Shown here piece after piece: positions 1 through 64,000 of a stretch of 64,000 nt of DNA. The stretch comes from Microbacterium thalassium. GTDB lineage: Bacteria > Actinomycetota > Actinomycetes > Actinomycetales > Microbacteriaceae. Each line of letters opens with the position of its first letter. Within the stretch, counting starts at the first letter, position 1. The translations under genes were made by a program, and so were the position numbers. Under the pieces are notes generated by a model. The model was not told the DNA's origin. It made no database searches and saw nothing but the letters and a program-made list of their open reading frames with translations. The stretch is from positions 248,001-312,000 of the forward strand of contig NZ_JACHML010000001.1 of the NCBI RefSeq assembly GCF_014208045.1. Reading direction: 5' to 3'.

Positions 1-139
1 TCGCGATCGCCGCCGTGGCGGCGACGCCGAGGACGCCCAGACCGAGCGTCGCGCGGCGGGTCAGCGTCGGGCGCAGGGTCGGTCGATCGCGCTGCGTGGG
101 GGCGCAGCCGCACGCGTCGGGGTCGGGCTCAACGCTCAC
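1..139 (-). CDS. N-terminus of a putative exported protein (partial)
   Basis: Only the first 46 codons are inside the window. The start is GTG at 139, behind a strong ribosome binding site (GGGAGGGG read on the minus strand, 143-151). The N-terminus begins VSVEPDPDACGCAPTQ and continues to TLTRRATLGLGVLG followed by an Ala-rich hydrophobic stretch. A pair of Arg residues before a hydrophobic core looks like a Tat-type or membrane-anchoring signal, preceded by an unusually long acidic, Cys-containing leader. The mature domain is beyond the left edge, so no function can be given. It probably belongs to the host chromosome, outside the mobile element. Confidence 0.6.
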   Translation of the reverse strand, partial: MSVEPDPDACGCAPTQRDRPTLRPTLTRRATLGLGVLGVAATAAIA

Positions 140-295
140 AGACCCCTCCCTTCGCGCGACAACGTCTTTCACATTAGCAACATTGGTCGCATCTGCCACG
201 GATTGAGTCGCGCGCGCTCCCGTCCCAGCGTCGGGGCGCACACCGCCTAGTGTCCGCTCTTTCCGACGCGTGCACCAGAGGGCCCCGGCCCCGAT

Positions 296-324
296 TTGGC
301 GTGGCGCCGGAAATCTCTTATGCT
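296..324 (+). promoter_or_regulatory. Promoter of the tRNA array
   Basis: A TTGGCG -35 box (296-301) and a TATGCT -10 box (319-324) are separated by 17 bases, the optimal sigma-70 spacing. The promoter lies 37 bases upstream of tRNA-Glu, and no other promoter is obvious before the three tRNAs. The stretch from 140 to 295 shows nothing else recognisable. Confidence 0.6.
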
Positions 325-360
325 TGATCGTCGGCAGGCGAGAGCCCACCGGGTTCATCC

Positions 361-433
361 GGCCCCATCGTTTAGCGGCCTAGGACGCCGCCCTTTCACG
401 GCGGTAGCACGGGTTCGAATCCCGTTGGGGTCA
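361..433 (+). tRNA. tRNA-Glu (UUC)
   Basis: The cloverleaf folds fully. The acceptor GGCCCCA pairs with TGGGGTC (one G-T pair). The anticodon stem CCGCC/GGCGG encloses the loop CTTTCAC with anticodon TTC. The T-arm contains GGTTCGAATCC. Discriminator base is A at 433 and CCA is not encoded. Confidence 0.95.
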
Positions 434-463
434 CTCACGCCGGCAACACAATTTCACAAGCAT

Positions 464-537
464 GGCCCTGTAGCGCAGTTGGTTAGCGTGCCGCCCTGTC
501 ACGGCGGAGGTCGCGGGTTCAAGTCCCGTCAGGGTCG
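464..537 (+). tRNA. tRNA-Asp (GUC)
   Basis: The acceptor GGCCCTG pairs with CAGGGTC. The anticodon loop CTGTCAC gives anticodon GTC, and the T-arm contains GGTTCAAGTCC. Discriminator base is G at 537. It is 30 bases downstream of tRNA-Glu and probably co-transcribed with it. Confidence 0.95.
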
Positions 538-548
538 CTCCGAGCGAC

Positions 549-575
549 AAGCCCTTCTCGGAGGGCTTTTCGTTT
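549..575 (+). terminator. Hairpin after tRNA-Asp
   Basis: AAGCCCT (549-555) pairs with AGGGCTT (562-568) around a six-base loop and is followed by TTCGTTT. This is a short intrinsic-terminator shape. It could end the Glu-Asp transcript or act as a processing signal before tRNA-Phe. Confidence 0.55.
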
Positions 576-602
576 AGGACGCGGCAGCTTCGGATGCCGC
601 GC

Positions 603-675
603 GGCTCTGTAGCTCAGTTGGTAGAGCGTTCGACTGAAAATCGAAAGGTCACCGGATCGATGCCGGTCGGAGCCA
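603..675 (+). tRNA. tRNA-Phe (GAA), probable integration target
   Basis: The acceptor GGCTCTG pairs with CGGAGCC (one T-G pair). The anticodon stem TTCGA/TCGAA closes the loop CTGAAAA with anticodon GAA. The T-arm reads CCGGATCGATGCCGG, with GATCGAT where GTTCGA is usual. Discriminator base is A at 675. A tyrosine recombinase gene begins 118 bases downstream and reads towards this tRNA, so its 3' end is the likely attachment site of the element to the right. Confidence 0.93.
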
Positions 676-677
676 CA
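640..677 (+). other. Putative attL core in the tRNA-Phe 3' end
   Basis: Tyrosine recombinases next to a tRNA normally cross over in the 3' half of that gene and leave a direct repeat of it at the far end of the element. The proposed core is inferred from position only. I saw no second copy of the tRNA 3' sequence inside the window, which fits an element extending beyond 64000. The exact core bounds are not determined. Confidence 0.35.
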
Positions 678-705
678 AGGGTGATCGTTACAGTCACCCC
701 AGGAA

Positions 706-743
706 CCCTCGCGTAGCTTCTACATCGCGGGGGTTTCGTTTTT
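706..743 (+). terminator. Terminator downstream of tRNA-Phe
   Basis: CCCTCGCG (706-713) pairs with CGCGGGGG (726-733; one T-G pair) around a 12-base loop, followed by TTTCGTTTTT. A weaker stem, GGGTGA/TCACCC (679-684 with 694-699), lies just before it. If the element is inserted at the tRNA, this terminator belongs to the element and restores an end to the tRNA transcript. It could also stop transcription arriving from the convergent integrase gene. Confidence 0.65.
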
Positions 744-793
744 CCTTGGAAACACTGGGATCGCGAGGATCTCGACGCCCGGCGTGCGCTCCG

Positions 794-2005
794 TTAGCGG
801 GCATCTTCCGACCCGTCCGACGAGTCATCCGCGGAGTCCTCCACACTCGCGTCAGCGGCGTCTGCCCACGATTTGCCCACGAACGAATCACGAGCAGCGC
901 GATCGAGGGCGGCTGAGACGGATGTCAGGTCCTCCGGGAAGAGGTCCGCATACACGTCGAGGGTCATCGCCGCCGACGCGTGCCCCAGCATCCGTTGGAG
1001 GAGCTTGACGTTCGCGCCGGCTGACATCGCGAGGCTGGCCGCGGTGTGGCGCAGGTCGTGCGGAGTGACCTGCGGGAAGTCTTCGTCCAGTCGCGATGAC
1101 AGTCTCTCCACGGCAGGACTGAAGACGCGGCGACGGAAGTTTCCACCGCGAAGGGGCGCTCCGGTGGGCCCGCAGAAGAGGAGACCGGTATCGCGGCCGG
1201 CTGCGACATGCTCGGCGATGCTCTCGTCGAGCAGCGACGGGTACGGCACGGTGCGCTGCTCATGCGTCTTCGGCGTTCCCCACACGAGGTTTCCCCGGAC
1301 GTCGGCGACGGCACGCCTCACTCTGACGAACCGCGCATCGAGGTCGACATCCTCCGGGCGAAGCGCGGTCGCCTCGCCCCAGCGCAGCCCCGTGTAGGCG
1401 AGGAAGCGGATGAGTGTCGCCCACTCGCCGACCTCCTCGGCGAGCAGATGCACCTGCGAGTGGTTTAGATAGTGGCGATCTGAAGCGACCACGCGCGGCA
1501 GGGCGATCTCCGCTGCCACGTTCCGCCCGAGACGTCCGTCGCGTACCGCGTAGGCGAGGACGCCGGACAGCACGAGGTAGATCTGCCGGGTAGACGACGG
1601 CGACAGCGACTTGGACAGCGTCGCGACCCAGGCCTGCACCGCGGCATGGTCGATGTCGGCCACGCGCGTACTCCCCCACTTCGGCAGCACGTGCTTGTCG
1701 AGCGAATTCCGGTATCCCGACCGGGTCGTCGCCTTGACACTGATCTTGCCGTCGTACCAGGCCTCAGCCACATCACCGAACCGTACGCGCGACCGTGCGG
1801 GATCGACCCACTCGCCGCGGAGCTTGGACGCCTCGACGGTCGCGAGGAATGCTTCCGCCTCCCGCTTCGTGCGGAATCCTCGCTTGTCGGTCTGCTTGTT
1901 GTCCGGGCGGCGGTATCGAACGCGATAGCGACGGCCAGCCTTGGACTCATACGACTCGACACTTCCCACAACTTGATTATGCAGAAGTTGTGCTGAGTTA
2001 CGCAT
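794..2005 (-). CDS. Tyrosine recombinase / site-specific integrase
   Basis: It catalyses integration and excision of the element. It has 403 residues, in the normal range for actinobacterial ICE or phage integrases. An N-terminal arm-binding region (about 15-65, RRYRVRYRRPDNKQ) is followed by a core-binding SAM-like domain (about 73-165) and the catalytic domain. The catalytic set is visible: R208 in TGLRWGE, K246 in TPKTHEQR, H316 and R319 in PHDLRHT, H342 in LGHAS, and nucleophile Y352 in DVYADL. The C-terminus is acidic and Ser/Asp-rich. The gene points towards tRNA-Phe. The start is uncertain: ATG at 2005 has no good ribosome binding site, and an 8-bp inverted repeat overlaps the first codons. 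Translation could begin at an internal GTG (about 1969). Confidence 0.93.
   Translation of the reverse strand: MRNSAQLLHNQVVGSVESYESKAGRRYRVRYRRPDNKQTDKRGFRTKREAEAFLATVEASKLRGEWVDPARSRVRFGDVAEAWYDGKISVKATTRSGYRNSLDKHVLPKWGSTRVADIDHAAVQAWVATLSKSLSPSSTRQIYLVLSGVLAYAVRDGRLGRNVAAEIALPRVVASDRHYLNHSQVHLLAEEVGEWATLIRFLAYTGLRWGEATALRPEDVDLDARFVRVRRAVADVRGNLVWGTPKTHEQRTVPYPSLLDESIAEHVAAGRDTGLLFCGPTGAPLRGGNFRRRVFSPAVERLSSRLDEDFPQVTPHDLRHTAASLAMSAGANVKLLQRMLGHASAAMTLDVYADLFPEDLTSVSAALDRAARDSFVGKSWADAADASVEDSADDSSDGSEDAR
1967..1992. promoter_or_regulatory. Inverted repeat overlapping the integrase start
   Basis: CACAACTT (1967-1974) and AAGTTGTG (1985-1992) form a perfect 8-bp inverted repeat with a 10-base centre. 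Read on the minus strand, the centre contains CATAAT, close to a -10 hexamer, a few bases before a GTG in frame with the integrase. The repeat may be an operator or arm-type recombinase site, with integrase made from a leaderless or internally started message. Confidence 0.5.
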
Positions 2006-2214
2006 GATGCGATGGACGGTGCGGCTGAACGATCGACCGCGGGAGAGTCGGACGAGGGGCGCCCGCCGACGCCGACCGCTCTCGACCGGCGCAGCCGATG
2101 AGCACCGGTAAAGATACGGTTGCGCGATCGCACATTGTCACGCCGCATGGCTCCCTCGAAGCTTGAAGTGGTTCCGCGTGCCCGCGCGGGAACAGCGAGT
2201 CACGGAGGTCGACG

Positions 2215-3663
2215 ATGGCGACGAGCACACTGCCGAATCTGATCGGGGGTGAGTTCGTCGATGCGGCACCGGATCGCCTCATCCAGGTCACCAACCCCGC
2301 CGACGGGTCACTGGTGGGGACCGTCCCCGCCCTCACGTCCGATGATCTCGGCGCCGTGTTCGACGCCGCCGATGCCGGCGCCCGCGCTTGGCGAGCCGCC
2401 GGCCCGCTCGCGCGCGGTCGCGTGCTGCTCGACGCCGCCGCCCTCATCCGCGCCGAAGCCGGCGACCTCGTCGAGCTCATCGTCGCCGAGATGGGCAAGA
2501 CCACGGCCGAGGCGACCGGCGAGGTGGGCAAGACCGCCGAGTTCTTCGAGTACTACGGGGCGCTGGGACGCCAGGCGTTCGGCGAGCTGATCCCCGACGC
2601 GCGGCCCGGCACGTTCGCGATGCAGACGCGCGAGCCGGTCGGCATCGTCGTCCTCATCACGCCCTGGAACGACCCGCTCCTCACCCCGGCGCGCAAGCTC
2701 GCGCCGGCGCTCATCTCCGGCAACGCTGTGGTCATCAAGCCGGCGACCGAGACCCCGCTCATCACGCTGCGCCTCGCCGAGATCCTCCAGCGCGCGGGCC
2801 TGCCCGCAGGCGCCCTGGGAACCGTCACGGGCCGCGGCTCCGAGATCGGCGACGCGCTCGTGGACGACCCCCGCATCGCGGCGGTCTCCTTCACCGGCTC
2901 GACCTCGGTCGGGCTCGCGCTGCAGCGGCGGCTCGCGGGACGCGGCATCCGCGTTCAGACCGAGATGGGCGGCAAGAACGCCGCCGTCGTGCTCGCCGAC
3001 GCCGACCTCGACCTCGCGGTGCCGATCCTCATGGCCGGCAGCTTCGGCCAGAGCGGTCAGCGCTGCACCGCGACCAGCCGCCTCATCGTCGAGCGACAGA
3101 TCGCCGACGAGGTGCGTGTCCGCCTCACCGACGCGATCTCGAGGCTGCGCGTCGGTGCAGGCGGGGCCGACGGCACCGATATGGGTCCGGTCGTCAGCCG
3201 CGGCGCTCAGGCCGACATCCGTGCTCGCGTTGAGGCCGGGCTCGCCGAGGGTGCCGAGGTGATCGGGCGCGCCGACGTCCCGGCCGACATGCTCGAGAGC
3301 GGATGCTTCGTCGAGCCGATCTTCGTCACCGTCGACCGCGACAACAGCCTGTGGCGCGAAGAGGTCTTCGGCCCGGTGCTGAGCATGATCGTGGTCGACT
3401 CGCTCGACGAGGCGATCACGGCGGTCAACGACTCGGCGTACGGCCTGTCCAGCGCCGTGTTCACGCGCAGCCTCGAGGCGGCATTCCGCTTCGTCGAGGC
3501 CGTCGACACCGGGCAGGTGTCGGTGAATCAGCCCACGAGCGGGTGGGATATCCACCAGGCCTTCGGCGGGTTCAAGGAGTCGGGTTCGCCGTTCAAAGAG
3601 CAGGGCCAGGAAGCGCTGCGGTTCTACACGCGCGTGAAGACCGCCGCGGTGCGGACCCACTGA
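2215..3663 (+). CDS. NAD(P)+-dependent aldehyde dehydrogenase
   Basis: It oxidises an aldehyde to the carboxylic acid in the cytoplasm. The protein has 482 residues, full length for the ALDH superfamily. Visible elements are the cofactor-site PWN (ITPWNDPLL), FTGSTSVG near the nucleotide, catalytic Glu in QTEMGGKN, catalytic Cys in GQRCTATSR and the late EEVFGPV motif. GGAGG stands seven bases before the ATG. It is first in a four-gene operon and its stop overlaps the next start (TGATG). The neighbour, an L-2-hydroxyglutarate oxidase-like enzyme, makes a semialdehyde of a C4/C5 dicarboxylate (succinate or 2-oxoglutarate semialdehyde) a reasonable but unproven substrate. Confidence 0.9.
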   Translation: MATSTLPNLIGGEFVDAAPDRLIQVTNPADGSLVGTVPALTSDDLGAVFDAADAGARAWRAAGPLARGRVLLDAAALIRAEAGDLVELIVAEMGKTTAEATGEVGKTAEFFEYYGALGRQAFGELIPDARPGTFAMQTREPVGIVVLITPWNDPLLTPARKLAPALISGNAVVIKPATETPLITLRLAEILQRAGLPAGALGTVTGRGSEIGDALVDDPRIAAVSFTGSTSVGLALQRRLAGRGIRVQTEMGGKNAAVVLADADLDLAVPILMAGSFGQSGQRCTATSRLIVERQIADEVRVRLTDAISRLRVGAGGADGTDMGPVVSRGAQADIRARVEAGLAEGAEVIGRADVPADMLESGCFVEPIFVTVDRDNSLWREEVFGPVLSMIVVDSLDEAITAVNDSAYGLSSAVFTRSLEAAFRFVEAVDTGQVSVNQPTSGWDIHQAFGGFKESGSPFKEQGQEALRFYTRVKTAAVRTH

Positions 3664-4865
3664 TGGCGGGCACCACCGGGATCATCGGCGGCGGCATCGT
3701 CGGCATCGCGCTCGCCCGCGCGCTCACGCAGCGCGGCGACCAGGTGACGGTGCTCGAGAAGGAGGCCCGCCTCGCTCAGCACCAGACCGGCCACAATTCC
3801 GGCGTCGTCCACGCCGGGCTCTACTACAAGCCCGGCTCGCTCAAGGCGACACTGTGCGCGGCCGGCCGGGTGTCGATCCGCGAGTTCTGCGAAGAGAAGG
3901 GCCTGCCCTACCGCGAGGTCGGCAAGCTCGTCGTGGCCGTCGACGAGACCGAGCTTTCCGCGCTCGCCGAGATCGAGCGACGCTCGATCGAGAACGGGGT
4001 GCCCGACCTGGATCGCATCGACGACGTCGCGCGGCTGCGCGAGATCGAGCCGCACGTCGCCGGCGTCGCCGCGGTCCACTCCCCCCGCACGGCGGTCGTG
4101 GACTACGCCACGATCACCGAGGCGATGGCGCAGGACGTCCGCGCTGCGGGCGGCGCGATCCGCCTCGGGCACGAGGTCACCGGCATCCGTCACGAGAACG
4201 GCCGCGTGCGCGTCACGACGCCGGTGTCCGAGGACGTGTTCGAGCGTGTGATCGTGTGCGCAGGGTTGCAGTCCGACGTCGTCGCCCGGTTCGTCGGGGC
4301 CGACCCGTCACCGAAGATCCTGCCGTTCCGCGGCGAGTACTGGGAGCTCAAGTCCTCGCGCACAGACCTCGTCAGCGGCATGATCTACCCGGTGCCGGAC
4401 CCGCGGTTCCCGTTCCTCGGCGTGCACTTCACGCGCGGCGTGTACGACAACGTGCACGTGGGACCCAACGCCGTGCCGGCCTTGCGCCGCGAGGGCTACA
4501 GCTGGCTGCAGTGGTCGGTGAAGGACACGTGGGAGTCGCTGCGGTGGCCCGGGGCGTGGCCGCTCGCGAAGCAGCACTGGCGCATGGGCGTCGACGAGAT
4601 CTCGGGATCGCTCATCAAGCCGCTGTACTTCCAGAAGGCGCGACGCTTCGTCCCCGAGCTGACCATGACCGACCTCGAGCACAAGAGCGGTGCGGGTGTG
4701 CGTGCCCAGGCCTGGGGACGAGCTGGCGAGCTGCTCGACGACTTCGCCGTCGACCAGGTCGGCCCCGTCACCGTGCTGCGCAACGCCCCTTCACCCGCGG
4801 CGACGAGTTCCATCGCCATCGCCGAATACGTCATCGAGCACTACCTGGCCCGCACCTCTGTCTGA
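3663..4865 (+). CDS. lhgO: L-2-hydroxyglutarate oxidase-like FAD enzyme
   Basis: An FAD-dependent oxidoreductase of the DAO fold, 400 residues. The Rossmann motif GIIGGGIVGIALARAL starts at residue 6. The segment HQTGHNSGVVHAGLYY matches the LhgO/L2HGDH group, where it lies near the flavin. LhgO oxidises L-2-hydroxyglutarate to 2-oxoglutarate and passes electrons to the quinone pool. It is the second gene of the operon, with a one-base overlap with the aldehyde dehydrogenase before it. Family assignment is firm. The exact 2-hydroxy acid is not certain, because the flanking catabolic genes may have adapted the enzyme to another substrate. Confidence 0.85.
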   Translation: MAGTTGIIGGGIVGIALARALTQRGDQVTVLEKEARLAQHQTGHNSGVVHAGLYYKPGSLKATLCAAGRVSIREFCEEKGLPYREVGKLVVAVDETELSALAEIERRSIENGVPDLDRIDDVARLREIEPHVAGVAAVHSPRTAVVDYATITEAMAQDVRAAGGAIRLGHEVTGIRHENGRVRVTTPVSEDVFERVIVCAGLQSDVVARFVGADPSPKILPFRGEYWELKSSRTDLVSGMIYPVPDPRFPFLGVHFTRGVYDNVHVGPNAVPALRREGYSWLQWSVKDTWESLRWPGAWPLAKQHWRMGVDEISGSLIKPLYFQKARRFVPELTMTDLEHKSGAGVRAQAWGRAGELLDDFAVDQVGPVTVLRNAPSPAATSSIAIAEYVIEHYLARTSV

Positions 4866-4883
4866 GCGGGTGAGAATCCCCCT

Positions 4884-5330
4884 ATGAAGATCGTCGCACT
4901 GTACGGCACCGAGTCCGGTCACGCCGAGGAGGTCGCTTTCGCCCTTCGCAAAAGCCTGACCGGTCACGAGGTCGAGGCCGTGAACATGGCGGATGCCGCC
5001 ACCGACGTGTTCGAGCCGGGACCGCTCTTCCTCATCGCGTGTGCCACGCACGGCGGAGGCGAGCTGCCCGGCTTCGCGCAGTTCCTTCACGACGACCTGA
5101 TCGACCTGCATCCGAACCTCTCCGGGGTCCGGTACGCGATGTTCGGGCTCGGCGACACGTCCTACGGAGAGAAGTACAACCGGGGATCCAAGCAGTTCGA
5201 CGAGCTCCTCACCGGCCTCGGCGCTGAGCGCGTCGGGCCGTTCGGTGAGCACGACGAGCTGTCACGGCAGGACCCCGGCAAGCTCGGCGTCACGTGGGCC
5301 CGCGAAGTGCTCGCGGCGATCGGCGCGTGA
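4884..5330 (+). CDS. Flavodoxin / MioC-like FMN protein
   Basis: A 148-residue single flavodoxin domain. The phosphate-binding loop YGTESGHAEE is at 8-17, followed by the 50s-type loop CATHGGGELPGF and the 90s-type loop FGLGDTSYGEKYN. The last pattern is typical of the flavodoxin-like domain of sulfite-reductase alpha and MioC proteins. It is a likely one-electron carrier for an oxidoreductase of this operon or of the P450 elsewhere in the element. It lies 18 bases after the LhgO-like gene, and its stop overlaps the next GTG start. Confidence 0.85.
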   Translation: MKIVALYGTESGHAEEVAFALRKSLTGHEVEAVNMADAATDVFEPGPLFLIACATHGGGELPGFAQFLHDDLIDLHPNLSGVRYAMFGLGDTSYGEKYNRGSKQFDELLTGLGAERVGPFGEHDELSRQDPGKLGVTWAREVLAAIGA

Positions 5331-6622
5331 GGACGGGGGGCACCACCACGTCCGGGGAGGCGCTGGATCCGGGCACGCGGCGCATGCTGCTGCGGTTCGC
5401 CCCGATGATCTACGGCCCGACGCTGCTGTTCGGGCTCGGCGAGGGCGCGCTGCTGCCGCTGCTGCCCGTCATCGCCTCATCGCTCGGCGCCGATGTCGCC
5501 CAGGCGGCCCTGATCGCCTCGATCATCGTCATCGCCCGGCTGATCGGCAATATCCCGGCAGGCTGGCTCGTGGCCCGCATCGGCGAGCGCCGGTCGATGG
5601 CGATCGCCGGCGCGCTGGCGCTGTTCGGCGGCATCGGCGTGCTGCTCTCGCCAACCGTCGCGCTGCTGGGCGTCTCGGTATTCGGCATCGGCCTGTGCGC
5701 CTCGGCGTTCGGGCTCGCGCGGCACGCGTTCATGACCACGCGCGTGCCGCTTCGGTACCGCGCCCGGGCATTGTCGGTGCTCGGCGGCTCATTCCGGCTC
5801 GGGATGTTCGCGGGTCCGTTCGCCGCCGCCGCGCTCGTCGCTGCCGCCGGCACCGAGACCTCGGCCGTCTGGTTCTTCATCGCCTCGCTCGTCGCGCTCG
5901 TGATCCTGGTGCTCGTCGGCCGCGATCCCGAAGATGAGCTGCGCGCCGAGGGGTCACTCCCCGGGTCCGGCTCGACGCCCGCGCGCGCAGCCGGGTCCGG
6001 CACGACGCACCGCGCAGCGCCCGACGGCGTGTTCCGCACCATGTGGGCGCACCGCGGCGTGCTGTTCAGGCTGGGCACGTCCACAGCGGCGCTCTCGGGA
6101 CTCCGGCAGGCGCGCGTCTACCTCCTCCCGATCTGGGGGGTCTCGCTGGGGCTGAACGCCGAGACGATCGCGCTGGTGGTGGGAATCACCGGCGCCCTGG
6201 AGTTCGCCCTGTTCTACTCCAGCGGCCAGATCATGGACCGCTGGGGACGGCTGTGGGCGTCGATGCCGTCGATGATCCTCATGGGCGGCGCGTTCCTCGG
6301 CCTGGCATTCACGCACGACCTGTCGAACGCCATGTCCTGGTTCATCGCGGCCGCAATCGTCGTCGGCGTCGGGAACGGCCTCTCGAGCGGCATCCTGATG
6401 ACGCTCGGCGCCGACGTCGCCCCGCCGGGCAACCCGGCGCCGTTCCTGGGGTCATGGCGCACGCTGACGGATGCTGGAGCGGCCGCGGCACCGCTGCTCA
6501 TCGCCGGGGTGACGGCGGCGGTGTCTCTTCCGGTCGCGACCGCCGTGATCGGCGTCGCGGGACTGGCGGGCGCGGTCGGCTTCGCGGTGTTCGTCCCCCG
6601 CTACGTGCCGCACCACCGGTGA
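5327..6622 (+). CDS. MFS transporter
   Basis: A major facilitator of 431 residues with about twelve hydrophobic segments in two halves, split by a Gly/Ser/Ala-rich cytoplasmic loop near residue 205-235. The loop-2/3 motif appears as GWLVARIGERRSM (D replaced by I-G context). The GTG at 5327 was chosen as start because it overlaps the previous stop (GTGA), the usual coupling in this operon. The substrate is unknown. By position it should move the compound handled by the preceding dehydrogenase and oxidase, in either direction. Confidence 0.83.
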   Translation: MRTGGTTTSGEALDPGTRRMLLRFAPMIYGPTLLFGLGEGALLPLLPVIASSLGADVAQAALIASIIVIARLIGNIPAGWLVARIGERRSMAIAGALALFGGIGVLLSPTVALLGVSVFGIGLCASAFGLARHAFMTTRVPLRYRARALSVLGGSFRLGMFAGPFAAAALVAAAGTETSAVWFFIASLVALVILVLVGRDPEDELRAEGSLPGSGSTPARAAGSGTTHRAAPDGVFRTMWAHRGVLFRLGTSTAALSGLRQARVYLLPIWGVSLGLNAETIALVVGITGALEFALFYSSGQIMDRWGRLWASMPSMILMGGAFLGLAFTHDLSNAMSWFIAAAIVVGVGNGLSSGILMTLGADVAPPGNPAPFLGSWRTLTDAGAAAAPLLIAGVTAAVSLPVATAVIGVAGLAGAVGFAVFVPRYVPHHR

Positions 6623-6642
6623 GCGCCGTAGGGATGCAGCAA

Positions 6643-6709
6643 TGCACGAGAGCCGCCTGCCTTGCGGCCGACAGCGGCCGCATCCGCTCGATTCTCCTGC
6701 GTTCGTGCA
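6643..6709. terminator. Bidirectional hairpin between convergent operons
   Basis: A nested structure: outer arms TGCACGA (6643-6649) and TCGTGCA (6703-6709) enclose the perfect stem GCGGCCG/CGGCCGC (6664-6670 with 6675-6681). It fills the gap between the + MFS gene and the - operon that ends at 6715, so it probably terminates both. Confidence 0.5.
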
Positions 6710-6714
6710 GGCGA

Positions 6715-7002
6715 TTACAGCGCCTCGGCCACCGTGACCTCGGTCGGCGCCGCCATCAGACCTTTCACGCCGTCGCGCAGCACCTGCACGGCGGCGCCGG
6801 TGTTGTGGGCGGCGAGCGCCTCGCGGGAAGACCACCGCTCGACGATGACGAACGTGCCATCGTCGGCGCGGTGCGGCTCGTACTGCTCGCAGCCGTCCTC
6901 GGCCAGGATGCCGGGCACGGCCGCCCGCACGGCCGCGGCCGCCTGCTCCGCCGACGCGGGGTCGGGGTGCAGGCGGGCGACGACGGTGACGGGGCCGCTC
7001 AT
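6715..7002 (-). CDS. Antibiotic biosynthesis monooxygenase (ABM) domain protein
   Basis: A 95-residue ferredoxin-like fold protein of the ABM/YgiN type. Typical features are VTVVARLHPDP at the start, EDGCEQYEPHR in the middle and FVIVERWSSREALAAHN near residue 55. Relatives act as cofactor-independent quinol oxygenases, or as small dimeric proteins of uncertain role. The start overlaps the stop of the preceding MetE-like gene (ATGA). It is the last gene of the nine-gene extradiol operon, where it could oxidise a dihydroxylated intermediate. That role is inference only. Confidence 0.82.
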   Translation of the reverse strand: MSGPVTVVARLHPDPASAEQAAAAVRAAVPGILAEDGCEQYEPHRADDGTFVIVERWSSREALAAHNTGAAVQVLRDGVKGLMAAPTEVTVAEAL

Positions 7003-8054
7003 GCCTCGTTGCCCCAGATCATGGTGGCGAAGGTCTCGACGTGCTCGAGCTTCTTGCGCTGCTCCTCGGCCGTCAGAGCGGCGGGGATGTAGTGCGCCTG
7101 CTGGAACCCCTTCTGCGGGAGGAGCGCGATGCGGTCGTAGTCGTGCACCTCGACGACGTCCTCGATGCGCTTGACGACGGTGTCGATGTCCTCGAGCTCG
7201 GCGACGGTCGCGTCCACGATGCCGATGCCGACCTGCTTGTCGTCGGGCACGTGCCGCGGCAGATCCTGCGCGACGGCGGCCTCGTTGTGGAACGGCACGA
7301 TGAACTTGTCGTAGTCGGTGGCGAACAGCACGGCCACACGGTCGTAGTCGACCGCCCCGTCGAGGTCGTCGCCCCAGCCGACGGTGAGACCCACCTTCTG
7401 CGACTCCTCCTTCTGGAGTCCCGCGACCACGGCGTTGTCGATTTGAACCGCCTCGTCGAAGGTGAGGAGCTCGCCGCCGCGGCCCACGAGGTGCGCCGAG
7501 TAGTCGGGGTTGTCGAGCTGGATGAACTGCACGCCGATCTCGAGCAGGTGCTCGATCTCGTCGCGGAGCAGTTCGGCGATCGCGTCGCCCAGCGCCGCCG
7601 CGCCGGGGTAGGCGCGCACGGTCTTGAGCTCGTCGTAGCACTGCGCCGCGAGGTGCGCGGCCGAGGGCAGCTTGACCTTCACCGGCAGCTGCGTCTGCTC
7701 CAGCAGGAAGGCGGCGTCGTCCGAGGCGATCGGCTTCTTCAGCTTCAGCGGCGCATCGACGATCCACGTCCCGAAGCCGCCCGGTCCCATGCGCTCGGGG
7801 TCGCGCGTGAAGCCGGCCACCGAGTGCAGGACGGGGCTGCGATAGTCGCCGTAGCGGAAGCCGCCGTCGGTCAAGCACGACAGCGTCAGGTGACGCTGGG
7901 CCTTGATCCAGTCGATGATCGCCGCGTCCTCGATCTCGCGCAGCTCGTCCGCGGTGATCTCGCCGGCACGCAACTCCTTGCGTGCGCGTTGGATGTCGGA
8001 CGGGCGGACGTTGTCGCCGTGGTTGTCGATCCGGTATGCGAAGTAGTTGGCCAT
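6999..8054 (-). CDS. MetE-fold protein lacking the usual zinc ligands
   Basis: A 351-residue protein resembling the C-terminal barrel of cobalamin-independent methionine synthase (type II family). The same fold includes zinc-dependent epoxyalkane:coenzyme M transferase. Family hallmarks include LTDGGFRYGDY (61-71), PVKVKLPSAAHL (124-135), QFIQLDNPDY (177-185) and LLPQKGF (311-317). In zinc-dependent relatives the last motif has Cys (PDCG) and an HxC pair lies before it. Here the Cys is Lys315, no HxC pair exists, and the only cysteines (60 and 139) are elsewhere. QIDEP is also changed to QLDNP. Thiol methyl transfer is therefore doubtful. The start at 8054 has AGAGGAC upstream. It lies between the GlcG-like and ABM genes. 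Confidence 0.75.
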   Translation of the reverse strand: MANYFAYRIDNHGDNVRPSDIQRARKELRAGEITADELREIEDAAIIDWIKAQRHLTLSCLTDGGFRYGDYRSPVLHSVAGFTRDPERMGPGGFGTWIVDAPLKLKKPIASDDAAFLLEQTQLPVKVKLPSAAHLAAQCYDELKTVRAYPGAAALGDAIAELLRDEIEHLLEIGVQFIQLDNPDYSAHLVGRGGELLTFDEAVQIDNAVVAGLQKEESQKVGLTVGWGDDLDGAVDYDRVAVLFATDYDKFIVPFHNEAAVAQDLPRHVPDDKQVGIGIVDATVAELEDIDTVVKRIEDVVEVHDYDRIALLPQKGFQQAHYIPAALTAEEQRKKLEHVETFATMIWGNEA

Positions 8055-8068
8055 CGTCGGCCGTCCTC

Positions 8069-8536
8069 TCAGTCCTTGCCGGCGGCGGCGCCCTTGGCGC
8101 CCGCCCACTCGGCGAAATCAGTGTCGTAGCCCAGTTCGGTCAGGATCGCCTGGGCGAGTTCCTCGTCTTCGCCGGGCGTGCCGCCAGAGACCCCCACGCC
8201 GCCGACGAACTCGCCGTCGCGCTTGAGGGTCACCCCGCCGCCGGTCGCGACGATCGGGAAGTGGCCCATCGTCGAGACCTGGCTGAAGAAAGCCGGGTCC
8301 GAGTTCGACCACGGCTTGAGCATGGCGCTCGGGCGCTGCATGACCGCCGAGGTATATGCCTTCGACAGGGCGATCATCGGCGTCATCGGACGGGCGCCGT
8401 CGAAGCGGCGGATGCTGACGATGAAGCCGCCCGAGTCGACGACCGCGATCGACAGGCCCTTGCCGATGCGCAGCGCCTCGCGCTCCGCCACGGCCATGAT
8501 CTTCTCGGCGTCCTCCTGCATGACGTTCTTCGGCAT
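8069..8536 (-). CDS. GlcG/HbpS (DUF336) family protein
   Basis: A 155-residue single-domain protein. The family pattern is clear: LSIAVVDSGGFIVSIRRFDG, PMTPMIALSKAYTSAV, and GGGVTLKRDGEFVGGVGVSGG with GEDEELA near the end. Members bind small ligands or haem, and many are encoded in aromatic or glycolate catabolic operons without a defined reaction. The start at 8536 is preferred over upstream codons because AAGGAAC stands just before it. It sits one base after the alpha/beta hydrolase stop and 14 bases before the MetE-like gene. Confidence 0.85.
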   Translation of the reverse strand: MPKNVMQEDAEKIMAVAEREALRIGKGLSIAVVDSGGFIVSIRRFDGARPMTPMIALSKAYTSAVMQRPSAMLKPWSNSDPAFFSQVSTMGHFPIVATGGGVTLKRDGEFVGGVGVSGGTPGEDEELAQAILTELGYDTDFAEWAGAKGAAAGKD

Positions 8537-8537
8537 C

Positions 8538-9326
8538 TCAGTTCCTTTCCAGAACCTCGACACGCTCCAGCGCGTCGACGAGCTTCGCTACGGCGGTGTT
8601 GAACAGTTCGGGGGCTTCCCAGTACATCGAGTGCGGCGCGCCGGGAACGATCTCGAGCAGGGATCCTGCGACGAGTTCGTGCGCCTTGGTGACCGTCGCC
8701 GGACTGATGACCGCGTCCTTCTCCCCCGCGAGGAACGCGACGCGCACGCCCACGGCCTCAAGGTCCGCGACGGTCGGACCGTCGGTGGCGAGGTTGCGCA
8801 GGTCCTGCATCCGCGCCTTGTTGAACGTGCCCTGCTGCGTGAACAGGAACGTCTTCGCGGGCTGCTCTGCGCGGAACTCCTTGGTCAGCAGGCGGTCGAT
8901 GACCGGCAGCTTCTCAGCCTCGGCGCGATCGGCCTTCACCAGGGGCGTGACCTCGGGGGCGTCGATGCCGCCGAGCGAGTGGGCGAGGATGACGCCGCGG
9001 ATGCGCTCGGGAACCCGCAGCGCGGCCTTCAGCGCCGCCGCGGCACCGATCGACTGCCCCACCAGCACCGCGTCGGTGAGGTCTGCGTCCTCGAGCACCG
9101 CGACGATGTCACCCGGGAAGCTAAGGCTGTCGTAGGTCTCGTCGGAGTCGGAGTTGCCGAAGCCGCGCAAGTCGAGCGTGACGACGGTGTGGGTGTCTCG
9201 CAGCGCCACCACCTGCTGCCACCAGGCGGCGTGGTGGCCACCCGAGCCGTGCACGAACACGACCGGCGACCCCGCGCCGTGCACCTCGTAGTAGATGGAT
9301 GTGCCGTTGTTGTCCACTGTGGGCAT
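8538..9326 (-). CDS. Alpha/beta hydrolase, meta-cleavage-product hydrolase type
   Basis: A 262-residue alpha/beta hydrolase. The oxyanion motif HGSGG is near residue 30, the nucleophile elbow is GQSIGAA, the late Asp is in AGEKDAVISP and the catalytic His is in GAPHSMYWE. In an operon with an extradiol dioxygenase it most likely cleaves the C-C bond of a ring-fission product, as BphD or MhpC do, but esterase activity is possible. The gene is followed closely by the GlcG-like gene. Confidence 0.82.
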   Translation of the reverse strand: MPTVDNNGTSIYYEVHGAGSPVVFVHGSGGHHAAWWQQVVALRDTHTVVTLDLRGFGNSDSDETYDSLSFPGDIVAVLEDADLTDAVLVGQSIGAAAALKAALRVPERIRGVILAHSLGGIDAPEVTPLVKADRAEAEKLPVIDRLLTKEFRAEQPAKTFLFTQQGTFNKARMQDLRNLATDGPTVADLEAVGVRVAFLAGEKDAVISPATVTKAHELVAGSLLEIVPGAPHSMYWEAPELFNTAVAKLVDALERVEVLERN

Positions 9327-9397
9327 GAAGCGTCCTTGCTGTCTCCGGGCGCGACTGGTCGCACCCGGGTCGGGTGTGTTGGGGGGGGGAGGGGGTC

Positions 9398-9868
9398 CTA
9401 GGCGGGACGCCGCCCGTGGAACACGATCTCGATCATCGTGTGGTCGGGATCGTGGATGTAGCAGAACTTCGACTGGTTCTCGGGCCGCTCCACTTCGCGG
9501 GTGTGGCGGATGCCGAGGCTGTCGAGGTGCCCCATGAAGCCGTCCCAGTCCTCGACCTCGATGGCGTAGTGGTACGGCGCCATGCGGTCCATCTCCTCGA
9601 CGGGGGTGAAGTGCAGGTCGAAGCGGCCCTTGGTCATGAGCACGACGCGCGAGTTGGACTTCGGCATGACGCGCTTGAGCCCGAAGACCTTCGTGTACCA
9701 CTCGACGGTGCGGTCGACGTTGGTGGTGGGGAAGTTGACGTGGTGGATGTACTTCGGCTCGATGCTGCGGCCCTGCTCGTCGAACTTGGGTTCGGGCAGG
9801 CTGAAGCCCTTCTCGACGTGCCGGGGGCCGGCGTCGGTGTCGGGTGCGGTGGAATCGACGGTGGTCAT
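9398..9868 (-). CDS. VOC superfamily protein (single glyoxalase/dioxygenase domain)
   Basis: A 156-residue protein with a 40-residue hydrophilic leader and one VOC module: YIHHVNFPTTNVDRTVEWY, RFDLHFTPVEE, then DPDHTMIEIVFHG. His in IHHVNF and Glu in MIEIVF are the expected metal ligands. It may be a second ring-cleaving enzyme, an isomerase, or a partner of the larger extradiol enzyme. The start overlaps the FAH-family stop (ATGA). A 71-base gap containing a run of G separates it from the hydrolase. Confidence 0.78.
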   Translation of the reverse strand: MTTVDSTAPDTDAGPRHVEKGFSLPEPKFDEQGRSIEPKYIHHVNFPTTNVDRTVEWYTKVFGLKRVMPKSNSRVVLMTKGRFDLHFTPVEEMDRMAPYHYAIEVEDWDGFMGHLDSLGIRHTREVERPENQSKFCYIHDPDHTMIEIVFHGRRPA

Positions 9869-10686
9869 CGTCCGTGTCCTTTCTGGATGCCGACGAGGGT
9901 GTCGGTGCGGCGACCTTCGGCCGCCACGGTGTTGGTGAGTGTCCCGATGCCCGTGATCTCGATGTCGATGACATCGCCCACGCCCATCGGGGTGTTGCCG
10001 TCCGCGCCCATCCAGAGAACGTCGCCCGGACGCAGAGTGATGTACTTCGTCATCTCGACGATGAAGTCGTACGGATCGAAGATCATGTCGCCGGTGGCGA
10101 AGACCGCGTCGACGACGCCGTTGCGGCGCACAGTCGTGGTCGAGGCCATCGGGTCGACGTCGGTCTCGATCCACGGGCCCATCGGCTTGAACGTATCGGC
10201 GTTCTTCGCCCGATAGAACGTGCGGTCGGCGTGCTGCCACGTGCGGGCCGAGACGTCGTTGCCGATCGTCCAGCCGAAGACCGCGGCCTTCGCCTCGTGG
10301 CGGGTGGCGTGCTTGAGGGTCGTGCCGATCACCGCGACCACTTCCGCCTCGGTCTCGAACCGGCCCTCGACGCCGTCGGGCTTGACGATCGCATCGCCGT
10401 GCGCGGCGAGCGCCGACTGCGCCCGGTAGCCGACCTCGGGGTGGTCGCCGACCTTGACGGGATCGTAGCCGAGCTCCTCGTGGTGCCGGTTGTGGGCCTT
10501 GTAGTTGAACCCCGCCGCATAGAACGTCGGCGGCAGCACGGGGGGTAGCCACGAGACCGAGGAGATCGGATGCCGCCGGCCGCGCTCGTGCGCGAGCCAC
10601 GGGGCGTCCGAGATCTCGACGGCCTCGTCGCCTTCGACGATCGCGTAGAACTCGCGACCGTCGGCCACGCACCGTGCGTACCGCAT
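9865..10686 (-). CDS. Fumarylacetoacetate hydrolase (FAH) family enzyme
   Basis: A 273-residue enzyme of the FAH/HpaG group, which hydrates, isomerises, decarboxylates or hydrolyses 2-oxo-enols from meta-cleavage pathways. The first metal Glu pair is in RFETEAEV, followed by GWTIGNDVSARTWQ with the metal Asp. Downstream are KPMGPWI and LRPGDVLWMG, all normal for the family. The ATG at 10686 was chosen over upstream codons for its GAGAGGAGAG ribosome binding site. It is the fourth gene of the MarR-led operon, after the aldehyde dehydrogenase. Confidence 0.88.
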   Translation of the reverse strand: MRYARCVADGREFYAIVEGDEAVEISDAPWLAHERGRRHPISSVSWLPPVLPPTFYAAGFNYKAHNRHHEELGYDPVKVGDHPEVGYRAQSALAAHGDAIVKPDGVEGRFETEAEVVAVIGTTLKHATRHEAKAAVFGWTIGNDVSARTWQHADRTFYRAKNADTFKPMGPWIETDVDPMASTTTVRRNGVVDAVFATGDMIFDPYDFIVEMTKYITLRPGDVLWMGADGNTPMGVGDVIDIEITGIGTLTNTVAAEGRRTDTLVGIQKGHGR

Positions 10687-10711
10687 TCGCTCTCTCCTCT
10701 CGTCTCTGGGA

Positions 10712-12187
10712 TCAGCGCAACTTGTGACTGACGCGCTTGGTGACGACGTAGGCCTGCACGCCCTCGGGACCCGACTCCCTGCCGATGCCGGACTCCTTGA
10801 ACCCGCCGGACGGAGCCTCGGTGACTGATCCACCGCAGTGGTTGATCGAGAGGATGCCGGCCTCGAAGCCGCGTGCCATGACGTTCGCAGTCGACGCCGA
10901 CTCAGTGAAGCCGTAGGCGGCGAGACCGAACGGCAGCGAGTTCGCGATGCGCATCGCCTCGTCGAGGTCGGTGAACGTCGTGATCGGGGCGATGGGGCCG
11001 AAGGGCTCCTCGCTCATGACCTCGGCGTCCAGCGGCACGTTCGTCAGCACCGTGGGCGCGTAGAAGTGGCCCCGGTCGCCGACCTTCCGGCCCCCGGCGG
11101 CGACCGTGGCGCCGTGCGCGACCGCATCCTGCACGAGGTGATCGGTCGCCGCGACGCGTTTGGCGTTGATGAGCGATCCCAGCGTGGTGTCGGGATCGAG
11201 CGGGTCGCCGACGGTGTGCGCCTCGGCCAGGCGCACCATCTCGGCGATGAACTCCTCGGCGATGGACTCGTGCACGAAGATGCGCGACGGCGAAGTGCAC
11301 ACCTGTCCCGCGTTCGCCCACTTGGCGGCCGACGTGCGGCGGGCGGCCTGGATCGGGTCGGCATCGGCAGCGATGATCACGGGGGCGTGACCGCCGAGCT
11401 CCATGATCGTGGGCTTCATCAGCGCGCCGGCGCGGGCGTTGAGGATCTTGCCGACCGGGACCGAGCCGGTGAACGCGATGAGGCGGGTCTGCGGGGCGTC
11501 GATGAGGCGCTCGCTGGTCTCGGCGCCGCGACCGAACACGAGGTTCAGCACGCCCTTCGGCAGCCCGGCGTCGTGGAACGCCTGTGCGAGCGCGCACGCG
11601 GTCGCAGGCACCTCCTCGGACGCTTTGATCACTAGCGCGCAGCCGGCGGCGATCGCGGCCGACATCTTGCGCATCGGCGAACCGGCGGGGAAGTTCCACG
11701 GCACGATCGCGCCGACGACGCCGACGGGTTCGTAACGGACCGTGAGATCGGTGTCGACGTCGGTGGGGATGATGCGGCCGTACAGTCGGCGGGTCTCCTG
11801 CGCGCACCACTCGAGGGTTCCCGAGACGCGCTTGACCTCGTTGATCGCGTCCTTGAGCGGCTTGCCCTGCTCGATGGCCATGAGCTCGCCGATCGCCTCG
11901 GCGCGCTCACGCAGCAGCTCTACGGTCTTCAGCAGGATGCGGCTCTTCTCGAACGCCGAGGTGTCGCGCCACAGCGGGAAGGCGCGCTCCGCCGCGGCGA
12001 GCGCGTCGTCGATGTCGGGCGCTCCGGCGCGCGGGACGTGACCGATCACCTCTTCGGTGGCGGGGTTGAAGACATCGAAGGTGCGGCCGTCCGCGGCCTC
12101 GCGCCACTCGCCGTCGATGAACAGTCCCAGGCGGGCGCCCGCGTACGCCTCGGCGGCGCGGGAAGTGGGTTCGGTGATGATGGTCAT
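10712..12187 (-). CDS. NAD(P)+ aldehyde dehydrogenase of the extradiol operon
   Basis: A 491-residue ALDH. Features are VPWNFPAGSPMRKM, IAFTGSVPVG, catalytic Glu in IMELGGHAP, catalytic Cys in GQVCTSPSR and SEEPFGPIAP. It probably oxidises the semialdehyde made by ring cleavage (2-hydroxymuconic semialdehyde or a relative), as XylG, DmpC and HpaE do. Succinate-semialdehyde dehydrogenases look similar, so the substrate depends on context. Its start overlaps the dioxygenase stop (ATGA), which indicates tight coupling. Confidence 0.9.
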   Translation of the reverse strand: MTIITEPTSRAAEAYAGARLGLFIDGEWREAADGRTFDVFNPATEEVIGHVPRAGAPDIDDALAAAERAFPLWRDTSAFEKSRILLKTVELLRERAEAIGELMAIEQGKPLKDAINEVKRVSGTLEWCAQETRRLYGRIIPTDVDTDLTVRYEPVGVVGAIVPWNFPAGSPMRKMSAAIAAGCALVIKASEEVPATACALAQAFHDAGLPKGVLNLVFGRGAETSERLIDAPQTRLIAFTGSVPVGKILNARAGALMKPTIMELGGHAPVIIAADADPIQAARRTSAAKWANAGQVCTSPSRIFVHESIAEEFIAEMVRLAEAHTVGDPLDPDTTLGSLINAKRVAATDHLVQDAVAHGATVAAGGRKVGDRGHFYAPTVLTNVPLDAEVMSEEPFGPIAPITTFTDLDEAMRIANSLPFGLAAYGFTESASTANVMARGFEAGILSINHCGGSVTEAPSGGFKESGIGRESGPEGVQAYVVTKRVSHKLR

Positions 12188-13125
12188 GCGAGTGCTGATC
12201 CTTCCGAGGTGTTGGGCACGCGGGCATCGCGATTGGTCTCGAGCACCCAGATGTGATGCGGCGGGGTGGTCTCGTGCACGTTCGGGCCGTACGTGTCGTC
12301 GACGCGGTCCATGTCGGCGGCGTACTCCACCCGCCCGCCTGCCGGGCAGTGGATGAAGCGGAACACGTTCGAGCCGACGGTGTGGCGACCCAGCCGGCGC
12401 GCTTCGCGCCAGCCCTTCTCGATCATGTGGTTGCCGCCCTCGATGACGTCGTCGAACCCCGATACCTCGTACGAGGTGTGGTTGGTGCCGGCGCGGTCGG
12501 GGCGGTGGCAGAGCAGGAAGTTGTGCTGGTCGTCGTCGCCTTCGATCTGCATGAACACCCCCATCGGCTTGACGATGTCGGTGGCGCGGAAGTTCAGCCG
12601 GTCGAGGTAAAAGTGCACGGCCTCCCAGCGCCCCTCCTTCGGGATGTTCAGCGCCACATGGCAGATGCGAATCGGGCGGATCTGCGGGATCGCGGTGTGG
12701 GATTCGTTCCACCGCTCGACACGTCCGCGGCTGTTGTACCTGCGGACGTCGAAGTTCATGTCCTCGGGCTTCGTCACGGCAAGCGCGACGCCGTACCCGG
12801 TCTCGTCGAGCGTGTGGGCAACCCCATCGGCATCGATCGCGACCTCGCGGTCGGTGCTCAGGTCCGCCACCAGCGCCTCGAGGGAGGCCTGGGAGTCGAC
12901 GCCCCACACGACCTCGCGGATCCCGGGGCTGCCCGGCTCGACCGAGGGCGGCAGGTCCGGGTCGTCGATCGGCCGCAGCACGACGGTCTGGCCGACCTGG
13001 GTCGTGAGGACGGCGCGCTCGGGGCTCTGCTCCTGGAGGGTCAGTCCGAAGTCCGAGAAGAAGCGGGCGCATTCGTCGACGTCCTCGACGCCGTACGTCA
13101 CGGACTCGATGCGCTCGATCGACAT
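12184..13125 (-). CDS. Class I extradiol ring-cleavage dioxygenase
   Basis: A 313-residue two-module VOC protein of the catechol 2,3-dioxygenase / BphC type, which splits a catechol ring next to the hydroxyls with Fe(II). The likely ligands are H156 (RICHVALN), H216 (NHTSYEV) and E267 (GRVEYAAD). Their spacing is close to BphC (146, 210, 260). H201 (DDQHNFLL) and the HTSYE region match the active-site His/Tyr surroundings. It is the first catalytic gene after the MarR regulator. The aromatic substrate cannot be told from sequence. Confidence 0.88.
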   Translation of the reverse strand: MSIERIESVTYGVEDVDECARFFSDFGLTLQEQSPERAVLTTQVGQTVVLRPIDDPDLPPSVEPGSPGIREVVWGVDSQASLEALVADLSTDREVAIDADGVAHTLDETGYGVALAVTKPEDMNFDVRRYNSRGRVERWNESHTAIPQIRPIRICHVALNIPKEGRWEAVHFYLDRLNFRATDIVKPMGVFMQIEGDDDQHNFLLCHRPDRAGTNHTSYEVSGFDDVIEGGNHMIEKGWREARRLGRHTVGSNVFRFIHCPAGGRVEYAADMDRVDDTYGPNVHETTPPHHIWVLETNRDARVPNTSEGSALA

Positions 13126-13138
13126 GTCGATGTCCCTT

Positions 13139-13618
13139 TCAGCGTGCGGTGGGAACGGGAGCGGAGGAGGGCTGAGGGACGATCGCCATCAGTCGGTTGC
13201 GCAGGAGCGCGAGGGTCTCGGTGACGCTCGCCAGCGTTTCGGGATCGTCGTGCCAGGCCTCGGCGAGTACGCCGGCCCATCCGGCTCTCAGCCCGGCGAG
13301 AGTCTCGTCGGCGCGGGCCGTCGCGTAGATGCGTACGGCGCGCCGATCGTGTGCGTCGGGCTCCGACTCGATGTAGTCGCGGTCGCGCAGGTCGCGCAGC
13401 GCGGTGCTGACGTTCGCTCGCTGCAGTCCCGTGCGGGCCGCGATCTGCGAGGGCGTCGAGCCAGGTGCACTGTGGACGCAGCTCATGATCTGGCTCTGGT
13501 TCTGGGTGAGCGGGATCGCCGGGCCGTTCGCGCTGCTGCGCACCCGCATCTCACGGACGACGTCATTGACGACTGTCGCCAGTTCGACGAACACCACCTC
13601 GGCGCCCTCGTCCACCAC
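13139..13618 (-). CDS. MarR-family transcriptional regulator
   Basis: A 159-residue winged-helix protein. The DNA-binding region is STPSQIAARTGLQRANVSTAL (about 54-74), followed by the wing DAHDRRAVRIYAT. It is the first gene of the extradiol operon and ends 13 bases before the dioxygenase start. A 6-bp-arm palindrome lies just upstream of its start, so autorepression relieved by an aromatic ligand, as for HpaR-type regulators, is the likely mode. The ligand is unknown. Confidence 0.88.
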   Translation of the reverse strand: MVDEGAEVVFVELATVVNDVVREMRVRSSANGPAIPLTQNQSQIMSCVHSAPGSTPSQIAARTGLQRANVSTALRDLRDRDYIESEPDAHDRRAVRIYATARADETLAGLRAGWAGVLAEAWHDDPETLASVTETLALLRNRLMAIVPQPSSAPVPTAR

Positions 13619-13638
13619 AGTCCTCCTTGGCCTAAGTA

Positions 13639-13654
13639 GTTATGCATTCATAAC
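13639..13654. promoter_or_regulatory. Palindrome upstream of the MarR gene
   Basis: GTTATG (13639-13644) and CATAAC (13649-13654) form a perfect inverted repeat with a 4-base centre, 21 bases before the MarR start. Size and AT-rich character fit a MarR operator. It also stands about 160 bases upstream of the divergent sulfatase, which it may co-regulate. Confidence 0.6.
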
Positions 13655-13810
13655 CATAGGCGCCTCCCTTCCTAGCGACAACCGATTCGTCGCTACCGCC
13701 GCGGTCGGCATTGTTTGCGTCCTGTGCACGCGTGGGCGCCGTGGACGATGAGGCATCCGCAACCTCCGCGTGCACCCATCGGACGGCGTCCTGCGCCAGG
13801 CTGGAGGGCC

Positions 13811-15409
13811 ATGTTCCCCGCTCACTCACCGGAGGCAGAGTTGACGCCCCCACCCGCCGATCGCCCCAACGTGCTGCTCATCCTCGCCGACGATCTCGGA
13901 TTCTCGGACGCCGGCTGCTACGGCAGCGAGATCCCGACCCCGAATCTCGACCGCCTCGCCGCGCACGGCATCCGTATGTCGAGCTTTTACACGACGCCGC
14001 GGTGCAGTCCGACCCGCGCCTCGCTGATGACCGGTCGCTACTCCCACGATGTGGGCATCGGGGTGCTCACGCGCACGGTCGGCTATCGCGGGTCGCTTGA
14101 TCCGGCCGTCCCGACACTCGCCGGTGTTCTTGCCGAGCAGGGCTATCTCACCAGCCTCACCGGCAAGTGGCACCTGTCGGCGGATGTGTCCGAGCCGAAT
14201 GAGACGTGGCCGACTCGGCGCGGGTTCGAGGACTTCTACGGGATCCTGGGCGGAGGAACGAGCTACTTCAACCCCCGCGCGTTCTACCGCAACGAGGATC
14301 CCATCGAGGCGCCCGCCGACGATGCGTTCTACCTCACGGACGCGCTGAGCGACCATGCCCTCGAGGTCATCGACTGGGCAGGTCGCGAGAACCGCCCGTA
14401 CTTCCTCTACCTCGCCTACACGGCACCGCACTGGCCGCTGCAGGCGCCGGACGACGACATCGCTGTGCACCGCGGGCGCTACCACGTCGGCTGGGATGCC
14501 GCCCGCGAAGCCCGCGAGGCGCGCCAGGCCGAACTCGATCTGTTCCCCGCACCCTTCAGACCGTCCCCGCGCGACCCGCAAGAACCGGCCTGGAGCGCCA
14601 CCGACGACCCGGATTGGCAACAGCGCCGCATGGAGGTCTTCGCGGCGCAGGTGACCGCCATGGATCGTGGGATCGGGAGGATCCTCGACGATCTCGAGTC
14701 GCGGGGTGAGCTCGAGAACACGCTCGTGCTCTTCCTCTCCGACAACGGCGCCGAGGCCGAGGAACTGCAGGTGGGAAGATTCCTGTCTCCGCACGTGACG
14801 CCCAAGGTCACGCGCCAGGGCGACGATGTGACGATCGGGAACGCCCCGGACATCGAACCGGGACCGGAGCACACGTTCACCAGCTATGGCCGACCCTGGG
14901 CGAATCTGTCCAACACGCCTTTCCGGATGTACAAGAAGTGGGTGCACGAGGGCGGCATCGCCGCTCCCCTCATCGTCTCGTGGCCGGCGGGCGGCATATC
15001 GTCGGGCGAGGTCCTGCACTCTCCGATGCATGTCATCGACCTGCTCCCCACGATCGCTTCGGCGGTCGGCGCGACGGCCCCCGACGAGATCGCGGGCGTC
15101 GACGTCCTGGACGCGCTCCGCGGCGGCCCGTCCCCGGAGCGGCCATTGTTCTGGGAGCACATCGGCAACGGCGCGGTCCGCGACGGTCGATGGAAGCTCA
15201 CGCGCGAGCACGGTTCCGCGTGGGAGCTGTACGACATGGAGGCCGACCGCGCCGAGCTCGACGACCTCTCGACCCGGTATCCCGAGATCGTGGAGTCCCT
15301 CGCCGCCAGGTGGCACGAGTGGGCGGACGCGCACGGGGTCATTCCGTTCCCGCGTCTTCAGGACATGTACGAGGAGCGTGGACTGCCTCGCTGGCAGGCG
15401 AAGTCCTAG
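13811..15409 (+). CDS. Type I sulfatase (arylsulfatase-like)
   Basis: A 532-residue sulfatase. The formylglycine signature is C65-S-P-T-R69 within TTPRCSPTRASLMTGRY, so the Cys should be converted to formylglycine. ILADDLGFSD near residue 24 supplies the first two metal-site Asp residues, and LFLSDNGAEAE the later Asp-Asn pair. No signal peptide is evident, so the enzyme is probably cytoplasmic. ATG 13811 has GGAGGG close by. A TTG at 13841 with GGAGG at ideal spacing is an equal alternative. No dedicated formylglycine-generating enzyme is in the window. The gene is divergent from the extradiol operon and convergent with the ABC importer, and may release a phenol or sugar from a sulfate ester. 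Confidence 0.9.
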   Translation: MFPAHSPEAELTPPPADRPNVLLILADDLGFSDAGCYGSEIPTPNLDRLAAHGIRMSSFYTTPRCSPTRASLMTGRYSHDVGIGVLTRTVGYRGSLDPAVPTLAGVLAEQGYLTSLTGKWHLSADVSEPNETWPTRRGFEDFYGILGGGTSYFNPRAFYRNEDPIEAPADDAFYLTDALSDHALEVIDWAGRENRPYFLYLAYTAPHWPLQAPDDDIAVHRGRYHVGWDAAREAREARQAELDLFPAPFRPSPRDPQEPAWSATDDPDWQQRRMEVFAAQVTAMDRGIGRILDDLESRGELENTLVLFLSDNGAEAEELQVGRFLSPHVTPKVTRQGDDVTIGNAPDIEPGPEHTFTSYGRPWANLSNTPFRMYKKWVHEGGIAAPLIVSWPAGGISSGEVLHSPMHVIDLLPTIASAVGATAPDEIAGVDVLDALRGGPSPERPLFWEHIGNGAVRDGRWKLTREHGSAWELYDMEADRAELDDLSTRYPEIVESLAARWHEWADAHGVIPFPRLQDMYEERGLPRWQAKS

Positions 15410-15440
15410 CCAAAGAGAGTGCCGCACGTCTGACGAGACC

Positions 15441-15487
15441 GGACGGCGACGGGCTCCGATCATCGTGATCGGAGCCCGTCGCCGTCC
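15441..15487. terminator. Strong bidirectional terminator
   Basis: A perfect 22-bp stem runs from GGACGGCGACGGGCTCCGAT onward to the mirrored arm ending at 15487, with a 3-base loop. It lies between the convergent sulfatase and ABC ATPase genes and should stop transcription from both sides. Confidence 0.85.
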
Positions 15488-15504
15488 CCAGCGTGCTTCG
15501 GGTG

Positions 15505-16380
15505 CTATGCCAGCGCCGTCTCGGCCTCGTGGATCTGCCGGAAGGCAGCGCGGCGAGCACGACGCTCTTCGCGGCCTTCGGGCTTGGAAGCGGGAGTGGC
15601 TCCGAGCAGCTTGCGCGTGTAGGTGTGACGAGGGTGGGTGAAGACCTCCTCGGCGTCCCCGACCTCGACCAAGCGCCCGCGCTGCATCACGGCGATGCGG
15701 TCGGAGATGTGCCGGACGATGCCGAGGTCGTGTGCGATGAACAGATAGCTCACGCCGGTGGCCTTCTGGAGATCCGCCAGCAGGTTGATGATCTGGCCTT
15801 GCGTGGACAGGTCGAGGGCGCTCACCGCCTCGTCGCACACGACCAGCTTCGGGCGGAGCACGAGTGCCCGCGCGATCGCCACACGCTGCTGCTGGCCTCC
15901 CGACAGCTCAGCGGGGAATCTGTTCATGTGGTCGGTCGACAGTCCGACTTGGTTGAAGACCTCCATCGCTCGGGACCGGCGCTCGGTCGGATCGGCGACG
16001 CCGTGCGTGCGCAGCGTGTCGTCGACGCAGCGGCCGACGACGTGCCGCGGGTTCAGCGACGAACTGGGGTCCTGGAAGATCGCCTGCACGTGCCGTCGAT
16101 AGGACAGCGGCGTGTGGCGGCCCATCTCGGTCACTTCCGTGCCGTCGAAGTCGATCGACCCCGCGGCGGCCGGACTGAGGCGGAGAATCGCGCGTCCGGT
16201 CGTGCTCTTTCCCGACCCCGACTCGCCGACGAGGCCGAGAGTCTCGCCTGAGAAGATCTCGAAGCTCACTCCGTCGATCGCCCGCGACACCCTGCGCTTC
16301 CACGGCAGTCCACCGCCGGCCTCGTACTCGACCGCCAGGTCCTTCACCGCCAAGAGCGGCTTCTGAGAGGAATCGGTCAT
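15505..16380 (-). CDS. ABC importer ATPase, OppF/DppF type
   Basis: A 291-residue ATPase of an oligopeptide/dipeptide/nickel-type importer. Walker A is GESGSGKST, the Q-loop is AIFQDPSSSLNPR, the signature is LSGGQQQR, Walker B is LVVCDEAVSALD, and the switch His is in FIAHDLG. The C-terminal HPRHTYTRKLL segment is typical of OppF proteins. The start overlaps the end of the upstream fusion gene (ATGA). It is the last gene of the importer operon. Confidence 0.92.
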   Translation of the reverse strand: MTDSSQKPLLAVKDLAVEYEAGGGLPWKRRVSRAIDGVSFEIFSGETLGLVGESGSGKSTTGRAILRLSPAAAGSIDFDGTEVTEMGRHTPLSYRRHVQAIFQDPSSSLNPRHVVGRCVDDTLRTHGVADPTERRSRAMEVFNQVGLSTDHMNRFPAELSGGQQQRVAIARALVLRPKLVVCDEAVSALDLSTQGQIINLLADLQKATGVSYLFIAHDLGIVRHISDRIAVMQRGRLVEVGDAEEVFTHPRHTYTRKLLGATPASKPEGREERRARRAAFRQIHEAETALA

Positions 16381-18461
16381 CGCGCCACCGCCTCGAGGGT
16401 CAGTTCGTCGACGCGGACGCAGCGGACCGAGTCGACGAGGGGTACGGGCGAGGATGTGCAGGCGTCGGTGGCGAATGCGCACCGGTTGGCGAAATGGCAG
16501 CCCTTCGGCCACTCCCCCGCGAGCGGCACCCGCCCGGAGATCGTCGGCAGGCGGTCCACCTGGGCCTCGGAGGCCGGGTTGGCCGCCAGCAGCGCGGACG
16601 TGTACGGATGGCGTGGGTTGTGGAACAGGTCGGTCGTCGTGCCGACTTCGACGATCTCACCCGCGTACATGATCGCGGCACGGTCGCAGGTCTCGGCTAC
16701 GACACCGAGGTCGTGGGTGATCATCAGAACCCCCATGCCGTACTCGTCGCGCAGGTCCATGATCAGGTCGAGGACCTGAGCCTGTGTGGTCACATCGAGC
16801 GCCGAGGTCGCCTCGTCGGCGATCAGCAGCTTCGGATCGGCGGCGAGGGCCATCGCAATGGCGACACGCTGCGCCATGCCGCCCGAGAACTGATGCGGAT
16901 AGTGGTCGAGACGCTCGCGCGGGTTCGTGACTCCGACCCGGTCGAGCAGCTCGACAGCGCGTTCCCGCGCCTCCGGCTTCGACATGCCCTTGTGCTCGCG
17001 CAACGGCTCGATGAGCTGCTTGCCGACGGTGTGCACCGGGGAGAGCGCCGACAGCGGGTCCTGGAACACCACGCCGATCCCAGCACCGCGGACTGTGCGA
17101 AGCATCGTCTGCGACTGGAATGCCAGCTGCGTACCGTCGAACAGGATCGAGCCTGCCGACAGTCGCGTGCGCGGTGGCAGGAGCCCCATGACCGCCTTGG
17201 CGAACATCGACTTGCCGGAGCCCGACTCACCGAGCAGTCCCACGATCTCCCCCTGGCCGATGGCCAGATGCGCTCCCGAGACCAGTGGGACGACATCCCC
17301 TTCAGGCCTCTCGAGCGCCACCGACAGCCCGCGCACGTCCAGCACAGCCCCGGGAACCGGTTCGGGGAGAACCTCGGTGGCGCCCGTGGGCGTCTCGATC
17401 TCCTTCACCTTCTGCGGGAACGGGCTGGCCGCATCGGGCGCCGCATCATCGGCGCTCTGTGCGCCCATTGAGTATGTCTGACCGGGCAACGTCGCGGACG
17501 CCGCCGTCGGGGCGTTGCTCATCCCGGGCAGCTCGGCCGTCGTCAGGCGCTTGCGCGGTGACTTCCGGACGCCGCCCGTGATCGCGTCGTTGAGCCCGTC
17601 GCCGAAGAAGTTGAACGCCAGCACGGTGATCACGATCGCGATGCCCGGAGGGAAGACGAGGAACGGCTGCTGTGCCTGATGCTCCACCGCGCCACTGAGC
17701 ATGCCACCCCAGGTGGGCGTGTCACGGTCCAGGCCGACGCCGAGGAAGCTGAGGCCGGATTCGATCATGATGGCCGAGCCGAAGAAGACGGCGGCCTGGA
17801 TGATGATCGGGCCGATCAGATTCGGCAGCACCTGCCGGAAGATGATCACCCGCTCCTTCATACCCGCGACGTACGCGGACTCGACGTAGAGCTTGTGGCG
17901 CTCCGAGAGCGTGACCGCGCGCGTGAGGCGGGCGAAGCCCATCGTGAAGATGAGCCCGATCGCGAGCATCAGCGTCCACAGGCTCCTTCCGAGGATCGCG
18001 ATCACCGCGAGCGCGACCAGGATGCCCGGGAGCGCCTGGGCGACGTCGACGAGGCGAGACCCCAGCCGGTCGGTCCATCCGCCGCGATACCCGAGGAGGA
18101 GGCCGAGCGGCACGCCCAGCAGCGCGGCGATCACAACCGAACCGAGCGCGACGACGAGGGCGACCCGTGTGCCGAAGATGAGGCGGCTGAGCTCATCTTG
18201 ACCCAGGTCATTCGTCCCCAGCCAGTGCGCCGCCGTCGGACCGGAGAGCAGGTCGGCGTAGTCGGACTGGTTGGGGTCGTAGGGCGCGAGAACCGGAGCG
18301 AAGATCGCAACGACGGCGAGGAACACGATCGTCCAGAAGGCAGCGACGGTGAGCGGCTGCCGGCGAACTCGATCGAAGATGCGGCGTGCGCTGGACGGCG
18401 ATTTCTGCCCCTTCTGGGGCTTGCCCACGCGAGTGAGATTGATGGTGTAGGTGTCGGTCAT
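16377..18461 (-). CDS. Fused DppC-like permease and DppD-like ATPase
   Basis: A 694-residue fusion. Residues about 1-310 are a DppC-type permease: an OppC N-terminal segment, hydrophobic helices, and the EAA loop in YVAGMKERVIIFRQVLPNL. After a Pro/Ala-rich linker (about 310-370) follows a complete ATPase: Walker A GESGSGKS, Q-loop VFQDPLSALSP, signature FSGGMAQR, Walker B LLIADEATSALD and switch His in MITHDLG. A Cys-containing tail (GCHFANRCAFATDAC) resembles the C-terminal Cys cluster of OppD proteins. Such fusions are known in actinobacteria. The assembled transporter would be SBP, DppB, fusion and OppF. Start overlaps the DppB stop. Confidence 0.92.
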   Translation of the reverse strand: MTDTYTINLTRVGKPQKGQKSPSSARRIFDRVRRQPLTVAAFWTIVFLAVVAIFAPVLAPYDPNQSDYADLLSGPTAAHWLGTNDLGQDELSRLIFGTRVALVVALGSVVIAALLGVPLGLLLGYRGGWTDRLGSRLVDVAQALPGILVALAVIAILGRSLWTLMLAIGLIFTMGFARLTRAVTLSERHKLYVESAYVAGMKERVIIFRQVLPNLIGPIIIQAAVFFGSAIMIESGLSFLGVGLDRDTPTWGGMLSGAVEHQAQQPFLVFPPGIAIVITVLAFNFFGDGLNDAITGGVRKSPRKRLTTAELPGMSNAPTAASATLPGQTYSMGAQSADDAAPDAASPFPQKVKEIETPTGATEVLPEPVPGAVLDVRGLSVALERPEGDVVPLVSGAHLAIGQGEIVGLLGESGSGKSMFAKAVMGLLPPRTRLSAGSILFDGTQLAFQSQTMLRTVRGAGIGVVFQDPLSALSPVHTVGKQLIEPLREHKGMSKPEARERAVELLDRVGVTNPRERLDHYPHQFSGGMAQRVAIAMALAADPKLLIADEATSALDVTTQAQVLDLIMDLRDEYGMGVLMITHDLGVVAETCDRAAIMYAGEIVEVGTTTDLFHNPRHPYTSALLAANPASEAQVDRLPTISGRVPLAGEWPKGCHFANRCAFATDACTSSPVPLVDSVRCVRVDELTLEAVAR

Positions 18462-19402
18462 TGGGGGCGCGCCTTCGGGTTGAGCAGGCCATAGCAGATG
18501 TCCAGGACGAAGTTCACGAGGATCACGATCAGGGCGATCATGAGAACTCCGCCTTGTACGACGGGGAAGTCCTTGCCGATGACGCTGCGGAGCATGAGGT
18601 CGCCGATGCCGGGGAACGCGAACACCTGCCCCACGACGAAGCTTGCGCCGATGAGGATGCTGACCGTGAGGCCCGTCGAAGCCAGCACGGGGATCAGTGC
18701 GTTCTTGAGGCCGTAGCGGAAGATCACCCGTCCGCGCGACATGCCGGTCGCCGTCAGCGTGTCCACCCAGCGGGCGGACAGCGTCTCGGCCATCGACGTG
18801 CGCATCGACCGCGCGATCAACGCGGCGGATCCGACTCCGAGTGCGATCGAGGGGAGGATGAGTCCCTGCGCCCAGCGGACCGGATCCACCTCGAACGGCA
18901 CGTAGGCGATGACGGGCACCCACCTCAACTGCACCGAGAAGACCAGCAGCAGGACGATACCGAGCCAGAACTCGGGGATGGCGACCGTGATCGCCGTGAT
19001 GGTGGTCGTCGTGCGGTCGGTCGTCGACCCGGGGCGAGTGCCGCCGAGCAGCCCGAGCGCCAGGCCGATGAGCACGGCGACGACGAGGCCGCCGAATACC
19101 AGCGACAGCGTCGCCGGCATCCGCTCGAGGATCATGTCGGTGACCGGCCGGCCGATGGCGTACGACGTCCCGAGGTCTCCTTGGAACGCGGCAGCGAACC
19201 AGGTGATCATGCGGGTGAAGAAGGGCTGATCCAGGCCGAGCTGAGCCTCGACCTGAGCGATGCGCTCAGGATTGGCCGACGTGCCGAGGATCGCCGCCGC
19301 GGGGCTGCCGGGCACGAGGTAGGTCATCAGGAAGACGACCAGGGCGACCAGGATGAGCTGGGGGACCACGAGGGCGAGGCGGAAGGCGATGAGCTTGCCC
19401 AT
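18458..19402 (-). CDS. ABC importer permease, DppB type
   Basis: A 314-residue inner-membrane permease. An N-terminal helix (LALVVPQLILVALVVFLMTY) is followed by a periplasmic-side loop and the binding-protein-dependent transport domain. The EAA loop reads LTATGMSRGRVIFRYGLKN. It pairs with the DppC half of the downstream fusion. It lies 57 bases after the binding-protein gene, a gap with no strong terminator. Confidence 0.92.
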   Translation of the reverse strand: MGKLIAFRLALVVPQLILVALVVFLMTYLVPGSPAAAILGTSANPERIAQVEAQLGLDQPFFTRMITWFAAAFQGDLGTSYAIGRPVTDMILERMPATLSLVFGGLVVAVLIGLALGLLGGTRPGSTTDRTTTTITAITVAIPEFWLGIVLLLVFSVQLRWVPVIAYVPFEVDPVRWAQGLILPSIALGVGSAALIARSMRTSMAETLSARWVDTLTATGMSRGRVIFRYGLKNALIPVLASTGLTVSILIGASFVVGQVFAFPGIGDLMLRSVIGKDFPVVQGGVLMIALIVILVNFVLDICYGLLNPKARPQ

Positions 19403-19459
19403 CAGTCCTCCCGCCCCGCCGTGTACTGCATGTTCGTCACTAGTATCCGTGTGTTCGGG

Positions 19460-20980
19460 TCAGCCCGCGGGAGTGATCTCTCGGAGGTTGAGGTTGTTCG
19501 CCTCGAACGGGTACGACGGAGCGGACACGTTCGCGACGGTGTCGGCGTTGTAGGCGATGACCTCGAAGCCGCGAGCGTGGGCACAGGTGAGCGCCTCGTC
19601 CGCGATGATCTTGGTCACGTCCGCCCACAGGGCGTCGGCCTCCTCGCTGTCGCCGGCGGCGATCGCGGCGTCGGCGGCTGCCTTGAGCTCATCGCTCTCG
19701 ACGCCCGACGGGTTGCCGCCCGCGTCGGCAGCGAACCAGGCCTTGTACCACTCGAACGGCGTCAGTTCGTCGTTGGAGCCGAGCCCGATCGGGTAGGTGC
19801 CGCTGTTCCATCCCTGGAACCACTCGGGCGGCGGAACCGTCGTCACGGCGATGCCGAACCCGGGCAGCTGGCTCGCCTGGTCCATGTAGATGGTCGACTG
19901 CGTCGTGGTGAACGGCGCCGCGATCATCTCACCGTCGATCGTCGGGCTTCCGGCCGACTCCCACAGCGACGTGGCTTCGTCGACGTCGGTCGGGTAGCCG
20001 GTGATGTCCGGGTTGTAGCCCTGCGAGCCCTCGAGGAAGTGCTGCGTCGCGGCCTCCCCGCCGTTCACGTCGACCATCTGCTGCACGTCGAGGGAGTAGC
20101 AGATCGCCTGGCGGACTTCGACGTCCGCGAACAGGCCGCCGGGACCCCGATCGAAGAACATGACGTTGTTGCGGATCGCCGGGTACTGGAAAGTCTCGAC
20201 GACGGTGCCGTCGTAGCGGGGAAGGACTTCTTCCTCGGTGTCGGTGACGTCGATCTCGCCGTTGATCACGGCAGCGGCCGCGGCCTCATCGTCCGGGATC
20301 GCGTAGAGCTCCACGTTTGCGAATCCGGGCTCATCGCCCCAGTAGTCCTCGAACTGCGTGAAGCTCATCACCGTGCCGGCGGTCGAGCCGTCGGCGTCGT
20401 ACGCCCAGGGCGCGGTGCCGATCGGGTCCGTTGCGATGCTCCCATCCTCGATCGCCGCGGGGCTCGCGATCGGGAGCACCCGCGTCGACAGCGTCGTCGG
20501 CATTGAGGGAGTCGGTCCTGTGAAGTTCAGGACCACCGTGCTCTCATCGGGAGTTTCGACCGACTCGATCACGGCGAGCTGCGCACCGAATGGACCAGGC
20601 GTGTTCTTGACGGTGTCGATGTTCACTGCGACGGCCTCGGCGTTGAACGGCTCGCCGTCGTGGAACGTCACGCCCTGCTGCAGGTTGAGGGTCAAGGACG
20701 TCGAGTCTTCGCTCAGCTCCCACGACTCGGCGAGCCCGGGAGCGAGATCCCCGGCGTCGTCGCGCGTGATGAGGTTCTCGTAGACGATCCGCATCGGACC
20801 GCCCTCGAATTCGTAGCCGGGCGCCCAGGTTTCGGGGAAGGCCCCGAAGTTCAGGCGAAGAGTGCCCGATGCCTCCGAGCCCGAGTCGGTCGGTGTCGGA
20901 TCGCCGCTCTGGGTGCAACCGGTGAGAACGAGAGCAGCGATCCCCAGCGGGATCGTCGCCCTCAGTGCAGTGAACTTCAT
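19460..20980 (-). CDS. Family 5 substrate-binding lipoprotein of the ABC importer
   Basis: A 506-residue extracellular solute-binding protein. The signal peptide MKFTALRATIPLGIAALVLT ends in the lipobox LTGC, with Cys22 as the lipid-modified residue, then a Ser/Gly/Thr-rich linker. SBP_bac_5 features include DDAGDLAPGLAESWELSED, LQQGVTFHDGEPFNAEAV and VRQAICYSLD. Family members bind peptides, nickel chelates, opines or sugars, so the ligand stays open. It is the first gene of the importer operon, divergent from a LysR regulator. Confidence 0.92.
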   Translation of the reverse strand: MKFTALRATIPLGIAALVLTGCTQSGDPTPTDSGSEASGTLRLNFGAFPETWAPGYEFEGGPMRIVYENLITRDDAGDLAPGLAESWELSEDSTSLTLNLQQGVTFHDGEPFNAEAVAVNIDTVKNTPGPFGAQLAVIESVETPDESTVVLNFTGPTPSMPTTLSTRVLPIASPAAIEDGSIATDPIGTAPWAYDADGSTAGTVMSFTQFEDYWGDEPGFANVELYAIPDDEAAAAAVINGEIDVTDTEEEVLPRYDGTVVETFQYPAIRNNVMFFDRGPGGLFADVEVRQAICYSLDVQQMVDVNGGEAATQHFLEGSQGYNPDITGYPTDVDEATSLWESAGSPTIDGEMIAAPFTTTQSTIYMDQASQLPGFGIAVTTVPPPEWFQGWNSGTYPIGLGSNDELTPFEWYKAWFAADAGGNPSGVESDELKAAADAAIAAGDSEEADALWADVTKIIADEALTCAHARGFEVIAYNADTVANVSAPSYPFEANNLNLREITPAG

Positions 20981-21092
20981 GATGCGCTGACGCCTCCTTG
21001 CGTTCGGACCCGTCCGTCGGGCCCTGCGTGTTCATGTGGTGGTCTCGGTCGCATTTCGGCGAGCCACCGGTGTTGCTGTGCCATCACGGTAC

Positions 21093-21115
21093 ATATCGGC
21101 TCGGAATCCAGATAT
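21093..21115. promoter_or_regulatory. Candidate LysR-type box
   Basis: ATATC (21093-21097) and GATAT (21111-21115) form an interrupted dyad with a 13-base centre, which includes the T-N11-A arrangement of LysR sites. It sits between the divergent binding-protein gene (start 20980) and LysR gene (start 21261). Confidence 0.45.
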
Positions 21116-21260
21116 CTCCGGAAGCGCAAGCTAATGGTGCACGCTCGTGCTCCTGGGATCAGACGCTCGCGGCATCCTCGCATCCAACGCGTCGATCCGC
21201 CTCGGGCTAGGCTGGAAGGCGGTGCCGGCGCCGTCCTCGTCGGTGTGGAGGAGGCATCGG

Positions 21261-22169
21261 ATGGACCGCCTGGTCGTCATGCGGACGTTCGTCACAGTGG
21301 CGAAGTCGTCGAGCTTCAGCGGCGCAGCCCGCGAACTGAACATCTCGGGGTCGCTCGTATCGCGCCACGTCGCGGACCTCGAACGCCAGGTGGGAGTGCG
21401 GCTGGTCAACCGCACCGCCCGTTCGGTGAGCCTCACCGACGCAGGCCATCAGTACGCCGAGTTCGCCGAGCGGATCCTTGACGAGATCGACGCCGAGGAC
21501 CACGCACTGTCCCACTCGCAGGACGCGCCGGAGGGTCCGATCTCGGTGATCTGCCCGAAGTGGATCGGCACGCTCGATCTCGGCACCGCCATCGCCGCCT
21601 TCGCCCGCGATCATCCCAAGATCACGGTCAAGTTCGAGCTCGGCGGCATGTCGGATCGAAACTACGACTTTCTCGACCGCGGCTACGATGTTGCCTTCCA
21701 CACGAGGGATCTCCGCGACTCGAACGTGCTGATCCGCCGAGTGTCCGAGCTGCCCTTCCTGCTGGTGGCCTCCGAGGATTACGTCCGCCGCAAGGGGCGT
21801 CCCGCATCGGTGGCCGAGCTGGCCGACTTCGACTGCATCCTGCATCCGAACGACCCGGTGTGGCGGCTCGGCTCCGGCTCGGACACGATCCACCACAAGG
21901 TGCAGAACCCTGCCGTGGTCGCGAACTCGTACCTCGTCATCGAGAAGCTCGTCGAGGCCGGCTGCGGCATCGCGCTGATTCCGCGACGCCCCGCGATGAA
22001 GCGGCTCGCAGAGGGCTCACTCATCGAGCTGCTGCCCGAGCACGCACCACCCGCCCGGTCGCTCTACGCTGTTCACGGGCCTGGTGGACGCACGCCGGAG
22101 CGCGTGAAGGTCTTCCTTGACTTCATGACCGACTGGTTCCGCCGCGCCAACGAGTCGACCGAGGTGTGA
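21261..22169 (+). CDS. LysR-family transcriptional regulator
   Basis: A 302-residue regulator. The N-terminal winged helix (FVTVAKSSSFSGAARELNISG, SLVSRHVADLERQVGVRLV) is followed by NRTARSVSLTDAG and an effector domain from about residue 90. The GGAGGAGG ribosome binding site precedes ATG 21261, so the longer upstream open frame is not used. It is divergent from the ABC importer operon and likely its activator in response to the imported compound or a product. Confidence 0.9.
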   Translation: MDRLVVMRTFVTVAKSSSFSGAARELNISGSLVSRHVADLERQVGVRLVNRTARSVSLTDAGHQYAEFAERILDEIDAEDHALSHSQDAPEGPISVICPKWIGTLDLGTAIAAFARDHPKITVKFELGGMSDRNYDFLDRGYDVAFHTRDLRDSNVLIRRVSELPFLLVASEDYVRRKGRPASVAELADFDCILHPNDPVWRLGSGSDTIHHKVQNPAVVANSYLVIEKLVEAGCGIALIPRRPAMKRLAEGSLIELLPEHAPPARSLYAVHGPGGRTPERVKVFLDFMTDWFRRANESTEV

Positions 22170-22175
22170 CCGTCG

Positions 22176-22277
22176 TCAGTCGGTTTCGGGGCCCTGGCAG
22201 TAGTCGCACGACAGGTCCTCGCAGCACCACGAGTCTTCCGCCTGCTCCTGACGTCGCTCGGGCAGGATGACGATCAT
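22176..22277 (-). CDS. Tiny Cys-rich ORF coupled to the AhpD-like gene
   Basis: A 33-residue reading frame that starts two bases after the stop of the upstream AhpD/CMD-like gene, with GAGGCC just before the ATG. The C-terminal half, WCCEDLSCDYCQGPETD, holds four Cys in 10 residues, and the N-terminal half is charged. It could be a translationally coupled metal-binding or redox peptide, or a peptide modified after translation. No family is recognised. It may also be chance, since it lies between convergent genes. Confidence 0.35.
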   Translation of the reverse strand: MIVILPERRQEQAEDSWCCEDLSCDYCQGPETD

Positions 22278-22279
22278 CG

Positions 22280-22864
22280 TCAGGCCTCCGCGGGTTCGAC
22301 CTTCGCGTAGCCGCGAACGTCGGGGAACGGGGGGACCTTGTTCGGCTGCAGGTCGACCTGGAACGTGTTCAGGCACATCGACAGCATCGTGTAGTTGCCG
22401 AGCAGGCCGATCGCGTCGACGAGCTGCTGGTCGGTGAACAGCTCCTTGAGCCGCGCGAACGTCTCGTCCGAGACGAAGTGAGTCGTCAGCAGCTCGACGG
22501 CGAAGTCGTGGAAGGCCTTCAGCTCGGCGTCGTCGCCGAAGTCCGGCTCTCCCCACCTCGCGAGCGCCTGGATCGCCTCGGCCGGGACGCCGGTCTCGAT
22601 CGCCTTCTGGACGTGGGCGTTCCACGAGAACTGAGCATCGAAGTAGCGCGCCGCCACGAGCAGGCTGTACTCGCGGATCCGCTCGGGCATGCTGCAGTCG
22701 AAGCGCACGAACGCCCCGAGGGACTCGGTGCGGTCGCACAGGTCCGGGCTGTGCAGCCACACCTTGAACGGCCCGCCGATCTTGCCGCGCTTGGCGATGA
22801 TGCGGTCGGCGAGCTCCCGCTGGCGCTCGGTCATGTCTTCGTACGGCGTGACGTCGAGTCGCAT
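22280..22864 (-). CDS. AhpD-like / carboxymuconolactone decarboxylase family protein
   Basis: A 194-residue all-helical protein of the CMD/AhpD superfamily. It shows GGPFKVWLHSPDLCDR near residue 35, helices with FDCSMPERIREYSLLVAARYF, and QFSWNAHVQKAIETGV. In AhpD-type enzymes this last region carries a CxxC with His. Here the redox Cys pair is missing (SWNAH), so alkyl hydroperoxidase activity is unlikely and a decarboxylase or hydrolase role fits better. GGAGG lies before ATG 22864. It is divergent from the rhamnosidase gene. Confidence 0.75.
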   Translation of the reverse strand: MRLDVTPYEDMTERQRELADRIIAKRGKIGGPFKVWLHSPDLCDRTESLGAFVRFDCSMPERIREYSLLVAARYFDAQFSWNAHVQKAIETGVPAEAIQALARWGEPDFGDDAELKAFHDFAVELLTTHFVSDETFARLKELFTDQQLVDAIGLLGNYTMLSMCLNTFQVDLQPNKVPPFPDVRGYAKVEPAEA

Positions 22865-22991
22865 GTGTGCCTCCATATGACGCATGTTCGATACGTCCGA
22901 GACACTAGGTGCGCCGACGCGCGTCCACGAGGGTCGGCGTCGCAACGTTAGCGTGCACCCCGTGAAGGATCGCCCCGCCTAGCGTGGGAAC

Positions 22992-25793
22992 GTGCCCGCA
23001 CGTATCGCCACGCTCACCGCCGAGCTGCGCTCGGACTCCGCCGCCGTCGCCGTCGCCACCCCGCGACTGTCCTGGACGGTCGCGTCGGACGACCCTGGAT
23101 GGATTCAACAGTGGGCGGAACTGCGCCGCGGCGATGAGGTGCGCCGCATCGACGGCCGCGCCAGCGTCCTCGCAGACTGGCCCTTCGCACCGCTCGCGGC
23201 CGGCGAGCGCGCGCACGTCGAGGTGCGCGCCGCCTCGACGAAGGGCACGGTGACCCCATGGAGCTCGCCTCTCCAGGTGTGGGCCGCGTTCGCAGCCGAG
23301 TGGACCGCGCGCCCCATCGCCCTCGCCGATCCCCGCGGGATCGCCCAGCCGGCCCTGCTCCGGCGCGAGTTCACGGTCGGCGCCGGTCTGGCGCGCGCGA
23401 CGCTGCACTGGACGGCCCTCGGGGTGGTCGACCTCGTCCTCGACGGCGCGCCCGTCGGCGACGCCGTGATGACCCCGGGATGGACGAGCTATCGAGAGCG
23501 CCTCGTCTACGAGACCGCCGACGTCACCGACATCCTCGCGGCCGGCCCGCACGCGCTGGGCGCGCTGCTCGCCGGCGGGTGGTACACCGAGGGGTATCAG
23601 GTGCTCACCGCCCCCAAGCGCTTCTACGGCGATCAGCCGCGCTTCGCCGGGCAGCTGGTGCTGGAATACGCCGACGGGTCGCGCGAGGTCGTCGCCACCG
23701 ACCCGTCGTGGCGTGCCGCGGCCGGACCGATCCTCTCCAGCGGGGTCTACGACGGCGAGCACGTCGACGCGCGCCTCACCCCCCACGGGTGGGACCGCTC
23801 CGGCTTCGACGACTCGGCCTGGGCGCCCGCCGTCGTCACCGGCGAGCCGCTGCGAGGACTCGAGGCCCGCGACGCACCGCCGGTCCGACGCACCGGGTCG
23901 CGCACGGCGCAGTCGGTGACGCGGACCCCGAGCGGCCGCATCCTGCTGGACTTCGGGCAGAACCTCGTCGGCCGACTGCGGCTGCGGGTGAGCGGCGCCG
24001 CGGGCACCACGATCACCGTCCGGCACGCCGAGGTGCTGCAGGACGGCGAGCTGGCCCTCCGCCCCCTCAAGAGCGCCAAGGCGACCGACTCGTTCACCCT
24101 GGCGGGGGACGGCGTCGAGGAGTTCGAGCCGCGGTTCACCTTCCACGGCTTCCGCTACGCCGACATCGACGGGTGGCCGGGAGAGTTCGATGCGGATGCC
24201 GTCGAAGCGGTCATCCTCGGCAGCGACCTCGAGCGCACCGGGTGGTTCTCGTCGTCCGACGACCTGCTGAACCGGCTTCACGAGAACGTCGTGTGGACCG
24301 AGCGCGGCAACTACCTGGCCGTGCCGCAGGACTGCCCGCAGCGCGACGAGCGACTGGGCTGGACCGGCGACACGCAGCTGTTCGCGCCGACGGCGCAGTT
24401 CCTGTTCGACACGCACGCGTTCCTGCGCTCGTGGCTGCGCGACCTGCGGATCGAGCAGGATCGCCTGGGCGGTGTCGTGCCGCTGTTCGCGCCCGACGTG
24501 CTGCCCGACTTCGCCGACCGCGGCCCGATGGCCGCCTGGGGCGATGCGATCGCGATCGTCCCTGATGTGCTGGCGCGCAGCAGCGGAGACCGCGAACTCC
24601 TCGCCGAGTTCTACCCGGGCATGCGCGCGTGGCTCGAGGTCGTCCTCGCCGAAGCCGACGACGAGGGGCTGTGGACCAGCGGACGCCAGCTCGGCGACTG
24701 GCTCGACCCGAACGCGCCGCCGAACGCGCCGTCGCGCACGCGCACCGACAGCGACGTCGTCGCCACCGCCTACCTCGCCCGCACCGCGCAGCTGACCGCC
24801 GACATCGCGGAGACGCTCGGCGAGGACGCCGACGCCGCCCGGTTCGCGGCGGCCGCGGCATCCGCCCGCCTGGCGTTCACCGACGCGTTCGTGACCCCCT
24901 CCGGGCGCATGATGTGCGACACCCAGACCGCGTACGCCGTCGCGATCGCCTTCGACCTGATCGAGGATGCCGAGCTGCGGCGGCTCGTCGGCGACCGGCT
25001 CGCGTTCGCCGTGCGCCGCGACGGACACCACATCGCCACGGGGCTTGTGGGCACCGCTGTCCTGATGCAGGCGCTCACGGCCGCCGGGCACCTCGACACC
25101 GCCGAACGGCTGCTGTTCCAGACCGAGTCGCCCTCGTGGCTGTACCCGGTGACGGTGGGGGCGACGACGGTGTGGGAGCGCTGGGACGGACTGCGCGAGG
25201 ACGGCTCGCTAAACCCCGGGGCGATGATCTCGTTCAATCACGTGGCGTTCGGCGCGGTCGCCGAATGGCTCCACACGACGGTGGCCGGGCTCGAACCCGA
25301 CGAGCCCGGCTACCGTCGCATCCGGATCGCACCGACGCCGCTGCGGCGGCTCTCCCACGCGCAGGCACGGCACCTGACGCCGTACGGGCACGCGTCCGCC
25401 GGCTGGGAGCGCGCCACAGACGGTGTGCGCGTGTTTGCCGAGGTGCCGCCGAACACCACCGCCGTCGTCGCCCTGCCCGACGGTCGCCGCACCGAGGTCG
25501 GCTCCGGCACGCACGAGTGGTTGTGCCCCGAGGCGCCGGCATCCGACCCGGCCCCGGTGGACCTGGAGTCGTCGATGGCCGACCTCGCGGACGACCCCGC
25601 CGCGTACCGCGCCTTCCACGCGGCCCTCGCCGCGCAGCCGAACCGGTTCCTCGCCGCCGGCGTGCGGGCCAACGCCCTGTACACGCCGGGGCGCAGCATC
25701 CGCGACGCCCTGATCTTCGCGGACGACGCGGCGCTCGCCGCCGTCTCGGCCGCGCTGGCGACCACCCATCCGAACCCAGGAGGTACCCCATGA
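22992..25793 (+). CDS. GH78 alpha-L-rhamnosidase
   Basis: A 933-residue glycoside hydrolase family 78 enzyme that releases terminal alpha-L-rhamnose from glycosides such as flavonoid or saponin conjugates. An N-terminal beta domain (1-100) precedes the concanavalin-like domain (about 120-280), a second beta domain (to about 400) and an alpha/alpha barrel. The family active-site block is [13 protein letters not shown] (448-460), carrying the general-acid Glu and Asp. VWERWDGL is also conserved. No signal peptide is seen, so it should act in the cytoplasm on imported glycosides. The GTG start at 22992 has only a weak ribosome binding site. The stop overlaps the cupin start. Confidence 0.92.
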
Positions 25794-26227
25794 CGACGAT
25801 CCGCATCTTCGACGAGATCGAGGTGCTCGACCGCGGCGGCGCCGTCAAGACGTGGCCGCTCATCACCACCGAGACCAGCGGCGGCGAGAACGATCTGGCA
25901 ACCGGCATCAGCGTGTACCCGGTGGGCGCCGGCGCACCGCTGCACTCCCACAACTGCGACGAGCAGGTGCTGATCCTCGAGGGCGAGGGCTTCGTCGAGG
26001 TGCACGAGGCCGGCAAGGACGTCGCCGACGGCATCCTGCGCCGCCAGCTCGTCAAGGACGACACGGCATACGTCAAGGCGGATGTCTTCCACCGCTATCA
26101 GAACACCGGCGACACCCCGATGCGGATCCTGTGGATCTATCCGCAGGCCTACGTGACCCGCACGTTCGGCGACACGGGCAAGACCGTCGAGCACCTGACC
26201 GCCGAGGACGCCATGGGCGGCCGCTGA
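25790..26227 (+). CDS. Single-domain cupin
   Basis: A 145-residue cupin. Metal-ligand motif 1 is [18 protein letters not shown] (His, His, Glu) and motif 2 is [11 protein letters not shown] (His). The protein may be a small dioxygenase, sugar isomerase or epimerase. Overlap with the rhamnosidase (ATGA) and a GGAGGTAC ribosome binding site inside it indicate co-translation and a role on the rhamnose or the released aglycone. Confidence 0.8.
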
Positions 26228-26239
26228 GTTGCACCGACG

Positions 26240-26277
26240 ACGAGGGAGGGATGCCGGCTCCGGCCTCCCTCCCTCGT
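26240..26277. terminator. Bidirectional terminator after the cupin gene
   Basis: ACGAGGGAGG and CCTCCCTCGT-like arms form a G+C-rich stem with an inner GCCGG/CCGGC stem. It lies between convergent genes (cupin + and quinone oxidoreductase -). Confidence 0.75.
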
Positions 26278-26291
26278 GTTCTGTGCGCGTG

Positions 26292-27233
26292 TCAGGCGGT
26301 CAGCACCACCTTGCCGCCGGGGTGGCCGGTGGCCACCAGGCGCAGCGCGTCCTTCGCCTGGGTGAGGTCGAAGGTCGCGGCGATCGGCAGGGTCAGCGAG
26401 CGCTCGGCGGCCAGCGCCAGGATCACCGCGCGCTCCGGCTCGCGGAACGCGATGCTCTCGGGGCGCATGCCGGCCGAGATCTTCACGCCGGCTTCCTGCG
26501 CGGGCTTGCCGGGCGCAAGCGTCGCGACGCGGGACGGGTCGCCGACCAGCTCCAGCGAGACCGCGAGCGCCTCGGGCGTGCCGGCGGCGTCGATGGCGGC
26601 CTGCACTCCGTCGGGGGCGAGCGCGCGCACGCGATCGGCGAGGCCGTCGCCGTAGACGACCGCGTCCGCGCCGAACGCGCGCACCTTGTCCTGGTTCGCC
26701 TCGGAGGCCGTGCCGATCACCCGGATGCCCGCGCGGCGCGCGAGCTGCACGGCCAGGACGCCGACCGACCCGGATGCCCCGTGCACCAGCAGCGTGTCGC
26801 CGGCGGTCGCGCCGGCGAGGGCGAGCAGCTCGGCGGCGACGACCCCGACGTGCAGGATGCCGGCCGCGGTGTGGTCGTCCAGCCCCGCGGGGATCGCGAA
26901 CACATCCTTCGCGGGCACGACGACCGCATCGGCGAAGGCGCCGGCGATCTTGAAGGCGACCACCCGGTCACCGACGCGGACGGGCCCGGATGCGATCGCC
27001 GTGTCGGGGCCGACCGCGGTGATGACCCCGGCCGCCTCCTGTCCGACCGGCAGGGGCAGCTTCGACGGGTCGGCGTTCCAGCCACCCGCGAGCGACTTCG
27101 CATCGGACGGGTTGACGCCGATCGCGGTGACGCGGATCGCGACCTCACCGGCCTCGGGCGCGGCGAGGTCGCCCTCGGCCAGCTCCAGCGCGTCGATCCC
27201 GTCGTAGGCGGGAAGCTCCCAGCGACGCACCAT
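26292..27233 (-). CDS. Quinone oxidoreductase / zinc-less MDR NADPH enzyme
   Basis: A 313-residue medium-chain reductase of the quinone-oxidoreductase (QOR) group. Features are GVNPSDAKSL, GQEAAGVITAVG, GDRVVAF and the nucleotide motif VHGASGSVGVLAVQLARRAG. The structural and catalytic zinc Cys residues of alcohol dehydrogenases are missing. It likely reduces a quinone or an alpha,beta-enone with NADPH. It is the last gene of a four-gene - operon, three bases after the Ldh-type gene. Confidence 0.87.
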   Translation of the reverse strand: MVRRWELPAYDGIDALELAEGDLAAPEAGEVAIRVTAIGVNPSDAKSLAGGWNADPSKLPLPVGQEAAGVITAVGPDTAIASGPVRVGDRVVAFKIAGAFADAVVVPAKDVFAIPAGLDDHTAAGILHVGVVAAELLALAGATAGDTLLVHGASGSVGVLAVQLARRAGIRVIGTASEANQDKVRAFGADAVVYGDGLADRVRALAPDGVQAAIDAAGTPEALAVSLELVGDPSRVATLAPGKPAQEAGVKISAGMRPESIAFREPERAVILALAAERSLTLPIAATFDLTQAKDALRLVATGHPGGKVVLTA

Positions 27234-27236
27234 GGC

Positions 27237-28274
27237 TCAGGCCGCTTCCGGGAGGGTGACACCGAGGGCGCCGGCGACCTCGACGAGCTCGGTCCACAGC
27301 TTGTCGCCCACCGGGATGCCCGCCTCCGCACGCGCCGTGGCGGCCGCCGAGCTGCGCTCGCCGGGGACGAGGATCGCGTCGACGCCCTCGGCCTTGGGCA
27401 GGTCGTGGATGGTGTCGACCGTCGCGTCGACGTTCGCCACGAAGTCGGTCACGTCGCCGAACGCGGCCGGGTCGACGACGATGAGCGTCGCGTTCTGGCG
27501 GTGCTTCTTGGTGCCCGCGTGGTACGGGGTGAGGATCGGAGCGGTGACGAGGACGCTCGTGATCAGCTCGAACATGAGCGACAGGCCAGACCCCTTCGCG
27601 CCGCCGAGCGGCGTGGGGACCTTGGCGAGCTCGGGATCGGTGGTCGGGGTGCCGTCGGCGGTGGTCGCCGACCCCTCGGGCAGCGGCGTGCCGGTGCGCT
27701 TGGCCTGCGCGATCTTGCCCATCGCGATGAGCGAGGTCGCCATGTCGAGCAGCACCGTCGGTCGACCTTCGCCGGCCGGAACGCCGATCGCAAGCGGGCT
27801 CGTGGCGACGGAGGCGCCGACCGCGCCGGTGTACGACATCATGGGCGAACCCGCGGCGATGCCGATGCCGACCAGGCCCTGCTCGGCGATGAGCGACGGG
27901 TAGTAGCCGATGGCGCCGGTGTGCACGGTGTTGCGCACCGAGACGATCGCGACGCCCTGCGTCTTCGCCTTCTCGACGGCGAGCTCGGCCGCGCGGGTGA
28001 GCGCGATGGGACCCGGAGCGAAGTCGGCGTCGACCACCGCGGTGCCGGGTCGGGTGTCGTCGACCGTGATGGTCGCGGCGGGGTTCGCGATGCCGTTCTC
28101 GAACATCTCCACGTAGCGGGGCACGCGGGCGATGCCGTGCGAGTCGATGCCGCGCAGGCTCGCCCAGACGAACGAGTGCGCGAGCGCCGCCGAGTCCTCG
28201 GGCGACAGGCCCTTGGCGACGAAGATGTCGCGGGCGAAGTCCTCGAAGGCCGAGGGTGAGATCTTGACGGGCAT
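27237..28274 (-). CDS. Ldh-family (malate/L-lactate/ureidoglycolate type) dehydrogenase
   Basis: A 345-residue NAD(P)-dependent oxidoreductase of the type-2 malate/L-lactate dehydrogenase family. GIDSHGIARVPRYVEM (about 42-57) carries the conserved catalytic-site His. HTGAIGYYPSL and GGAKGSGLSLMFEL are also typical. It reduces 2-oxo acids or oxidises 2-hydroxy acids. With the upstream ThDP enzyme and amidohydrolase it may process a short 2-oxo-acid fragment. Confidence 0.88.
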   Translation of the reverse strand: MPVKISPSAFEDFARDIFVAKGLSPEDSAALAHSFVWASLRGIDSHGIARVPRYVEMFENGIANPAATITVDDTRPGTAVVDADFAPGPIALTRAAELAVEKAKTQGVAIVSVRNTVHTGAIGYYPSLIAEQGLVGIGIAAGSPMMSYTGAVGASVATSPLAIGVPAGEGRPTVLLDMATSLIAMGKIAQAKRTGTPLPEGSATTADGTPTTDPELAKVPTPLGGAKGSGLSLMFELITSVLVTAPILTPYHAGTKKHRQNATLIVVDPAAFGDVTDFVANVDATVDTIHDLPKAEGVDAILVPGERSSAAATARAEAGIPVGDKLWTELVEVAGALGVTLPEAA

Positions 28275-28362
28275 GAGATGGGCCTTTCGGGGGCGGGGGC
28301 GCTTGGTCTTGCTTCGCTCGGTCAGCGCCCGGGTTTCGGTTCGGGAAGTGACGGGGTGGTGC

Positions 28363-28394
28363 GGGGCGGGCCGGAAGCACGCCCGGCCCGCCCC
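28363..28394 (-). terminator. GC-rich hairpin between ThDP enzyme and Ldh genes
   Basis: GGGGCGGGCCG (28363-28373) and CGGCCCGCCCC (28384-28394) form an 11-bp perfect stem with a 10-base loop. No T-run follows on the minus strand. It may attenuate rather than end transcription, or stabilise the upstream message. Confidence 0.5.
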
Positions 28395-28399
28395 GGGTC

Positions 28400-30097
28400 T
28401 CAGCGGGAGACCGCCACGTTGAGCACGGCGGTCGTCCCGGACGTGACCGCGGCGAGCGCCTCGCCGAGCACGCGATCGAGCTCGGCGGGGTCGTCCACGG
28501 CGGCGTGGTACATGTCGAACGGAGCGGCGAAGGCGCTGAGTTCCGGCTGTGTCGACAGGTCCACGCCCAGGTGGTTCTCGGTCTGCACCGCGGCGCCCTG
28601 CGGGTAGAAGCGCAGGTGGTTCATCTTCATCGACAGGTACTTCTTGTTGTTGAAGATGACGATGAGCACCGGCAGTCCGAGGTCCTTCGCGGCCATGAGC
28701 GACTGCACGATCGGGTTGTACAGGAACGCGCCGTCGCCGACCGTGAAGATCACGATGCCATCCTGGACGGCGAGCTTCACGCCCAGCGCCACCGCGATGC
28801 CCTGCCCGAGGCCGCCCTGGACGTAGAAGTACGAGTCGGGGCGGTCCCAGCCGACGTGACGCTGCACGAGACGGCTGTGGGTGATCGTCTCGTCGACGAC
28901 GGTCGCGCCCTCGGCTCGAACGATCTCGCGCAGCTTCGTGGCCAGCAGCACCGGGTCGATGCGATCGGATGCCGCGGCCCGCGCCTCGGCATCCGCGGTT
29001 GCCGTGGCCCACCGTCCGTGCGCGCTGGCGAAGTACGCGGACCGGGTCGCGATCGCGGACTGATCCGTCAGTGCGAGGGTCGCCTCGCGCAGCTGAGCGA
29101 GGGTCTCGGGCAGGGCGCCCTCGAGATAGTGATCGGCGTTGAGCACCTGGTACACCACGTGCGGCCGCTGGGGCACTTCGTCGATGACGACCGTCTTCGC
29201 CTTCGCCGGCTTGCGGCTGGGCGGATAGTACGGCGCACGGCAGTTGACGAGCAGGATCAGATCCGCCTCGTCGACGTACGGGTCGAGTTCCCCGCCGAGA
29301 TGCAGCGCACTGTCCTTGGGGAAGTTCGCGCACACCGCCGAGCTCGGCTCGATGACGCCGATTCCGAGGCTCTCGCACAGGTCGATGAGCGCGTCGTAGC
29401 CGCCCTCTTCGCGGCCCGCGGTCTCGGTGATCACGATCGGGCGCTCGGCGGTGGCGAGCAGCTCGGCCACCGCGGCGACGTCCTCGGGGGCGCTGATGCG
29501 GCGTCCTCGCGCGACGACGTCCTTGCGCACCGGGCGCTCGGTCTCTTCGAGCAGGATCTCGAGGGGCACGTTGAGGTAGGTGGGGCCCGCCGGCTGGCGC
29601 GCGGCGAGCTCGCCGGTGCGCTTGACCAGCTCGTAGAGCACGTCGACCGAGCCGACCTGCTGCGACCACTTGGTCCAGGGCTGGGCGACCGGATGCGTGC
29701 CGCCGACGATCGAGAGGTTGCGGTACCACTGGCCACCGGGGTCCTGCCCAGGTCCGTCGCCGTAGGTCGTCGACTCGGACGAGGCGACGACCATCGGAAC
29801 GCCGGCGAGCAGCGCGCCGTGCACGGCCATCGCGCCCTGCAGCAGGCCCGGGGTGGCGTGGAGCAGCACCGCCTGGGTGCGGCGGGTCACGAGACCGTAG
29901 CCGGTGGCCATGCCGCCGGCTACGGTCTCGTGCGTCAGATCGATGTAGCGGGGAGCGGGTTCACCGGCCTCCTGGCGACGAGCGAACGCCTCCCATGCCG
30001 GGGCCCATTCGGACCCCGACGAGCAGAAGACGACGTCGACGCCGAGGTCGGTGAGCGCATCGATGAGAAGCTCACCGCCGTCGTACGTCTGCGTCAT
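28400..30097 (-). CDS. Thiamine-diphosphate-dependent enzyme (acetolactate synthase fold)
   Basis: A 565-residue ThDP enzyme with three domains. The N-terminal Pyr domain has the cofactor-activating Glu in DLTHETVAGGMATGYG (about 52-67). The central domain (about 190-330) and the C-terminal PP domain follow. The ThDP/Mg motif is VGDGAFLYNP to IFNNKKY (GDG-x-NN, about 450-480). It decarboxylates or ligates a 2-oxo acid, as benzoylformate decarboxylase and related lyases do. Subfamily cannot be fixed by eye. It follows the amidohydrolase by five bases. Confidence 0.88.
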   Translation of the reverse strand: MTQTYDGGELLIDALTDLGVDVVFCSSGSEWAPAWEAFARRQEAGEPAPRYIDLTHETVAGGMATGYGLVTRRTQAVLLHATPGLLQGAMAVHGALLAGVPMVVASSESTTYGDGPGQDPGGQWYRNLSIVGGTHPVAQPWTKWSQQVGSVDVLYELVKRTGELAARQPAGPTYLNVPLEILLEETERPVRKDVVARGRRISAPEDVAAVAELLATAERPIVITETAGREEGGYDALIDLCESLGIGVIEPSSAVCANFPKDSALHLGGELDPYVDEADLILLVNCRAPYYPPSRKPAKAKTVVIDEVPQRPHVVYQVLNADHYLEGALPETLAQLREATLALTDQSAIATRSAYFASAHGRWATATADAEARAAASDRIDPVLLATKLREIVRAEGATVVDETITHSRLVQRHVGWDRPDSYFYVQGGLGQGIAVALGVKLAVQDGIVIFTVGDGAFLYNPIVQSLMAAKDLGLPVLIVIFNNKKYLSMKMNHLRFYPQGAAVQTENHLGVDLSTQPELSAFAAPFDMYHAAVDDPAELDRVLGEALAAVTSGTTAVLNVAVSR

Positions 30098-30102
30098 GGG
30101 TG

Positions 30103-31002
30103 TCAGTTCTCCGCGGCCGCCGCGCCTGCCGCGACCTTCTCCGTCTCGGGGATGTCCCAGTCGAGCACCTTGCAGATGCCCCTCCCCATGATCCACTCGA
30201 GTTCCTCGGCAGAGAAGCTGAAGTACTTCGTGAACTGCTCGATCGTGTCGGTCCAGGTCAGGCCGTGGCCGAGCAGGCGTGTGATGTCCGTGCCCCAGTG
30301 CGCGCGCTCCGGACCCATCTTGTCGACGACCTCGCGGACGTACTTCTCGATGTTGAGGTTCGGGAACGGCGCCGTCGAGTAGCCGGGGATCGCCGAGACC
30401 TTGACCGAGATGTTCGGGTACACGTGCAGGTCGGCGGTCTCCTGCACCCAGTAGCCGATGGCGTCGTCCACGCAGCGGGCCATGATGCCCATGTGGTCGA
30501 TGATGATCTTCAGGTCGGGGTGCTTCTCCGCGATCTGGCCGAGCTCGCGCTTCCAGATCGGAGCGTGGACCATCGTCGGGATGCCGAGCTTCTCGGCGAT
30601 CGGCCAATACCAGTCGTTGGTGCCGTCGATCATCCAGTTGCGGTCCTGCGGACGGTGGAACGTCAGGCGAGTGCCGAGGATGTGCGGATTGTCCTTGATC
30701 TCGTGCAGCAGCCGCTCGCCCTCTTCGGGGTCGTTCTGCGGGATGCGCGCCATGATGCCGAACCGCCCGTTGTACTGCTCGGCAGCCTCCAGGGCGTAGT
30801 CGATGCGGTCGCCCTCCCACGACGGCGGCAGGATCAGGGCGCGGTTGACGCCGGCCTCATCCATCAGGGACACGGCCTCTTCCGCGAGGAAGGCCTCCTC
30901 GCGGTGGCCGTTGAGACGGATGCGCTCACGAGCGCCGGGGACCCAGGGGCGGTCCGGCGTCTCTTCCTTCCAGAGGTGGATCTGCGAATCGACGATGAAC
31001 AA
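30103..31002 (-). CDS. Amidohydrolase 2 family metal-dependent hydrolase
   Basis: A 299-residue TIM-barrel enzyme of the amidohydrolase-2 family (COG3618-like; lactonases, OMA hydratase, decarboxylases such as LigJ or ACMSD). The N-terminal DSQIHLW has HxW in place of the HxH seen in many members. IIDHMGIMA carries a barrel His and HWGTDITR the late Asp. In an operon with a ThDP enzyme it could open a lactone or decarboxylate an aromatic-derived acid. It is the first gene of the operon, whose promoter should lie in 31003-31226. Confidence 0.85.
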   Translation of the reverse strand: MFIVDSQIHLWKEETPDRPWVPGARERIRLNGHREEAFLAEEAVSLMDEAGVNRALILPPSWEGDRIDYALEAAEQYNGRFGIMARIPQNDPEEGERLLHEIKDNPHILGTRLTFHRPQDRNWMIDGTNDWYWPIAEKLGIPTMVHAPIWKRELGQIAEKHPDLKIIIDHMGIMARCVDDAIGYWVQETADLHVYPNISVKVSAIPGYSTAPFPNLNIEKYVREVVDKMGPERAHWGTDITRLLGHGLTWTDTIEQFTKYFSFSAEELEWIMGRGICKVLDWDIPETEKVAAGAAAAEN

Positions 31003-31226
31003 AGCTCTTCCTCACGTTCGTGTTGCTGCAAGCCGGCCCCCGGTCTGCGGCGACCGTCTCCGGCTGAGCCACTCGGCTCCAGTGCAAGCGAAGGTATCCC
31101 GCCGACCGGGGCCCGGCCAGGGTCGCGAGCGCACGTTTAGGTTGACGGATCGTGCACGGTTCCGGCCGGCGTCGCGTGATTGGGTGGGAACCGAGCCCCA
31201 AGACACGCGAGGGCCAGGGAGACACT

Positions 31227-32099
31227 ATGACCACGCCATTCCGAGGCGACTCCGCCGTCGACAGCCCATTCCGCCGCGAGGGCGGACGCAACCGGTTCAC
31301 GGCCCGCCGCGCACAGGTCGTCGATGTCGCCCAGGTCGCCCCCGCGATCACGCGGGTGCGGGTCACCGGGCCCGACTTCGCCGACTTCGTCAGCGCCGGT
31401 CCCTCGGACCACATCCGCGTCTTCTTCCCGGACCCGGCCACCGGCGAGCTCGTCGCCCCCGAACCGGTCGGTTCCGGCGAGGACGGCATCGTCCGCCCCG
31501 ACCGTCCCACGCACGCCCGCGACTTCACACCACTGCCGGCTGCGGACTGGGACGGCCCGGGCATCGCGGTGGACATCGACTTCTTCCTGCATCCGTCGCC
31601 GGGACCCGCGTCGGCCTGGGCGACGCACGCATCGCCGAGCCAGGAGCTCGTGGTCGTCGGCCCGCGCGGCTCCAAGCGCGCGCCGCAAGGTGTGAGCAGG
31701 GTTCTGCTCGTATGCGACGAGACGGCGCTGCCGTCCGCGACGCGGTGGGCCGCCGAGGTGCCCTCCGCCGCGGGGGTCGACGTGATCGCGGTCACCGGCG
31801 ACGACGGCGGATGGGTTGCGGAGTACCTGTCGTCCACATCGGGACGCCAGGATGTCCGCGTCGCCCACGTCACGGCGGGCGACGCCGCCGGCCTGCTCGC
31901 CGCGATCGACGCCGCCGCCATCGACGACAGCACGTACGTGTTCGCAGCGGGCGAGGCATCCGCTCTGGTGCCCGTGCGCCGGCACCTGCGACGGACGCTC
32001 GAACTGCCCCCGGAGCAGGTGGCGCTCAGCGGCTACTGGAAGAACGGAGCCACCGCGTTCGACCACCATTCACCGGTCGATCCGTCCGACCCCGACTGA
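31227..32099 (+). CDS. Siderophore-interacting FAD protein (ViuB family)
   Basis: A 290-residue flavoprotein of the siderophore-interacting/ViuB family, which reduces ferric siderophores with NAD(P)H. The FAD-binding domain includes ITRVRVTGPDFADF and PTHARDFTPLP. The C-terminal NAD(P)-like domain has FAAGEASALVPVRRHLR and LSGYWKNGATAFDHH near the end. ATG 31227 is chosen for the upstream AGGGAGA. No siderophore biosynthesis genes are seen. It begins a + run with a tautomerase and a FetB-like permease. Confidence 0.87.
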   Translation: MTTPFRGDSAVDSPFRREGGRNRFTARRAQVVDVAQVAPAITRVRVTGPDFADFVSAGPSDHIRVFFPDPATGELVAPEPVGSGEDGIVRPDRPTHARDFTPLPAADWDGPGIAVDIDFFLHPSPGPASAWATHASPSQELVVVGPRGSKRAPQGVSRVLLVCDETALPSATRWAAEVPSAAGVDVIAVTGDDGGWVAEYLSSTSGRQDVRVAHVTAGDAAGLLAAIDAAAIDDSTYVFAAGEASALVPVRRHLRRTLELPPEQVALSGYWKNGATAFDHHSPVDPSDPD

Positions 32100-32123
32100 G
32101 ACCCCGCCAGAAGGAGAAACAGG

Positions 32124-32336
32124 ATGCCTCTCATCCAGATATCGATCGGCGCAGGCCGCACCGACGACCAGGTCCGGACTCTAGTCACCGAGCTGACCGA
32201 TGCCACCGTGCGTGCGATCGGCGCGCGACCGGAGGCCGTCAGCGTCATCGTGACACAGGTCGAGGGAACCCACTGGGCCAACGGCGGCACGACACTGGCA
32301 GACAAGAAGGCCGCACGCGAGGCGGCCGCCGGCTGA
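32124..32336 (+). CDS. 4-oxalocrotonate tautomerase family protein
   Basis: A 70-residue tautomerase. After Met removal, Pro1 (MPLIQISIGAGRT) is the catalytic base. The fold-typical pattern continues through VTELTDATVRAIGARPEAVSV. AAGGAG precedes the ATG. Such enzymes ketonise 2-hydroxymuconate in the oxalocrotonate branch of meta-cleavage pathways, so it may serve the extradiol operon from a distance. It is slightly longer than the 62-residue canonical enzyme. Confidence 0.85.
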   Translation: MPLIQISIGAGRTDDQVRTLVTELTDATVRAIGARPEAVSVIVTQVEGTHWANGGTTLADKKAAREAAAG

Positions 32337-32359
32337 CTCCCCCGGCACCGCTCGAGGCG

Positions 32360-33109
32360 ATGGCGATTCTTGCCGACCTGGTGCCGAGCCTGCTCGGCGT
32401 CGCCGTCCTCGCCGCGGTCGCCACGGCGGTGCTGGCGGTGTTCCGTGTTCCGCACCGCTGGGCGCCGGCCGCGGCCATCGCGCGCGGCGCGGTCCAGTTG
32501 GCCGTGATCAGTGTCATCCTCACCGGGATCATCGGCAGCCCGGTCCTGATCGCCGCCGCGCTGCTCGTGATGTTCACCGTCGCCTCGGCCGTCGCGACCG
32601 CGCGGGTGGGGTGGAGCGGGCGGCACGTCGCGGCGATGTCCACGTCGATCGCGGCCGGCGTGCTCGTGGCCGCGGTGACAGTCTTCGCCTCGGGCGCGCT
32701 CGCGCTCACCTCCCGGTACGCGCTGGCGATCGGCGCGATCATCATCGGCAACGCGATGAGCATCGCGACCCTGACCGGAAGGAACCTCACCACCTCGGTC
32801 CACGATCACTGGGACCACGTCGAGGGCTGGCTGGCTCTCGGTGCCCCTCCGCGCAGGTCGACACTGGATCTGGCTCGACGGGCGGTCCGCGACGCGCTCG
32901 TCCCGTCGGTCGACCAGACGAAGACGACCGGTCTCGTCGTCCTCCCGGGCGCGTTCGTGGGCGCGATCTTCGGCGGCATCTCGCCTCTCGAAGCGGGCCG
33001 CTTTCAGATCGTCGTCCTCGCGTCCATCCTCGCCGCGGGCTCCGTGACGGCGGTCATGGTCGCGCTGTGGTTCGGCGCCGTGACGACGAAACCCGGGCCG
33101 CCGAGCTAG
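32360..33109 (+). CDS. UPF0014/FetB-like ABC permease without a nearby ATPase
   Basis: A 249-residue inner-membrane protein with about seven hydrophobic segments. Family hallmarks are VGWSGRHVA, IIIGNAMSIATLTGRNL, GAPPRRSTLDLARRAVRDALVPSVDQTKTTGLVVLPGAFVG read in pieces, and GGISPLEAGRFQIVV. FetB works with the ATPase FetA in iron homeostasis, but no FetA-like gene is adjacent. It lies 23 bases after the tautomerase gene. Confidence 0.83.
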   Translation: MAILADLVPSLLGVAVLAAVATAVLAVFRVPHRWAPAAAIARGAVQLAVISVILTGIIGSPVLIAAALLVMFTVASAVATARVGWSGRHVAAMSTSIAAGVLVAAVTVFASGALALTSRYALAIGAIIIGNAMSIATLTGRNLTTSVHDHWDHVEGWLALGAPPRRSTLDLARRAVRDALVPSVDQTKTTGLVVLPGAFVGAIFGGISPLEAGRFQIVVLASILAAGSVTAVMVALWFGAVTTKPGPPS

Positions 33110-33185
33110 CGGCGGCCCACCGTCTCGATGTCTTCGTGGAAGTCGCTGGCGAACCCAACGGGCGCCGACAACGCGATGCCGCTCC

Positions 33186-34613
33186 TCAGCTCTGGGACAG
33201 TGCGCTCACCGCGGGCTCGTCGACGTGCCAGGGAGTCTTGTCGAGCGCCATCGCGGCGACGACGGCCGAGGCCGCGAGGATGACCGCGCCGACCAGCAGC
33301 GCCGCGCCGTAGCCGGTGACGAGCGCCTCGCCGCCGACCTCCTGCGTCTGCGCCGTCACACCCGCGGCGACGCCGGCGAGGATCGCCAGGCCGAGCGCCA
33401 CGCCGATCTGCTGCGCCGAGTTGAGTAGGGCCGACGCGATGCCGGCCTTGTCCGCATTCACGTGCGACACCGCGGCTTGGGTGAGGGTGATCGCTCCCAG
33501 GCCGAACCCGAGCCCGAGCAGTATCATCGCCGGGGCGAGGTGCAGCCAGTAGCCGGTTGTCGTCGAGATTGACGAGAACCACAGCACCGACCCGGCGGCG
33601 ATCAGCGCACCGGCCGCCGCGACGACCCGGGGCGCGAGCTGAGCGAGCAGCTTCGGGGCCGCCCCCGCGCCGACCACCAGGCCGGCCGCGAACGGCAGCC
33701 ACGACAGGCCTGTGCGCAGCGGGCTGTACTCCAGCACTTGCTGCAGGTACAGCGTGATGACGTAGAAGGCGCCCATCGGGCCGATCGCGAGTCCCAGCAT
33801 CGTCAGGTAGGCGCCGACCCGATTGCGGTCACGGAACAGGCTCAGCGGGACCAGCGGCGTGTGACTCGCCCGCTGAGTCAGCACGAAGAAGGTCAGCAGC
33901 ACCCCGGCCCCTGCGACCAGCGCGTAGGCGACCGGGTCGCCGAAGCCGTTCTCACCGAAGCGGGTGATCGCATAGACCAGTGCGAGCATGCCGGCGGTCC
34001 CCCACACGGCGTCGAGGAACCCGAGGCGCCCGCCCTGGCGATCGGGCGTGGCCAAGGTGCGGCTGCCCAGAAGCACGATAAGCCCGATCGGGATGTTGAT
34101 GAAGAAGACCCAACGCCAGCCGAGCGTCCCGGTGAGCACACCGCCGAGCAGCAACCCGACCACGATCCCGAGACCGGACATCGCGCCATACAGCGACAGC
34201 GCGGAGTCGCGGGTCCTGCGGTCGGCGAAGGTCGTCGCGATCAGCGCCAGCGCATTCGGAGCGGCCATTGCGGCACCGATTCCCTGCGCCGCCCGCGCGG
34301 CCACGAGCACCTCGGTCCCCTGGGCGAGCCCGCCGACGAGCGATGCGAGGACGAATACGGCGATGCCGATCTGAAGGGTCCGCCGCCGTCCCCACACATC
34401 CCCCACACGACCGCCCAGAAGCAGAAGCGCGCCGAACGCGACGATGTACGCGTTCACCACCCACGGCAGGTGCACGGGGTCCACGGCGAACTCGGTCTGG
34501 ATGCTCGGCAGCGCGATGTTCACGATCGAATCGTCGAGCACCAGCATCAACTGTGCAGTGGCGATTACGAGCAGGGGGATGAGTACCCCACGGGGCGTGC
34601 TCTCGGGCGTCAT
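33186..34613 (-). CDS. DHA2-type (14-TM) MFS exporter
   Basis: A 475-residue drug:H+ antiporter-2 type transporter. LDDSIVNIALPSI near residue 26 is the DHA2 motif D1. GGRVGDVWGRRRTL is motif A. GLGIVVGLLLGGVLTGTLGW is motif C for antiporters. About 14 hydrophobic segments follow. GAGGAG precedes the ATG. It probably exports toxic organic compounds or intermediates. A CsoR-like palindrome lies about 90 bases upstream. Confidence 0.9.
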   Translation of the reverse strand: MTPESTPRGVLIPLLVIATAQLMLVLDDSIVNIALPSIQTEFAVDPVHLPWVVNAYIVAFGALLLLGGRVGDVWGRRRTLQIGIAVFVLASLVGGLAQGTEVLVAARAAQGIGAAMAAPNALALIATTFADRRTRDSALSLYGAMSGLGIVVGLLLGGVLTGTLGWRWVFFINIPIGLIVLLGSRTLATPDRQGGRLGFLDAVWGTAGMLALVYAITRFGENGFGDPVAYALVAGAGVLLTFFVLTQRASHTPLVPLSLFRDRNRVGAYLTMLGLAIGPMGAFYVITLYLQQVLEYSPLRTGLSWLPFAAGLVVGAGAAPKLLAQLAPRVVAAAGALIAAGSVLWFSSISTTTGYWLHLAPAMILLGLGFGLGAITLTQAAVSHVNADKAGIASALLNSAQQIGVALGLAILAGVAAGVTAQTQEVGGEALVTGYGAALLVGAVILAASAVVAAMALDKTPWHVDEPAVSALSQS

Positions 34614-34701
34614 CGGATGACTTCTCCTCGTCGGCGGTGTGGATCCAGGCGATCACCTGCTCACCAGCGCCCGTCGAATCCGGGCGCAACGAGTAGAAGA
34701 C

Positions 34702-34720
34702 AATACCCCCCAGGGGTATT
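34702..34720. promoter_or_regulatory. CsoR-like palindromic operator
   Basis: AATACCCC (34702-34709) and GGGGTATT (34713-34720) form a perfect 8-bp inverted repeat with a 3-base centre. Actinobacterial CsoR/RcnR-family repressors bind ATACCC..GGGTAT dyads of this kind. It lies 89 bases upstream of the MFS exporter. The rest of 34614-34901 shows no gene. Confidence 0.55.
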
Positions 34721-34901
34721 CCCTCCCTGGGAAATCGAGACTACAGAACCCAGGTTGCGTTCTCGGGAAAGTGCCACCACGCCGCACCGCGGCGCCCCGT
34801 CCGCCGCGACCGAGCAGCCTGCTCTCGGCGCCGCGGCTCCGCCGAATCGGGACGCTCGTCGCGGCGGTCGCGGCGTGGCAGCGCCGGTCCGGCGCCCTCG
34901 G

Positions 34902-35327
34902 TCATTCCTGGTCGGCGACGACCTGAGCCGTCACGTCCACAGCGCCATGCAGGACGAACTCCACCGAACCGTCGGCGGCGAACACGGGGAGGAAGGTGGG
35001 CTTCCAGTAGCGCGTGTCAAACGAACCGTCGGGCTGCTCCATGTCGTACCGCTGCGGCGGGATTTCTGCGTCCTCACCCGAGGACACGACGCCGTTGATG
35101 GCGTTGCGCAGCACCGTCGTGCCGTTCGCATCCGGGTCGTCGGGGTTGTCGGGGAAGGCGACCGTGATGTCGATGCCGAGAACCCGCTCGCGCGTGGCAC
35201 CGGTCGCGGCGAGGAACGAGTCCGTCGCGGCGACGATGACGCCCGCCGGGTCGACGACCACGTAGGACTCAGGAAGGGCGTTGAAGATCCGGCCGAGCTC
35301 GGCCGAGTTCACAGTGGTCGTCTCCAT
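34902..35327 (-). CDS. Stand-alone PAS-domain protein
   Basis: A 141-residue protein that is essentially one PAS domain: IFNALPESYVVVDPAGVIVA, ATDSFLAATG, then YWKPTFLPVFAADGSVEFVLHGAVDVT at the end, taken in pieces. No kinase, HTH or cyclase output domain is attached, so it must sense a ligand or redox state and act through another protein. AAAAGGAACC precedes ATG 35327. It is divergent from the MBL-fold hydrolase, and the intergenic region holds a strong dyad. Confidence 0.82.
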   Translation of the reverse strand: METTTVNSAELGRIFNALPESYVVVDPAGVIVAATDSFLAATGATRERVLGIDITVAFPDNPDDPDANGTTVLRNAINGVVSSGEDAEIPPQRYDMEQPDGSFDTRYWKPTFLPVFAADGSVEFVLHGAVDVTAQVVADQE

Positions 35328-35401
35328 GGTGGTTCCTTTTCCGTTCGAGGTTCGTGGTGATCCCACACTCCCCGAGGCGCACCAGCCATTCCAGTCGCGA
35401 A

Positions 35402-35428
35402 TCTGTACCCCCTCACGCAGTACAGATC
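35402..35428. promoter_or_regulatory. Dyad between PAS and MBL genes
   Basis: ATCTGTAC (35402-35409) and GTACAGAT (35421-35428) form a perfect 8-bp inverted repeat with an 11-base centre, suited to a dimeric regulator. Nearby are the palindrome CGCAGCGCGCTGCG (35441-35454) and mirrored CATTCCAG/CTGGAATG copies flanking both. Confidence 0.55.
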
Positions 35429-35547
35429 ATGCACTTCCACGCAGCGCGCTGCGGGGGCTGGAATGTCGTCACCGGGCCTGACGCGTGGCGTCCACATGGG
35501 ACCGGCCCGACCCGCCCCACCCTTGACACGCAATTGAGGAGCACCAA

Positions 35548-36351
35548 ATGAAGATCCGTCAGATCCGCAACGCGACGCTCGTCCTCGAGATCGGCGAAGC
35601 AAAGATCCTCGTCGATCCGTGGCTGGAGCCCAACGCGACCACGGCGTTCCCCGGCCCGACCGCGCCGCTGACCGTCCCGATGAACGAGATCGTCAACGTC
35701 GACGGCGTGATCCTCACCCACCTTCACCCCGACCACTGGGACACCACCGCCGTCGCCGAGCTCGACAGCGACATCCCGATCTTCACCCAGCACGGCGCCG
35801 ACCGCGACCGCGTCAAGGCCGGCGAGGTCCTCATCGTCGAGGCGACCGGCGAGGTCTGGTTCGCCGTCGTCGAGGGCAAGACGTTCAACAACGTCGGCGT
35901 GCTCACCGGAAACCCCGAGTTCAAGGGCGTCAAGCTGCACAAGGTCCCCGGTCAGCACGGCTCGGACTTCGCGATCCAGGCCGCCTACGACATCCTCCGT
36001 GAGGTGATGGGTGTCGTCCTCACCTCCCCGGGGGAGAAGACGCTCTACATCGCCGGCGACACGAACTGGAACGAGTACGTCGAGGCGAACATCACCGAGT
36101 ACCAGCCCGACATCATCGTCGTCAACGCCGGCAACGCCAAGCTCCCCGGTATCGACGACGGCATCATCATGTCGCCCGAGGACGTCGTGAAGGTGTGCGA
36201 AGCGGCGCCCGACGCCGTCGTGATCGCCAGCCACATGGATGCCGTCGCGCACGCGACCACCACGCGCGCCGAGCTGCGCGAGTACCTCGAGGGCGTCGGC
36301 CTGTCGCACCGGGTGCTCATCCCGGCCGATGGCGAGACACTGACCTTCTGA
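35548..36351 (+). CDS. MBL-fold metallo-hydrolase (UlaG-like)
   Basis: A 267-residue metallo-beta-lactamase-fold hydrolase. Metal ligands are in THLHPDHWD (HxHxDH). Further motifs are PGQHG, YIAGDTNW with the bridging Asp, and VIASHMDAVAH near the end. The closest recognisable group is the UlaG/L-ascorbate-6-phosphate lactonase-like branch, so a lactone or ester substrate is plausible. GAGGAG precedes the ATG. Confidence 0.88.
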   Translation: MKIRQIRNATLVLEIGEAKILVDPWLEPNATTAFPGPTAPLTVPMNEIVNVDGVILTHLHPDHWDTTAVAELDSDIPIFTQHGADRDRVKAGEVLIVEATGEVWFAVVEGKTFNNVGVLTGNPEFKGVKLHKVPGQHGSDFAIQAAYDILREVMGVVLTSPGEKTLYIAGDTNWNEYVEANITEYQPDIIVVNAGNAKLPGIDDGIIMSPEDVVKVCEAAPDAVVIASHMDAVAHATTTRAELREYLEGVGLSHRVLIPADGETLTF

Positions 36352-36370
36352 CCCCGGACGTGCTGATCCC

Positions 36371-36416
36371 GTGAGTATCTCCTCTGCAGCCGCATAGCTG
36401 GGGAGGAGATACTCAC
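36371..36416. terminator. Long bidirectional terminator
   Basis: GTGAGTATCTCCT (36371-36383) pairs perfectly with AGGAGATACTCAC (36404-36416), and an inner CAGC/GCTG extends the stem. It lies between the convergent MBL and HxlR genes and includes the end of the HxlR coding sequence. Confidence 0.8.
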
Positions 36417-37129
36417 GCAGACAACGAGGCCGGACGGAACCAGCCAGGATACGAGGCGGCCAGCTGCGCCGGCCCCTCGAACCCGACATCGCCACGCATG
36501 ATGGCATCGGCGCACGCGCGCCGGCCCCACCACAGCTCGTTCAAGACCTCGGGCTCCACGATCACCGTGAGATCCGGCTGGTGTTCCGGTGCGCCGATGG
36601 ACGCCCGCGGGCCCTCCGGGCCCACGTGGATCCACGCGTGGGACGGATGCGAGTCAGGGAACTGGAACGCCAGCGTGAGTTCCCGCAAGGGCAGGAGCTC
36701 GGGCTGGATTCCCTGCTGCATCTGCCACATCAGGGTGGCGACGTTCACCTCGCCGTCGGCGGTCGGGGCCAATTGCCAATCCCGCGCCCACACGCCCAAT
36801 GCTTCGAGCACGGGGCGAAGAGCGAGCCCGGACGCGGTGAGGCGGTACTCGCTGCGGCTCCCGGGCGACCGGCTGCCATGCCGTGAAACGACGCCAATGC
36901 GCTCGAGATACCTCAGTCGAGAGGACAGCAGTGTGCGAGAGAGCGCGGGAAGCCCGCGATGGATGGCGTTGAAGCCGGAAGCCCCGGTGAGGATCTCGCG
37001 GACGATGAGCATCGTCCAGCGGTCGCCGATCAGACGCGCTCCGACCGACACGGGGCCGTACTCGGTCGGCGGCACCCAGCCGTCCGGGGTCCCGGCCAGG
37101 CGAGGAACGACGTCTCGTGATCCGTTCAT
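36413..37129 (-). CDS. HxlR-family regulator with a C-terminal ligand domain
   Basis: A 238-residue regulator. The HxlR winged helix covers about 25-105: GARLIGDRWTMLIVREILTG, LSRTLLSSRLRYLERIGVV, SEYRLTASGLAL. The C-terminal half (about 115-235) resembles the SCP2-like domain added to some HxlR proteins and could bind a hydrophobic ligand. It is divergent from the GAF/PucR-type regulator, and a perfect ATGTGC-N5-GCACAT palindrome lies between them. Confidence 0.85.
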   Translation of the reverse strand: MNGSRDVVPRLAGTPDGWVPPTEYGPVSVGARLIGDRWTMLIVREILTGASGFNAIHRGLPALSRTLLSSRLRYLERIGVVSRHGSRSPGSRSEYRLTASGLALRPVLEALGVWARDWQLAPTADGEVNVATLMWQMQQGIQPELLPLRELTLAFQFPDSHPSHAWIHVGPEGPRASIGAPEHQPDLTVIVEPEVLNELWWGRRACADAIMRGDVGFEGPAQLAASYPGWFRPASLSA

Positions 37130-37217
37130 ACGAGCCTTCTCTCGGGCGAGCTTTCGGGCTGTTGATTCGTTTGCGGAGCCTGGTCTTCGAGACTCTCACG
37201 ATGAACCGAGGAGTAGC

Positions 37218-37234
37218 ATGTGCATGTCGCACAT
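37218..37234. promoter_or_regulatory. Operator site 1 of the YGTGC-N5-GCMCR family
   Basis: ATGTGC-ATGTC-GCACAT, perfect arms with a 5-base centre. It lies 89 bases before the HxlR start and 101 before the GAF regulator start. Four related sites follow at 42215, 47793, 49596 and 50489. Confidence 0.65.
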
Positions 37235-37334
37235 ACCCAGTTGTGCTCCGGTGTGATGCGCACACGTCCATTCGTGGGCGGCGACCTAGATTCGCCGTCA
37301 TGCCTGCACCCGGAGGCACCCGGAGGGAACCACC

Positions 37335-39071
37335 ATGCCTGACGTCACCCGCGGCCACCTGGCCGAGCGACGGGCCGCAGTGCTTTCGCAGCTCGTGCTG
37401 CTGTTCGCCCAAGGGCGCGAACCCGTGGAACTCGCCGACGAGGCTGTTCGACTCGTAGCCTCCGCGACCGACACCGGCGCTGTCTTCGTGTACCTGTGGG
37501 ACGACGAGCAGGAACGCCTCGTGCTGCGAGTGGCGAGTGCCGTGCCTCAGCAGACCGGCGTAGATGAGATCCGCCTGCGTCTGGGCGAAGGAATCGCAGG
37601 TTGGGTGGCGCTGCGCCAGAAGTCGGTGATCATCGATCGCCGTCCGCAGGACGACCCACGCTACCTCGGCGTCGACACCATCGATGAAGCGGAGTTCAAC
37701 TCAGTTCTTGCCGCACCGATCGCCGACGAGCAGAACCAGCTGCGCGGCGTGTTCGCCCTCTACTCCAAGAAGGAGAACGCCTTCGGCGACGACGAGCTTG
37801 CGATCGCGGTCGAGGTGGGTCGGCTGCTCGCCTCAGGGCTGGTGCGGGCGGAGACCGTCGCCAATCTCGACCGCCAGTCGGCGAGCTCGCACTTCCTCCA
37901 GGACTTCCCCACCGCGTCCCGGACCGCGTTGGTTCCCGCGCTCGAGTTCGCCGCCCGCCGGCTGCTGGACATCCTCGAGGTCGACGTCTGCATGCTCGAG
38001 TACATGAGCCGTCGTGAGAGCGGTGCGGCGCCGATCATGTTCGCGTTCCGGTCGGAGCACGGAGCGCACCGCGTGTGGTCGACCCACGCGCGCGCTTCTG
38101 CGCAGGCGAGCATCGATCAGCACTGCGCGGGAATGGAGCGCGCGTCGGTCGCGCTTGGCATGGGCGCGTCGCGCGGCATCCTGTCGTGCTACCGGGGCGC
38201 TCGATTCCGGGCGGACGACTTCGACCGGCTCAGCGCGCTCGCGATGCAGCTCGGCGTCCTCCTCGAGGCCGTGGACCTCAACTCCGTCGGCTCCACACTC
38301 GCGACGCGTCTGCGCTACACGCAGGATGACGCGGAGGCCGCGCGGATCGTCGAGGAACTCGGCCTCGAGGGCCCGGTTTGTCCGATTCTGATCCGCGTGC
38401 ACAGCGTTCGCGGGGACTGGGATGCCGCGAGCCGCATGCTGCAGGACGCACTCGCCGCCGCCGCCGGGTCTCGCTCGGTCGTGCTTCTGCACTCCACCTG
38501 GGGCATGGTGCTCGTCGATGCTCCGGGAGGCCGTGTCAGCAGCGAGCTTCCCGCCAAGATCCTGCAGTCCACTCGGCGACTGGCCGGCGATGTCGGGATG
38601 ACCGCGTCCATCGGGATGGGAAGCGTCGCTCAGACCACCGCGCAGATCCGTCAGGCCATCGCCCACGCTCGGCAGGCGATGCACTGGACCGAGACCTACG
38701 ACTCCGCCGACGCCGTGTCACTCGCGGTCTATGCGGACGTCCGCGATGTGCTTCCTCTGAATGTGACCATCGGCGAACTCATTCCCGCGGTCCGCACACA
38801 GATCCGCGCACTCGAACCGCTGTCGAGATACGACCTCGACCAGGGTTCCCAGCTGGTCCGGACTCTCTCGGTGCTCGCCGGCTGCGGTGGATCCGTCAAC
38901 GAGACGGCGACGAGACTCGTCATCCACCGCAACACCCTCCGTCAGCGCCTGCAGCGCATCGAGCAGGTACTGGGCACACCGCTCGACCCCGCGAGCGATT
39001 GGACGGTGCTGTCACTGGCGAGCCGTGTCGCCGCGGACCGGGTGGATCGGCTCCGCCCGGCCCAGAGCTGA
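37335..39071 (+). CDS. GAF-domain regulator with PucR/CdaR-type HTH
   Basis: A 578-residue regulator. An N-terminal GAF domain (about 30-180) contains VFVYLWDDEQERLVLRVAS and LRLGEGIAGWVAL. A middle GAF-like or linker region (about 195-320) and a GGDEF-like CdaR segment (about 345-460) follow. The C-terminal helix-turn-helix (HTH_30) is LSVLAGCGGSVNETATRLVI to HRNTLRQRLQRIEQVLG (about 515-555). Proteins of this build activate amine, purine or sugar-acid catabolism after ligand binding. It is the best candidate to read the repeated palindromes across 37-51 kb. GGAGGGAACC precedes the ATG. Confidence 0.88.
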   Translation: MPDVTRGHLAERRAAVLSQLVLLFAQGREPVELADEAVRLVASATDTGAVFVYLWDDEQERLVLRVASAVPQQTGVDEIRLRLGEGIAGWVALRQKSVIIDRRPQDDPRYLGVDTIDEAEFNSVLAAPIADEQNQLRGVFALYSKKENAFGDDELAIAVEVGRLLASGLVRAETVANLDRQSASSHFLQDFPTASRTALVPALEFAARRLLDILEVDVCMLEYMSRRESGAAPIMFAFRSEHGAHRVWSTHARASAQASIDQHCAGMERASVALGMGASRGILSCYRGARFRADDFDRLSALAMQLGVLLEAVDLNSVGSTLATRLRYTQDDAEAARIVEELGLEGPVCPILIRVHSVRGDWDAASRMLQDALAAAAGSRSVVLLHSTWGMVLVDAPGGRVSSELPAKILQSTRRLAGDVGMTASIGMGSVAQTTAQIRQAIAHARQAMHWTETYDSADAVSLAVYADVRDVLPLNVTIGELIPAVRTQIRALEPLSRYDLDQGSQLVRTLSVLAGCGGSVNETATRLVIHRNTLRQRLQRIEQVLGTPLDPASDWTVLSLASRVAADRVDRLRPAQS

Positions 39072-39093
39072 CCGCGGCGGAAGCGAAGCGGCG

Positions 39094-40743
39094 TCAGTAG
39101 ACGTCCTTCACATAGCGGCCCTGGACCTTCAGCTCGTCGACGGCCGCGTCACCTCCGAGGATGTCGGCGAAGGCCCTGTCCACATCGGGAGCCATGTGCA
39201 CCTTGTCGCCGCACACGTAGATGTATCCACCCTGCGCGACCCAGTCCCGCAGCTCGTCGGCGGAGCGCCTGATCTCGTCCTGCACGTAGTGCTTATCCGC
39301 CTGATCCCGAGAGAACGCCAGGTCCAGGTGCGTCAGGGTGCCTCGACGACTCAGGTCGGCGAACTCGTCTTCGTACAGGAAGTCGTATGCGCGGTGCTGG
39401 TCGCCGAAGAACAGCCAGTTGCGCCCACCGGCACCGACCGCGTCGCGGTGGCGCAGGAACGCCCGGAACGGCGCAACGCCGACGCCGGGACCGACCATGA
39501 TGACCGGGACATCGGCCGCAGGGAGCCGGAACTCGTGCGCCGGCACACGCCGCACCTCGAACGGTGAACCATCGACAGCGCGTTCGCGAAGGAAGCTCGT
39601 CGCCGCCCCGGCATAGCTGCGGCCACCCGCGTCGTACCGCACGCCGTTGACCGTCAGATGGACCCGTCCATCGTCGCCGACGGGGCTCGAGGCGATCGAG
39701 TAGTCGCGATGCTGCAGTGGACGCAGGATGTCGAGCACGTCCTCAGCCGGCACGTCGCGGCAGTCCAAGTCGGTCAGGACGTCCAGGACGTCGCGGCCCC
39801 AGAGCCACTCCTCGAGCCCGTCGCGATCGCCCGTCTGCAGCATCTGCGCCAGACGCGCGACGGCCCGGTTGTCGGGTCGCAGCCGTGCGAGACCCGCGAT
39901 GAGACCGGGATGCACGAGCCTGAGTTCGACCTCGGCCGCCAGGACCTCCCGAAGCGGACGCGTCGCGTCCTGTCGGGTGACGTCCACGTCCCCGAACACG
40001 GCGATCCACTCCTCGACGAGCCGCGGAGGATTGGTGACGAACACCGAGATCGAGTCACCCGGTTCGTACGCGAATCCGCCGTCGTCGACCGTGAGTTCGT
40101 AGTGCACGACCTCCTTCGCCGAGCCGGGCTTGGACAGATTCTGGCTCGCGGAGACGCGGGCGAGGTAGCGCCGGTCGGAGTCGCCGGTCGATTCGGCCAT
40201 CCCCGCCTCGACCCCAGCGGTCGGCGCATCGGCCGTCCAGGGGTCGGCGGCGAGCAGGTCGGCGACCGCGGGCTTGGCCCACTTCGTCGCCGTGAACTCG
40301 AAGTCGATATCGCAGTCGACGCCCTCCACCACACGCACCGCGCCGAGCTCGTGCAGGCGCCCGTCGATGTCGTGGCCTGCCTTGCAGAAGTCGTCGTACA
40401 TCGAGTCGCCGATGGACAGCACGGCGTACGGCATGCCGGCGAGCGCCCCGGGCTCGAGGCTCTGGATCCACTCCCAGAACTCCGCGGCATTGTCGGGCAT
40501 GTGGCCGTTGTCGTGCGTGGACGTCACCACCAGCAGGCGGCGCAGCGCCCGATCGTCCGAGTGCAGCCACTCCTCGAGCGAGGCGAGGGCGACCGTGTCG
40601 CCGTTCTTCTCGCTGGCGCCGTGGATCTGATACGCCAGATACTCCGCGTTCCCGGTCTGGCTGCCGTACAGGATGGTCAGGTCGGGCGCGTCCATGTCGG
40701 TCACGATGGGCCTTTCGCCGTGGAGGTCGGTGATGATGCTCAT
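39094..40743 (-). CDS. NADPH diflavin reductase (CPR/sulfite reductase alpha-like)
   Basis: A 549-residue electron-transfer protein. The N-terminal flavodoxin domain (about 22-165) has LYGSQTGNAEYLAYQI and LSIGDSMYDDFCKAG. The FAD domain has LQHRDYSIASSP. The NADPH domain has VGPGVGVAPFRAFLRHR, NWLFFGDQ and YIYVCGDKVHMAPDVDRA, ending in Tyr-Val-Lys-Asp-Val-Tyr, where a C-terminal aromatic stacks on FAD. It would pass electrons from NADPH to a haem protein such as the nearby P450 or to a free flavodoxin. The start overlaps the aldehyde dehydrogenase stop. Confidence 0.88.
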   Translation of the reverse strand: MSIITDLHGERPIVTDMDAPDLTILYGSQTGNAEYLAYQIHGASEKNGDTVALASLEEWLHSDDRALRRLLVVTSTHDNGHMPDNAAEFWEWIQSLEPGALAGMPYAVLSIGDSMYDDFCKAGHDIDGRLHELGAVRVVEGVDCDIDFEFTATKWAKPAVADLLAADPWTADAPTAGVEAGMAESTGDSDRRYLARVSASQNLSKPGSAKEVVHYELTVDDGGFAYEPGDSISVFVTNPPRLVEEWIAVFGDVDVTRQDATRPLREVLAAEVELRLVHPGLIAGLARLRPDNRAVARLAQMLQTGDRDGLEEWLWGRDVLDVLTDLDCRDVPAEDVLDILRPLQHRDYSIASSPVGDDGRVHLTVNGVRYDAGGRSYAGAATSFLRERAVDGSPFEVRRVPAHEFRLPAADVPVIMVGPGVGVAPFRAFLRHRDAVGAGGRNWLFFGDQHRAYDFLYEDEFADLSRRGTLTHLDLAFSRDQADKHYVQDEIRRSADELRDWVAQGGYIYVCGDKVHMAPDVDRAFADILGGDAAVDELKVQGRYVKDVY

Positions 40744-42110
40744 GCTGCGGTGCTCACGAAGACGGACTTGTGCTCGGTGAATCCCTTGACGCCCTCCATG
40801 CCGAGTTCGCGCCCGATGCCCGACTGCTTGAATCCGCCGAAGGGCACCTGGACGCGCACCGAGGAGTTGGAGTTGACCGACAGGGTCCCGCTCTCGACCC
40901 CGCGTGCGACACGGAGCGCGCGCCCCACGTCGGACGTCCAGATCGAGCCGCTCAGCCCATAGATCGAGTCGTTCGCCATGCGCACGGCGTCCTCCTCGGT
41001 GTCGAAGGGGATGACCACGGCCACCGGGCCGAAGATCTCCTCACGTGCAGCACGCGAGGTCCCCGCCTCGTCCAGGGCGATGTGCGGGGCCATCCAGAAG
41101 CCGGGACCCGACGGCGCATCGCCGCGGTAGCAGAGCTCGAGGTCGCTGTCGAGGAACGACTGGACGCTCGCGCGGTGCTCCGCCGAGACGAGAGGACCGA
41201 GATCGGTGGCGAGGTCGCCGGGGTCGCCGATGCGCATCGCGCGCGTCGCGTCGACGAAGGAATCGATGAACCGATCCAGCGCGGAGCGCTGAACCAGGAT
41301 GCGGCTGCGCGCGCAGCAGTCCTGCCCGGTGTTGTCGAAGACGGCCCACGGCGCAGCCGCAGCGGCCTTGTCGATGTCCGCGTCGGCGAAGACGACATTC
41401 GCGGACTTGCCGCCCAGCTCGAGCGTGACCCGCTTCATCGTCGCCGCGCTCGCCGTCAGGATGGACCGCCCGACCTCGGTGGAGCCGGTGAAGCTGATCT
41501 TCCCGACGCGCGGGTCGTCGATCAGCGCGCCGCCGACGGCGGCGCCCCCGCCCGTGACCGCCTGGAGCAGGAACGGCACCGGGGTGACCTTCTCGGCGAG
41601 CTCACCGAGCAGCCGCGACGACAGGGGCGTCATGCTCGCCGGCTTCACGATCACCGAGTTCCCTGCGGCGAGCGCCGGTGCGATGCTCCAGCTCGCGATC
41701 GGCAGGGGGAAGTTCCACGGCGTGATCACCCCGACCACCCCGATCGGCTCGCGGAAGGTCATCGCGACCCCGCCGTCGACCGGGATCGTCTCGCCCGTCA
41801 GCTTGTCGATCGTGCCCGCGTAGTACCGGAACACCGACGCGACGCTCTCGGCCTCGGCGAGGGCCGCGCGCAGCGGCTTGCCGACGTCCTGCGACTCCAG
41901 AGCGGCGAGCTGGTCACGGTGCGCATCGATCTCGTCTGCGAGGTCGAACAGGAACTGCTGACGGCGGCCGAGCGGAAGCCGCGCCCACTCGCGCTGCGCC
42001 TCGACCGATCGCGTGATGCACTCGTCGACCTCGCTCGACGAGAAGGAGCGCACGTCGTCGATCTTCTGCTCGGTCGCGGGGTTCCACACGGGGATGGTCT
42101 GGTTCGTCAT
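40740..42110 (-). CDS. Aldehyde dehydrogenase (PuuC-like position in amine cluster)
   Basis: A 456-residue ALDH, slightly short at the N-terminus. Features are ITPWNFPLPIA, SFTGSTEVG, catalytic Glu in TLELGGKSAN, catalytic Cys in GQDCCARSR (Cys-Cys) and REEIFGPVAV. It likely oxidises an aldehyde made from an amino alcohol or hydroxylated gamma-glutamyl amide, as PuuC does in the putrescine pathway. The start at 42110 has CGAGGACC before it. It is first in a two-gene operon with the diflavin reductase. Confidence 0.9.
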   Translation of the reverse strand: MTNQTIPVWNPATEQKIDDVRSFSSSEVDECITRSVEAQREWARLPLGRRQQFLFDLADEIDAHRDQLAALESQDVGKPLRAALAEAESVASVFRYYAGTIDKLTGETIPVDGGVAMTFREPIGVVGVITPWNFPLPIASWSIAPALAAGNSVIVKPASMTPLSSRLLGELAEKVTPVPFLLQAVTGGGAAVGGALIDDPRVGKISFTGSTEVGRSILTASAATMKRVTLELGGKSANVVFADADIDKAAAAAPWAVFDNTGQDCCARSRILVQRSALDRFIDSFVDATRAMRIGDPGDLATDLGPLVSAEHRASVQSFLDSDLELCYRGDAPSGPGFWMAPHIALDEAGTSRAAREEIFGPVAVVIPFDTEEDAVRMANDSIYGLSGSIWTSDVGRALRVARGVESGTLSVNSNSSVRVQVPFGGFKQSGIGRELGMEGVKGFTEHKSVFVSTAA

Positions 42111-42201
42111 CGGTCCTCGTCTCACTCGCGGCTCGCCGCCGCTGTCGTCGCACCACTGTCGCCGATGGTGGGCCGTCCGCAGGCGTACGGTGAGCACCGA
42201 A

Positions 42202-42242
42202 AACATCGAGGGCATGTGCAGCTCGCACATGCCCTCGATGTT
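42202..42242 (-). terminator. Terminator hairpin containing operator site 2
   Basis: Arms AACATCGAGGGCATGTGC (42202-42219) and its exact complement (42225-42242) form an 18-bp perfect stem with a 5-base centre. On the minus strand it follows the ferredoxin-reductase stop by 17 bases and continues into TTTT, a good intrinsic terminator. Its centre, TGTGC-AGCTC-GCACA (42215-42229), is the same palindrome as sites 1 and 3-5. It lies 105 bases upstream of the aldehyde dehydrogenase, so it may work as both. Confidence 0.7.
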
Positions 42243-42259
42243 CGACTCGCTCCGGAAGG

Positions 42260-43402
42260 TCAGACCCCCATCAGAAGCCGCGCGATGCGCGGCTGCGCGT
42301 TGATGCCGATCCACGCCGTGCTGTCATCCTCGGCCCGGTACAGGACGGTGCCCCGCTCGGGGTTCTCGAATTCGACCTGCAGCGTCATGGCAGGGTCGAG
42401 CGATCCGACGACTTGGAGCTTGCGGCCGGCCACCTCGGTCCAGAAGTACGGGCGCGGCTCCTGCTCCCGATCCGCGCCGCACAGGTCCTCGGCCAGCCGG
42501 GCGCCGTGCTGGCGCGCGGCTGCCCAGCTCTCGGTGCGTGTCGTCGAGCCGCCGGCATCGCGCCGGCTGACGACATCGCCGATCGCGTAGACGTCCGGCA
42601 CCGCCCCCTCTGCGGTCACGACCCTGCCGTCCTCGTCGGCGAGCAGCATGCCGTCGGTGAGCAGCCCGGTGCCGGCGAGCCAGCCCACCGCGGGGCGCGC
42701 GCCGACCGCGCTGACCAGCACATCGCCCGCCACCTGCGAACCGTCCCCCATGTCCACGCGCCAGCCGGCATCCGTGCGGGTGATCGCGGCGATGTCCGCC
42801 CCCCACACGCACTCCACCCCGGCATCCTCCAGCCACTGCGTCACCTCGTTGGCGAGGTGTCCGGCGAGCAGTCGCTCCAAGGGGCCCTGGGCGCGATCGA
42901 CGAGCACCGCCTGTCCACCCCGCGCGGCCAGTGACGAGGCGAGTTCGACGCCGATCGCGCCCGCGCCGATGATCACCGTCCGCTCGGCATCCCCGGTGCC
43001 GGCACGCAGGCGCCGCGCGTCCTCGGCGCTTCGCAGCGCGAGGGTGTCGGCGGGTTCGATCGGGAGACGGATCGGTGACGCGCCGGTGGCGATGACCAGC
43101 TGGCCATAGGGCAGACGCAGCTCCTCGCCTCCGGCCTCGCGCACGAGGAGCATCCGCGCCTCGACATCGACCCCGGTCGCCCAGCCGCGCACCAGGGTGG
43201 CGTCGAGATCACTCCAGTCGACCGCGATGTCCTCCGCGTCGCCCTCCACCAGGAAGTGCTTGGACAGCGGGGGACGATCGTAGGGCGCATCCGGGTCGCC
43301 GTCCACGACGATGATGGATCGCCGGTCGCCGAGCTCCCGCATGCGCTCGAGGAAGGCGGTCGTCGCGACGGACGCGCCGACCACCACCAGCTGCTCGGTC
43401 AT
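42260..43402 (-). CDS. Ferredoxin reductase of the P450 system (FAD, NADH type)
   Basis: A 380-residue pyridine-nucleotide-disulfide-type reductase close to putidaredoxin/rhodocoxin reductases. The FAD motif VVVGASVATTAFLE is at the N-terminus. YDRPPLSKHFL is typical of this group, the NAD motif is VIIGAGAIGVELASSL, and YAIGDVVSRRD binds FAD. No redox disulfide is present. The start overlaps the ferredoxin stop (ATGA), so P450, ferredoxin and reductase are made together as a class I chain. Confidence 0.9.
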   Translation of the reverse strand: MTEQLVVVGASVATTAFLERMRELGDRRSIIVVDGDPDAPYDRPPLSKHFLVEGDAEDIAVDWSDLDATLVRGWATGVDVEARMLLVREAGGEELRLPYGQLVIATGASPIRLPIEPADTLALRSAEDARRLRAGTGDAERTVIIGAGAIGVELASSLAARGGQAVLVDRAQGPLERLLAGHLANEVTQWLEDAGVECVWGADIAAITRTDAGWRVDMGDGSQVAGDVLVSAVGARPAVGWLAGTGLLTDGMLLADEDGRVVTAEGAVPDVYAIGDVVSRRDAGGSTTRTESWAAARQHGARLAEDLCGADREQEPRPYFWTEVAGRKLQVVGSLDPAMTLQVEFENPERGTVLYRAEDDSTAWIGINAQPRIARLLMGV

Positions 43403-43608
43403 GACGCGGGTTCTGCGCCGATGACCTTGATCGCGCGCTCGGGGCAGTTGCGGATCGCCTTGCGCACGTTCTCCTCGTCGTACGAGCCCTCGCGCCCCGC
43501 GATCACGTGGCCGTAGCCGTCGTCATCGATCTCGAACGTCTCGGGCGCGAGCATGAAGCATCGCGCGTGGCCCTGGCAGCGTGCCGGATCGATCCAGACC
43601 TCCGCCAT
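43399..43608 (-). CDS. [3Fe-4S]-type ferredoxin for P450
   Basis: A 69-residue ferredoxin. CQGHARC (C-x2-H-x2-C) with a distant NCPERAI supplies three Cys. A His takes the place of the fourth Cys, the usual pattern of actinobacterial P450 ferredoxins that hold a 3Fe-4S cluster. ATG 43608, four bases after the P450 stop region and with GGAGG inside the P450 end, is preferred. A GTG at 43617 would add three residues. Confidence 0.88.
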   Translation of the reverse strand: MAEVWIDPARCQGHARCFMLAPETFEIDDDGYGHVIAGREGSYDEENVRKAIRNCPERAIKVIGAEPAS

Positions 43609-43609
43609 C

Positions 43610-44785
43610 TCACTCACCTCCGGTCAGTCGAATGCGCAGCGAGCCGACGCCGTGCCACGGCTCGTCCTCGGCCAGCTCGAACTCGGGGATCGTCGCGAGG
43701 AAGTGCTGGAGCGAGATGACCAGCTCCTTGCGACCCAGGTTCGAGCCGAGGCAGCGGTGGATGCCGCCGCCGAACGCGAGGTGCCGGTTGTTCTCGCGCG
43801 TGATGTCGATGTCGTTCGGCTTGTCGTAGACCTCGGGGTCGCGGTTGCCGGCGCCGAAGACGAGCACGACGCGCTCCCCTGCCTGGATTTCCTGGCCGCG
43901 CACCGTGGTGTCCTTCTTGGCCGTGCGCGCCATCGCCTGCACGGGCGACAGCGTCCGCAGGAACTCCTCGGCCGCGTCGGGGACGCGGTCCGGCTCGGCG
44001 CGCAGCAGGCGCTGCGCCTCGAGGTTGCCGGCGAGGTACCACAGCGACGACCGGATCGCCCACGCGGTGGTGTCGAGCCCCGCGAGGAACAGCAGGTAGC
44101 CGTAGGAGATCAGCTCGTCGTTCGTCAGCGGACGGCCGTCGACCTTGGCGTCGAGCAGATCGCCCATGATGCCGTGCTGCGCGGTGCCCGCACGACCGTC
44201 GTCGATCAGGCGCTGGACGTACGCGACGAGGTCGTCGCCCGCCTTGTTCGCCGTCTCGGGGCTCTTGGTCCGCTCGTAGATGATGTCGTCGATCCACTGG
44301 TCGAACATCGGCCAGTCCGCCTCGGGGTACCCGGCGAGGCGGCTGAAGATGATCGTCGGATACGGCCGCGCGAAGCGGTGCGATACATCGACCACACCAT
44401 CCGCCTCGAACGCCTGCTTGACCTCGGCGGCGAGCTCCTCGGCGGTCGCGTGCATGCCGGGCTCGAGCTTGTTGATCGCCATCGGCGTGAACATCGGCAG
44501 CAGGAGCTTGCGGAACCCCGCGTGGGTCGGCGGATCGATGTCGATGGGGATGAGCGGCATCTCGGTTCCGAACCCCGGAAGGATCATCGAGGGGCCGACC
44601 GACCACGTGTCGGGGTCCTGCTCGGCCTCGAAGATGTCGTCGCTCTTGGAGATGTACCAGAAGCCGCCGTACTTCGAGCTGTGGCCGACGGGCTTCTCGG
44701 CGAGCATCGCCTCGTAGTCATCGAAGATGGTGTCGAGGGCCTTGCCGTGGAAGTCGAAGTCCTGTGGCACTGTTCGGTCAGACAT
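43610..44785 (-). CDS. Cytochrome P450
   Basis: A 391-residue soluble bacterial P450. The I-helix oxygen-activation motif is AGLDTT (235-240), the K-helix ExxR is E274-R277, and the haem loop is FGGGIHRCLG (338-347) with Cys345 as the thiolate ligand. PPTHAGFRKLL matches the C-helix pattern. The ATG at 44785 lies inside the end of the gamma-glutamyl hydrolase gene, and the ferredoxin follows at once. In this operon it probably hydroxylates an alkyl group of an amine or of its gamma-glutamyl amide. The family cannot be named by eye. Confidence 0.93.
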   Translation of the reverse strand: MSDRTVPQDFDFHGKALDTIFDDYEAMLAEKPVGHSSKYGGFWYISKSDDIFEAEQDPDTWSVGPSMILPGFGTEMPLIPIDIDPPTHAGFRKLLLPMFTPMAINKLEPGMHATAEELAAEVKQAFEADGVVDVSHRFARPYPTIIFSRLAGYPEADWPMFDQWIDDIIYERTKSPETANKAGDDLVAYVQRLIDDGRAGTAQHGIMGDLLDAKVDGRPLTNDELISYGYLLFLAGLDTTAWAIRSSLWYLAGNLEAQRLLRAEPDRVPDAAEEFLRTLSPVQAMARTAKKDTTVRGQEIQAGERVVLVFGAGNRDPEVYDKPNDIDITRENNRHLAFGGGIHRCLGSNLGRKELVISLQHFLATIPEFELAEDEPWHGVGSLRIRLTGGE

Positions 44786-45497
44786 GGGCGGTGTTCCTTT
44801 CCTTGTGTGCGCGCGCCCGGCCGACGAGGTCGTCGAACAGGGCATGGTTGTCGGCTGAGACGCGGAACAGATGCTCGGGGTGCCACTGCACCGCGATCAG
44901 GTTCGCGTCGGGGTCCTCGAAGGCCTCGACGACGTCTCCCGCGCGAGCCGTCACGCGCAGGCCCGATCCGATCGAGTCGACGGCCTGGTGATGGTAGCTG
45001 TTGACCCCCATCACGGACGCGCCGACGATCTCGGCGAGGCGGGATGACGGGTCGATGGCGACGTCGTGCTCGACCTCGTGGGACGTGCGCGTCTGCCAAT
45101 GCGCGTCGATGTGCTGGAGAAGGCTTCCGCCGCGCAGCACGTTGATCAGCTGCATGCCCCGGCAGATCGCGAGGATCGGGAGGCCGCGCTGCTGCGCCTC
45201 GGCGACGAGCGCCGCCTCGAACCGGTCGCGGATCGGGCTCACGCCGTACACCTTCTCGTCGGGCTCCTGCCCGTACAGCTCGGGCGACAGGTCGCCGCCA
45301 CCGGTGAGCATGAGCCCGTCGAAGCCGTCGAGCAGATCGGTCGGGATGACCTCCGTCGCGGGGAGCATGGCGGGCCGGCCACCGGCGGACACCACTGCGT
45401 CGGCGTATTCCACCACCTGCAGCGTCGAGTCGCGGGGGCCGAAGGCGGACTCCCGCAGGCTGCGGTCCGCCGTGACGGCGATCAGCGGAGCGGCCAT
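44778..45497 (-). CDS. Gamma-glutamyl amide hydrolase (peptidase C26, PuuD-like)
   Basis: A 239-residue class I glutamine-amidotransferase-like hydrolase. The nucleophile is Cys in ILAICRGMQLIN, with the oxyanion glycines in MLTGGGDLSPELYG. The His-Glu pair is in VQWHPEHLF. PuuD-type enzymes free the gamma-glutamyl group from gamma-glutamyl-GABA, so here it should release glutamate from the oxidised gamma-glutamyl amide. Start overlaps the SDR stop (TGATG), and the 3' end overlaps the P450 start. Confidence 0.9.
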   Translation of the reverse strand: MAAPLIAVTADRSLRESAFGPRDSTLQVVEYADAVVSAGGRPAMLPATEVIPTDLLDGFDGLMLTGGGDLSPELYGQEPDEKVYGVSPIRDRFEAALVAEAQQRGLPILAICRGMQLINVLRGGSLLQHIDAHWQTRTSHEVEHDVAIDPSSRLAEIVGASVMGVNSYHHQAVDSIGSGLRVTARAGDVVEAFEDPDANLIAVQWHPEHLFRVSADNHALFDDLVGRARAHKERNTAHV

Positions 45498-46261
45498 CAG
45501 TAGATCGTCCATCCGCCGTCGACGAAGAGGGTCGTGCCCGTCACCCAGCTGGCGTCGTCCGAGGCCAGGAAGGCCACGCCGTTCGCGACGTCCTCGGGCT
45601 TGCCGATGCGTCCCATCGGGGTGCGCTCGAGGAGCCAGTTGCGCACCTCTTCCTTGCCGAGCGCCTCGGCTGTGAATGGCGTCTCGATGAAGCCGGGGGC
45701 GACGGCGTTGACGCGGATGCCGGAAGAGGCGGCTTCGACAGCGAGCGCTCGCGTCAGCTGCAGCAGCGCGCCCTTCGACGCGTTGTAGTGGATCTGGGGG
45801 TGCCCGCTGCTGGAGATGACGATGTGGGCCTCGACCGAGGTGATGTTCACGATCGCGCGGGTGTGGTCGCCGTCGCCGGCGCGCAGCAGCCCGTACGCCT
45901 CGCGCGAGACGAGGAAGGGCCCGGTCGAGTTCACCGCGAACACCTGGTCCCACTCGGCGCGCGAGAGCTCCTCGAAGGTCCCGAACTTCACGATGCCGGC
46001 GTTGTTGACGAGGATGTCGAGACGCCCGAAGGCCTCGGCGATCTTCGCCATCCCGGCCTTGACCGATGCTTCGTCGGCGACGTCCGCCTGCACCTGCAGG
46101 ACCTCGGGGCGGTCGCCGAAGACACTCGCCAGCGCGTCGGGGTTGAGGTCGATGGCGACGAGCGTCGCACCGTCCGCGAGGAGCTTCTCGGCGATGGCGC
46201 GACCGTTGCCGGAGGCGGCACCGGTGACGGCGGCGATGCGGCCGTCGAGTCGATTGGTCAT
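45497..46261 (-). CDS. Short-chain dehydrogenase/reductase
   Basis: A 254-residue classical SDR. Nucleotide motif TGAASGNGRAIAEKL, then NNAG, catalytic Ser in NITSVEA, and Y-x3-K in HYNASKG. The C-terminus ends in LFVDGGWTIY. It could oxidise the alcohol made by the P450. It is 51 bases downstream of the ligase gene and overlaps the hydrolase gene. Confidence 0.9.
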   Translation of the reverse strand: MTNRLDGRIAAVTGAASGNGRAIAEKLLADGATLVAIDLNPDALASVFGDRPEVLQVQADVADEASVKAGMAKIAEAFGRLDILVNNAGIVKFGTFEELSRAEWDQVFAVNSTGPFLVSREAYGLLRAGDGDHTRAIVNITSVEAHIVISSSGHPQIHYNASKGALLQLTRALAVEAASSGIRVNAVAPGFIETPFTAEALGKEEVRNWLLERTPMGRIGKPEDVANGVAFLASDDASWVTGTTLFVDGGWTIY

Positions 46262-46312
46262 GGGCGGTGGTTCCTTCTGATGAGGCGGGTGTGGTGATGA
46301 AGCGGGATCGGA

Positions 46313-47701
46313 TCAGATGTGCTCGATGTAGCGGTTGATCTCCCAGTCGGTGACCGCGGTGGCGTAGCTGTGGATCTCCCACTCCCGCGTCTGGACGTAG
46401 TGGCGCACGAACTCCTCGCCGAAGTACTCCTTGGCCACCTCGCTCTGCGCGAACACCTCGGTCGCCTTGGCGAGCGTGTTCGGCAGGCGCAGCGAGGTCT
46501 CGGCATCCTGCTCGTAGGCGTTCCCGGTGATGGGCTCGGGCGCGACCATGTCGTTCTCGATGCCGCTGAGCCCGGATGCGATGTTCGCGGCGAGCACGAG
46601 GTAGGGGTTCGCGTCGGCGCCGGGCACGCGGTTCTCGACGCGGGCGGCGGGACCGGCGGAGGGGATGCTGCGCACGGCGACGGTGCGGTTGTCGAATCCC
46701 CAGGTCGCGCTGGACCCGGCCCACTGGCCGCCCTCGACCCGCTTGTACGAGTTGATGGTCGGCAGGTAGAGCGCGGTGAAGTCGGGGGTGCCGGCGACGA
46801 GCCCGGCGAGGTACTTCATTCCGGTCTCACTGAGCTGGGTGCGGTCGGCGGGGTTGGCGAACACCGATGCGCCGTCGTCGGACGAGACCAGGCTCTGATG
46901 GACGTGACCGGAGGATCCGGCGTGCTCGGTGTTCACCTTCGCCATGAACGTCGCGGTCAGGCCGTGCTTCGCGGCGATCTCCTTGACCGTGTTCTTGAGG
47001 ATCAGCGCGCTGTCGGCGGCGCGGACGGCGTCGCCGTAGTGGATGTTGACCTCGAACTGGCCGGCGCCATGCTCGCTGTTGCTCGCCTCGATGAAGACCC
47101 CCTGCTCGGCCAGGCGGTCGCGGATCTCGCCGATGACGTAGTCGGTGCCGGTGTCGCGGTAGACGCTGTAGGTGTGGTTCCCGGTCGTGATCGCCTCGAG
47201 GTCGCGCCACTTGCCTCGGGCGAGGTCGCGGGGGGACCCTTCGAACAGGTAGAACTCGAACTCGTACGCGCAGATGGGGTCGTAGCCGAGCGCGTTCGCC
47301 CGGTCCACCACACGCTGCAGGACCCCGCGGGGCGAGATCGCCAGCGGCGTGCCGTCGGGCTGGTACAGGTCGCAGATGACGGATGCCACACCCGGCTCGC
47401 CCGGCACGACGCGGAGCGTGGTGAGGTCAGGACGGAGGTTGACGTCGGGGTAGCCCGTGTGCCAGCCCGTGAAGGTGAGGCCGGGGATCGGGGTGTCGTG
47501 CAGGTCCCATCCGAAGAGGATGTTGCAGATGTTGGTGCCGGCAGCGTGGGCGGCCTCGGAGAAGTACTGCGCCGAGAGGCGCTTGCCACGCCAGAGCCCG
47601 TCGATGTCGACAGCCCCGATCTTGAAGACCTTGATGTCGTTCTCCTTGATGAAGGCGTCGACGTACTGCTTGGCGTCTTCGATGGGAGCTGCGTTGTTCA
47701 T
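46313..47701 (-). CDS. Glutamine-synthetase-family gamma-glutamyl-amine ligase
   Basis: A 462-residue type I glutamine synthetase fold protein. The N-terminal beta-grasp region spans 1-115. Catalytic-domain motifs include CAYEFEFYLFEG, NSEHGAGQFEVNIHY, AKVNTEHAGSSGHVHQSL and AARVENRVPGADANPYL. The bacterial GS adenylylation Tyr motif is not seen. Cluster partners (permease, C26 hydrolase, aldehyde dehydrogenase) match PuuA-, AtdA1- or IpuC-type enzymes that join glutamate to an amine with ATP. The amine is not known. Operator site 3 lies 92 bases upstream. Confidence 0.9.
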   Translation of the reverse strand: MNNAAPIEDAKQYVDAFIKENDIKVFKIGAVDIDGLWRGKRLSAQYFSEAAHAAGTNICNILFGWDLHDTPIPGLTFTGWHTGYPDVNLRPDLTTLRVVPGEPGVASVICDLYQPDGTPLAISPRGVLQRVVDRANALGYDPICAYEFEFYLFEGSPRDLARGKWRDLEAITTGNHTYSVYRDTGTDYVIGEIRDRLAEQGVFIEASNSEHGAGQFEVNIHYGDAVRAADSALILKNTVKEIAAKHGLTATFMAKVNTEHAGSSGHVHQSLVSSDDGASVFANPADRTQLSETGMKYLAGLVAGTPDFTALYLPTINSYKRVEGGQWAGSSATWGFDNRTVAVRSIPSAGPAARVENRVPGADANPYLVLAANIASGLSGIENDMVAPEPITGNAYEQDAETSLRLPNTLAKATEVFAQSEVAKEYFGEEFVRHYVQTREWEIHSYATAVTDWEINRYIEHI

Positions 47702-47792
47702 TGCTTCGGCCTGCTTTCGGCTTCATGGCCCGGCGGATGCCGGTGGACGGTGGAGCGTGTTGCGAGAGTATTCGGAGGCTGTGGGGGTGCAG

Positions 47793-47807
47793 TGTGCATG
47801 ATGCCCA
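47793..47807. promoter_or_regulatory. Operator site 3 of the YGTGC-N5-GCMCR family
   Basis: TGTGC-ATGAT-GCCCA: one mismatch in the right arm against sites 1 and 2. It lies 92 bases upstream of the gamma-glutamyl ligase start. Confidence 0.55.
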
Positions 47808-47855
47808 TGCTTCGGTGAGGCGGAGTGCAGACCGGGCACGGTGCAGGAACCACGA

Positions 47856-47895
47856 ACGCGGCGCCCGGCACGAGAGTCGTCACCGGGCGCCGCGT
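47856..47895 (-). terminator. Terminator of the permease gene
   Basis: ACGCGGCGCCCGG (47856-47868) pairs perfectly with CCGGGCGCCGCGT (47883-47895) around a 14-base loop, 18 bases beyond the permease stop on the minus strand. Confidence 0.75.
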
Positions 47896-47913
47896 CACGT
47901 CAAGGGACGAGCA

Positions 47914-49431
47914 TCAGTCCTTGGCGTCGTGGTGCGGGAGGGGCACAGCCATGACGTCCGGCAGCTCCTCCTCGTCGTAGATCGTGCCGATCCGGTCGTA
48001 GCGCGAAACGTGCCGCTTGCGCAGATAGAGGGCGAATCCGACGCCGGCGAGCGTGATCGCCGCCACGTAGACCGGGATGAGGTTGACCACCGTCACGTCC
48101 GCCCCGGCGAGGAACGGGATGTAGATGACGAGCAGGACGAGCACGACGGCCTGAGCCAGCGCGCCCACGACGGGCGCGACAAGCGTCTTCCACCAGTCGC
48201 CCGCGCTGTGCCGTCCCACCTTGTTGAAGTAGGCGATGACCGCCAGCGACACGAGCAGCTGGACGAAGACCACCCCCGCGGTGCAGAAGATCGGCAGCCA
48301 CGTACCGAGCTGCAGGAGCGGGTCCGCTCCGGCGAGCGCGAACAGCGCCACGACGACGATCGCGACGGCTGCCTGCACGCCGTTCGCCACGAACGGCGAC
48401 TTGTGGCGCGGGTGGGTGCGGCCGAGGCTGCGCGGGAGGATGTGGTCGCGGCCCATCGAGTAGAGGTAGCGCGAGGCGTTGTTGTGGAACGCGAAGGCGC
48501 ACGCGAAGAAGCTCGTCAGCACGAGGAAGTCGAGCAGAATACGGATCGGCTGCCACGTGTACATCTCTGCGAGCACGAAGAAGTAGTCACCGAGGAGCGA
48601 CTCGGCCTGCGACATGGTCTCGTCGCCGAAGCCGACGATTCCGGCATACGCCGCGAAGCTGTAGAAGACACCGAGCGTGATGACGGCGATGTAGGTCGCA
48701 CGCGGCACCGCCTTCTTGGGGTCGGTGGTCTCCTCGCCGTAGATGGCCGTCGTCTCGAAGCCGATCCACGACCAGAATGCGAAGAAGAAGCCGATTCCGA
48801 TCGCCGGCGCGGCGAGGAACTGCGCCGGGCTGAACACCTCGGGCATCTGCCCCTGCGCGCCGCCCTGGACGATCACCGCGGTAGCGATGATGAAGATGAC
48901 GATGATCTCGAGGGTCAGCGCCGCCCCCAGCACCCGGCCCGCGACGGTGACCTCGAAGTACGAGATCAGCCACATCAGCGCGATCGCCGCGATGCTGCAG
49001 ATCCACCACGGAACGCTCCACCCGAGGTAGAGCTCCAGCATGTGGGATGCGAAGTATCCGAACCCACCGCTGATCGCCGGGACGATCATGCTGTACGCCG
49101 CCATGACGGTCCAGCCCGCGCCCAGACCCAGCGGCTTCCCCAGGCCCTGTGTGGTGAAGTTGTAGAAGGCGCCTGCCGCCGTGATGCGCTTGGCCATCTG
49201 GGCGAAGCCGACCGAGAACACCAGCAGGATCAGGGTCGCGGACACGTAGGTCAGTGCGGTGGCGAATCCCGAGCCGTAGGCGTAGGAGATCGGGATGTAG
49301 GTGCTGACGACGACCAGTGGTGCTGCGGCCGCTGTCACCATGAGGACGATCGTGAGGAACCTGATCGACCCCTTCATGAGGTCGGTCGACGTTTCGGCCG
49401 CCGATCGCTTCTGATTCGTAGTGGTGGACAT
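47914..49431 (-). CDS. APC-family amino acid/amine permease
   Basis: A 505-residue permease with 12-13 hydrophobic segments. TM1 shows the broken-helix region typical of APC transporters (near APLVVVSTYIPISYAYGSGF), then YNFTTQGLGKPLG. Late motifs include FFACAFAFHNNASRYLY and ALGRTHPRHKSPFVANG-like SLGRTHPRHKSP. It probably imports the amine substrate as PuuP does for putrescine. It is monocistronic: its own terminator follows and operator site 4 lies 165 bases upstream. Confidence 0.9.
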   Translation of the reverse strand: MSTTTNQKRSAAETSTDLMKGSIRFLTIVLMVTAAAAPLVVVSTYIPISYAYGSGFATALTYVSATLILLVFSVGFAQMAKRITAAGAFYNFTTQGLGKPLGLGAGWTVMAAYSMIVPAISGGFGYFASHMLELYLGWSVPWWICSIAAIALMWLISYFEVTVAGRVLGAALTLEIIVIFIIATAVIVQGGAQGQMPEVFSPAQFLAAPAIGIGFFFAFWSWIGFETTAIYGEETTDPKKAVPRATYIAVITLGVFYSFAAYAGIVGFGDETMSQAESLLGDYFFVLAEMYTWQPIRILLDFLVLTSFFACAFAFHNNASRYLYSMGRDHILPRSLGRTHPRHKSPFVANGVQAAVAIVVVALFALAGADPLLQLGTWLPIFCTAGVVFVQLLVSLAVIAYFNKVGRHSAGDWWKTLVAPVVGALAQAVVLVLLVIYIPFLAGADVTVVNLIPVYVAAITLAGVGFALYLRKRHVSRYDRIGTIYDEEELPDVMAVPLPHHDAKD

Positions 49432-49595
49432 TCGGGTGACCTCTCAGTGCGTGATGCCTGATATTCCGGGTGGTTCCGCTCGACGACCCGGCGATGCGTG
49501 CGCACCGCCCGAACCTCGTCCGCGGATTGTGAGGGACCGTAGCGAGCGCTTCGTCCGCTTCTCGTGTGGCCGCTGAACACCATCACGGAGCAGTG

Positions 49596-49610
49596 TGTGC
49601 ATGACGCCCA
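49596..49610. promoter_or_regulatory. Operator site 4 of the YGTGC-N5-GCMCR family
   Basis: TGTGC-ATGAC-GCCCA: identical to site 3 in both arms. It lies 165 bases upstream of the permease start and 12 bases beyond the amidotransferase stop. Confidence 0.55.
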
Positions 49611-49621
49611 CTCGCTCGAGG

Positions 49622-50368
49622 TCAGGAGTGTCCGTCTCGTGACCCGGCATCGGCTCGCCGGCCCCGCACGATCCCGACGAACCCGCGGGTGAGGTGGCGC
49701 GCGTCATCGCTGACCGCCGTGTCCGCGCTCTCGAATTCGCGCGCCTGCGCGTCGACCTCGGCGAGGAGGGGCATCGGCACCTCGTCGCGCCACTCGACGA
49801 ATCGGGTCGGCGAGATCTCCGGGTGGAACTGCACACCCCACGACGAGCCGACGCGGAACACCTGGTTCGGGTAGACCTCTCCGGTCCCGAGCAACACCGC
49901 ATCGCGGGGCAGACGGGTGATGGCGTCGAAGTGCAGCGACGGCATCAGCATCTGCGCCGGAAGACTCTTCACCAGCGGGTCCCCCACGGCGTCGTCCAGG
50001 AGCCGGATGCGCACGAGCCCGCTCTCCAGACCCTCTCCCCCGACCGCGACCTCGCCGCCGAGAGCATCGGCCAGCAGCTGTGCACCGAGGCACACGCCGA
50101 GCGTCGGCAGGTCGGCATCGGCGGTCGCCCGCAGCAGGGACTTGATGTCATCGATGTACGGGTATGCATCCCCGTCGTGCACGCCCATGGCGCCGCCGAG
50201 CACGATGAGCGCATCATCGTGGATCGACGCCGGAACGGCGTCGCCGGCGAAGGGTCGGATGACCCGGAGCTCGACGCCGTCCTGTTCCAGCCACTCTCCC
50301 ATCCGGTCGAGGTCGCATTTGTCGTCGGGCTGGACGACCGCGATCCGGATCGTTCGGCTGATTCCCAT
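49622..50368 (-). CDS. Class I glutamine amidotransferase domain protein (GuaA-like)
   Basis: A 248-residue GATase type 1 protein. Nucleophile Cys in LGVCLGAQLLADALGG, oxyanion motif VLGGAMGVHDGD, and His-Glu in GVQFHPEISPTRF. It is the second such hydrolase in the amine cluster and differs from the C26 protein at 44778. In aniline clusters a separate GATase (AtdA2) accompanies the ligase, so this one could cleave or proofread the gamma-glutamyl product. The start at 50368 has AAGGGAATCG upstream. Confidence 0.86.
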   Translation of the reverse strand: MGISRTIRIAVVQPDDKCDLDRMGEWLEQDGVELRVIRPFAGDAVPASIHDDALIVLGGAMGVHDGDAYPYIDDIKSLLRATADADLPTLGVCLGAQLLADALGGEVAVGGEGLESGLVRIRLLDDAVGDPLVKSLPAQMLMPSLHFDAITRLPRDAVLLGTGEVYPNQVFRVGSSWGVQFHPEISPTRFVEWRDEVPMPLLAEVDAQAREFESADTAVSDDARHLTRGFVGIVRGRRADAGSRDGHS

Positions 50369-50488
50369 GGGTGGCGATTCCCTTCCTTCTCTTCGCGCAG
50401 TGCAGCGTCCACGTGCAACGCCCGCCCCCAGCATCCGGTTCGCATGGGACAGTCCGATGTCTCGTCCGCACATCGGGGTGGTCATCAC

Positions 50489-50503
50489 CGTGCATCGTGC
50501 ACG
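50489..50503. promoter_or_regulatory. Operator site 5 of the YGTGC-N5-GCMCR family
   Basis: CGTGC-ATCGT-GCACG, perfect arms with a 5-base centre. It stands between the divergent amidotransferase (121 bases) and alcohol dehydrogenase (54 bases) genes. Confidence 0.55.
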
Positions 50504-50556
50504 CCCCGCCGCGCTTCCGGCCGGTGATGATGCCCTGGTACCCCCGAGAGGACGAC

Positions 50557-51669
50557 ATGCCACGCATCCCTGTGAGTGCCGCCGTGCTGAGAGCACCCGG
50601 CGAGCCGCTCTCGATCGAGACCCTTCATCTGGACGAGCCGCGCCACGGTGAGGTGATGGTACGGACGGTCGCCGCGGGACTCTGCCACAGCGACCTGCAC
50701 TACCTCACGGGCTCGCTCGACATCTCACTTCCCGCCGTCCTCGGTCACGAAGTGTCGGGCGTGGTCGAGCAGTGCGGGCCGGGTGTCGATCGCGTGCGAG
50801 TGGGCGACCGCGTCGTCGTCACGATCACTCCCAGCTGCGGCCAGTGTCCCGAGTGCGTCTCGGGCGCTCCCACGCGGTGCAGTCGCGTCGGAGAGCGGCG
50901 CCGGCGCAGCGAGCCGCTTCTCACGGACGGAGCCGGCGCTCCGGTGACCTCGCTCGGCGCGATCGGCGCGTTCGCGGAGGCGATCGTCGTGCCCGAGGCC
51001 GCTCTGGCCGTGGTCGATGCCGACATCCGGCCCGATGTCGCGGCTCTTCTCGGGTGCTGCATCAGCACCGGGGTCGGCGCCGTGATCCACGGAGCCGGTG
51101 TGGGGCCCACCGACACCGTCGCGGTCATCGGATGCGGCGGCGTGGGCATGGCGGCGATCCAGGCCGCTCGCCTCAGCGGCGCCCGGCGGATCGTCGCGAT
51201 CGATCTGCACGACGAGAAGCTCGCACTGGCGAAGAGCCTCGGGGCGACCGACACCGTCCTATCTGCGAGCGGTGACGTGCGCGAGGCCGTGCTCGAGCTG
51301 ATACCGGGAGGCGTGTCCCACGTCTTCGAAGCGGTGGGACGACCGTCGACGGCGGAACTCGCCTTCGCGCTGCTCGCGCCGGGCGGCGTCGCGACGCTGC
51401 TCGGACTCATGCCGACAGGAAGCCGGATCAGTCTCGACGCGGCCGCCATCGTCGAAGGAGACCGACGCGTGCAGGGCTCCTACATGGGGGGCAACCGGTT
51501 CCTCGCCGACGTGCTGACGCTCACCGATCACTACCGCCACGGCCGACTCGATCTGGATGCGATGGTCACCGGCACCGTCGCCCTAGAAGGCATCGACGGG
51601 GGATTCGCCGCCATGGCAGCTCCGTCGTCCATTCGCACGGTCACCTCTTTCGGAGAAGGGACATGGTGA
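50557..51669 (+). CDS. Zinc-dependent alcohol dehydrogenase (MDR family)
   Basis: A 370-residue class III/AdhE-like MDR enzyme. Catalytic zinc ligands: Cys in GLCHSDLHYL, His-Glu in LGHEVSG, and later Cys in LLGCCIST. The structural zinc Cys are CGQCPECVSGAPTRC. The NAD motif is VIGCGGVGMAAIQAA. It is first in a + run of five genes and may oxidise the amino alcohol, next to an aldehyde dehydrogenase whose start overlaps its end. Confidence 0.92.
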   Translation: MPRIPVSAAVLRAPGEPLSIETLHLDEPRHGEVMVRTVAAGLCHSDLHYLTGSLDISLPAVLGHEVSGVVEQCGPGVDRVRVGDRVVVTITPSCGQCPECVSGAPTRCSRVGERRRRSEPLLTDGAGAPVTSLGAIGAFAEAIVVPEAALAVVDADIRPDVAALLGCCISTGVGAVIHGAGVGPTDTVAVIGCGGVGMAAIQAARLSGARRIVAIDLHDEKLALAKSLGATDTVLSASGDVREAVLELIPGGVSHVFEAVGRPSTAELAFALLAPGGVATLLGLMPTGSRISLDAAAIVEGDRRVQGSYMGGNRFLADVLTLTDHYRHGRLDLDAMVTGTVALEGIDGGFAAMAAPSSIRTVTSFGEGTW

Positions 51670-53135
51670 TGCACACGATCCCCGTCGTCGCCAGCCGCCT
51701 GTTCGTCGACGGCGCCTGGCGCACGCCGGCCGAACGGCTGGGCGTTCTGCACGATCCCAACACGGGCCTCGAACGCGTCGAACAGCTCGGCGCGACACCT
51801 CACGACGTCGAGGACGCGCTGCGCGCCGCCGACCGGCTGCACGCGTCCCAGACGCTCGACCGGATGCCGGCCGCATCCCGCGCCGCCGTTCTCGAATCGT
51901 GGGCCGATGCGCTCGACCTCCGCGCCGAGGACATCGCGGTGCAGGACGCGATCTCGAACGGGAACCCCATCACGACCACGCGGGTGCTCGCCTCGTTCCT
52001 CGGCGACCGCGTGCGGTCGGCCGCGCGGCAGGCCACCCAGATCGGCGACGGCCTCGTCCTCCCCGCGGACGGACGGACGGTGCGCCTGCTCAACCGGGCG
52101 CTCGGGCCCACGCTGGTCCTCGCCCCGTGGAACGCACCGACGTTCGTCGCGGTGTCGAAGCTCAGCACGACGATCGGGTCCGGGTCCCCCGTGATCCTGA
52201 AGCCGTCGGAGTGGACGCCGGGCGGCGCGCAGATCGCGTTCGAACTGCTTCAGGCGGCGCTCGACCAGCATGGGTTCCCCGCGGCGACGGCGCAGCTCGT
52301 CCATGGTGCCGCGGCCGTCGGGAGCGCTCTGGCCGGCGACGCCCGGGTGCGCGCGATCAGCTTCACGGGCGGCCTGGCCGCAGGACGCGCCGTTGCGCGG
52401 GCGGCGGCAGAGACGCTCGCCGTCGTCCAACTCGAGCTCGGCTCGAACAATCCCGCGATCGTGCTTGCCGATGCAGACGTCGAGCGGACCGCGGAGATGC
52501 TCGTCGCCGGCGTCACCCGGCTGAACGGTCAGTGGTGCGAGGCTCCCGGCAAGGTGCTCGTGCCGCCCGCACTTCACGACCCGCTGGTCGACGCGCTCTC
52601 GGCACGTGCCGGCGAGTTGCAGATCGACCACTCCTTCGAAGCCGGGACGCAGCTCGGTCCGCTGGCCTACCGCGCGCACCGCGACCGCCTCGAGGCTCAG
52701 CTCGCCGCCTATGCCGAGGCCGGTGCCACAGTGCGGCGTGTGGGGATGGCGCCGGACCTGGACGGCTGGTTCTTCCGTCCGGCCCTGGTCACGGGCCTCG
52801 GTGCCGCGGACGCGCCCGACGAGTTGTTCGGTCCCGCGCTCACCATCCACGCCGTCGAGTCGGTCGACGAGGCCGTCCAGGCTGCGAATCTGCCCGGCGG
52901 AGGACTGGACGGGTTCGTGTTCGGCGAGGACGAAGAGGCCGCGCTGGAGGTCGGCGCGCGGATCCGAGCCGGCGAAGTACGCGTCAACGGGACGTACATG
53001 GCCGACCTTGCAGACGGTTCCGAGCAGACGTTCTGGGGCACCGCCGGCGTCGGCGGCCACGATCCCGCGCACGGCGTCGCCTTCTCGCAGGGTCGACGCG
53101 TCGTGGGCGTCGACGCAGCGAACCTTCCGATCTAG
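51663..53135 (+). CDS. Aldehyde dehydrogenase partner of the alcohol dehydrogenase
   Basis: A 490-residue ALDH. APWNAPTFVAVSKL, SFTGGLAAGRAV, catalytic Glu in QLELGSNNPA and catalytic Cys in GQWCEAPGKV. The QWCEAPG surroundings differ from the usual GQxC-T/R form, so it is a divergent subfamily. Start 51663 (ATGGTGATG) follows GGAGAAGGG and overlaps the alcohol dehydrogenase. The pair would turn an alcohol into a carboxylate. Confidence 0.88.
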   Translation: MVMHTIPVVASRLFVDGAWRTPAERLGVLHDPNTGLERVEQLGATPHDVEDALRAADRLHASQTLDRMPAASRAAVLESWADALDLRAEDIAVQDAISNGNPITTTRVLASFLGDRVRSAARQATQIGDGLVLPADGRTVRLLNRALGPTLVLAPWNAPTFVAVSKLSTTIGSGSPVILKPSEWTPGGAQIAFELLQAALDQHGFPAATAQLVHGAAAVGSALAGDARVRAISFTGGLAAGRAVARAAAETLAVVQLELGSNNPAIVLADADVERTAEMLVAGVTRLNGQWCEAPGKVLVPPALHDPLVDALSARAGELQIDHSFEAGTQLGPLAYRAHRDRLEAQLAAYAEAGATVRRVGMAPDLDGWFFRPALVTGLGAADAPDELFGPALTIHAVESVDEAVQAANLPGGGLDGFVFGEDEEAALEVGARIRAGEVRVNGTYMADLADGSEQTFWGTAGVGGHDPAHGVAFSQGRRVVGVDAANLPI

Positions 53136-53182
53136 AGCAGCACCACCGGACTAGATCCCGGTACGACGAAAGCAGGAGACAC

Positions 53183-54301
53183 ATGATCATCGGAGTTCCG
53201 ACCGAGGTGAAGAACAACGAGAACCGCGTCGCGGCGACACCCGCCGGCGTCGCCGAGCTGACGGAGCACGGCCATCGGGTCGTCGTGCAGGCCGGCGCCG
53301 GCGAAGGGAGTTCGTTCTCCGACGCCGAATACGTCGACGCCGGGGCCTACCTCGTCCCCGAAGCCGAGACGGTGTGGGGCGACGCCGACCTGATCCTCAA
53401 GGTCAAGGAGCCGGTGCTCAGCGAATACACGCTGATGCGCGAGGAGCAGGTGCTCTTCACATACCTGCACCTGGCCGCCGACGCCCCGCTGACCGAGGCG
53501 CTGCTCTCGGCCCGCACGACCTCGATCGCCTACGAGACCGTCCAGCTCGCCGACCGCAGCCTGCCGCTGCTCTCGCCGATGTCCGAGGTCGCGGGTCGCC
53601 TGTCGGCCCAGGTCGGGGCCACCCAGCTGATGAAGACCGCCGGCGGGCGCGGCCTGCTGCTGGGCGGTGTTCCGGGTGCCCCGAAGGGCAAGGTGGCCGT
53701 CATCGGAGGCGGGGTCGCGGGTGAGCACGCTGCCGCGATGGCCGTCGGGCTCGGGGCCGAAGTCACCATCCTCGACGTCAACCTGCCCCGCCTGCGGGCG
53801 CTCGAGGCACGGTTCGACGGTCGTGTCACTACGCTGCGTTCGAACCCGTACACGATCGCCGAGACCCTCCTCGACTCCGATCTGGTGATCGGCTCGGTGC
53901 TCATCCCCGGCGCCGCAGCACCCAAGCTCGTGACCGACGCGATGGTGGCCCGGATGCGGCCGGGTTCGGTCCTCGTCGACATCGCCATCGACCAGGGCGG
54001 ATGCTTCGAAGGCTCACGCCCGACCACGCACGACGACCCGACCTTCCCGGTGCACGACGCGATCTACTACTGCGTGGCGAACATGCCGGGCGCCGTTCCC
54101 CGCACCTCGACCATCTCGCTGACGAACGCCACCCTCCCCTACGCCCTCGCGATCGCCGACAAGGGGTGGAGCCGCGCTCTGACCGAGGACGCGGCACTGG
54201 CCAAGGGTCTCAGCACGCACGAGGGTCGACTGACCAACGCCGCCGTCGGGGAGGCCCTCGACATCGCGACGACCTCGGTCGAGACGGCACTCGCTGCCTG
54301 A
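53183..54301 (+). CDS. ald: Alanine dehydrogenase
   Basis: A 372-residue NAD+-dependent L-alanine dehydrogenase: reversible conversion of alanine to pyruvate and ammonium. The N-terminal [17 protein letters not shown], the KVKEP loop, [12 protein letters not shown] and the nucleotide motif [12 protein letters not shown] all fit Ald closely. AGGAG precedes the ATG. Its presence in the amine cluster suggests that alanine is a product or amino carrier, also consistent with the class III aminotransferase downstream. Confidence 0.93.
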
Positions 54302-54311
54302 GGAGGCACCT

Positions 54312-54833
54312 ATGGATGACTCACTGTTCACCGCTCGGGCCGACCTCGGCTTCGCCTGGAGTGTCAAGGACACCTTTCTGCAGTACATCCGTCGGATGCG
54401 CGACGGAGACATCGCCTGGAGTGGCGGCGCTGCCGTCACCAGCGGCGGCGAGTTCTTCTTCCCGCTGGCGGGGGTGCGTCGCTTCTCGGACTGCGACGTC
54501 CTCACGTTCCGCGGGAGCGTGGTCTTCACGGCGCATCACGGCATGCTCTCCGTGGCGATCACGCAGCCGCGGATCACGCTGCGTGACGGATTCGCCGACC
54601 TCAGCGTGCATGTCGGCGAATCCGAAACGCACATCGCGACCGTGCAGCTGCCGCGCGCCATCCGGGACGGCAACGTGGCCATGTGGCTGGAGTGCCCGGT
54701 CGCGCTGACGGGCGGGGGCCCGGAACTGTTCGGCGGGACGTACACCGACGGCGAGCAGCTGGCGCCGCTCACTGTGCGCGTTCCCGCCGGCGCCATCGCC
54801 ACGAGCGGCGAGGGAGCGCTGCGTTCGAGATGA
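54312..54833 (+). CDS. HtaA-domain protein without signal peptide
   Basis: A 173-residue protein consisting of one HtaA domain: FAWSVKDTFLQYIRRMRDG, a GG-turn, GEFFFPLAGVRR, and FRGSVVFTAHHGMLSVAI. HtaA domains bind haem on the surface of corynebacteria. Here no signal peptide or sortase/TM anchor is present, so the protein should be cytoplasmic. It sits 10 bases after ald, and its stop overlaps the aminotransferase start. A role in supplying or sensing haem for the P450 is a speculation. Confidence 0.8.
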   Translation: MDDSLFTARADLGFAWSVKDTFLQYIRRMRDGDIAWSGGAAVTSGGEFFFPLAGVRRFSDCDVLTFRGSVVFTAHHGMLSVAITQPRITLRDGFADLSVHVGESETHIATVQLPRAIRDGNVAMWLECPVALTGGGPELFGGTYTDGEQLAPLTVRVPAGAIATSGEGALRSR

Positions 54834-56164
54834 CATCGCTGCCGACGAGCGCGCTGCTCAAACAGACTGTCCTGGCGGAGTATCCGCAGGTCGAATACGG
54901 ACGCGGCGTATACCTGTACGACGACCAGGGGCACCAATACCTGGACGGCGCAAGCGGCGCGATGACGGCGAGCATCGGGCACGGGGTCGCCGAGGTCGCC
55001 GACGCGATCCGCGCCCAGGCGGCCACGGTCGCCTTCACGTACCGCACCCAGTTCACGAACGCGCCCGCCGAGCGCCTCGCGGCGCGGATCGCCGCGCACG
55101 CGCCGGACGACCTCGACTACGCCTTCTTCGTCAACAGCGGATCCGAGGCGACCGAGTACGCGATCCGGACCGCGGTCGGCTACTGGCGGGAGCGCGGCCT
55201 CCCGGCGAAGACCAAGGTGCTCAGCCGCGCCGTGAGCTACCACGGGATGACCATGGGCGCCCTCTCGATGTCTGGACACGACGCACGTCGGCCTGACTAC
55301 GGCAACCTCCTGCATCCGTTTCCCGTCGCACCCCCCGCGCACGCGTGGCGCTACGCCGAAGCCGGTGAGACGGAGGCCGGCTACTGCTCGAGGACGATCG
55401 CCGAGTTCGAGGCCGCGGTGAGGGCCGAGGATCTTGACACCATCGCGGCGGTGATCGTCGAGCCGATCGTCGGCGCCGCCGGCGGTGCGCTCGTCCCGCC
55501 CGCCGGCTACCTGTCGGCGCTGCGCGAGATGTGCGACCGGCTGGGGATCCTGATGATCGCCGACGAGGTGATCACCGGCTTCGGGCGCACTGGGGACTGG
55601 TTCGCCTGCGGCAGCGACGATGTCGTCCCGGATGTGCTCGTCTTCGGCAAGGGGGTCAGCGGCGGGTACGCCGCCGTGGCCGGCGCCCTGCTGCGCCGAC
55701 ATGTCGTCGAAGCCTTCGCCGCGGGCAGCGGCGTCGCACCGTTCGGGCACACCTTCTCGGGCAATCCGCTCGGCGCCGCCACCTGCCTCGCCGTTCTCGA
55801 CGTTCTCGAGCGCGATGCCGTGCTCGAGAACGTCCGCCGACGCGGCCGGCAGCTCGAAGCCGGTCTTCGGCAGCTCGCGCAGGCCCATCCGCGCATGGCC
55901 GACGTGCGCGGCCGCGGACTGCTGTGGGGATTCGAGTTCACCGCCGAGGCGGGAACCACGCGCGCGCCCGATCCCGCACGTCAGACGGCGACGGCGTTCA
56001 CCGAGCTGTGCAGCCGGCACGGCCTGATCGTCTACCCCGCCGGGATCGCGCCCCTCAACAACGCGATCCTCATCACTCCGCCGCTGACGATCACAGAGAG
56101 TGAGATCGCCGACCTCCTCGATCGCCTCGGTCGGGCGCTCGAGCAGATGGAGTCGGCATGGTGA
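54830..56164 (+). CDS. Class III PLP aminotransferase
   Basis: A 444-residue fold-type I aminotransferase of class III (omega-amino acid:pyruvate, GABA and ornithine transaminases). VNSGSEATEYAIR binds PLP phosphate, YHGMTMGALSMSGH carries the stacking residue, ADEVITGFGRTG the PLP Asp, and FGKGVSGGYA the PLP Lys. It may act on the amine or amino acid with alanine/pyruvate, balanced by ald. The start overlaps the HtaA stop. A terminator follows. Confidence 0.9.
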   Translation: MTSLPTSALLKQTVLAEYPQVEYGRGVYLYDDQGHQYLDGASGAMTASIGHGVAEVADAIRAQAATVAFTYRTQFTNAPAERLAARIAAHAPDDLDYAFFVNSGSEATEYAIRTAVGYWRERGLPAKTKVLSRAVSYHGMTMGALSMSGHDARRPDYGNLLHPFPVAPPAHAWRYAEAGETEAGYCSRTIAEFEAAVRAEDLDTIAAVIVEPIVGAAGGALVPPAGYLSALREMCDRLGILMIADEVITGFGRTGDWFACGSDDVVPDVLVFGKGVSGGYAAVAGALLRRHVVEAFAAGSGVAPFGHTFSGNPLGAATCLAVLDVLERDAVLENVRRRGRQLEAGLRQLAQAHPRMADVRGRGLLWGFEFTAEAGTTRAPDPARQTATAFTELCSRHGLIVYPAGIAPLNNAILITPPLTITESEIADLLDRLGRALEQMESAW

Positions 56165-56206
56165 CCGAGGGGATCTGTGGATCCGAATGGATCCGCAGAT
56201 CTCGGT
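56165..56206 (+). terminator. Terminator after the aminotransferase
   Basis: GATCTGTGGATCC (56172-56184) pairs with GGATCCGCAGATC (56189-56201), one G-T pair, around GAAT. The outer CCGAG and CTCGG arms extend it. From here to 56461 no gene or further signal was recognised. Confidence 0.7.
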
Positions 56207-56461
56207 CGGCCGACGCACGCCGACGTCGTCTGAACTCCACGCTCGGCGTGACATTGGAATCACGTCGAGCCGGGCAGCCCGGACTCCGACAAGCTGGCGC
56301 TCCTCGCCGGCATCGCAGCCTCGGTCTGATCGCCTCGAACCCGATCCCCGCCGCGCACCCACCGCGTCATATCGCGACACACGGGATCACCTCCACGCGA
56401 TCGACGCCTACGGTGACTCGAGCGAGCGCTTCATCAGACCCGCGCCGCGAAGGAGGACAAC

Positions 56462-57043
56462 ATGTCTGTTCGTGAGGAGATCCTCGAGGCGAACGTCGCG
56501 TATGCGGCCGACTTCGGTGCGCGGTCCGAACTCGCCCTGCCGCCGGCGCGTGGATTCGCGATCCTGACGTGCATGGATGCACGTCTCGACCCGGCCCAGT
56601 ACGCCGGTCTCGCCGAGGGCGATGCGCACGTCATCCGCAACGCTGGGGGGCGGGCGTCGGAAGACGCGATCCGCTCACTCGTTATCTCGTACAAGCTCCT
56701 CGGCACGCGCGAGTTCTTCGTCATTCACCACACCGACTGCGGCATGGAGTTCTTCACCAACGAGGTGATGAGTGGGTTGCTGGCGCAGAGCCTCGAGACC
56801 GCCGAGCTCGGTCCTGACGGGTTCCGCGACGTCGGGCAGGGGCCGGGGACGGATGCCGGCGCCGCCGTCGACTGGCTGACGATCAGCGACCAGGCGCAGG
56901 CCGTCGTCGACGACGTCGTGCGCATCAAAGCCAGCCCGATGGTGCCGGCGCGGATCCCCGTCCACGGCTTCGTCTACGACGTGCGCTCGGGCCGGCTGAT
57001 CGAGATCGAGGCTGCCACGGAGGCGGGCCGGGCGACCGCCTGA
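56462..57043 (+). CDS. Beta-class carbonic anhydrase
   Basis: A 193-residue beta-carbonic anhydrase. Zinc Cys in [13 protein letters not shown] (about 36-48) with the Asp-Arg dyad, and zinc His and Cys in [11 protein letters not shown] (about 88-98). It interconverts CO2 and bicarbonate. AAGGAGGA precedes the ATG. It stands apart from the amine operon behind its terminator and may support a carboxylation or carry off CO2 from decarboxylations. Confidence 0.9.
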
Positions 57044-57095
57044 TCACCCGCCCGGGCCCGGCCGGACCGGCGGACACTCAGCAAGAAGGGCTGGA

Positions 57096-57182
57096 ATGAC
57101 CGCTGCCACCCTTCACATGGTCAAGACCGTCGACGAGATCCTTCCCCCCACCCGCCAACGAGATTCAGACGCACGACACTAG
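57096..57182 (+). pseudogene. Short truncated reading frame at the cargo/conjugation junction
   Basis: An ATG at 57096 with AAGAAGGG upstream opens a 28-codon frame: MTAATLHMVKTVDEILPPTR and eight more residues to a TAG at 57180. The first part looks like the start of a normal gene, and it is then cut by a stop where the minus-strand regulator ends. It is best read as the 5' remnant of a gene lost when the module boundary was made. It could equally be an unrelated small ORF. Confidence 0.35.
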
Positions 57183-57541
57183 AACTCCCCGATAGCCAGC
57201 CCGAGTCTGAGATATAGGTCCGTCACCGCCTCGTTGTTGACGCGGTACTTCACCCACGCGCCCTTGCGCGCCTCTGTGCGCGGCGGGTCGGCGATGACGA
57301 TGCCCGCGGCCTCGAGTTCTGCAAGGTAGGGCTGGACGGTTGTCGGGCCGAGGTCGAGAGCGTCGCAGATGTTCTTGATCGTGACGTCGGGGTCGGCGCG
57401 CAGAACGCGGACGATGCCGGTCTTGACCAGATTGCCGAGGATCGCGACGGGCTCTTTGGCGTCGTCTGAGCCGGCGGGCTGCGCGAGTCGGGGCATGGGG
57501 CCATTGTTCCGCATAGCCCCTGCGGTCGTCGAGAGTTCCAT
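57179..57541 (-). CDS. Winged-helix (ArsR-like) regulator at the head of the conjugation module
   Basis: About 120 residues. The HTH region ILGNLVKTGIVRVLRADPDV, TIKNICDALDLGPTTVQPYL, AELEAAGIVIADPP has the ArsR-type winged-helix pattern, with RKGAWVKYRVNN as the wing. No Cys-based metal site is seen. Start 57541 lies inside a direct repeat, so an ATG at 57514 or 57496 may be used instead. It is divergent from the conjugation genes, so it is a candidate repressor of transfer. Confidence 0.7.
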   Translation of the reverse strand: MELSTTAGAMRNNGPMPRLAQPAGSDDAKEPVAILGNLVKTGIVRVLRADPDVTIKNICDALDLGPTTVQPYLAELEAAGIVIADPPRTEARKGAWVKYRVNNEAVTDLYLRLGLAIGEF

Positions 57542-57575
57542 ACGGCTTACCGGTTTACATTGCATCCATACGGCT
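57537..57575. repeat. Direct repeats upstream of the winged-helix regulator
   Basis: TCCATACGGCT occurs twice, at 57537-57547 and 57565-57575, 28 bases apart. Read with the regulator each copy is AGCCGTATGGA. They may be operator copies for this regulator. The stretch 57542-57875 contains no convincing gene. Confidence 0.6.
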
Positions 57576-57745
57576 ATACAGTGTGGGCATGGTCGGACTG
57601 ACGGTGCGCATCGGGTGGGAGTCAACCCGCACACCCGCATGCCCGTCGCGACCCCCCACAGTGCCCGACGCGCGACCTCGCTCTGCATCGAGGACTGTTC
57701 GCTCGACCGCCGCGCGGGCATCCGTCTCCGCGTGCGCCCGCCGAG

Positions 57746-57765
57746 TTATCCACAGTTCGTCCACA
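57746..57765 (+). other. Pair of DnaA-box-like 9-mers
   Basis: TTATCCACA (57746-57754) is a perfect consensus DnaA box, and TCGTCCACA (57757-57765) is an actinobacterial variant two bases later, in the same orientation. They lie in the gene-free region before the conjugation operon. They may be part of a replication or control site of the element, or chance. Confidence 0.4.
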
Positions 57766-57875
57766 CCGCACGTTCGGCAGTTGCGTCGAGTGCTTGAGTG
57801 GCCCCGACGGCAGCCTCCCCCCGGGTACTCGTCCCTGGTTCCGGTCGCCGTTGCGAGGGAGCAGGAGGACGGGCG

Positions 57876-58607
57876 ATGACGCAGTCGCAGTGGTCTGGGG
57901 GTCGGAGCGGCCTCGTATGGGCCGTGGTGGGCGGGGTGATCCTCGTGGCCGGCGTCGTCGCGATCATCCTTCTCGGGCTGCTCCCCCAGTCCGACACACC
58001 CGCGACGCCATCGCCGACGGACTCACCCACCTCGACCCCCGCACCGCCCGCGAACCTCGACGCCGCTGTCGACCCTGCGGTCGCCGAGCGCGGCTGGCGG
58101 CCGGAGCCGATCACAACGGATGCCGAGACCTACATCCGCGCGGCGCTGGAGTCGGCGTCGACTTTCGACACCACCAAGGGCACGCGGGATGAGTGGCTGA
58201 GCCATCTCGACACCTGGTTCACGCCGGACACGCGGTATCCCGAGGCGGATCAGGCGGCGCGGATGAAGGCGGCGCAGCTCGAGCTGCGGCAGGCGGTTGT
58301 TCTTCCGCAACAGGAGTGGGATTCGCTCGCCGCCGAGGACGGCCGCGTCGTGGCGACGACGAACGGCGATGTGACGTTCGTTCCGGTGGCTGAGGACTCT
58401 TCGGGTGGCATGTCGATCGGCACCGCGGATGTGACGCTGACGTTCACCCGGTCGGATGGCAGCGGCGGTGAGGGGTCGTATGACGAGACGGTCCGGGTGA
58501 GTGTGCAGGTGCTGTGCGGTGCGGGGTCGGTGCCGACGCCGGATACGGCGCAGCAGGCGGGCGACTGCAAGGTGGTCCGCTGGTTCGCGGAGTCGTTGGA
58601 GCCCTGA
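57876..58607 (+). CDS. Conjugal-transfer membrane protein (TcpC-like, putative)
   Basis: A 243-residue bitopic protein. One hydrophobic helix (GLVWAVVGGVILVAGVVAII, about 12-31) is followed by a Pro/Ser/Thr-rich linker and an extracytoplasmic domain of about 190 residues. The latter has the look of TcpC/VirB8-like NTF2 domains (EDGRVVATTNGDVTFV, then VTLTFTRSDG). The assignment rests on topology and position at the head of a T4SS operon. GCAGGAGG precedes ATG 57876. The stop overlaps the next start. Confidence 0.68.
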   Translation: MTQSQWSGGRSGLVWAVVGGVILVAGVVAIILLGLLPQSDTPATPSPTDSPTSTPAPPANLDAAVDPAVAERGWRPEPITTDAETYIRAALESASTFDTTKGTRDEWLSHLDTWFTPDTRYPEADQAARMKAAQLELRQAVVLPQQEWDSLAAEDGRVVATTNGDVTFVPVAEDSSGGMSIGTADVTLTFTRSDGSGGEGSYDETVRVSVQVLCGAGSVPTPDTAQQAGDCKVVRWFAESLEP

Positions 58608-59230
58608 TGGGAGCCCCGGTCGCCGCCGCCGCAGCCCTCGCCAACAGCAAGTCGGGCCGCAGGATCGCGATCGGGATCGTCGCGGTCATCGCCGTCGTGG
58701 TGATGACGGTGCTCGCGCCGCTCATCGCAGTCCCGCTCGCGGTCGCCGGAAGCCAGACCAGCACTGAACTCACCAGTGGTGAAGCCGGGGTTGGGGCCGC
58801 GGCCGCGTCCGGAGAGTGGGGGTACCCGCTCGCGGGCGCTTACACGAAGGGCCGCGGGTTCGGGTTCAACCCCGTCGCCGGATGCGCGTACTGCTCGACC
58901 GACCATCAGGGCTATGACATGGCGCAGGGGTGCGGAAGCACGATCTACGCCGCAGGTCCTGGCGAGGTGATCACCGCGGGCAACTACCAGGGATACGGCA
59001 ACGCCGTCCGCATCGACCACGGCGAGGGCCTGGTCACTCTCTACGGGCATATGCAGTGGGGGTCGCTTCGGGTCGTGGTCGGCCAACAGGTCACGGCGGG
59101 CACCCCGGTCGGCGCCGAAGGCAATACGGGCAAGTCCTTCGGCTGCCACCTGCACTTCGAAGTCCTGAAGTCCGGAACTTCGGTAGATCCGGAGCCGTTC
59201 ATGTCAGCCCTCGGTCTTCCCCTCACGTAA
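58607..59230 (+). CDS. M23 peptidase of the conjugation system
   Basis: A 207-residue protein with an N-terminal membrane helix (about 20-48) and a LytM/M23 domain. Zinc ligands: His and Asp in DHQGYDMAQG, and HxH in CHLHFEV. VKLYGHM-like VTLYGHMQW and AGTPVGAEGNTG are also typical. It would cut peptidoglycan to let the transfer channel through, as CwlT/VirB1 proteins do in Gram-positive ICEs. The TGATG overlap couples it to the previous gene. Confidence 0.88.
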   Translation: MGAPVAAAAALANSKSGRRIAIGIVAVIAVVVMTVLAPLIAVPLAVAGSQTSTELTSGEAGVGAAAASGEWGYPLAGAYTKGRGFGFNPVAGCAYCSTDHQGYDMAQGCGSTIYAAGPGEVITAGNYQGYGNAVRIDHGEGLVTLYGHMQWGSLRVVVGQQVTAGTPVGAEGNTGKSFGCHLHFEVLKSGTSVDPEPFMSALGLPLT

Positions 59231-59253
59231 TCAGCAACAGCAAGGAGCGCACC

Positions 59254-59553
59254 ATGTCCCCCATCTCCCCCCTCCCCACCGACGTTGAGATCCCCGACAT
59301 CCAGCCGGACTTCTCCGCCCCGTTCTTCGCCGGCTTCCAGGTCATCGCGTCATACATCCTCGCCGGCGCGATGCTCGTAGTACTGATCATGCTGATCATC
59401 GCCGGCGCCGCCCTCGCCTTCCGTGGGATCGCGTCCGACCGGGTGCGCACCTGGGCGGGCGAGAACATCCTGTGGATCTTCATCGCCGCCGCCGTCCTCG
59501 GTGCCGCGTCGGGCCTGTTCGCCTGGTTCGTGAACTTCGACTTCGGGTTCTGA
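59254..59553 (+). CDS. Small two-helix membrane protein (VirB2/TrbC-like position)
   Basis: A 99-residue protein with two hydrophobic helices (about 33-53 and 70-92) separated by a short loop, FRGIASDRVRTWAGEN. Size, topology and place just before the VirB6-like gene fit VirB2/TrbC-type pilin-like or channel components. Sequence alone does not prove it. AAGGAG precedes the ATG. Confidence 0.68.
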   Translation: MSPISPLPTDVEIPDIQPDFSAPFFAGFQVIASYILAGAMLVVLIMLIIAGAALAFRGIASDRVRTWAGENILWIFIAAAVLGAASGLFAWFVNFDFGF

Positions 59554-61085
59554 TGCGCACCCGGCTCGCTGCTCTCCTCGGCGCCGCGCTCGGCGTCGGG
59601 TTGGCGCTGAGCGTCCTCGCCCCCGCATCCGCCCTCCCGCCCGCATCCGTGACCACCGCGTCGGCCACACAACCCGCGGATGTCCGGGTCGCGCCGGCCG
59701 AGGCGGTGTCGGGCGCTCCGTGGTCGGCGCCGGCCTACCCGGTCGAGTGTCAGGCCTCGAGCGGGCAGGTGACGTGCACCCCGTCGGATCCGGCGTCCGT
59801 GACGGAGCAGAAGTGCTTCATGGGTGTGCTGTACGCGGGCGAGTCGTACACGGTGTGCACGACGTACGAGGGGCACGCGCAGGCACTGCAGAACGCGGGC
59901 GGCACCCCGCTGATCGTGGAGTACGGATGCAGCCTCGGCGACCTCGTGTGCGTGACCTTCGAGAACGCGGGCCGCGGGATGGCACTGTCGGCGACGGCAA
60001 TGATGTTCCTCGTCGCCGACAACATGCGGTTCGACACGAGCACACTGCTGTGGGATGCCGCGGTCGATGAGTGGTCGTTCTGGCAGTGGGCGATCCTCAT
60101 CATCACGTTCGGCGCGATGGTGTGGGCGGTCGCCGCCGCCGTGGTCTCGGGCGACCGCGAAGAGCTCGTCGGGGCGCTGATCCGGTCGTTCCTCGCGATC
60201 CCCGCGGTGCCGCTGTCGCTGTGGCTGACCGGGCACCTGCTGAACGCCATCGACGACATGACCTGGTACATCGTGAACCGCGACGGCCCGTTCACCCTGT
60301 TCTCGACCCTGCAGTCGGTGATGTGGGCGGGCGGGCAGGCGAACTACTTCTTCGCGTTCCTCATCCACGGCCTGTTGATGATCGGGATGCTGCTGCTGAT
60401 GCTCGTCTTCGCGTTCCGCAACATCACCCTCGCCGCCCTCATCGCGGTCGGCCCGGTCGCGTGGATGCTGTTCCCGGTGCGGGGCCTCGGGCCTCAGTGG
60501 GTGGTCCGCTACGTGTCCGCCGTCGTCGTCCTGCTGCTGTCGGGCCCGCTGACGATCGGGTTCGTCACGCTGATCATCAACGGGCTCGCGAGCGTGAGGA
60601 CGATCTGGGACCCGCAGTCGTGGCCGCTGCTGGTCGGGCTTGTGCTGGTGGCGTTCGCGCCGTTCGCGGTGTTCGGGCTGTTCAGCTTCGTCGGAGCCGT
60701 CGCTGCCGACGGGGTGGGCTCACGGCTCGGCGCGCATGGTGCACGGATGACGGCGGGCGCCGCGAGTGCGGCGGTGCGCATCCCGACCCGGATGGGCGGC
60801 CGCCCGTCGGGCGTGGGTCCCAGCGGGCCGAGCATCCCCGGCGGTGGCGCCCGCCCGGGCGGCTCGACCGGCCCCGCTCGCGGCGGCAGTGCACCGAGCG
60901 GCTCGCCCTCGGGGTCGCCTCGCCGGCCCGGGCCGGCCGGGGCTCAGACACTGGCCCCGTCGACTCCAGCACCTCGTCCCGGCGCCGCCCCGGCGGCATC
61001 CTCCTCCCCCGCGCGCCCGTCGGGCGCACCGCCTCAGTCTCCGTCCGCGCCGGCGGGCCGCTCCCCCGGAAAGGCGTCCTCATGA
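59553..61085 (+). CDS. Polytopic conjugation protein (VirB6/TrbL-like)
   Basis: A 510-residue protein: signal-like N-terminus (TRLAALLGAALGVGLALSVL), an extracytoplasmic region with several Cys (about 60-150), then six or so hydrophobic segments (about 170-405) and a Pro/Gly/Ser-rich cytoplasmic tail of about 100 residues. This layout is that of VirB6/TrbL-like channel proteins of actinobacterial T4SS. It overlaps the previous and next genes by a few bases, giving one operon. Confidence 0.8.
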   Translation: MRTRLAALLGAALGVGLALSVLAPASALPPASVTTASATQPADVRVAPAEAVSGAPWSAPAYPVECQASSGQVTCTPSDPASVTEQKCFMGVLYAGESYTVCTTYEGHAQALQNAGGTPLIVEYGCSLGDLVCVTFENAGRGMALSATAMMFLVADNMRFDTSTLLWDAAVDEWSFWQWAILIITFGAMVWAVAAAVVSGDREELVGALIRSFLAIPAVPLSLWLTGHLLNAIDDMTWYIVNRDGPFTLFSTLQSVMWAGGQANYFFAFLIHGLLMIGMLLLMLVFAFRNITLAALIAVGPVAWMLFPVRGLGPQWVVRYVSAVVVLLLSGPLTIGFVTLIINGLASVRTIWDPQSWPLLVGLVLVAFAPFAVFGLFSFVGAVAADGVGSRLGAHGARMTAGAASAAVRIPTRMGGRPSGVGPSGPSIPGGGARPGGSTGPARGGSAPSGSPSGSPRRPGPAGAQTLAPSTPAPRPGAAPAASSSPARPSGAPPQSPSAPAGRSPGKASS

Positions 61086-62575
61086 CCGCTGCACCCGACT
61101 TCGCCCGTCCCGTCCGCCTCGCCCGCCGCTCCCGCCAGGGCGTCGCGATGGGCATGGATGCGTTCCAGCTGCTGTTCCTCGCGATCGCCGCGCTCACGGT
61201 CCTGATCGCGGTGAACCGGTTCGGTCCTCCCGGGCTGCTGTACGCGGCACCGATCTATCTCGCGTTCGGGGTCACGGCGCTCACCAGCATCCACGGGATG
61301 TCGACGCCGAAGATGGCGGGGCTGTGGCTCATGAAGCAGGTCCGGCACGGCGCCGGCGCGACCAAGTCGGTCTACCGGCCCGAACGCACCGAGCTCGCGG
61401 GCACCTTGAACCTGCCGGGGACGCGGGCGTCGATCCAGCTGTGGGAGGTCGACGGTGTCGCCGCGGTGTACAACCCGCACGACCGGTCGGTGTCGGTGCT
61501 CGCCGAGCTCGAGGTGCAGGGGTTCCTGATGCACGACACCCCGGAGCGGTACGACCTTGCCGCGCAGTTCGACCGGGTCCTCGGCCCGCTCACTCAGCGG
61601 CCCGGGATCAAGCGGGTGACTCTGCAGGAGCGGACCCTGCCGACCACGATCCGCGCCGCCCGCGAGCACTACGAGACGGTGATGCGACTCCGAGGTCTCG
61701 ACACGACGTCCCCGATCGCGATCAACTACGCCGACGTGATGGACCGCTCCGAGCGGTTCGAGGTCGCGCACCGCAACTACATCACCTTCACCCTCGACCT
61801 GATCGACCTCGGCGCGCAGCTGAAGTCCCTCGGCGGAGGGAAGGATGCGATCCTTGCCCTCGCCGCGATCGAGGCCCGCAACCTCGCCGACGCGCTCAGC
61901 ACCGCCAAGATCACCGTGCGCCGGTGGCTGTCCCCACGCGACGTCGCAGCCCTCGGACGCCTGGCGTTCGACCCGGAGTTCGCCGCGACCGTGCAGAACC
62001 GTCCCGACGAGCTCGCCGGCGTCGACCCCGTGGCGATCGGGCCGATGTACCTCGAGGAGCCGAAGGGCCGCAACGGCATCGTCCTCACCGACTCCGGTGT
62101 GCACACCACGATGTGGGTGCACGAGTGGCCCCGCTCGGACGCCCCCGTCGGGTTCCTCTCCCCGGTCGTGTTCGCACGGCATCCGCACACCGGCGAAGCC
62201 ATCACCCACATCCTGTCCATCGTGCTGACCCCGGTGCCGGTGGCGAAGGCGCTGAAGCGGATCCGCGACGAGAAGAAGGTGTGGCGCGGCAACGAGCAGC
62301 TGCGCGCCAAGCGCGGCGCCGACGGGTCGGCGGCGGATGCCGCGGACTGGCGTGCCCTCGAGCAGCAGGAGCAGGAGATCGCCAACGGGCACGGCGAGTT
62401 CCGGTACGGCGCCTACCTCACCGTGTCCGCCCCCGATGAAGAGCACCTCGACCAGGCGGTCGCGGGGATGCGCAACGCCCTGTCGCGCGCCGGAATGGAG
62501 GGGCAGACGCTCTACTGCCAGCAGGCGGAGGCGCTGATGGTGAGCGCGCTGCCGATCGGGCTGGGGATGAAGTGA
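61082..62575 (+). CDS. SCO6880-family conjugation protein
   Basis: A 497-residue protein with two close membrane helices near the N-terminus (about 25-70; PrgI-like part) and a large soluble region. It fits the SCO6880 family encoded before the VirB4-like ATPase in actinobacterial conjugation modules: MKQVRHGAGATKSVYRPER, IRAAREHYETVMRLRGLDT, and YCQQAEALMVSALPIG near the end. Function is structural or motor-adaptor, not well defined. It is coupled to both neighbours. Confidence 0.82.
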   Translation: MTAAPDFARPVRLARRSRQGVAMGMDAFQLLFLAIAALTVLIAVNRFGPPGLLYAAPIYLAFGVTALTSIHGMSTPKMAGLWLMKQVRHGAGATKSVYRPERTELAGTLNLPGTRASIQLWEVDGVAAVYNPHDRSVSVLAELEVQGFLMHDTPERYDLAAQFDRVLGPLTQRPGIKRVTLQERTLPTTIRAAREHYETVMRLRGLDTTSPIAINYADVMDRSERFEVAHRNYITFTLDLIDLGAQLKSLGGGKDAILALAAIEARNLADALSTAKITVRRWLSPRDVAALGRLAFDPEFAATVQNRPDELAGVDPVAIGPMYLEEPKGRNGIVLTDSGVHTTMWVHEWPRSDAPVGFLSPVVFARHPHTGEAITHILSIVLTPVPVAKALKRIRDEKKVWRGNEQLRAKRGADGSAADAADWRALEQQEQEIANGHGEFRYGAYLTVSAPDEEHLDQAVAGMRNALSRAGMEGQTLYCQQAEALMVSALPIGLGMK

Positions 62576-64000
62576 TGGCCCGCCGCTCCTACACATTCAC
62601 CCCGGGCAACCTGTCGCGCGCCGAGAAGGCGGAGGTGCGGCGCGAAGCGGCACGGTTCGTCCACGACGACACGCCCGCCCGCACCAGCCGCCGCGACCGG
62701 TCACTGCCCGAGCCGGCCGTCGCCGGCCCGTTCGGTCCCGGGATCATCCAGGGCGGGTACTGGAACCTTGCGAAGCCGTCGCTCCCGCCACATCAGGCGA
62801 CGTCGCAGCACATCGCAGGGATCTACCCGTTCGTCGCCGACTCCGGCCTCGGGCACCGGGGCCCGGTGATCGGGGTCGACCTGAACGCCGACGCGCTGTG
62901 GCACTTCTCCCCCTGGGAGTCGTACATCGACGCCTCCGAGCGCGGCACGTTCTCGACGAACATCCTGGTGCTCGGCGCGTATCGGTCCGGCAAGTCCGGC
63001 ACCATCAAGACGCTCACCACCCGGTCGATCGCATTCGGCCACCAGGTCGTCGTCCCGTCGGACCCGAAGGGCGAGTGGGTGTCGGTTGCCGAAGCGATCC
63101 CCGGCGGCAAGGTCATCCGTCTCGGTGGCGGCACCGGCGCCCGTCTGAACCCCCTGGACCGGGGGCCGCGCCGAACTGACTCGACCGATGAGCAGCACGA
63201 GCAGATGGTCAAGCAGCGGCGCATCGGCACGCTGATCGCGATCATCGAGATGACCCTCGGCGGCCGTCTCACCGCGGTGGAGCACGCCGCGATCCTCGAC
63301 GCCCTCGACCGGTGCATCGCCCGTACGCACGACCGGCCCACCCTCCGCGGTGTCTACGAAGAACTCGGGCGCATCGCCGGAGAGACGGATGCCGCCTTCC
63401 GCGCCGCCGAAGGTGCCGTGCAGCCCCGGTTCGTTCTGCGCCGGTTCGTCGAAGGCGACCTGTCGGGTCTGTTCGAGGACGAGTCCACCGTCACCTTCGA
63501 CCAGGATGCTCCGATCGTGGTCACCGACACGTCGGAGCTGTTCGCGCGGGGGGATCTCGCTGCGCAGCTCACGCAGGTGTGCTCGACCGCGTGGATTCAG
63601 GCGGTCATCGCCGACCGCGCTGCCAAGCGCACCCGCTACGTGGTCCGCGAAGAGGGCTGGCGGGACATGACGTCGCTCGCCAGCCTGCAGATGTTCCAGC
63701 AGTGGCTGAAGCTGTCGCGCCACTACGGGATCAGCAACATCGTGATCCTCCACAAGATGGGGGACCTGGATGCCGTCGGCGACGCCGACTCTCTGGAGCG
63801 CTCGCTGGCGTACTCGATCGTCGGGGACATCGAGAACAAGTTCGTATTCCGGGTCAACCAGCAGGAGCAGACCGCGCTGCGGCAGCGACTCAACCTGCCC
63901 GCACCGCACGTGGAGATGGCGAGGCAGCTTCGCAAGGGCGAGTTCATCGCATACGTCGGCCAGTACTCGTACCTCGTCGACTGCTTCGCGACCTCGACGC
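62575..64000 (+). CDS. VirB4-like T4SS ATPase (partial, runs off the window)
   Basis: 475 codons are present and open at the right edge. Walker A is GAYRSGKS (134-141), a VirB4/TraG-like RecA fold follows (VVPSDPKGEW, GARLNPLDRG), and TRYVVREEGWRDM holds the place of Walker B, with Glu-Glu instead of the usual Asp-Glu. ISNIVILHKMGDLDAVGD matches the sensor-like segment of VirB4 ATPases. It powers assembly or DNA transfer by the T4SS. The start overlaps the SCO6880 stop (TGATG). Confidence 0.88.
   Translation, partial: MARRSYTFTPGNLSRAEKAEVRREAARFVHDDTPARTSRRDRSLPEPAVAGPFGPGIIQGGYWNLAKPSLPPHQATSQHIAGIYPFVADSGLGHRGPVIGVDLNADALWHFSPWESYIDASERGTFSTNILVLGAYRSGKSGTIKTLTTRSIAFGHQVVVPSDPKGEWVSVAEAIPGGKVIRLGGGTGARLNPLDRGPRRTDSTDEQHEQMVKQRRIGTLIAIIEMTLGGRLTAVEHAAILDALDRCIARTHDRPTLRGVYEELGRIAGETDAAFRAAEGAVQPRFVLRRFVEGDLSGLFEDESTVTFDQDAPIVVTDTSELFARGDLAAQLTQVCSTAWIQAVIADRAAKRTRYVVREEGWRDMTSLASLQMFQQWLKLSRHYGISNIVILHKMGDLDAVGDADSLERSLAYSIVGDIENKFVFRVNQQEQTALRQRLNLPAPHVEMARQLRKGEFIAYVGQYSYLVDCFATST

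Follow-up and report, generated by a model that had tools for sequence, protein, structure and literature searches.

A cytochrome P450 cassette of Microbacterium thalassium related to described Ipu clusters and probably serving alkylamine catabolism

The genome of Microbacterium thalassium carries a block of genes in which a glutamine synthetase (GS)-like ligase lies together with a cytochrome P450, its redox partners, two GATase-type hydrolases and several dehydrogenases, raising the questions of which compound such a set would degrade and whether the route is a new one. The window, namely the whole stretch of 64,000 nucleotides that was analysed, belongs to a single contig of 3.70 Mb. A sequence-only reading of positions 39094-56164 had proposed a candidate new pathway in which an amine is imported, joined to glutamate, hydroxylated by the P450, oxidised and released by hydrolysis. 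Every gene named in that reading is present, each with a family match above the Pfam cut-off. The block had been taken to start at 39094, but the conserved cassette reaches back at least as far as about 37.3 kb. The features are as follows.

37335..39071, plus strand, PucR-type regulator with a GAF domain (PF13556 and GAF domain matches)
39094..40743, minus strand, CysJ-like stand-alone diflavin (FMN/FAD/NADPH) reductase (Flavodoxin_1, FAD_binding_1, NAD_binding_1)
40740..42110, minus strand, aldehyde dehydrogenase ALDH1, downstream in the P450 operon (PF00171, 507 bits)
42260..43402, minus strand, ferredoxin reductase for the P450 (Pyr_redox_2, 152 bits)
43399..43617, minus strand, small ferredoxin (Fer4_15 and Fer4_13)
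43610..44785, minus strand, cytochrome P450 of 391 residues (PF00067, 93 bits)
44778..45500, minus strand, C26-type gamma-glutamyl hydrolase (PF07722, 188 bits)
45497..46261, minus strand, SDR (PF13561, 226 bits)
46313..47701, minus strand, putative IpuC-type GS-like ligase (GS catalytic domain PF00120, 337.5 bits)
47914..49431, minus strand, APC permease (AA_permease_2)
49622..50353, minus strand, class-I GATase (PF00117, 53 bits)
50563..51669, plus strand, zinc alcohol dehydrogenase (ADH) of the divergent operon (ADH_N and ADH_zinc_N)
51663..53135, plus strand, aldehyde dehydrogenase ALDH2 of the divergent operon (PF00171, 288 bits)
53183..54301, plus strand, alanine dehydrogenase, Ald (TIGR00518, 540 bits, above the cut-off of 392)
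54312..54833, plus strand, HtaA-domain (haem-binding family) protein (PF04213, 81 bits)
54830..56164, plus strand, class-III aminotransferase (PF00202, 324 bits)

The start codons of several cassette genes were chosen by us, and the ATG of ALDH1 ends at 42110. As listed, the minus-strand frames running from the SDR through C26, the P450 and the ferredoxin to the ferredoxin reductase overlap one another, as do those of ALDH1 and the diflavin reductase. The plus-strand ORFs at 43553-45004 and 49917-50651 were rejected as wrong frames on the basis of the lack of a family match and of GC content by codon position. In the stretch 47600-50700 a scan turned up a single terminator-like site, where shuffled sequences gave 0.9, and nothing resembling a promoter. 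Ald, the class-III aminotransferase, the diflavin reductase, the HtaA-domain protein and the PucR/GAF regulator had gone unnamed in the earlier reading. The PucR/GAF protein probably regulates the cassette. By eye, the HtaA-domain protein has no signal sequence in its first 12 residues. Ald is a second copy in the genome, its paralogue elsewhere being 67% identical.

The ligase is 63% and 59% identical to two proteins annotated ipuC in Arthrobacter/Paenarthrobacter aurescens TC1, and it shows 29% identity to GlnI of its own genome, the range for GlnI and GlnA2 being 29-30%. It scores 247 bits with the GlnA model against a cut-off of 429 and 240 bits with the gamma-glutamylputrescine synthetase model (GGputSyn) against a cut-off of 650, and it also lies far below the GS-III cut-off. 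At the flap position the ligase has Trp, whereas GlnI and GlnA2 have Glu, which we take to be the ammonium-site residue of glutamine synthetase. Since the fourth GS-family protein of the genome also has Trp in the flap, Trp alone is no marker of the IpuC-type family. Compared with GlnI and GlnA2, the ligase has extra residues forming an N-terminal loop, which are common to the TC1 and Aminobacter proteins. In GS-like ligases for organic amines (GoaS), an additional N-terminal motif that GSI lacks lies next to the amine pocket (PMC11335346); the extra residues of the ligase agree with this motif by position only. A function as glutamine synthetase was rejected on the sub-cut-off GlnA scores and on Trp in place of the flap Glu, and the protein is proposed to be a GS-like gamma-glutamyl-alkylamide ligase of the IpuC type.

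The P450 carries the haem motif FGGGIHRCLG and an AGLDTTAW stretch. It is 85% identical to the P450 of plasmid pYJNG of Microbacterium sp. YJN-G, 70% to that of TC1 pTC2, 62% to that of TC1 pTC1 and 73% to a P450 of Gulosibacter molinativorax, and it is proposed to act as a gamma-glutamyl-alkylamide hydroxylase. The ferredoxin shows a CxxHxxC...CP pattern, presumably as in 3Fe-4S P450 ferredoxins, and the best model for the ferredoxin reductase is an HcaD-type ferredoxin reductase, at a score below the cut-off of that model. The diflavin reductase scores 449 bits with the cysJ model against a cut-off of 668, and its closest solved structures are CysJ first and P450 reductases next; it is possibly a second electron donor for the P450. 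PDB sequence matches of the P450, SDR, C26 and diflavin reductase point to general families and single out no substrate. When 396 actinobacterial genomes were searched at E 1e-120, with at most four candidates scored per genome, the P450 of the window alone was matched, and at E 1e-90 the P450 was found in 0 of 57 relatives, showing that it is rare among the genomes searched.

The earlier reading could not match this exact set with a P450 to a described actinobacterial system. Novelty of the pathway is not supported: two Ipu clusters with a multicomponent P450 have been reported in the actinobacterium TC1 (PMC6776027, 2019). The TC1 P450 system is described as converting gamma-glutamyl-isopropylamide to gamma-glutamyl-L-alaninol, and protein abundances of the Ipu clusters have been tabulated from atrazine cultures (PMC6776027). 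In the scheme for TC1, L-alaninol is released first and then passes to one of five alcohol dehydrogenases or ammonia lyases, one of these alcohol dehydrogenases lying in the pTC2 cassette, and L-alanine is already among the end products (PMC6776027). A wholly new pathway was rejected in view of such annotated and published relatives (pYJNG, TC1 pTC1/pTC2; PMC6776027). Since relatives from a herbicide-degrading bacterium are already described, the block in the window adds a further copy to a known system and is not a new pathway. The pTC1 and pTC2 clusters share with the window the IpuC-type ligase, SDR, C26, P450, ferredoxin, reductase and APC permease as well as the class-I GATase, ADH, ALDH, Ald and PucR/GAF regulator, but gene order and orientation are unlike those in the window, and the P450s are 62-70% and the ligases 59-63% identical. 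TC1 is an atrazine degrader with its cassettes on plasmids, whereas the M. thalassium genome is without a gene close to AtzB. In a comparison made for AtzB only, the nearest match in the host is 37% identical, and so the host is not evidently an atrazine degrader.

Plasmid pYJNG has the same genes in an order kept over about 18 kb, with identities of 85% for the P450, 88% for the SDR, 76% for the ligase and 84% for Ald. Its aminotransferase differs from that of the window, being 33% identical and in a different place, and its cassette adjoins PEP synthase and the regulator of the latter, neither of which was matched in the window. The loci of Aminobacter SR38 and Agrobacterium AT13 are arranged as ligase-P450-ferredoxin-GATase, with neither SDR nor C26 at the thresholds used; the ipuA-I layout of Pseudomonas sp. 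KIE171 presumably resembles them. The KIE171 IpuA-I proteins are listed under CAC81333-CAC81341 (PMC9426591); a search for a named IpuC did find relatives, but no KIE171 record appeared by name among the 120 matches listed of 1362. An Ipu-type pathway requires a GATase-type gamma-glutamyl hydrolase, for which the window contains two candidates with intact catalytic motifs. The Puu route for putrescine and the Atd/Npa routes for aniline and naphthylamine likewise begin with a GS-like ligase. Puu employs a GATase-type hydrolase and a PuuB-type flavin oxidase, and oxidation in Npa is by a dioxygenase, which in Atd/Npa is of the Rieske type, whereas the window has a P450. A scan of 30 ORFs of the window yielded neither a PuuB-type flavin oxidase nor a Rieske domain, and Puu- or Atd-type oxidation was rejected on this ground.

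Conservation was assessed in 32 related loci, consisting of six plasmid places (H1, H2, H7, H8, H9 and H10) among the ten best-ranked and 26 of 28 GTDB loci, L040 and L041 having been dropped (32% and 28%). Two tree rows, L014 and L032, were left in no group. The identity threshold for presence was set by us gene by gene, and since the loci span about 10-14 kb or less, the counts are lower bounds. The grouping described in the earlier reading is real: an IpuC-like ligase is linked to the P450 in 29 of the 32 loci, and the ferredoxin directly follows the P450 in 31. Two P450 loci, L031 and L032, have no clear IpuC-like ligase. Relatives of the PucR/GAF regulator and of the APC permease (at least 30% identity) each occur in 24 loci, the ferredoxin reductase in 23, ALDH1 in 19, the diflavin reductase and the class-I GATase in 17 each, the HtaA-domain protein in 13, the zinc ADH in 12, the aminotransferase (at least 55%) in 11, including Agrobacterium leguminum, and ALDH2 in 10. 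The SDR (at least 60% identity) is found in 18 loci, and C26 adjoins it in all 18; C26 is beside the P450 in one of the 13 SDR-less loci having upstream sequence. Ald is linked in 16 of the 32 loci as a raw count, and in 8 of the 21 loci left when P450s at least 95% identical are merged. PEP synthase (4/32) and pyruvate carboxylase (2/32) together occur in 6 of the 32 loci, again a raw count; both were picked after being sighted in L008 and L011, and when these two seeds are excluded the counts are 3/30 and 1/30, respectively. Part of the association that Ald, PEP synthase and pyruvate carboxylase show with the cassette stems from shared ancestry.

Together, the gene anatomy, the altered amine site of the ligase, the conserved neighbourhood and the kinship to described Ipu clusters lend good support to the part of the earlier proposal that runs from glutamylation through hydroxylation and oxidation to release, and suggest that the cassette is probably an Ipu-type one for alkylamine catabolism, with isopropylamine as its most likely substrate. 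We infer which amine is degraded, how the steps that follow hydroxylation are ordered and how each hydrolase is used. The APC permease is proposed to bring the amine in, and the ligase would then join it to the gamma-carboxyl of glutamate at the expense of ATP. Supplied by the ferredoxin and the FAD reductase, the P450 would hydroxylate a methyl group of the gamma-glutamyl-alkylamide, its product from isopropylamine being gamma-glutamyl-alaninol. The SDR and then the operonic ALDH1, in which the Cys and Glu motifs are visible by eye in the translation, are proposed to oxidise the still-glutamylated alcohol and amino-aldehyde, respectively, probably yielding gamma-glutamyl-alanine. C26, for which the best NCBIfam model is gamma-glutamyl-GABA hydrolase at 91 bits against a cut-off of 266, retains the Cys (ICRG) and His-Glu (WHPE) motifs; it is the proposed amino-acid-releasing hydrolase and would probably split gamma-glutamyl-alanine into L-alanine and returned glutamate. 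The class-I GATase retains CLG and FHPE motifs and is likely to be a second gamma-glutamyl hydrolase performing an IpuF-type step; together with the ADH and ALDH2 it may form a parallel arm taking alaninol released early. Ald would convert alanine to pyruvate and ammonium.

The chances appear about even that the actinobacterial cassettes constitute a distinct Ipu variant, in which oxidation takes place while the substrate is glutamylated, C26 releases the product as alanine and a dedicated Ald leads to pyruvate. If this is so, the free amino-aldehyde would never be formed, and PEP synthase or pyruvate carboxylase would be carried along in some cassettes. Oxidation before release was not found in the literature searched.

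The same mechanism could act on a different small primary alkylamine, such as sec-butylamine, ethylamine or a natural branched amine, isopropylamine being incidental. The two TC1 cassettes have diverged, with P450s 70% and 62% identical to that of the window, which may mean different amines; no triazine is mentioned in the titles of the records behind the 26 GTDB loci, and the host itself is without a close AtzB. However, the Ald and PEP synthase/pyruvate carboxylase linkages (16/32 and 6/32) are best explained by a C3 amino-acid product and thus favour isopropylamine, making another amine rather unlikely.

An improbable reading is that the cassette degrades a cyclic secondary amine (piperidine, pyrrolidine, morpholine or azepane) in the manner of CYP151 enzymes, the P450 hydroxylating the ring carbon beside the nitrogen and the GS-like enzyme acting on the ring-opened amine or the ring nitrogen. 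CYP151 enzymes act with a ferredoxin and a reductase, as in the window, with PipA and MorA acting on ring amines, and identity above 40% to PipA or MorA is the rule for membership. The bioI and pipA P450s of Gulosibacter ON4 share 52-53% identity with PipA of M. smegmatis (AAD28344.1) and MorA of Mycobacterium HE5 (AAV54064.1; PMC9477822), and the ON4 GS genes GMOLON4_438 and GMOLON4_3052 have the locus numbers next after these P450s. The G. molinativorax P450 that is 73% identical to that of the window is probably one of the two proposed for azepane, a cyclic secondary amine (PMC9477822). The window is thus tied to CYP151 indirectly, through Gulosibacter ON4. The ON4 assignment, however, is itself predicted from sequence and transcripts, isopropylamine is the substrate assigned to the relatives in TC1 (PMC6776027), and an Ald would not obviously fit into a pathway for C4-C6 rings. 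Ordinary nitrogen assimilation, with the GS-like enzyme making glutamine and the P450 operon acting on a non-amine compound, is very improbable, since despite its clear GS catalytic domain the ligase differs from GlnI/GlnA2 in overall identity, flap residue and N-terminal loop, scores far under the curated GlnA cut-offs and is linked with gamma-glutamyl hydrolases and a P450.

An Ipu-type cassette, probably for isopropylamine, has a bearing beyond this organism. Isopropylamine occurs as a herbicide side chain, and a common glyphosate salt has it as its counter-ion. It is also set free from atrazine (PMC6776027). In view of these sources, a compact cassette of this kind is relevant to the reading of soil genomes and to bioremediation, and it is mobile, moving between actinobacteria. 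In Gulosibacter ON4, P450-plus-GS loci have been interpreted as encoding cyclic-amine oxidation beside a GS that serves nitrogen assimilation and has no part in it (PMC9477822). The present comparison suggests that loci interpreted in this way may instead encode glutamylation pathways.

The genome consists of one contig of 3.70 Mb, of which the window is positions 248001–312000. Family scans have shown that every gene listed by the sequence-only reading is present, but that inventory left an alanine dehydrogenase, a diflavin reductase, an HtaA-domain protein, an aminotransferase and a regulator unnamed. The minus-strand genes read class-I GATase, APC permease, GS-like ligase, SDR, C26 hydrolase, P450, ferredoxin, ferredoxin reductase, ALDH1 and diflavin reductase, with overlapping frames, as listed, from the SDR to the ferredoxin reductase. 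The divergent plus-strand genes encode ADH, ALDH2, alanine dehydrogenase, the HtaA-domain protein and a class-III aminotransferase, and a PucR/GAF regulator lies on the plus strand past the diflavin reductase. Individual features are as follows.

34902–37129, adjoining the cassette: PAS-domain protein and HxlR-type regulator
39094–40743, minus strand: diflavin reductase, stand-alone and CysJ-like
42110, minus strand: start of ALDH1
42204–42240: perfect inverted repeat (16-base arms, 5-base loop) separating the ferredoxin reductase and ALDH1 genes
54312–54833, plus strand: HtaA-domain protein (haem-binding family)

The inverted repeat is possibly a processing or attenuation site. Since the PAS-domain protein and the HxlR-type regulator have relatives (51% and 58%) on the Microbacterium plasmid pYJNG, the block in common probably reaches about 34.9 kb; the intervening MBL-fold gene shows only 26% identity.

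The ligases on both plasmids of the atrazine degrader Paenarthrobacter aurescens TC1 are annotated as ipuC, gamma-glutamylisopropylamide synthetase. A TC1 study (PMC6776027) describes two Ipu gene clusters, in which IpuC produces gamma-glutamyl-isopropylamide, a multicomponent cytochrome P450 system converts this to gamma-glutamyl-L-alaninol, a postulated amidotransferase releases L-alaninol, and the freed L-alaninol proceeds toward L-alanine via one of five alcohol dehydrogenases or is deaminated toward propionic acid. Protein abundances are tabulated there for the plasmid P450s, ferredoxins and reductases. Therefore, an actinobacterial P450 version has already been described, and the suggestion that this gene set was new does not hold.

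The window ligase scores far under the cut-offs of the GlnA, GS-III and putrescine-ligase models, and is 29–30% identical to two other GS-family proteins of the genome, labelled GlnI and GlnA2. In alignments, it has Trp at a flap position where GlnI and GlnA2 have Glu, a residue of the ammonium site, and it has extra residues in the N-terminal domain relative to both. The flap Trp and the extra residues are common to the TC1, Aminobacter, Agrobacterium and YJN-G ligases, and the flap Trp is also found in the fourth GS-family protein of the genome. Organic-amine ligases have an extra N-terminal motif beside the amine pocket that is absent from GSI (PMC11335346), and the extra residues of the window ligase fit this motif by position alone.

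Protein searches of plasmids have shown P450 relatives on pYJNG of Microbacterium sp. YJN-G (85%), on Paenarthrobacter, Arthrobacter and Pseudarthrobacter plasmids including pTC2 of TC1 (about 70%), on pTC1 (62%) and on Aminobacter and Agrobacterium plasmids (56–57%). A GTDB scan with the P450 gave 28 loci, and the 26 with at least 54% identity were combined with six plasmid loci. Neighbours were counted in these 32 loci by tblastn, with the threshold set gene by gene.

Neighbour genes in the 32 P450 loci
Ferredoxin: 31
GS-like ligase: 29
Permease, C26, regulator: 24 each
Ferredoxin reductase: 23
ALDH1: 19
SDR: 18
Diflavin reductase, class-I GATase: 17 each
Alanine dehydrogenase: 16
HtaA: 13
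ADH: 12
Aminotransferase: 11
ALDH2: 10

When P450s at least 95% identical were merged, 21 loci were left, 18 with the ligase and 8 with alanine dehydrogenase. The ligase is missing from L014, whose upstream side is absent because the sequence begins at the P450, from L031 (29% match only) and from L032 (no match).

C26 is next to SDR in all 18 SDR-bearing loci, in the order SDR–C26–P450, and lies beside the P450 in one of the 13 SDR-less loci with upstream sequence. On the P450 tree, the SDR+C26 label requires 5 changes against a shuffled mean of 10.9 (two rows placed in no group); it is clustered, yet with several gains or losses. At the thresholds used, both genes are absent from the alphaproteobacterial loci (Aminobacter, Agrobacterium, Rhizobiaceae and Roseovarius). 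This co-occurrence and distribution lead to the proposal that the SDR functions together with C26 as one unit, in which gamma-glutamyl-alaninol would be oxidised before hydrolysis, and the divergent ADH/ALDH2 arm would handle alaninol freed by the class-I GATase. Entries in the TC1 table include, for the postulated amidotransferase, the C26 protein of pTC1; the pTC2 ADH is entered too, and the SDR and alanine dehydrogenase genes do not appear in it (PMC6776027). The proposed order was not found in a literature search, which covered papers other than the original reports on the Pseudomonas sp. KIE171 pathway and the TC1 genome. In the one SDR-less exception, L030 (a Nocardioidaceae MAG), a class-III aminotransferase (66%) lies directly upstream of the C26–P450 pair at the place that SDR takes in other loci, and is a possible alternative exit step.

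Alanine dehydrogenase converts alanine to pyruvate, and growth on a substrate entering as pyruvate requires an enzyme such as PEP synthase or pyruvate carboxylase. The window alanine dehydrogenase is a second genome copy, the other being 67% identical and 1.6 Mb distant. PEP synthase adjoins the cassette in 4 of the 32 loci (L008, L014, L015 and L016, the gene being cut by the locus end in the last two) and pyruvate carboxylase in 2 (L011 and L025), or 3/30 and 1/30 without the seeds L008 and L011, in which these genes were sighted before being chosen. The closest PEP synthase of this genome (73%) lies elsewhere than the cassette. Linkage to these neighbour genes therefore favours isopropylamine (C3) as the substrate over ethylamine or cyclic amines.

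The HtaA-domain protein, mostly near alanine dehydrogenase where it occurs, might supply haem to the P450, and the diflavin reductase is a possible second electron donor. A Gulosibacter ON4 study assigns the hydroxylation of hexamethyleneimine (azepane), as a proposal, to one of two P450 systems, and ties the GS genes that come next in locus numbering to nitrogen use (PMC9477822). A Gulosibacter molinativorax P450, 73% identical to that of the window, is likely one of these two, and the ON4 P450 and GS loci may be open to re-reading in light of the window cassette. At L031:6094-11152 (Streptomyces sp. TBY4), a 60% P450 relative has a class-II GATase and a DegT aminotransferase nearby, with no IpuC-like ligase found at the threshold used, this type of P450 perhaps serving another purpose there.

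The P450 was absent at E 1e-90 from all 57 relatives searched (34 congeneric), and at E 1e-120 from 395 other actinobacterial genomes (up to 4 candidates scored per genome). Cassette relatives are plasmid-borne in several genera, and the window copy is chromosomal as assembled. The cassette thus appears to be mobile and rare. As judged from its genes, it is best read as a well-formed member of the known Ipu kind, and what would be new is the refined order of steps, which we put forward as a proposal.
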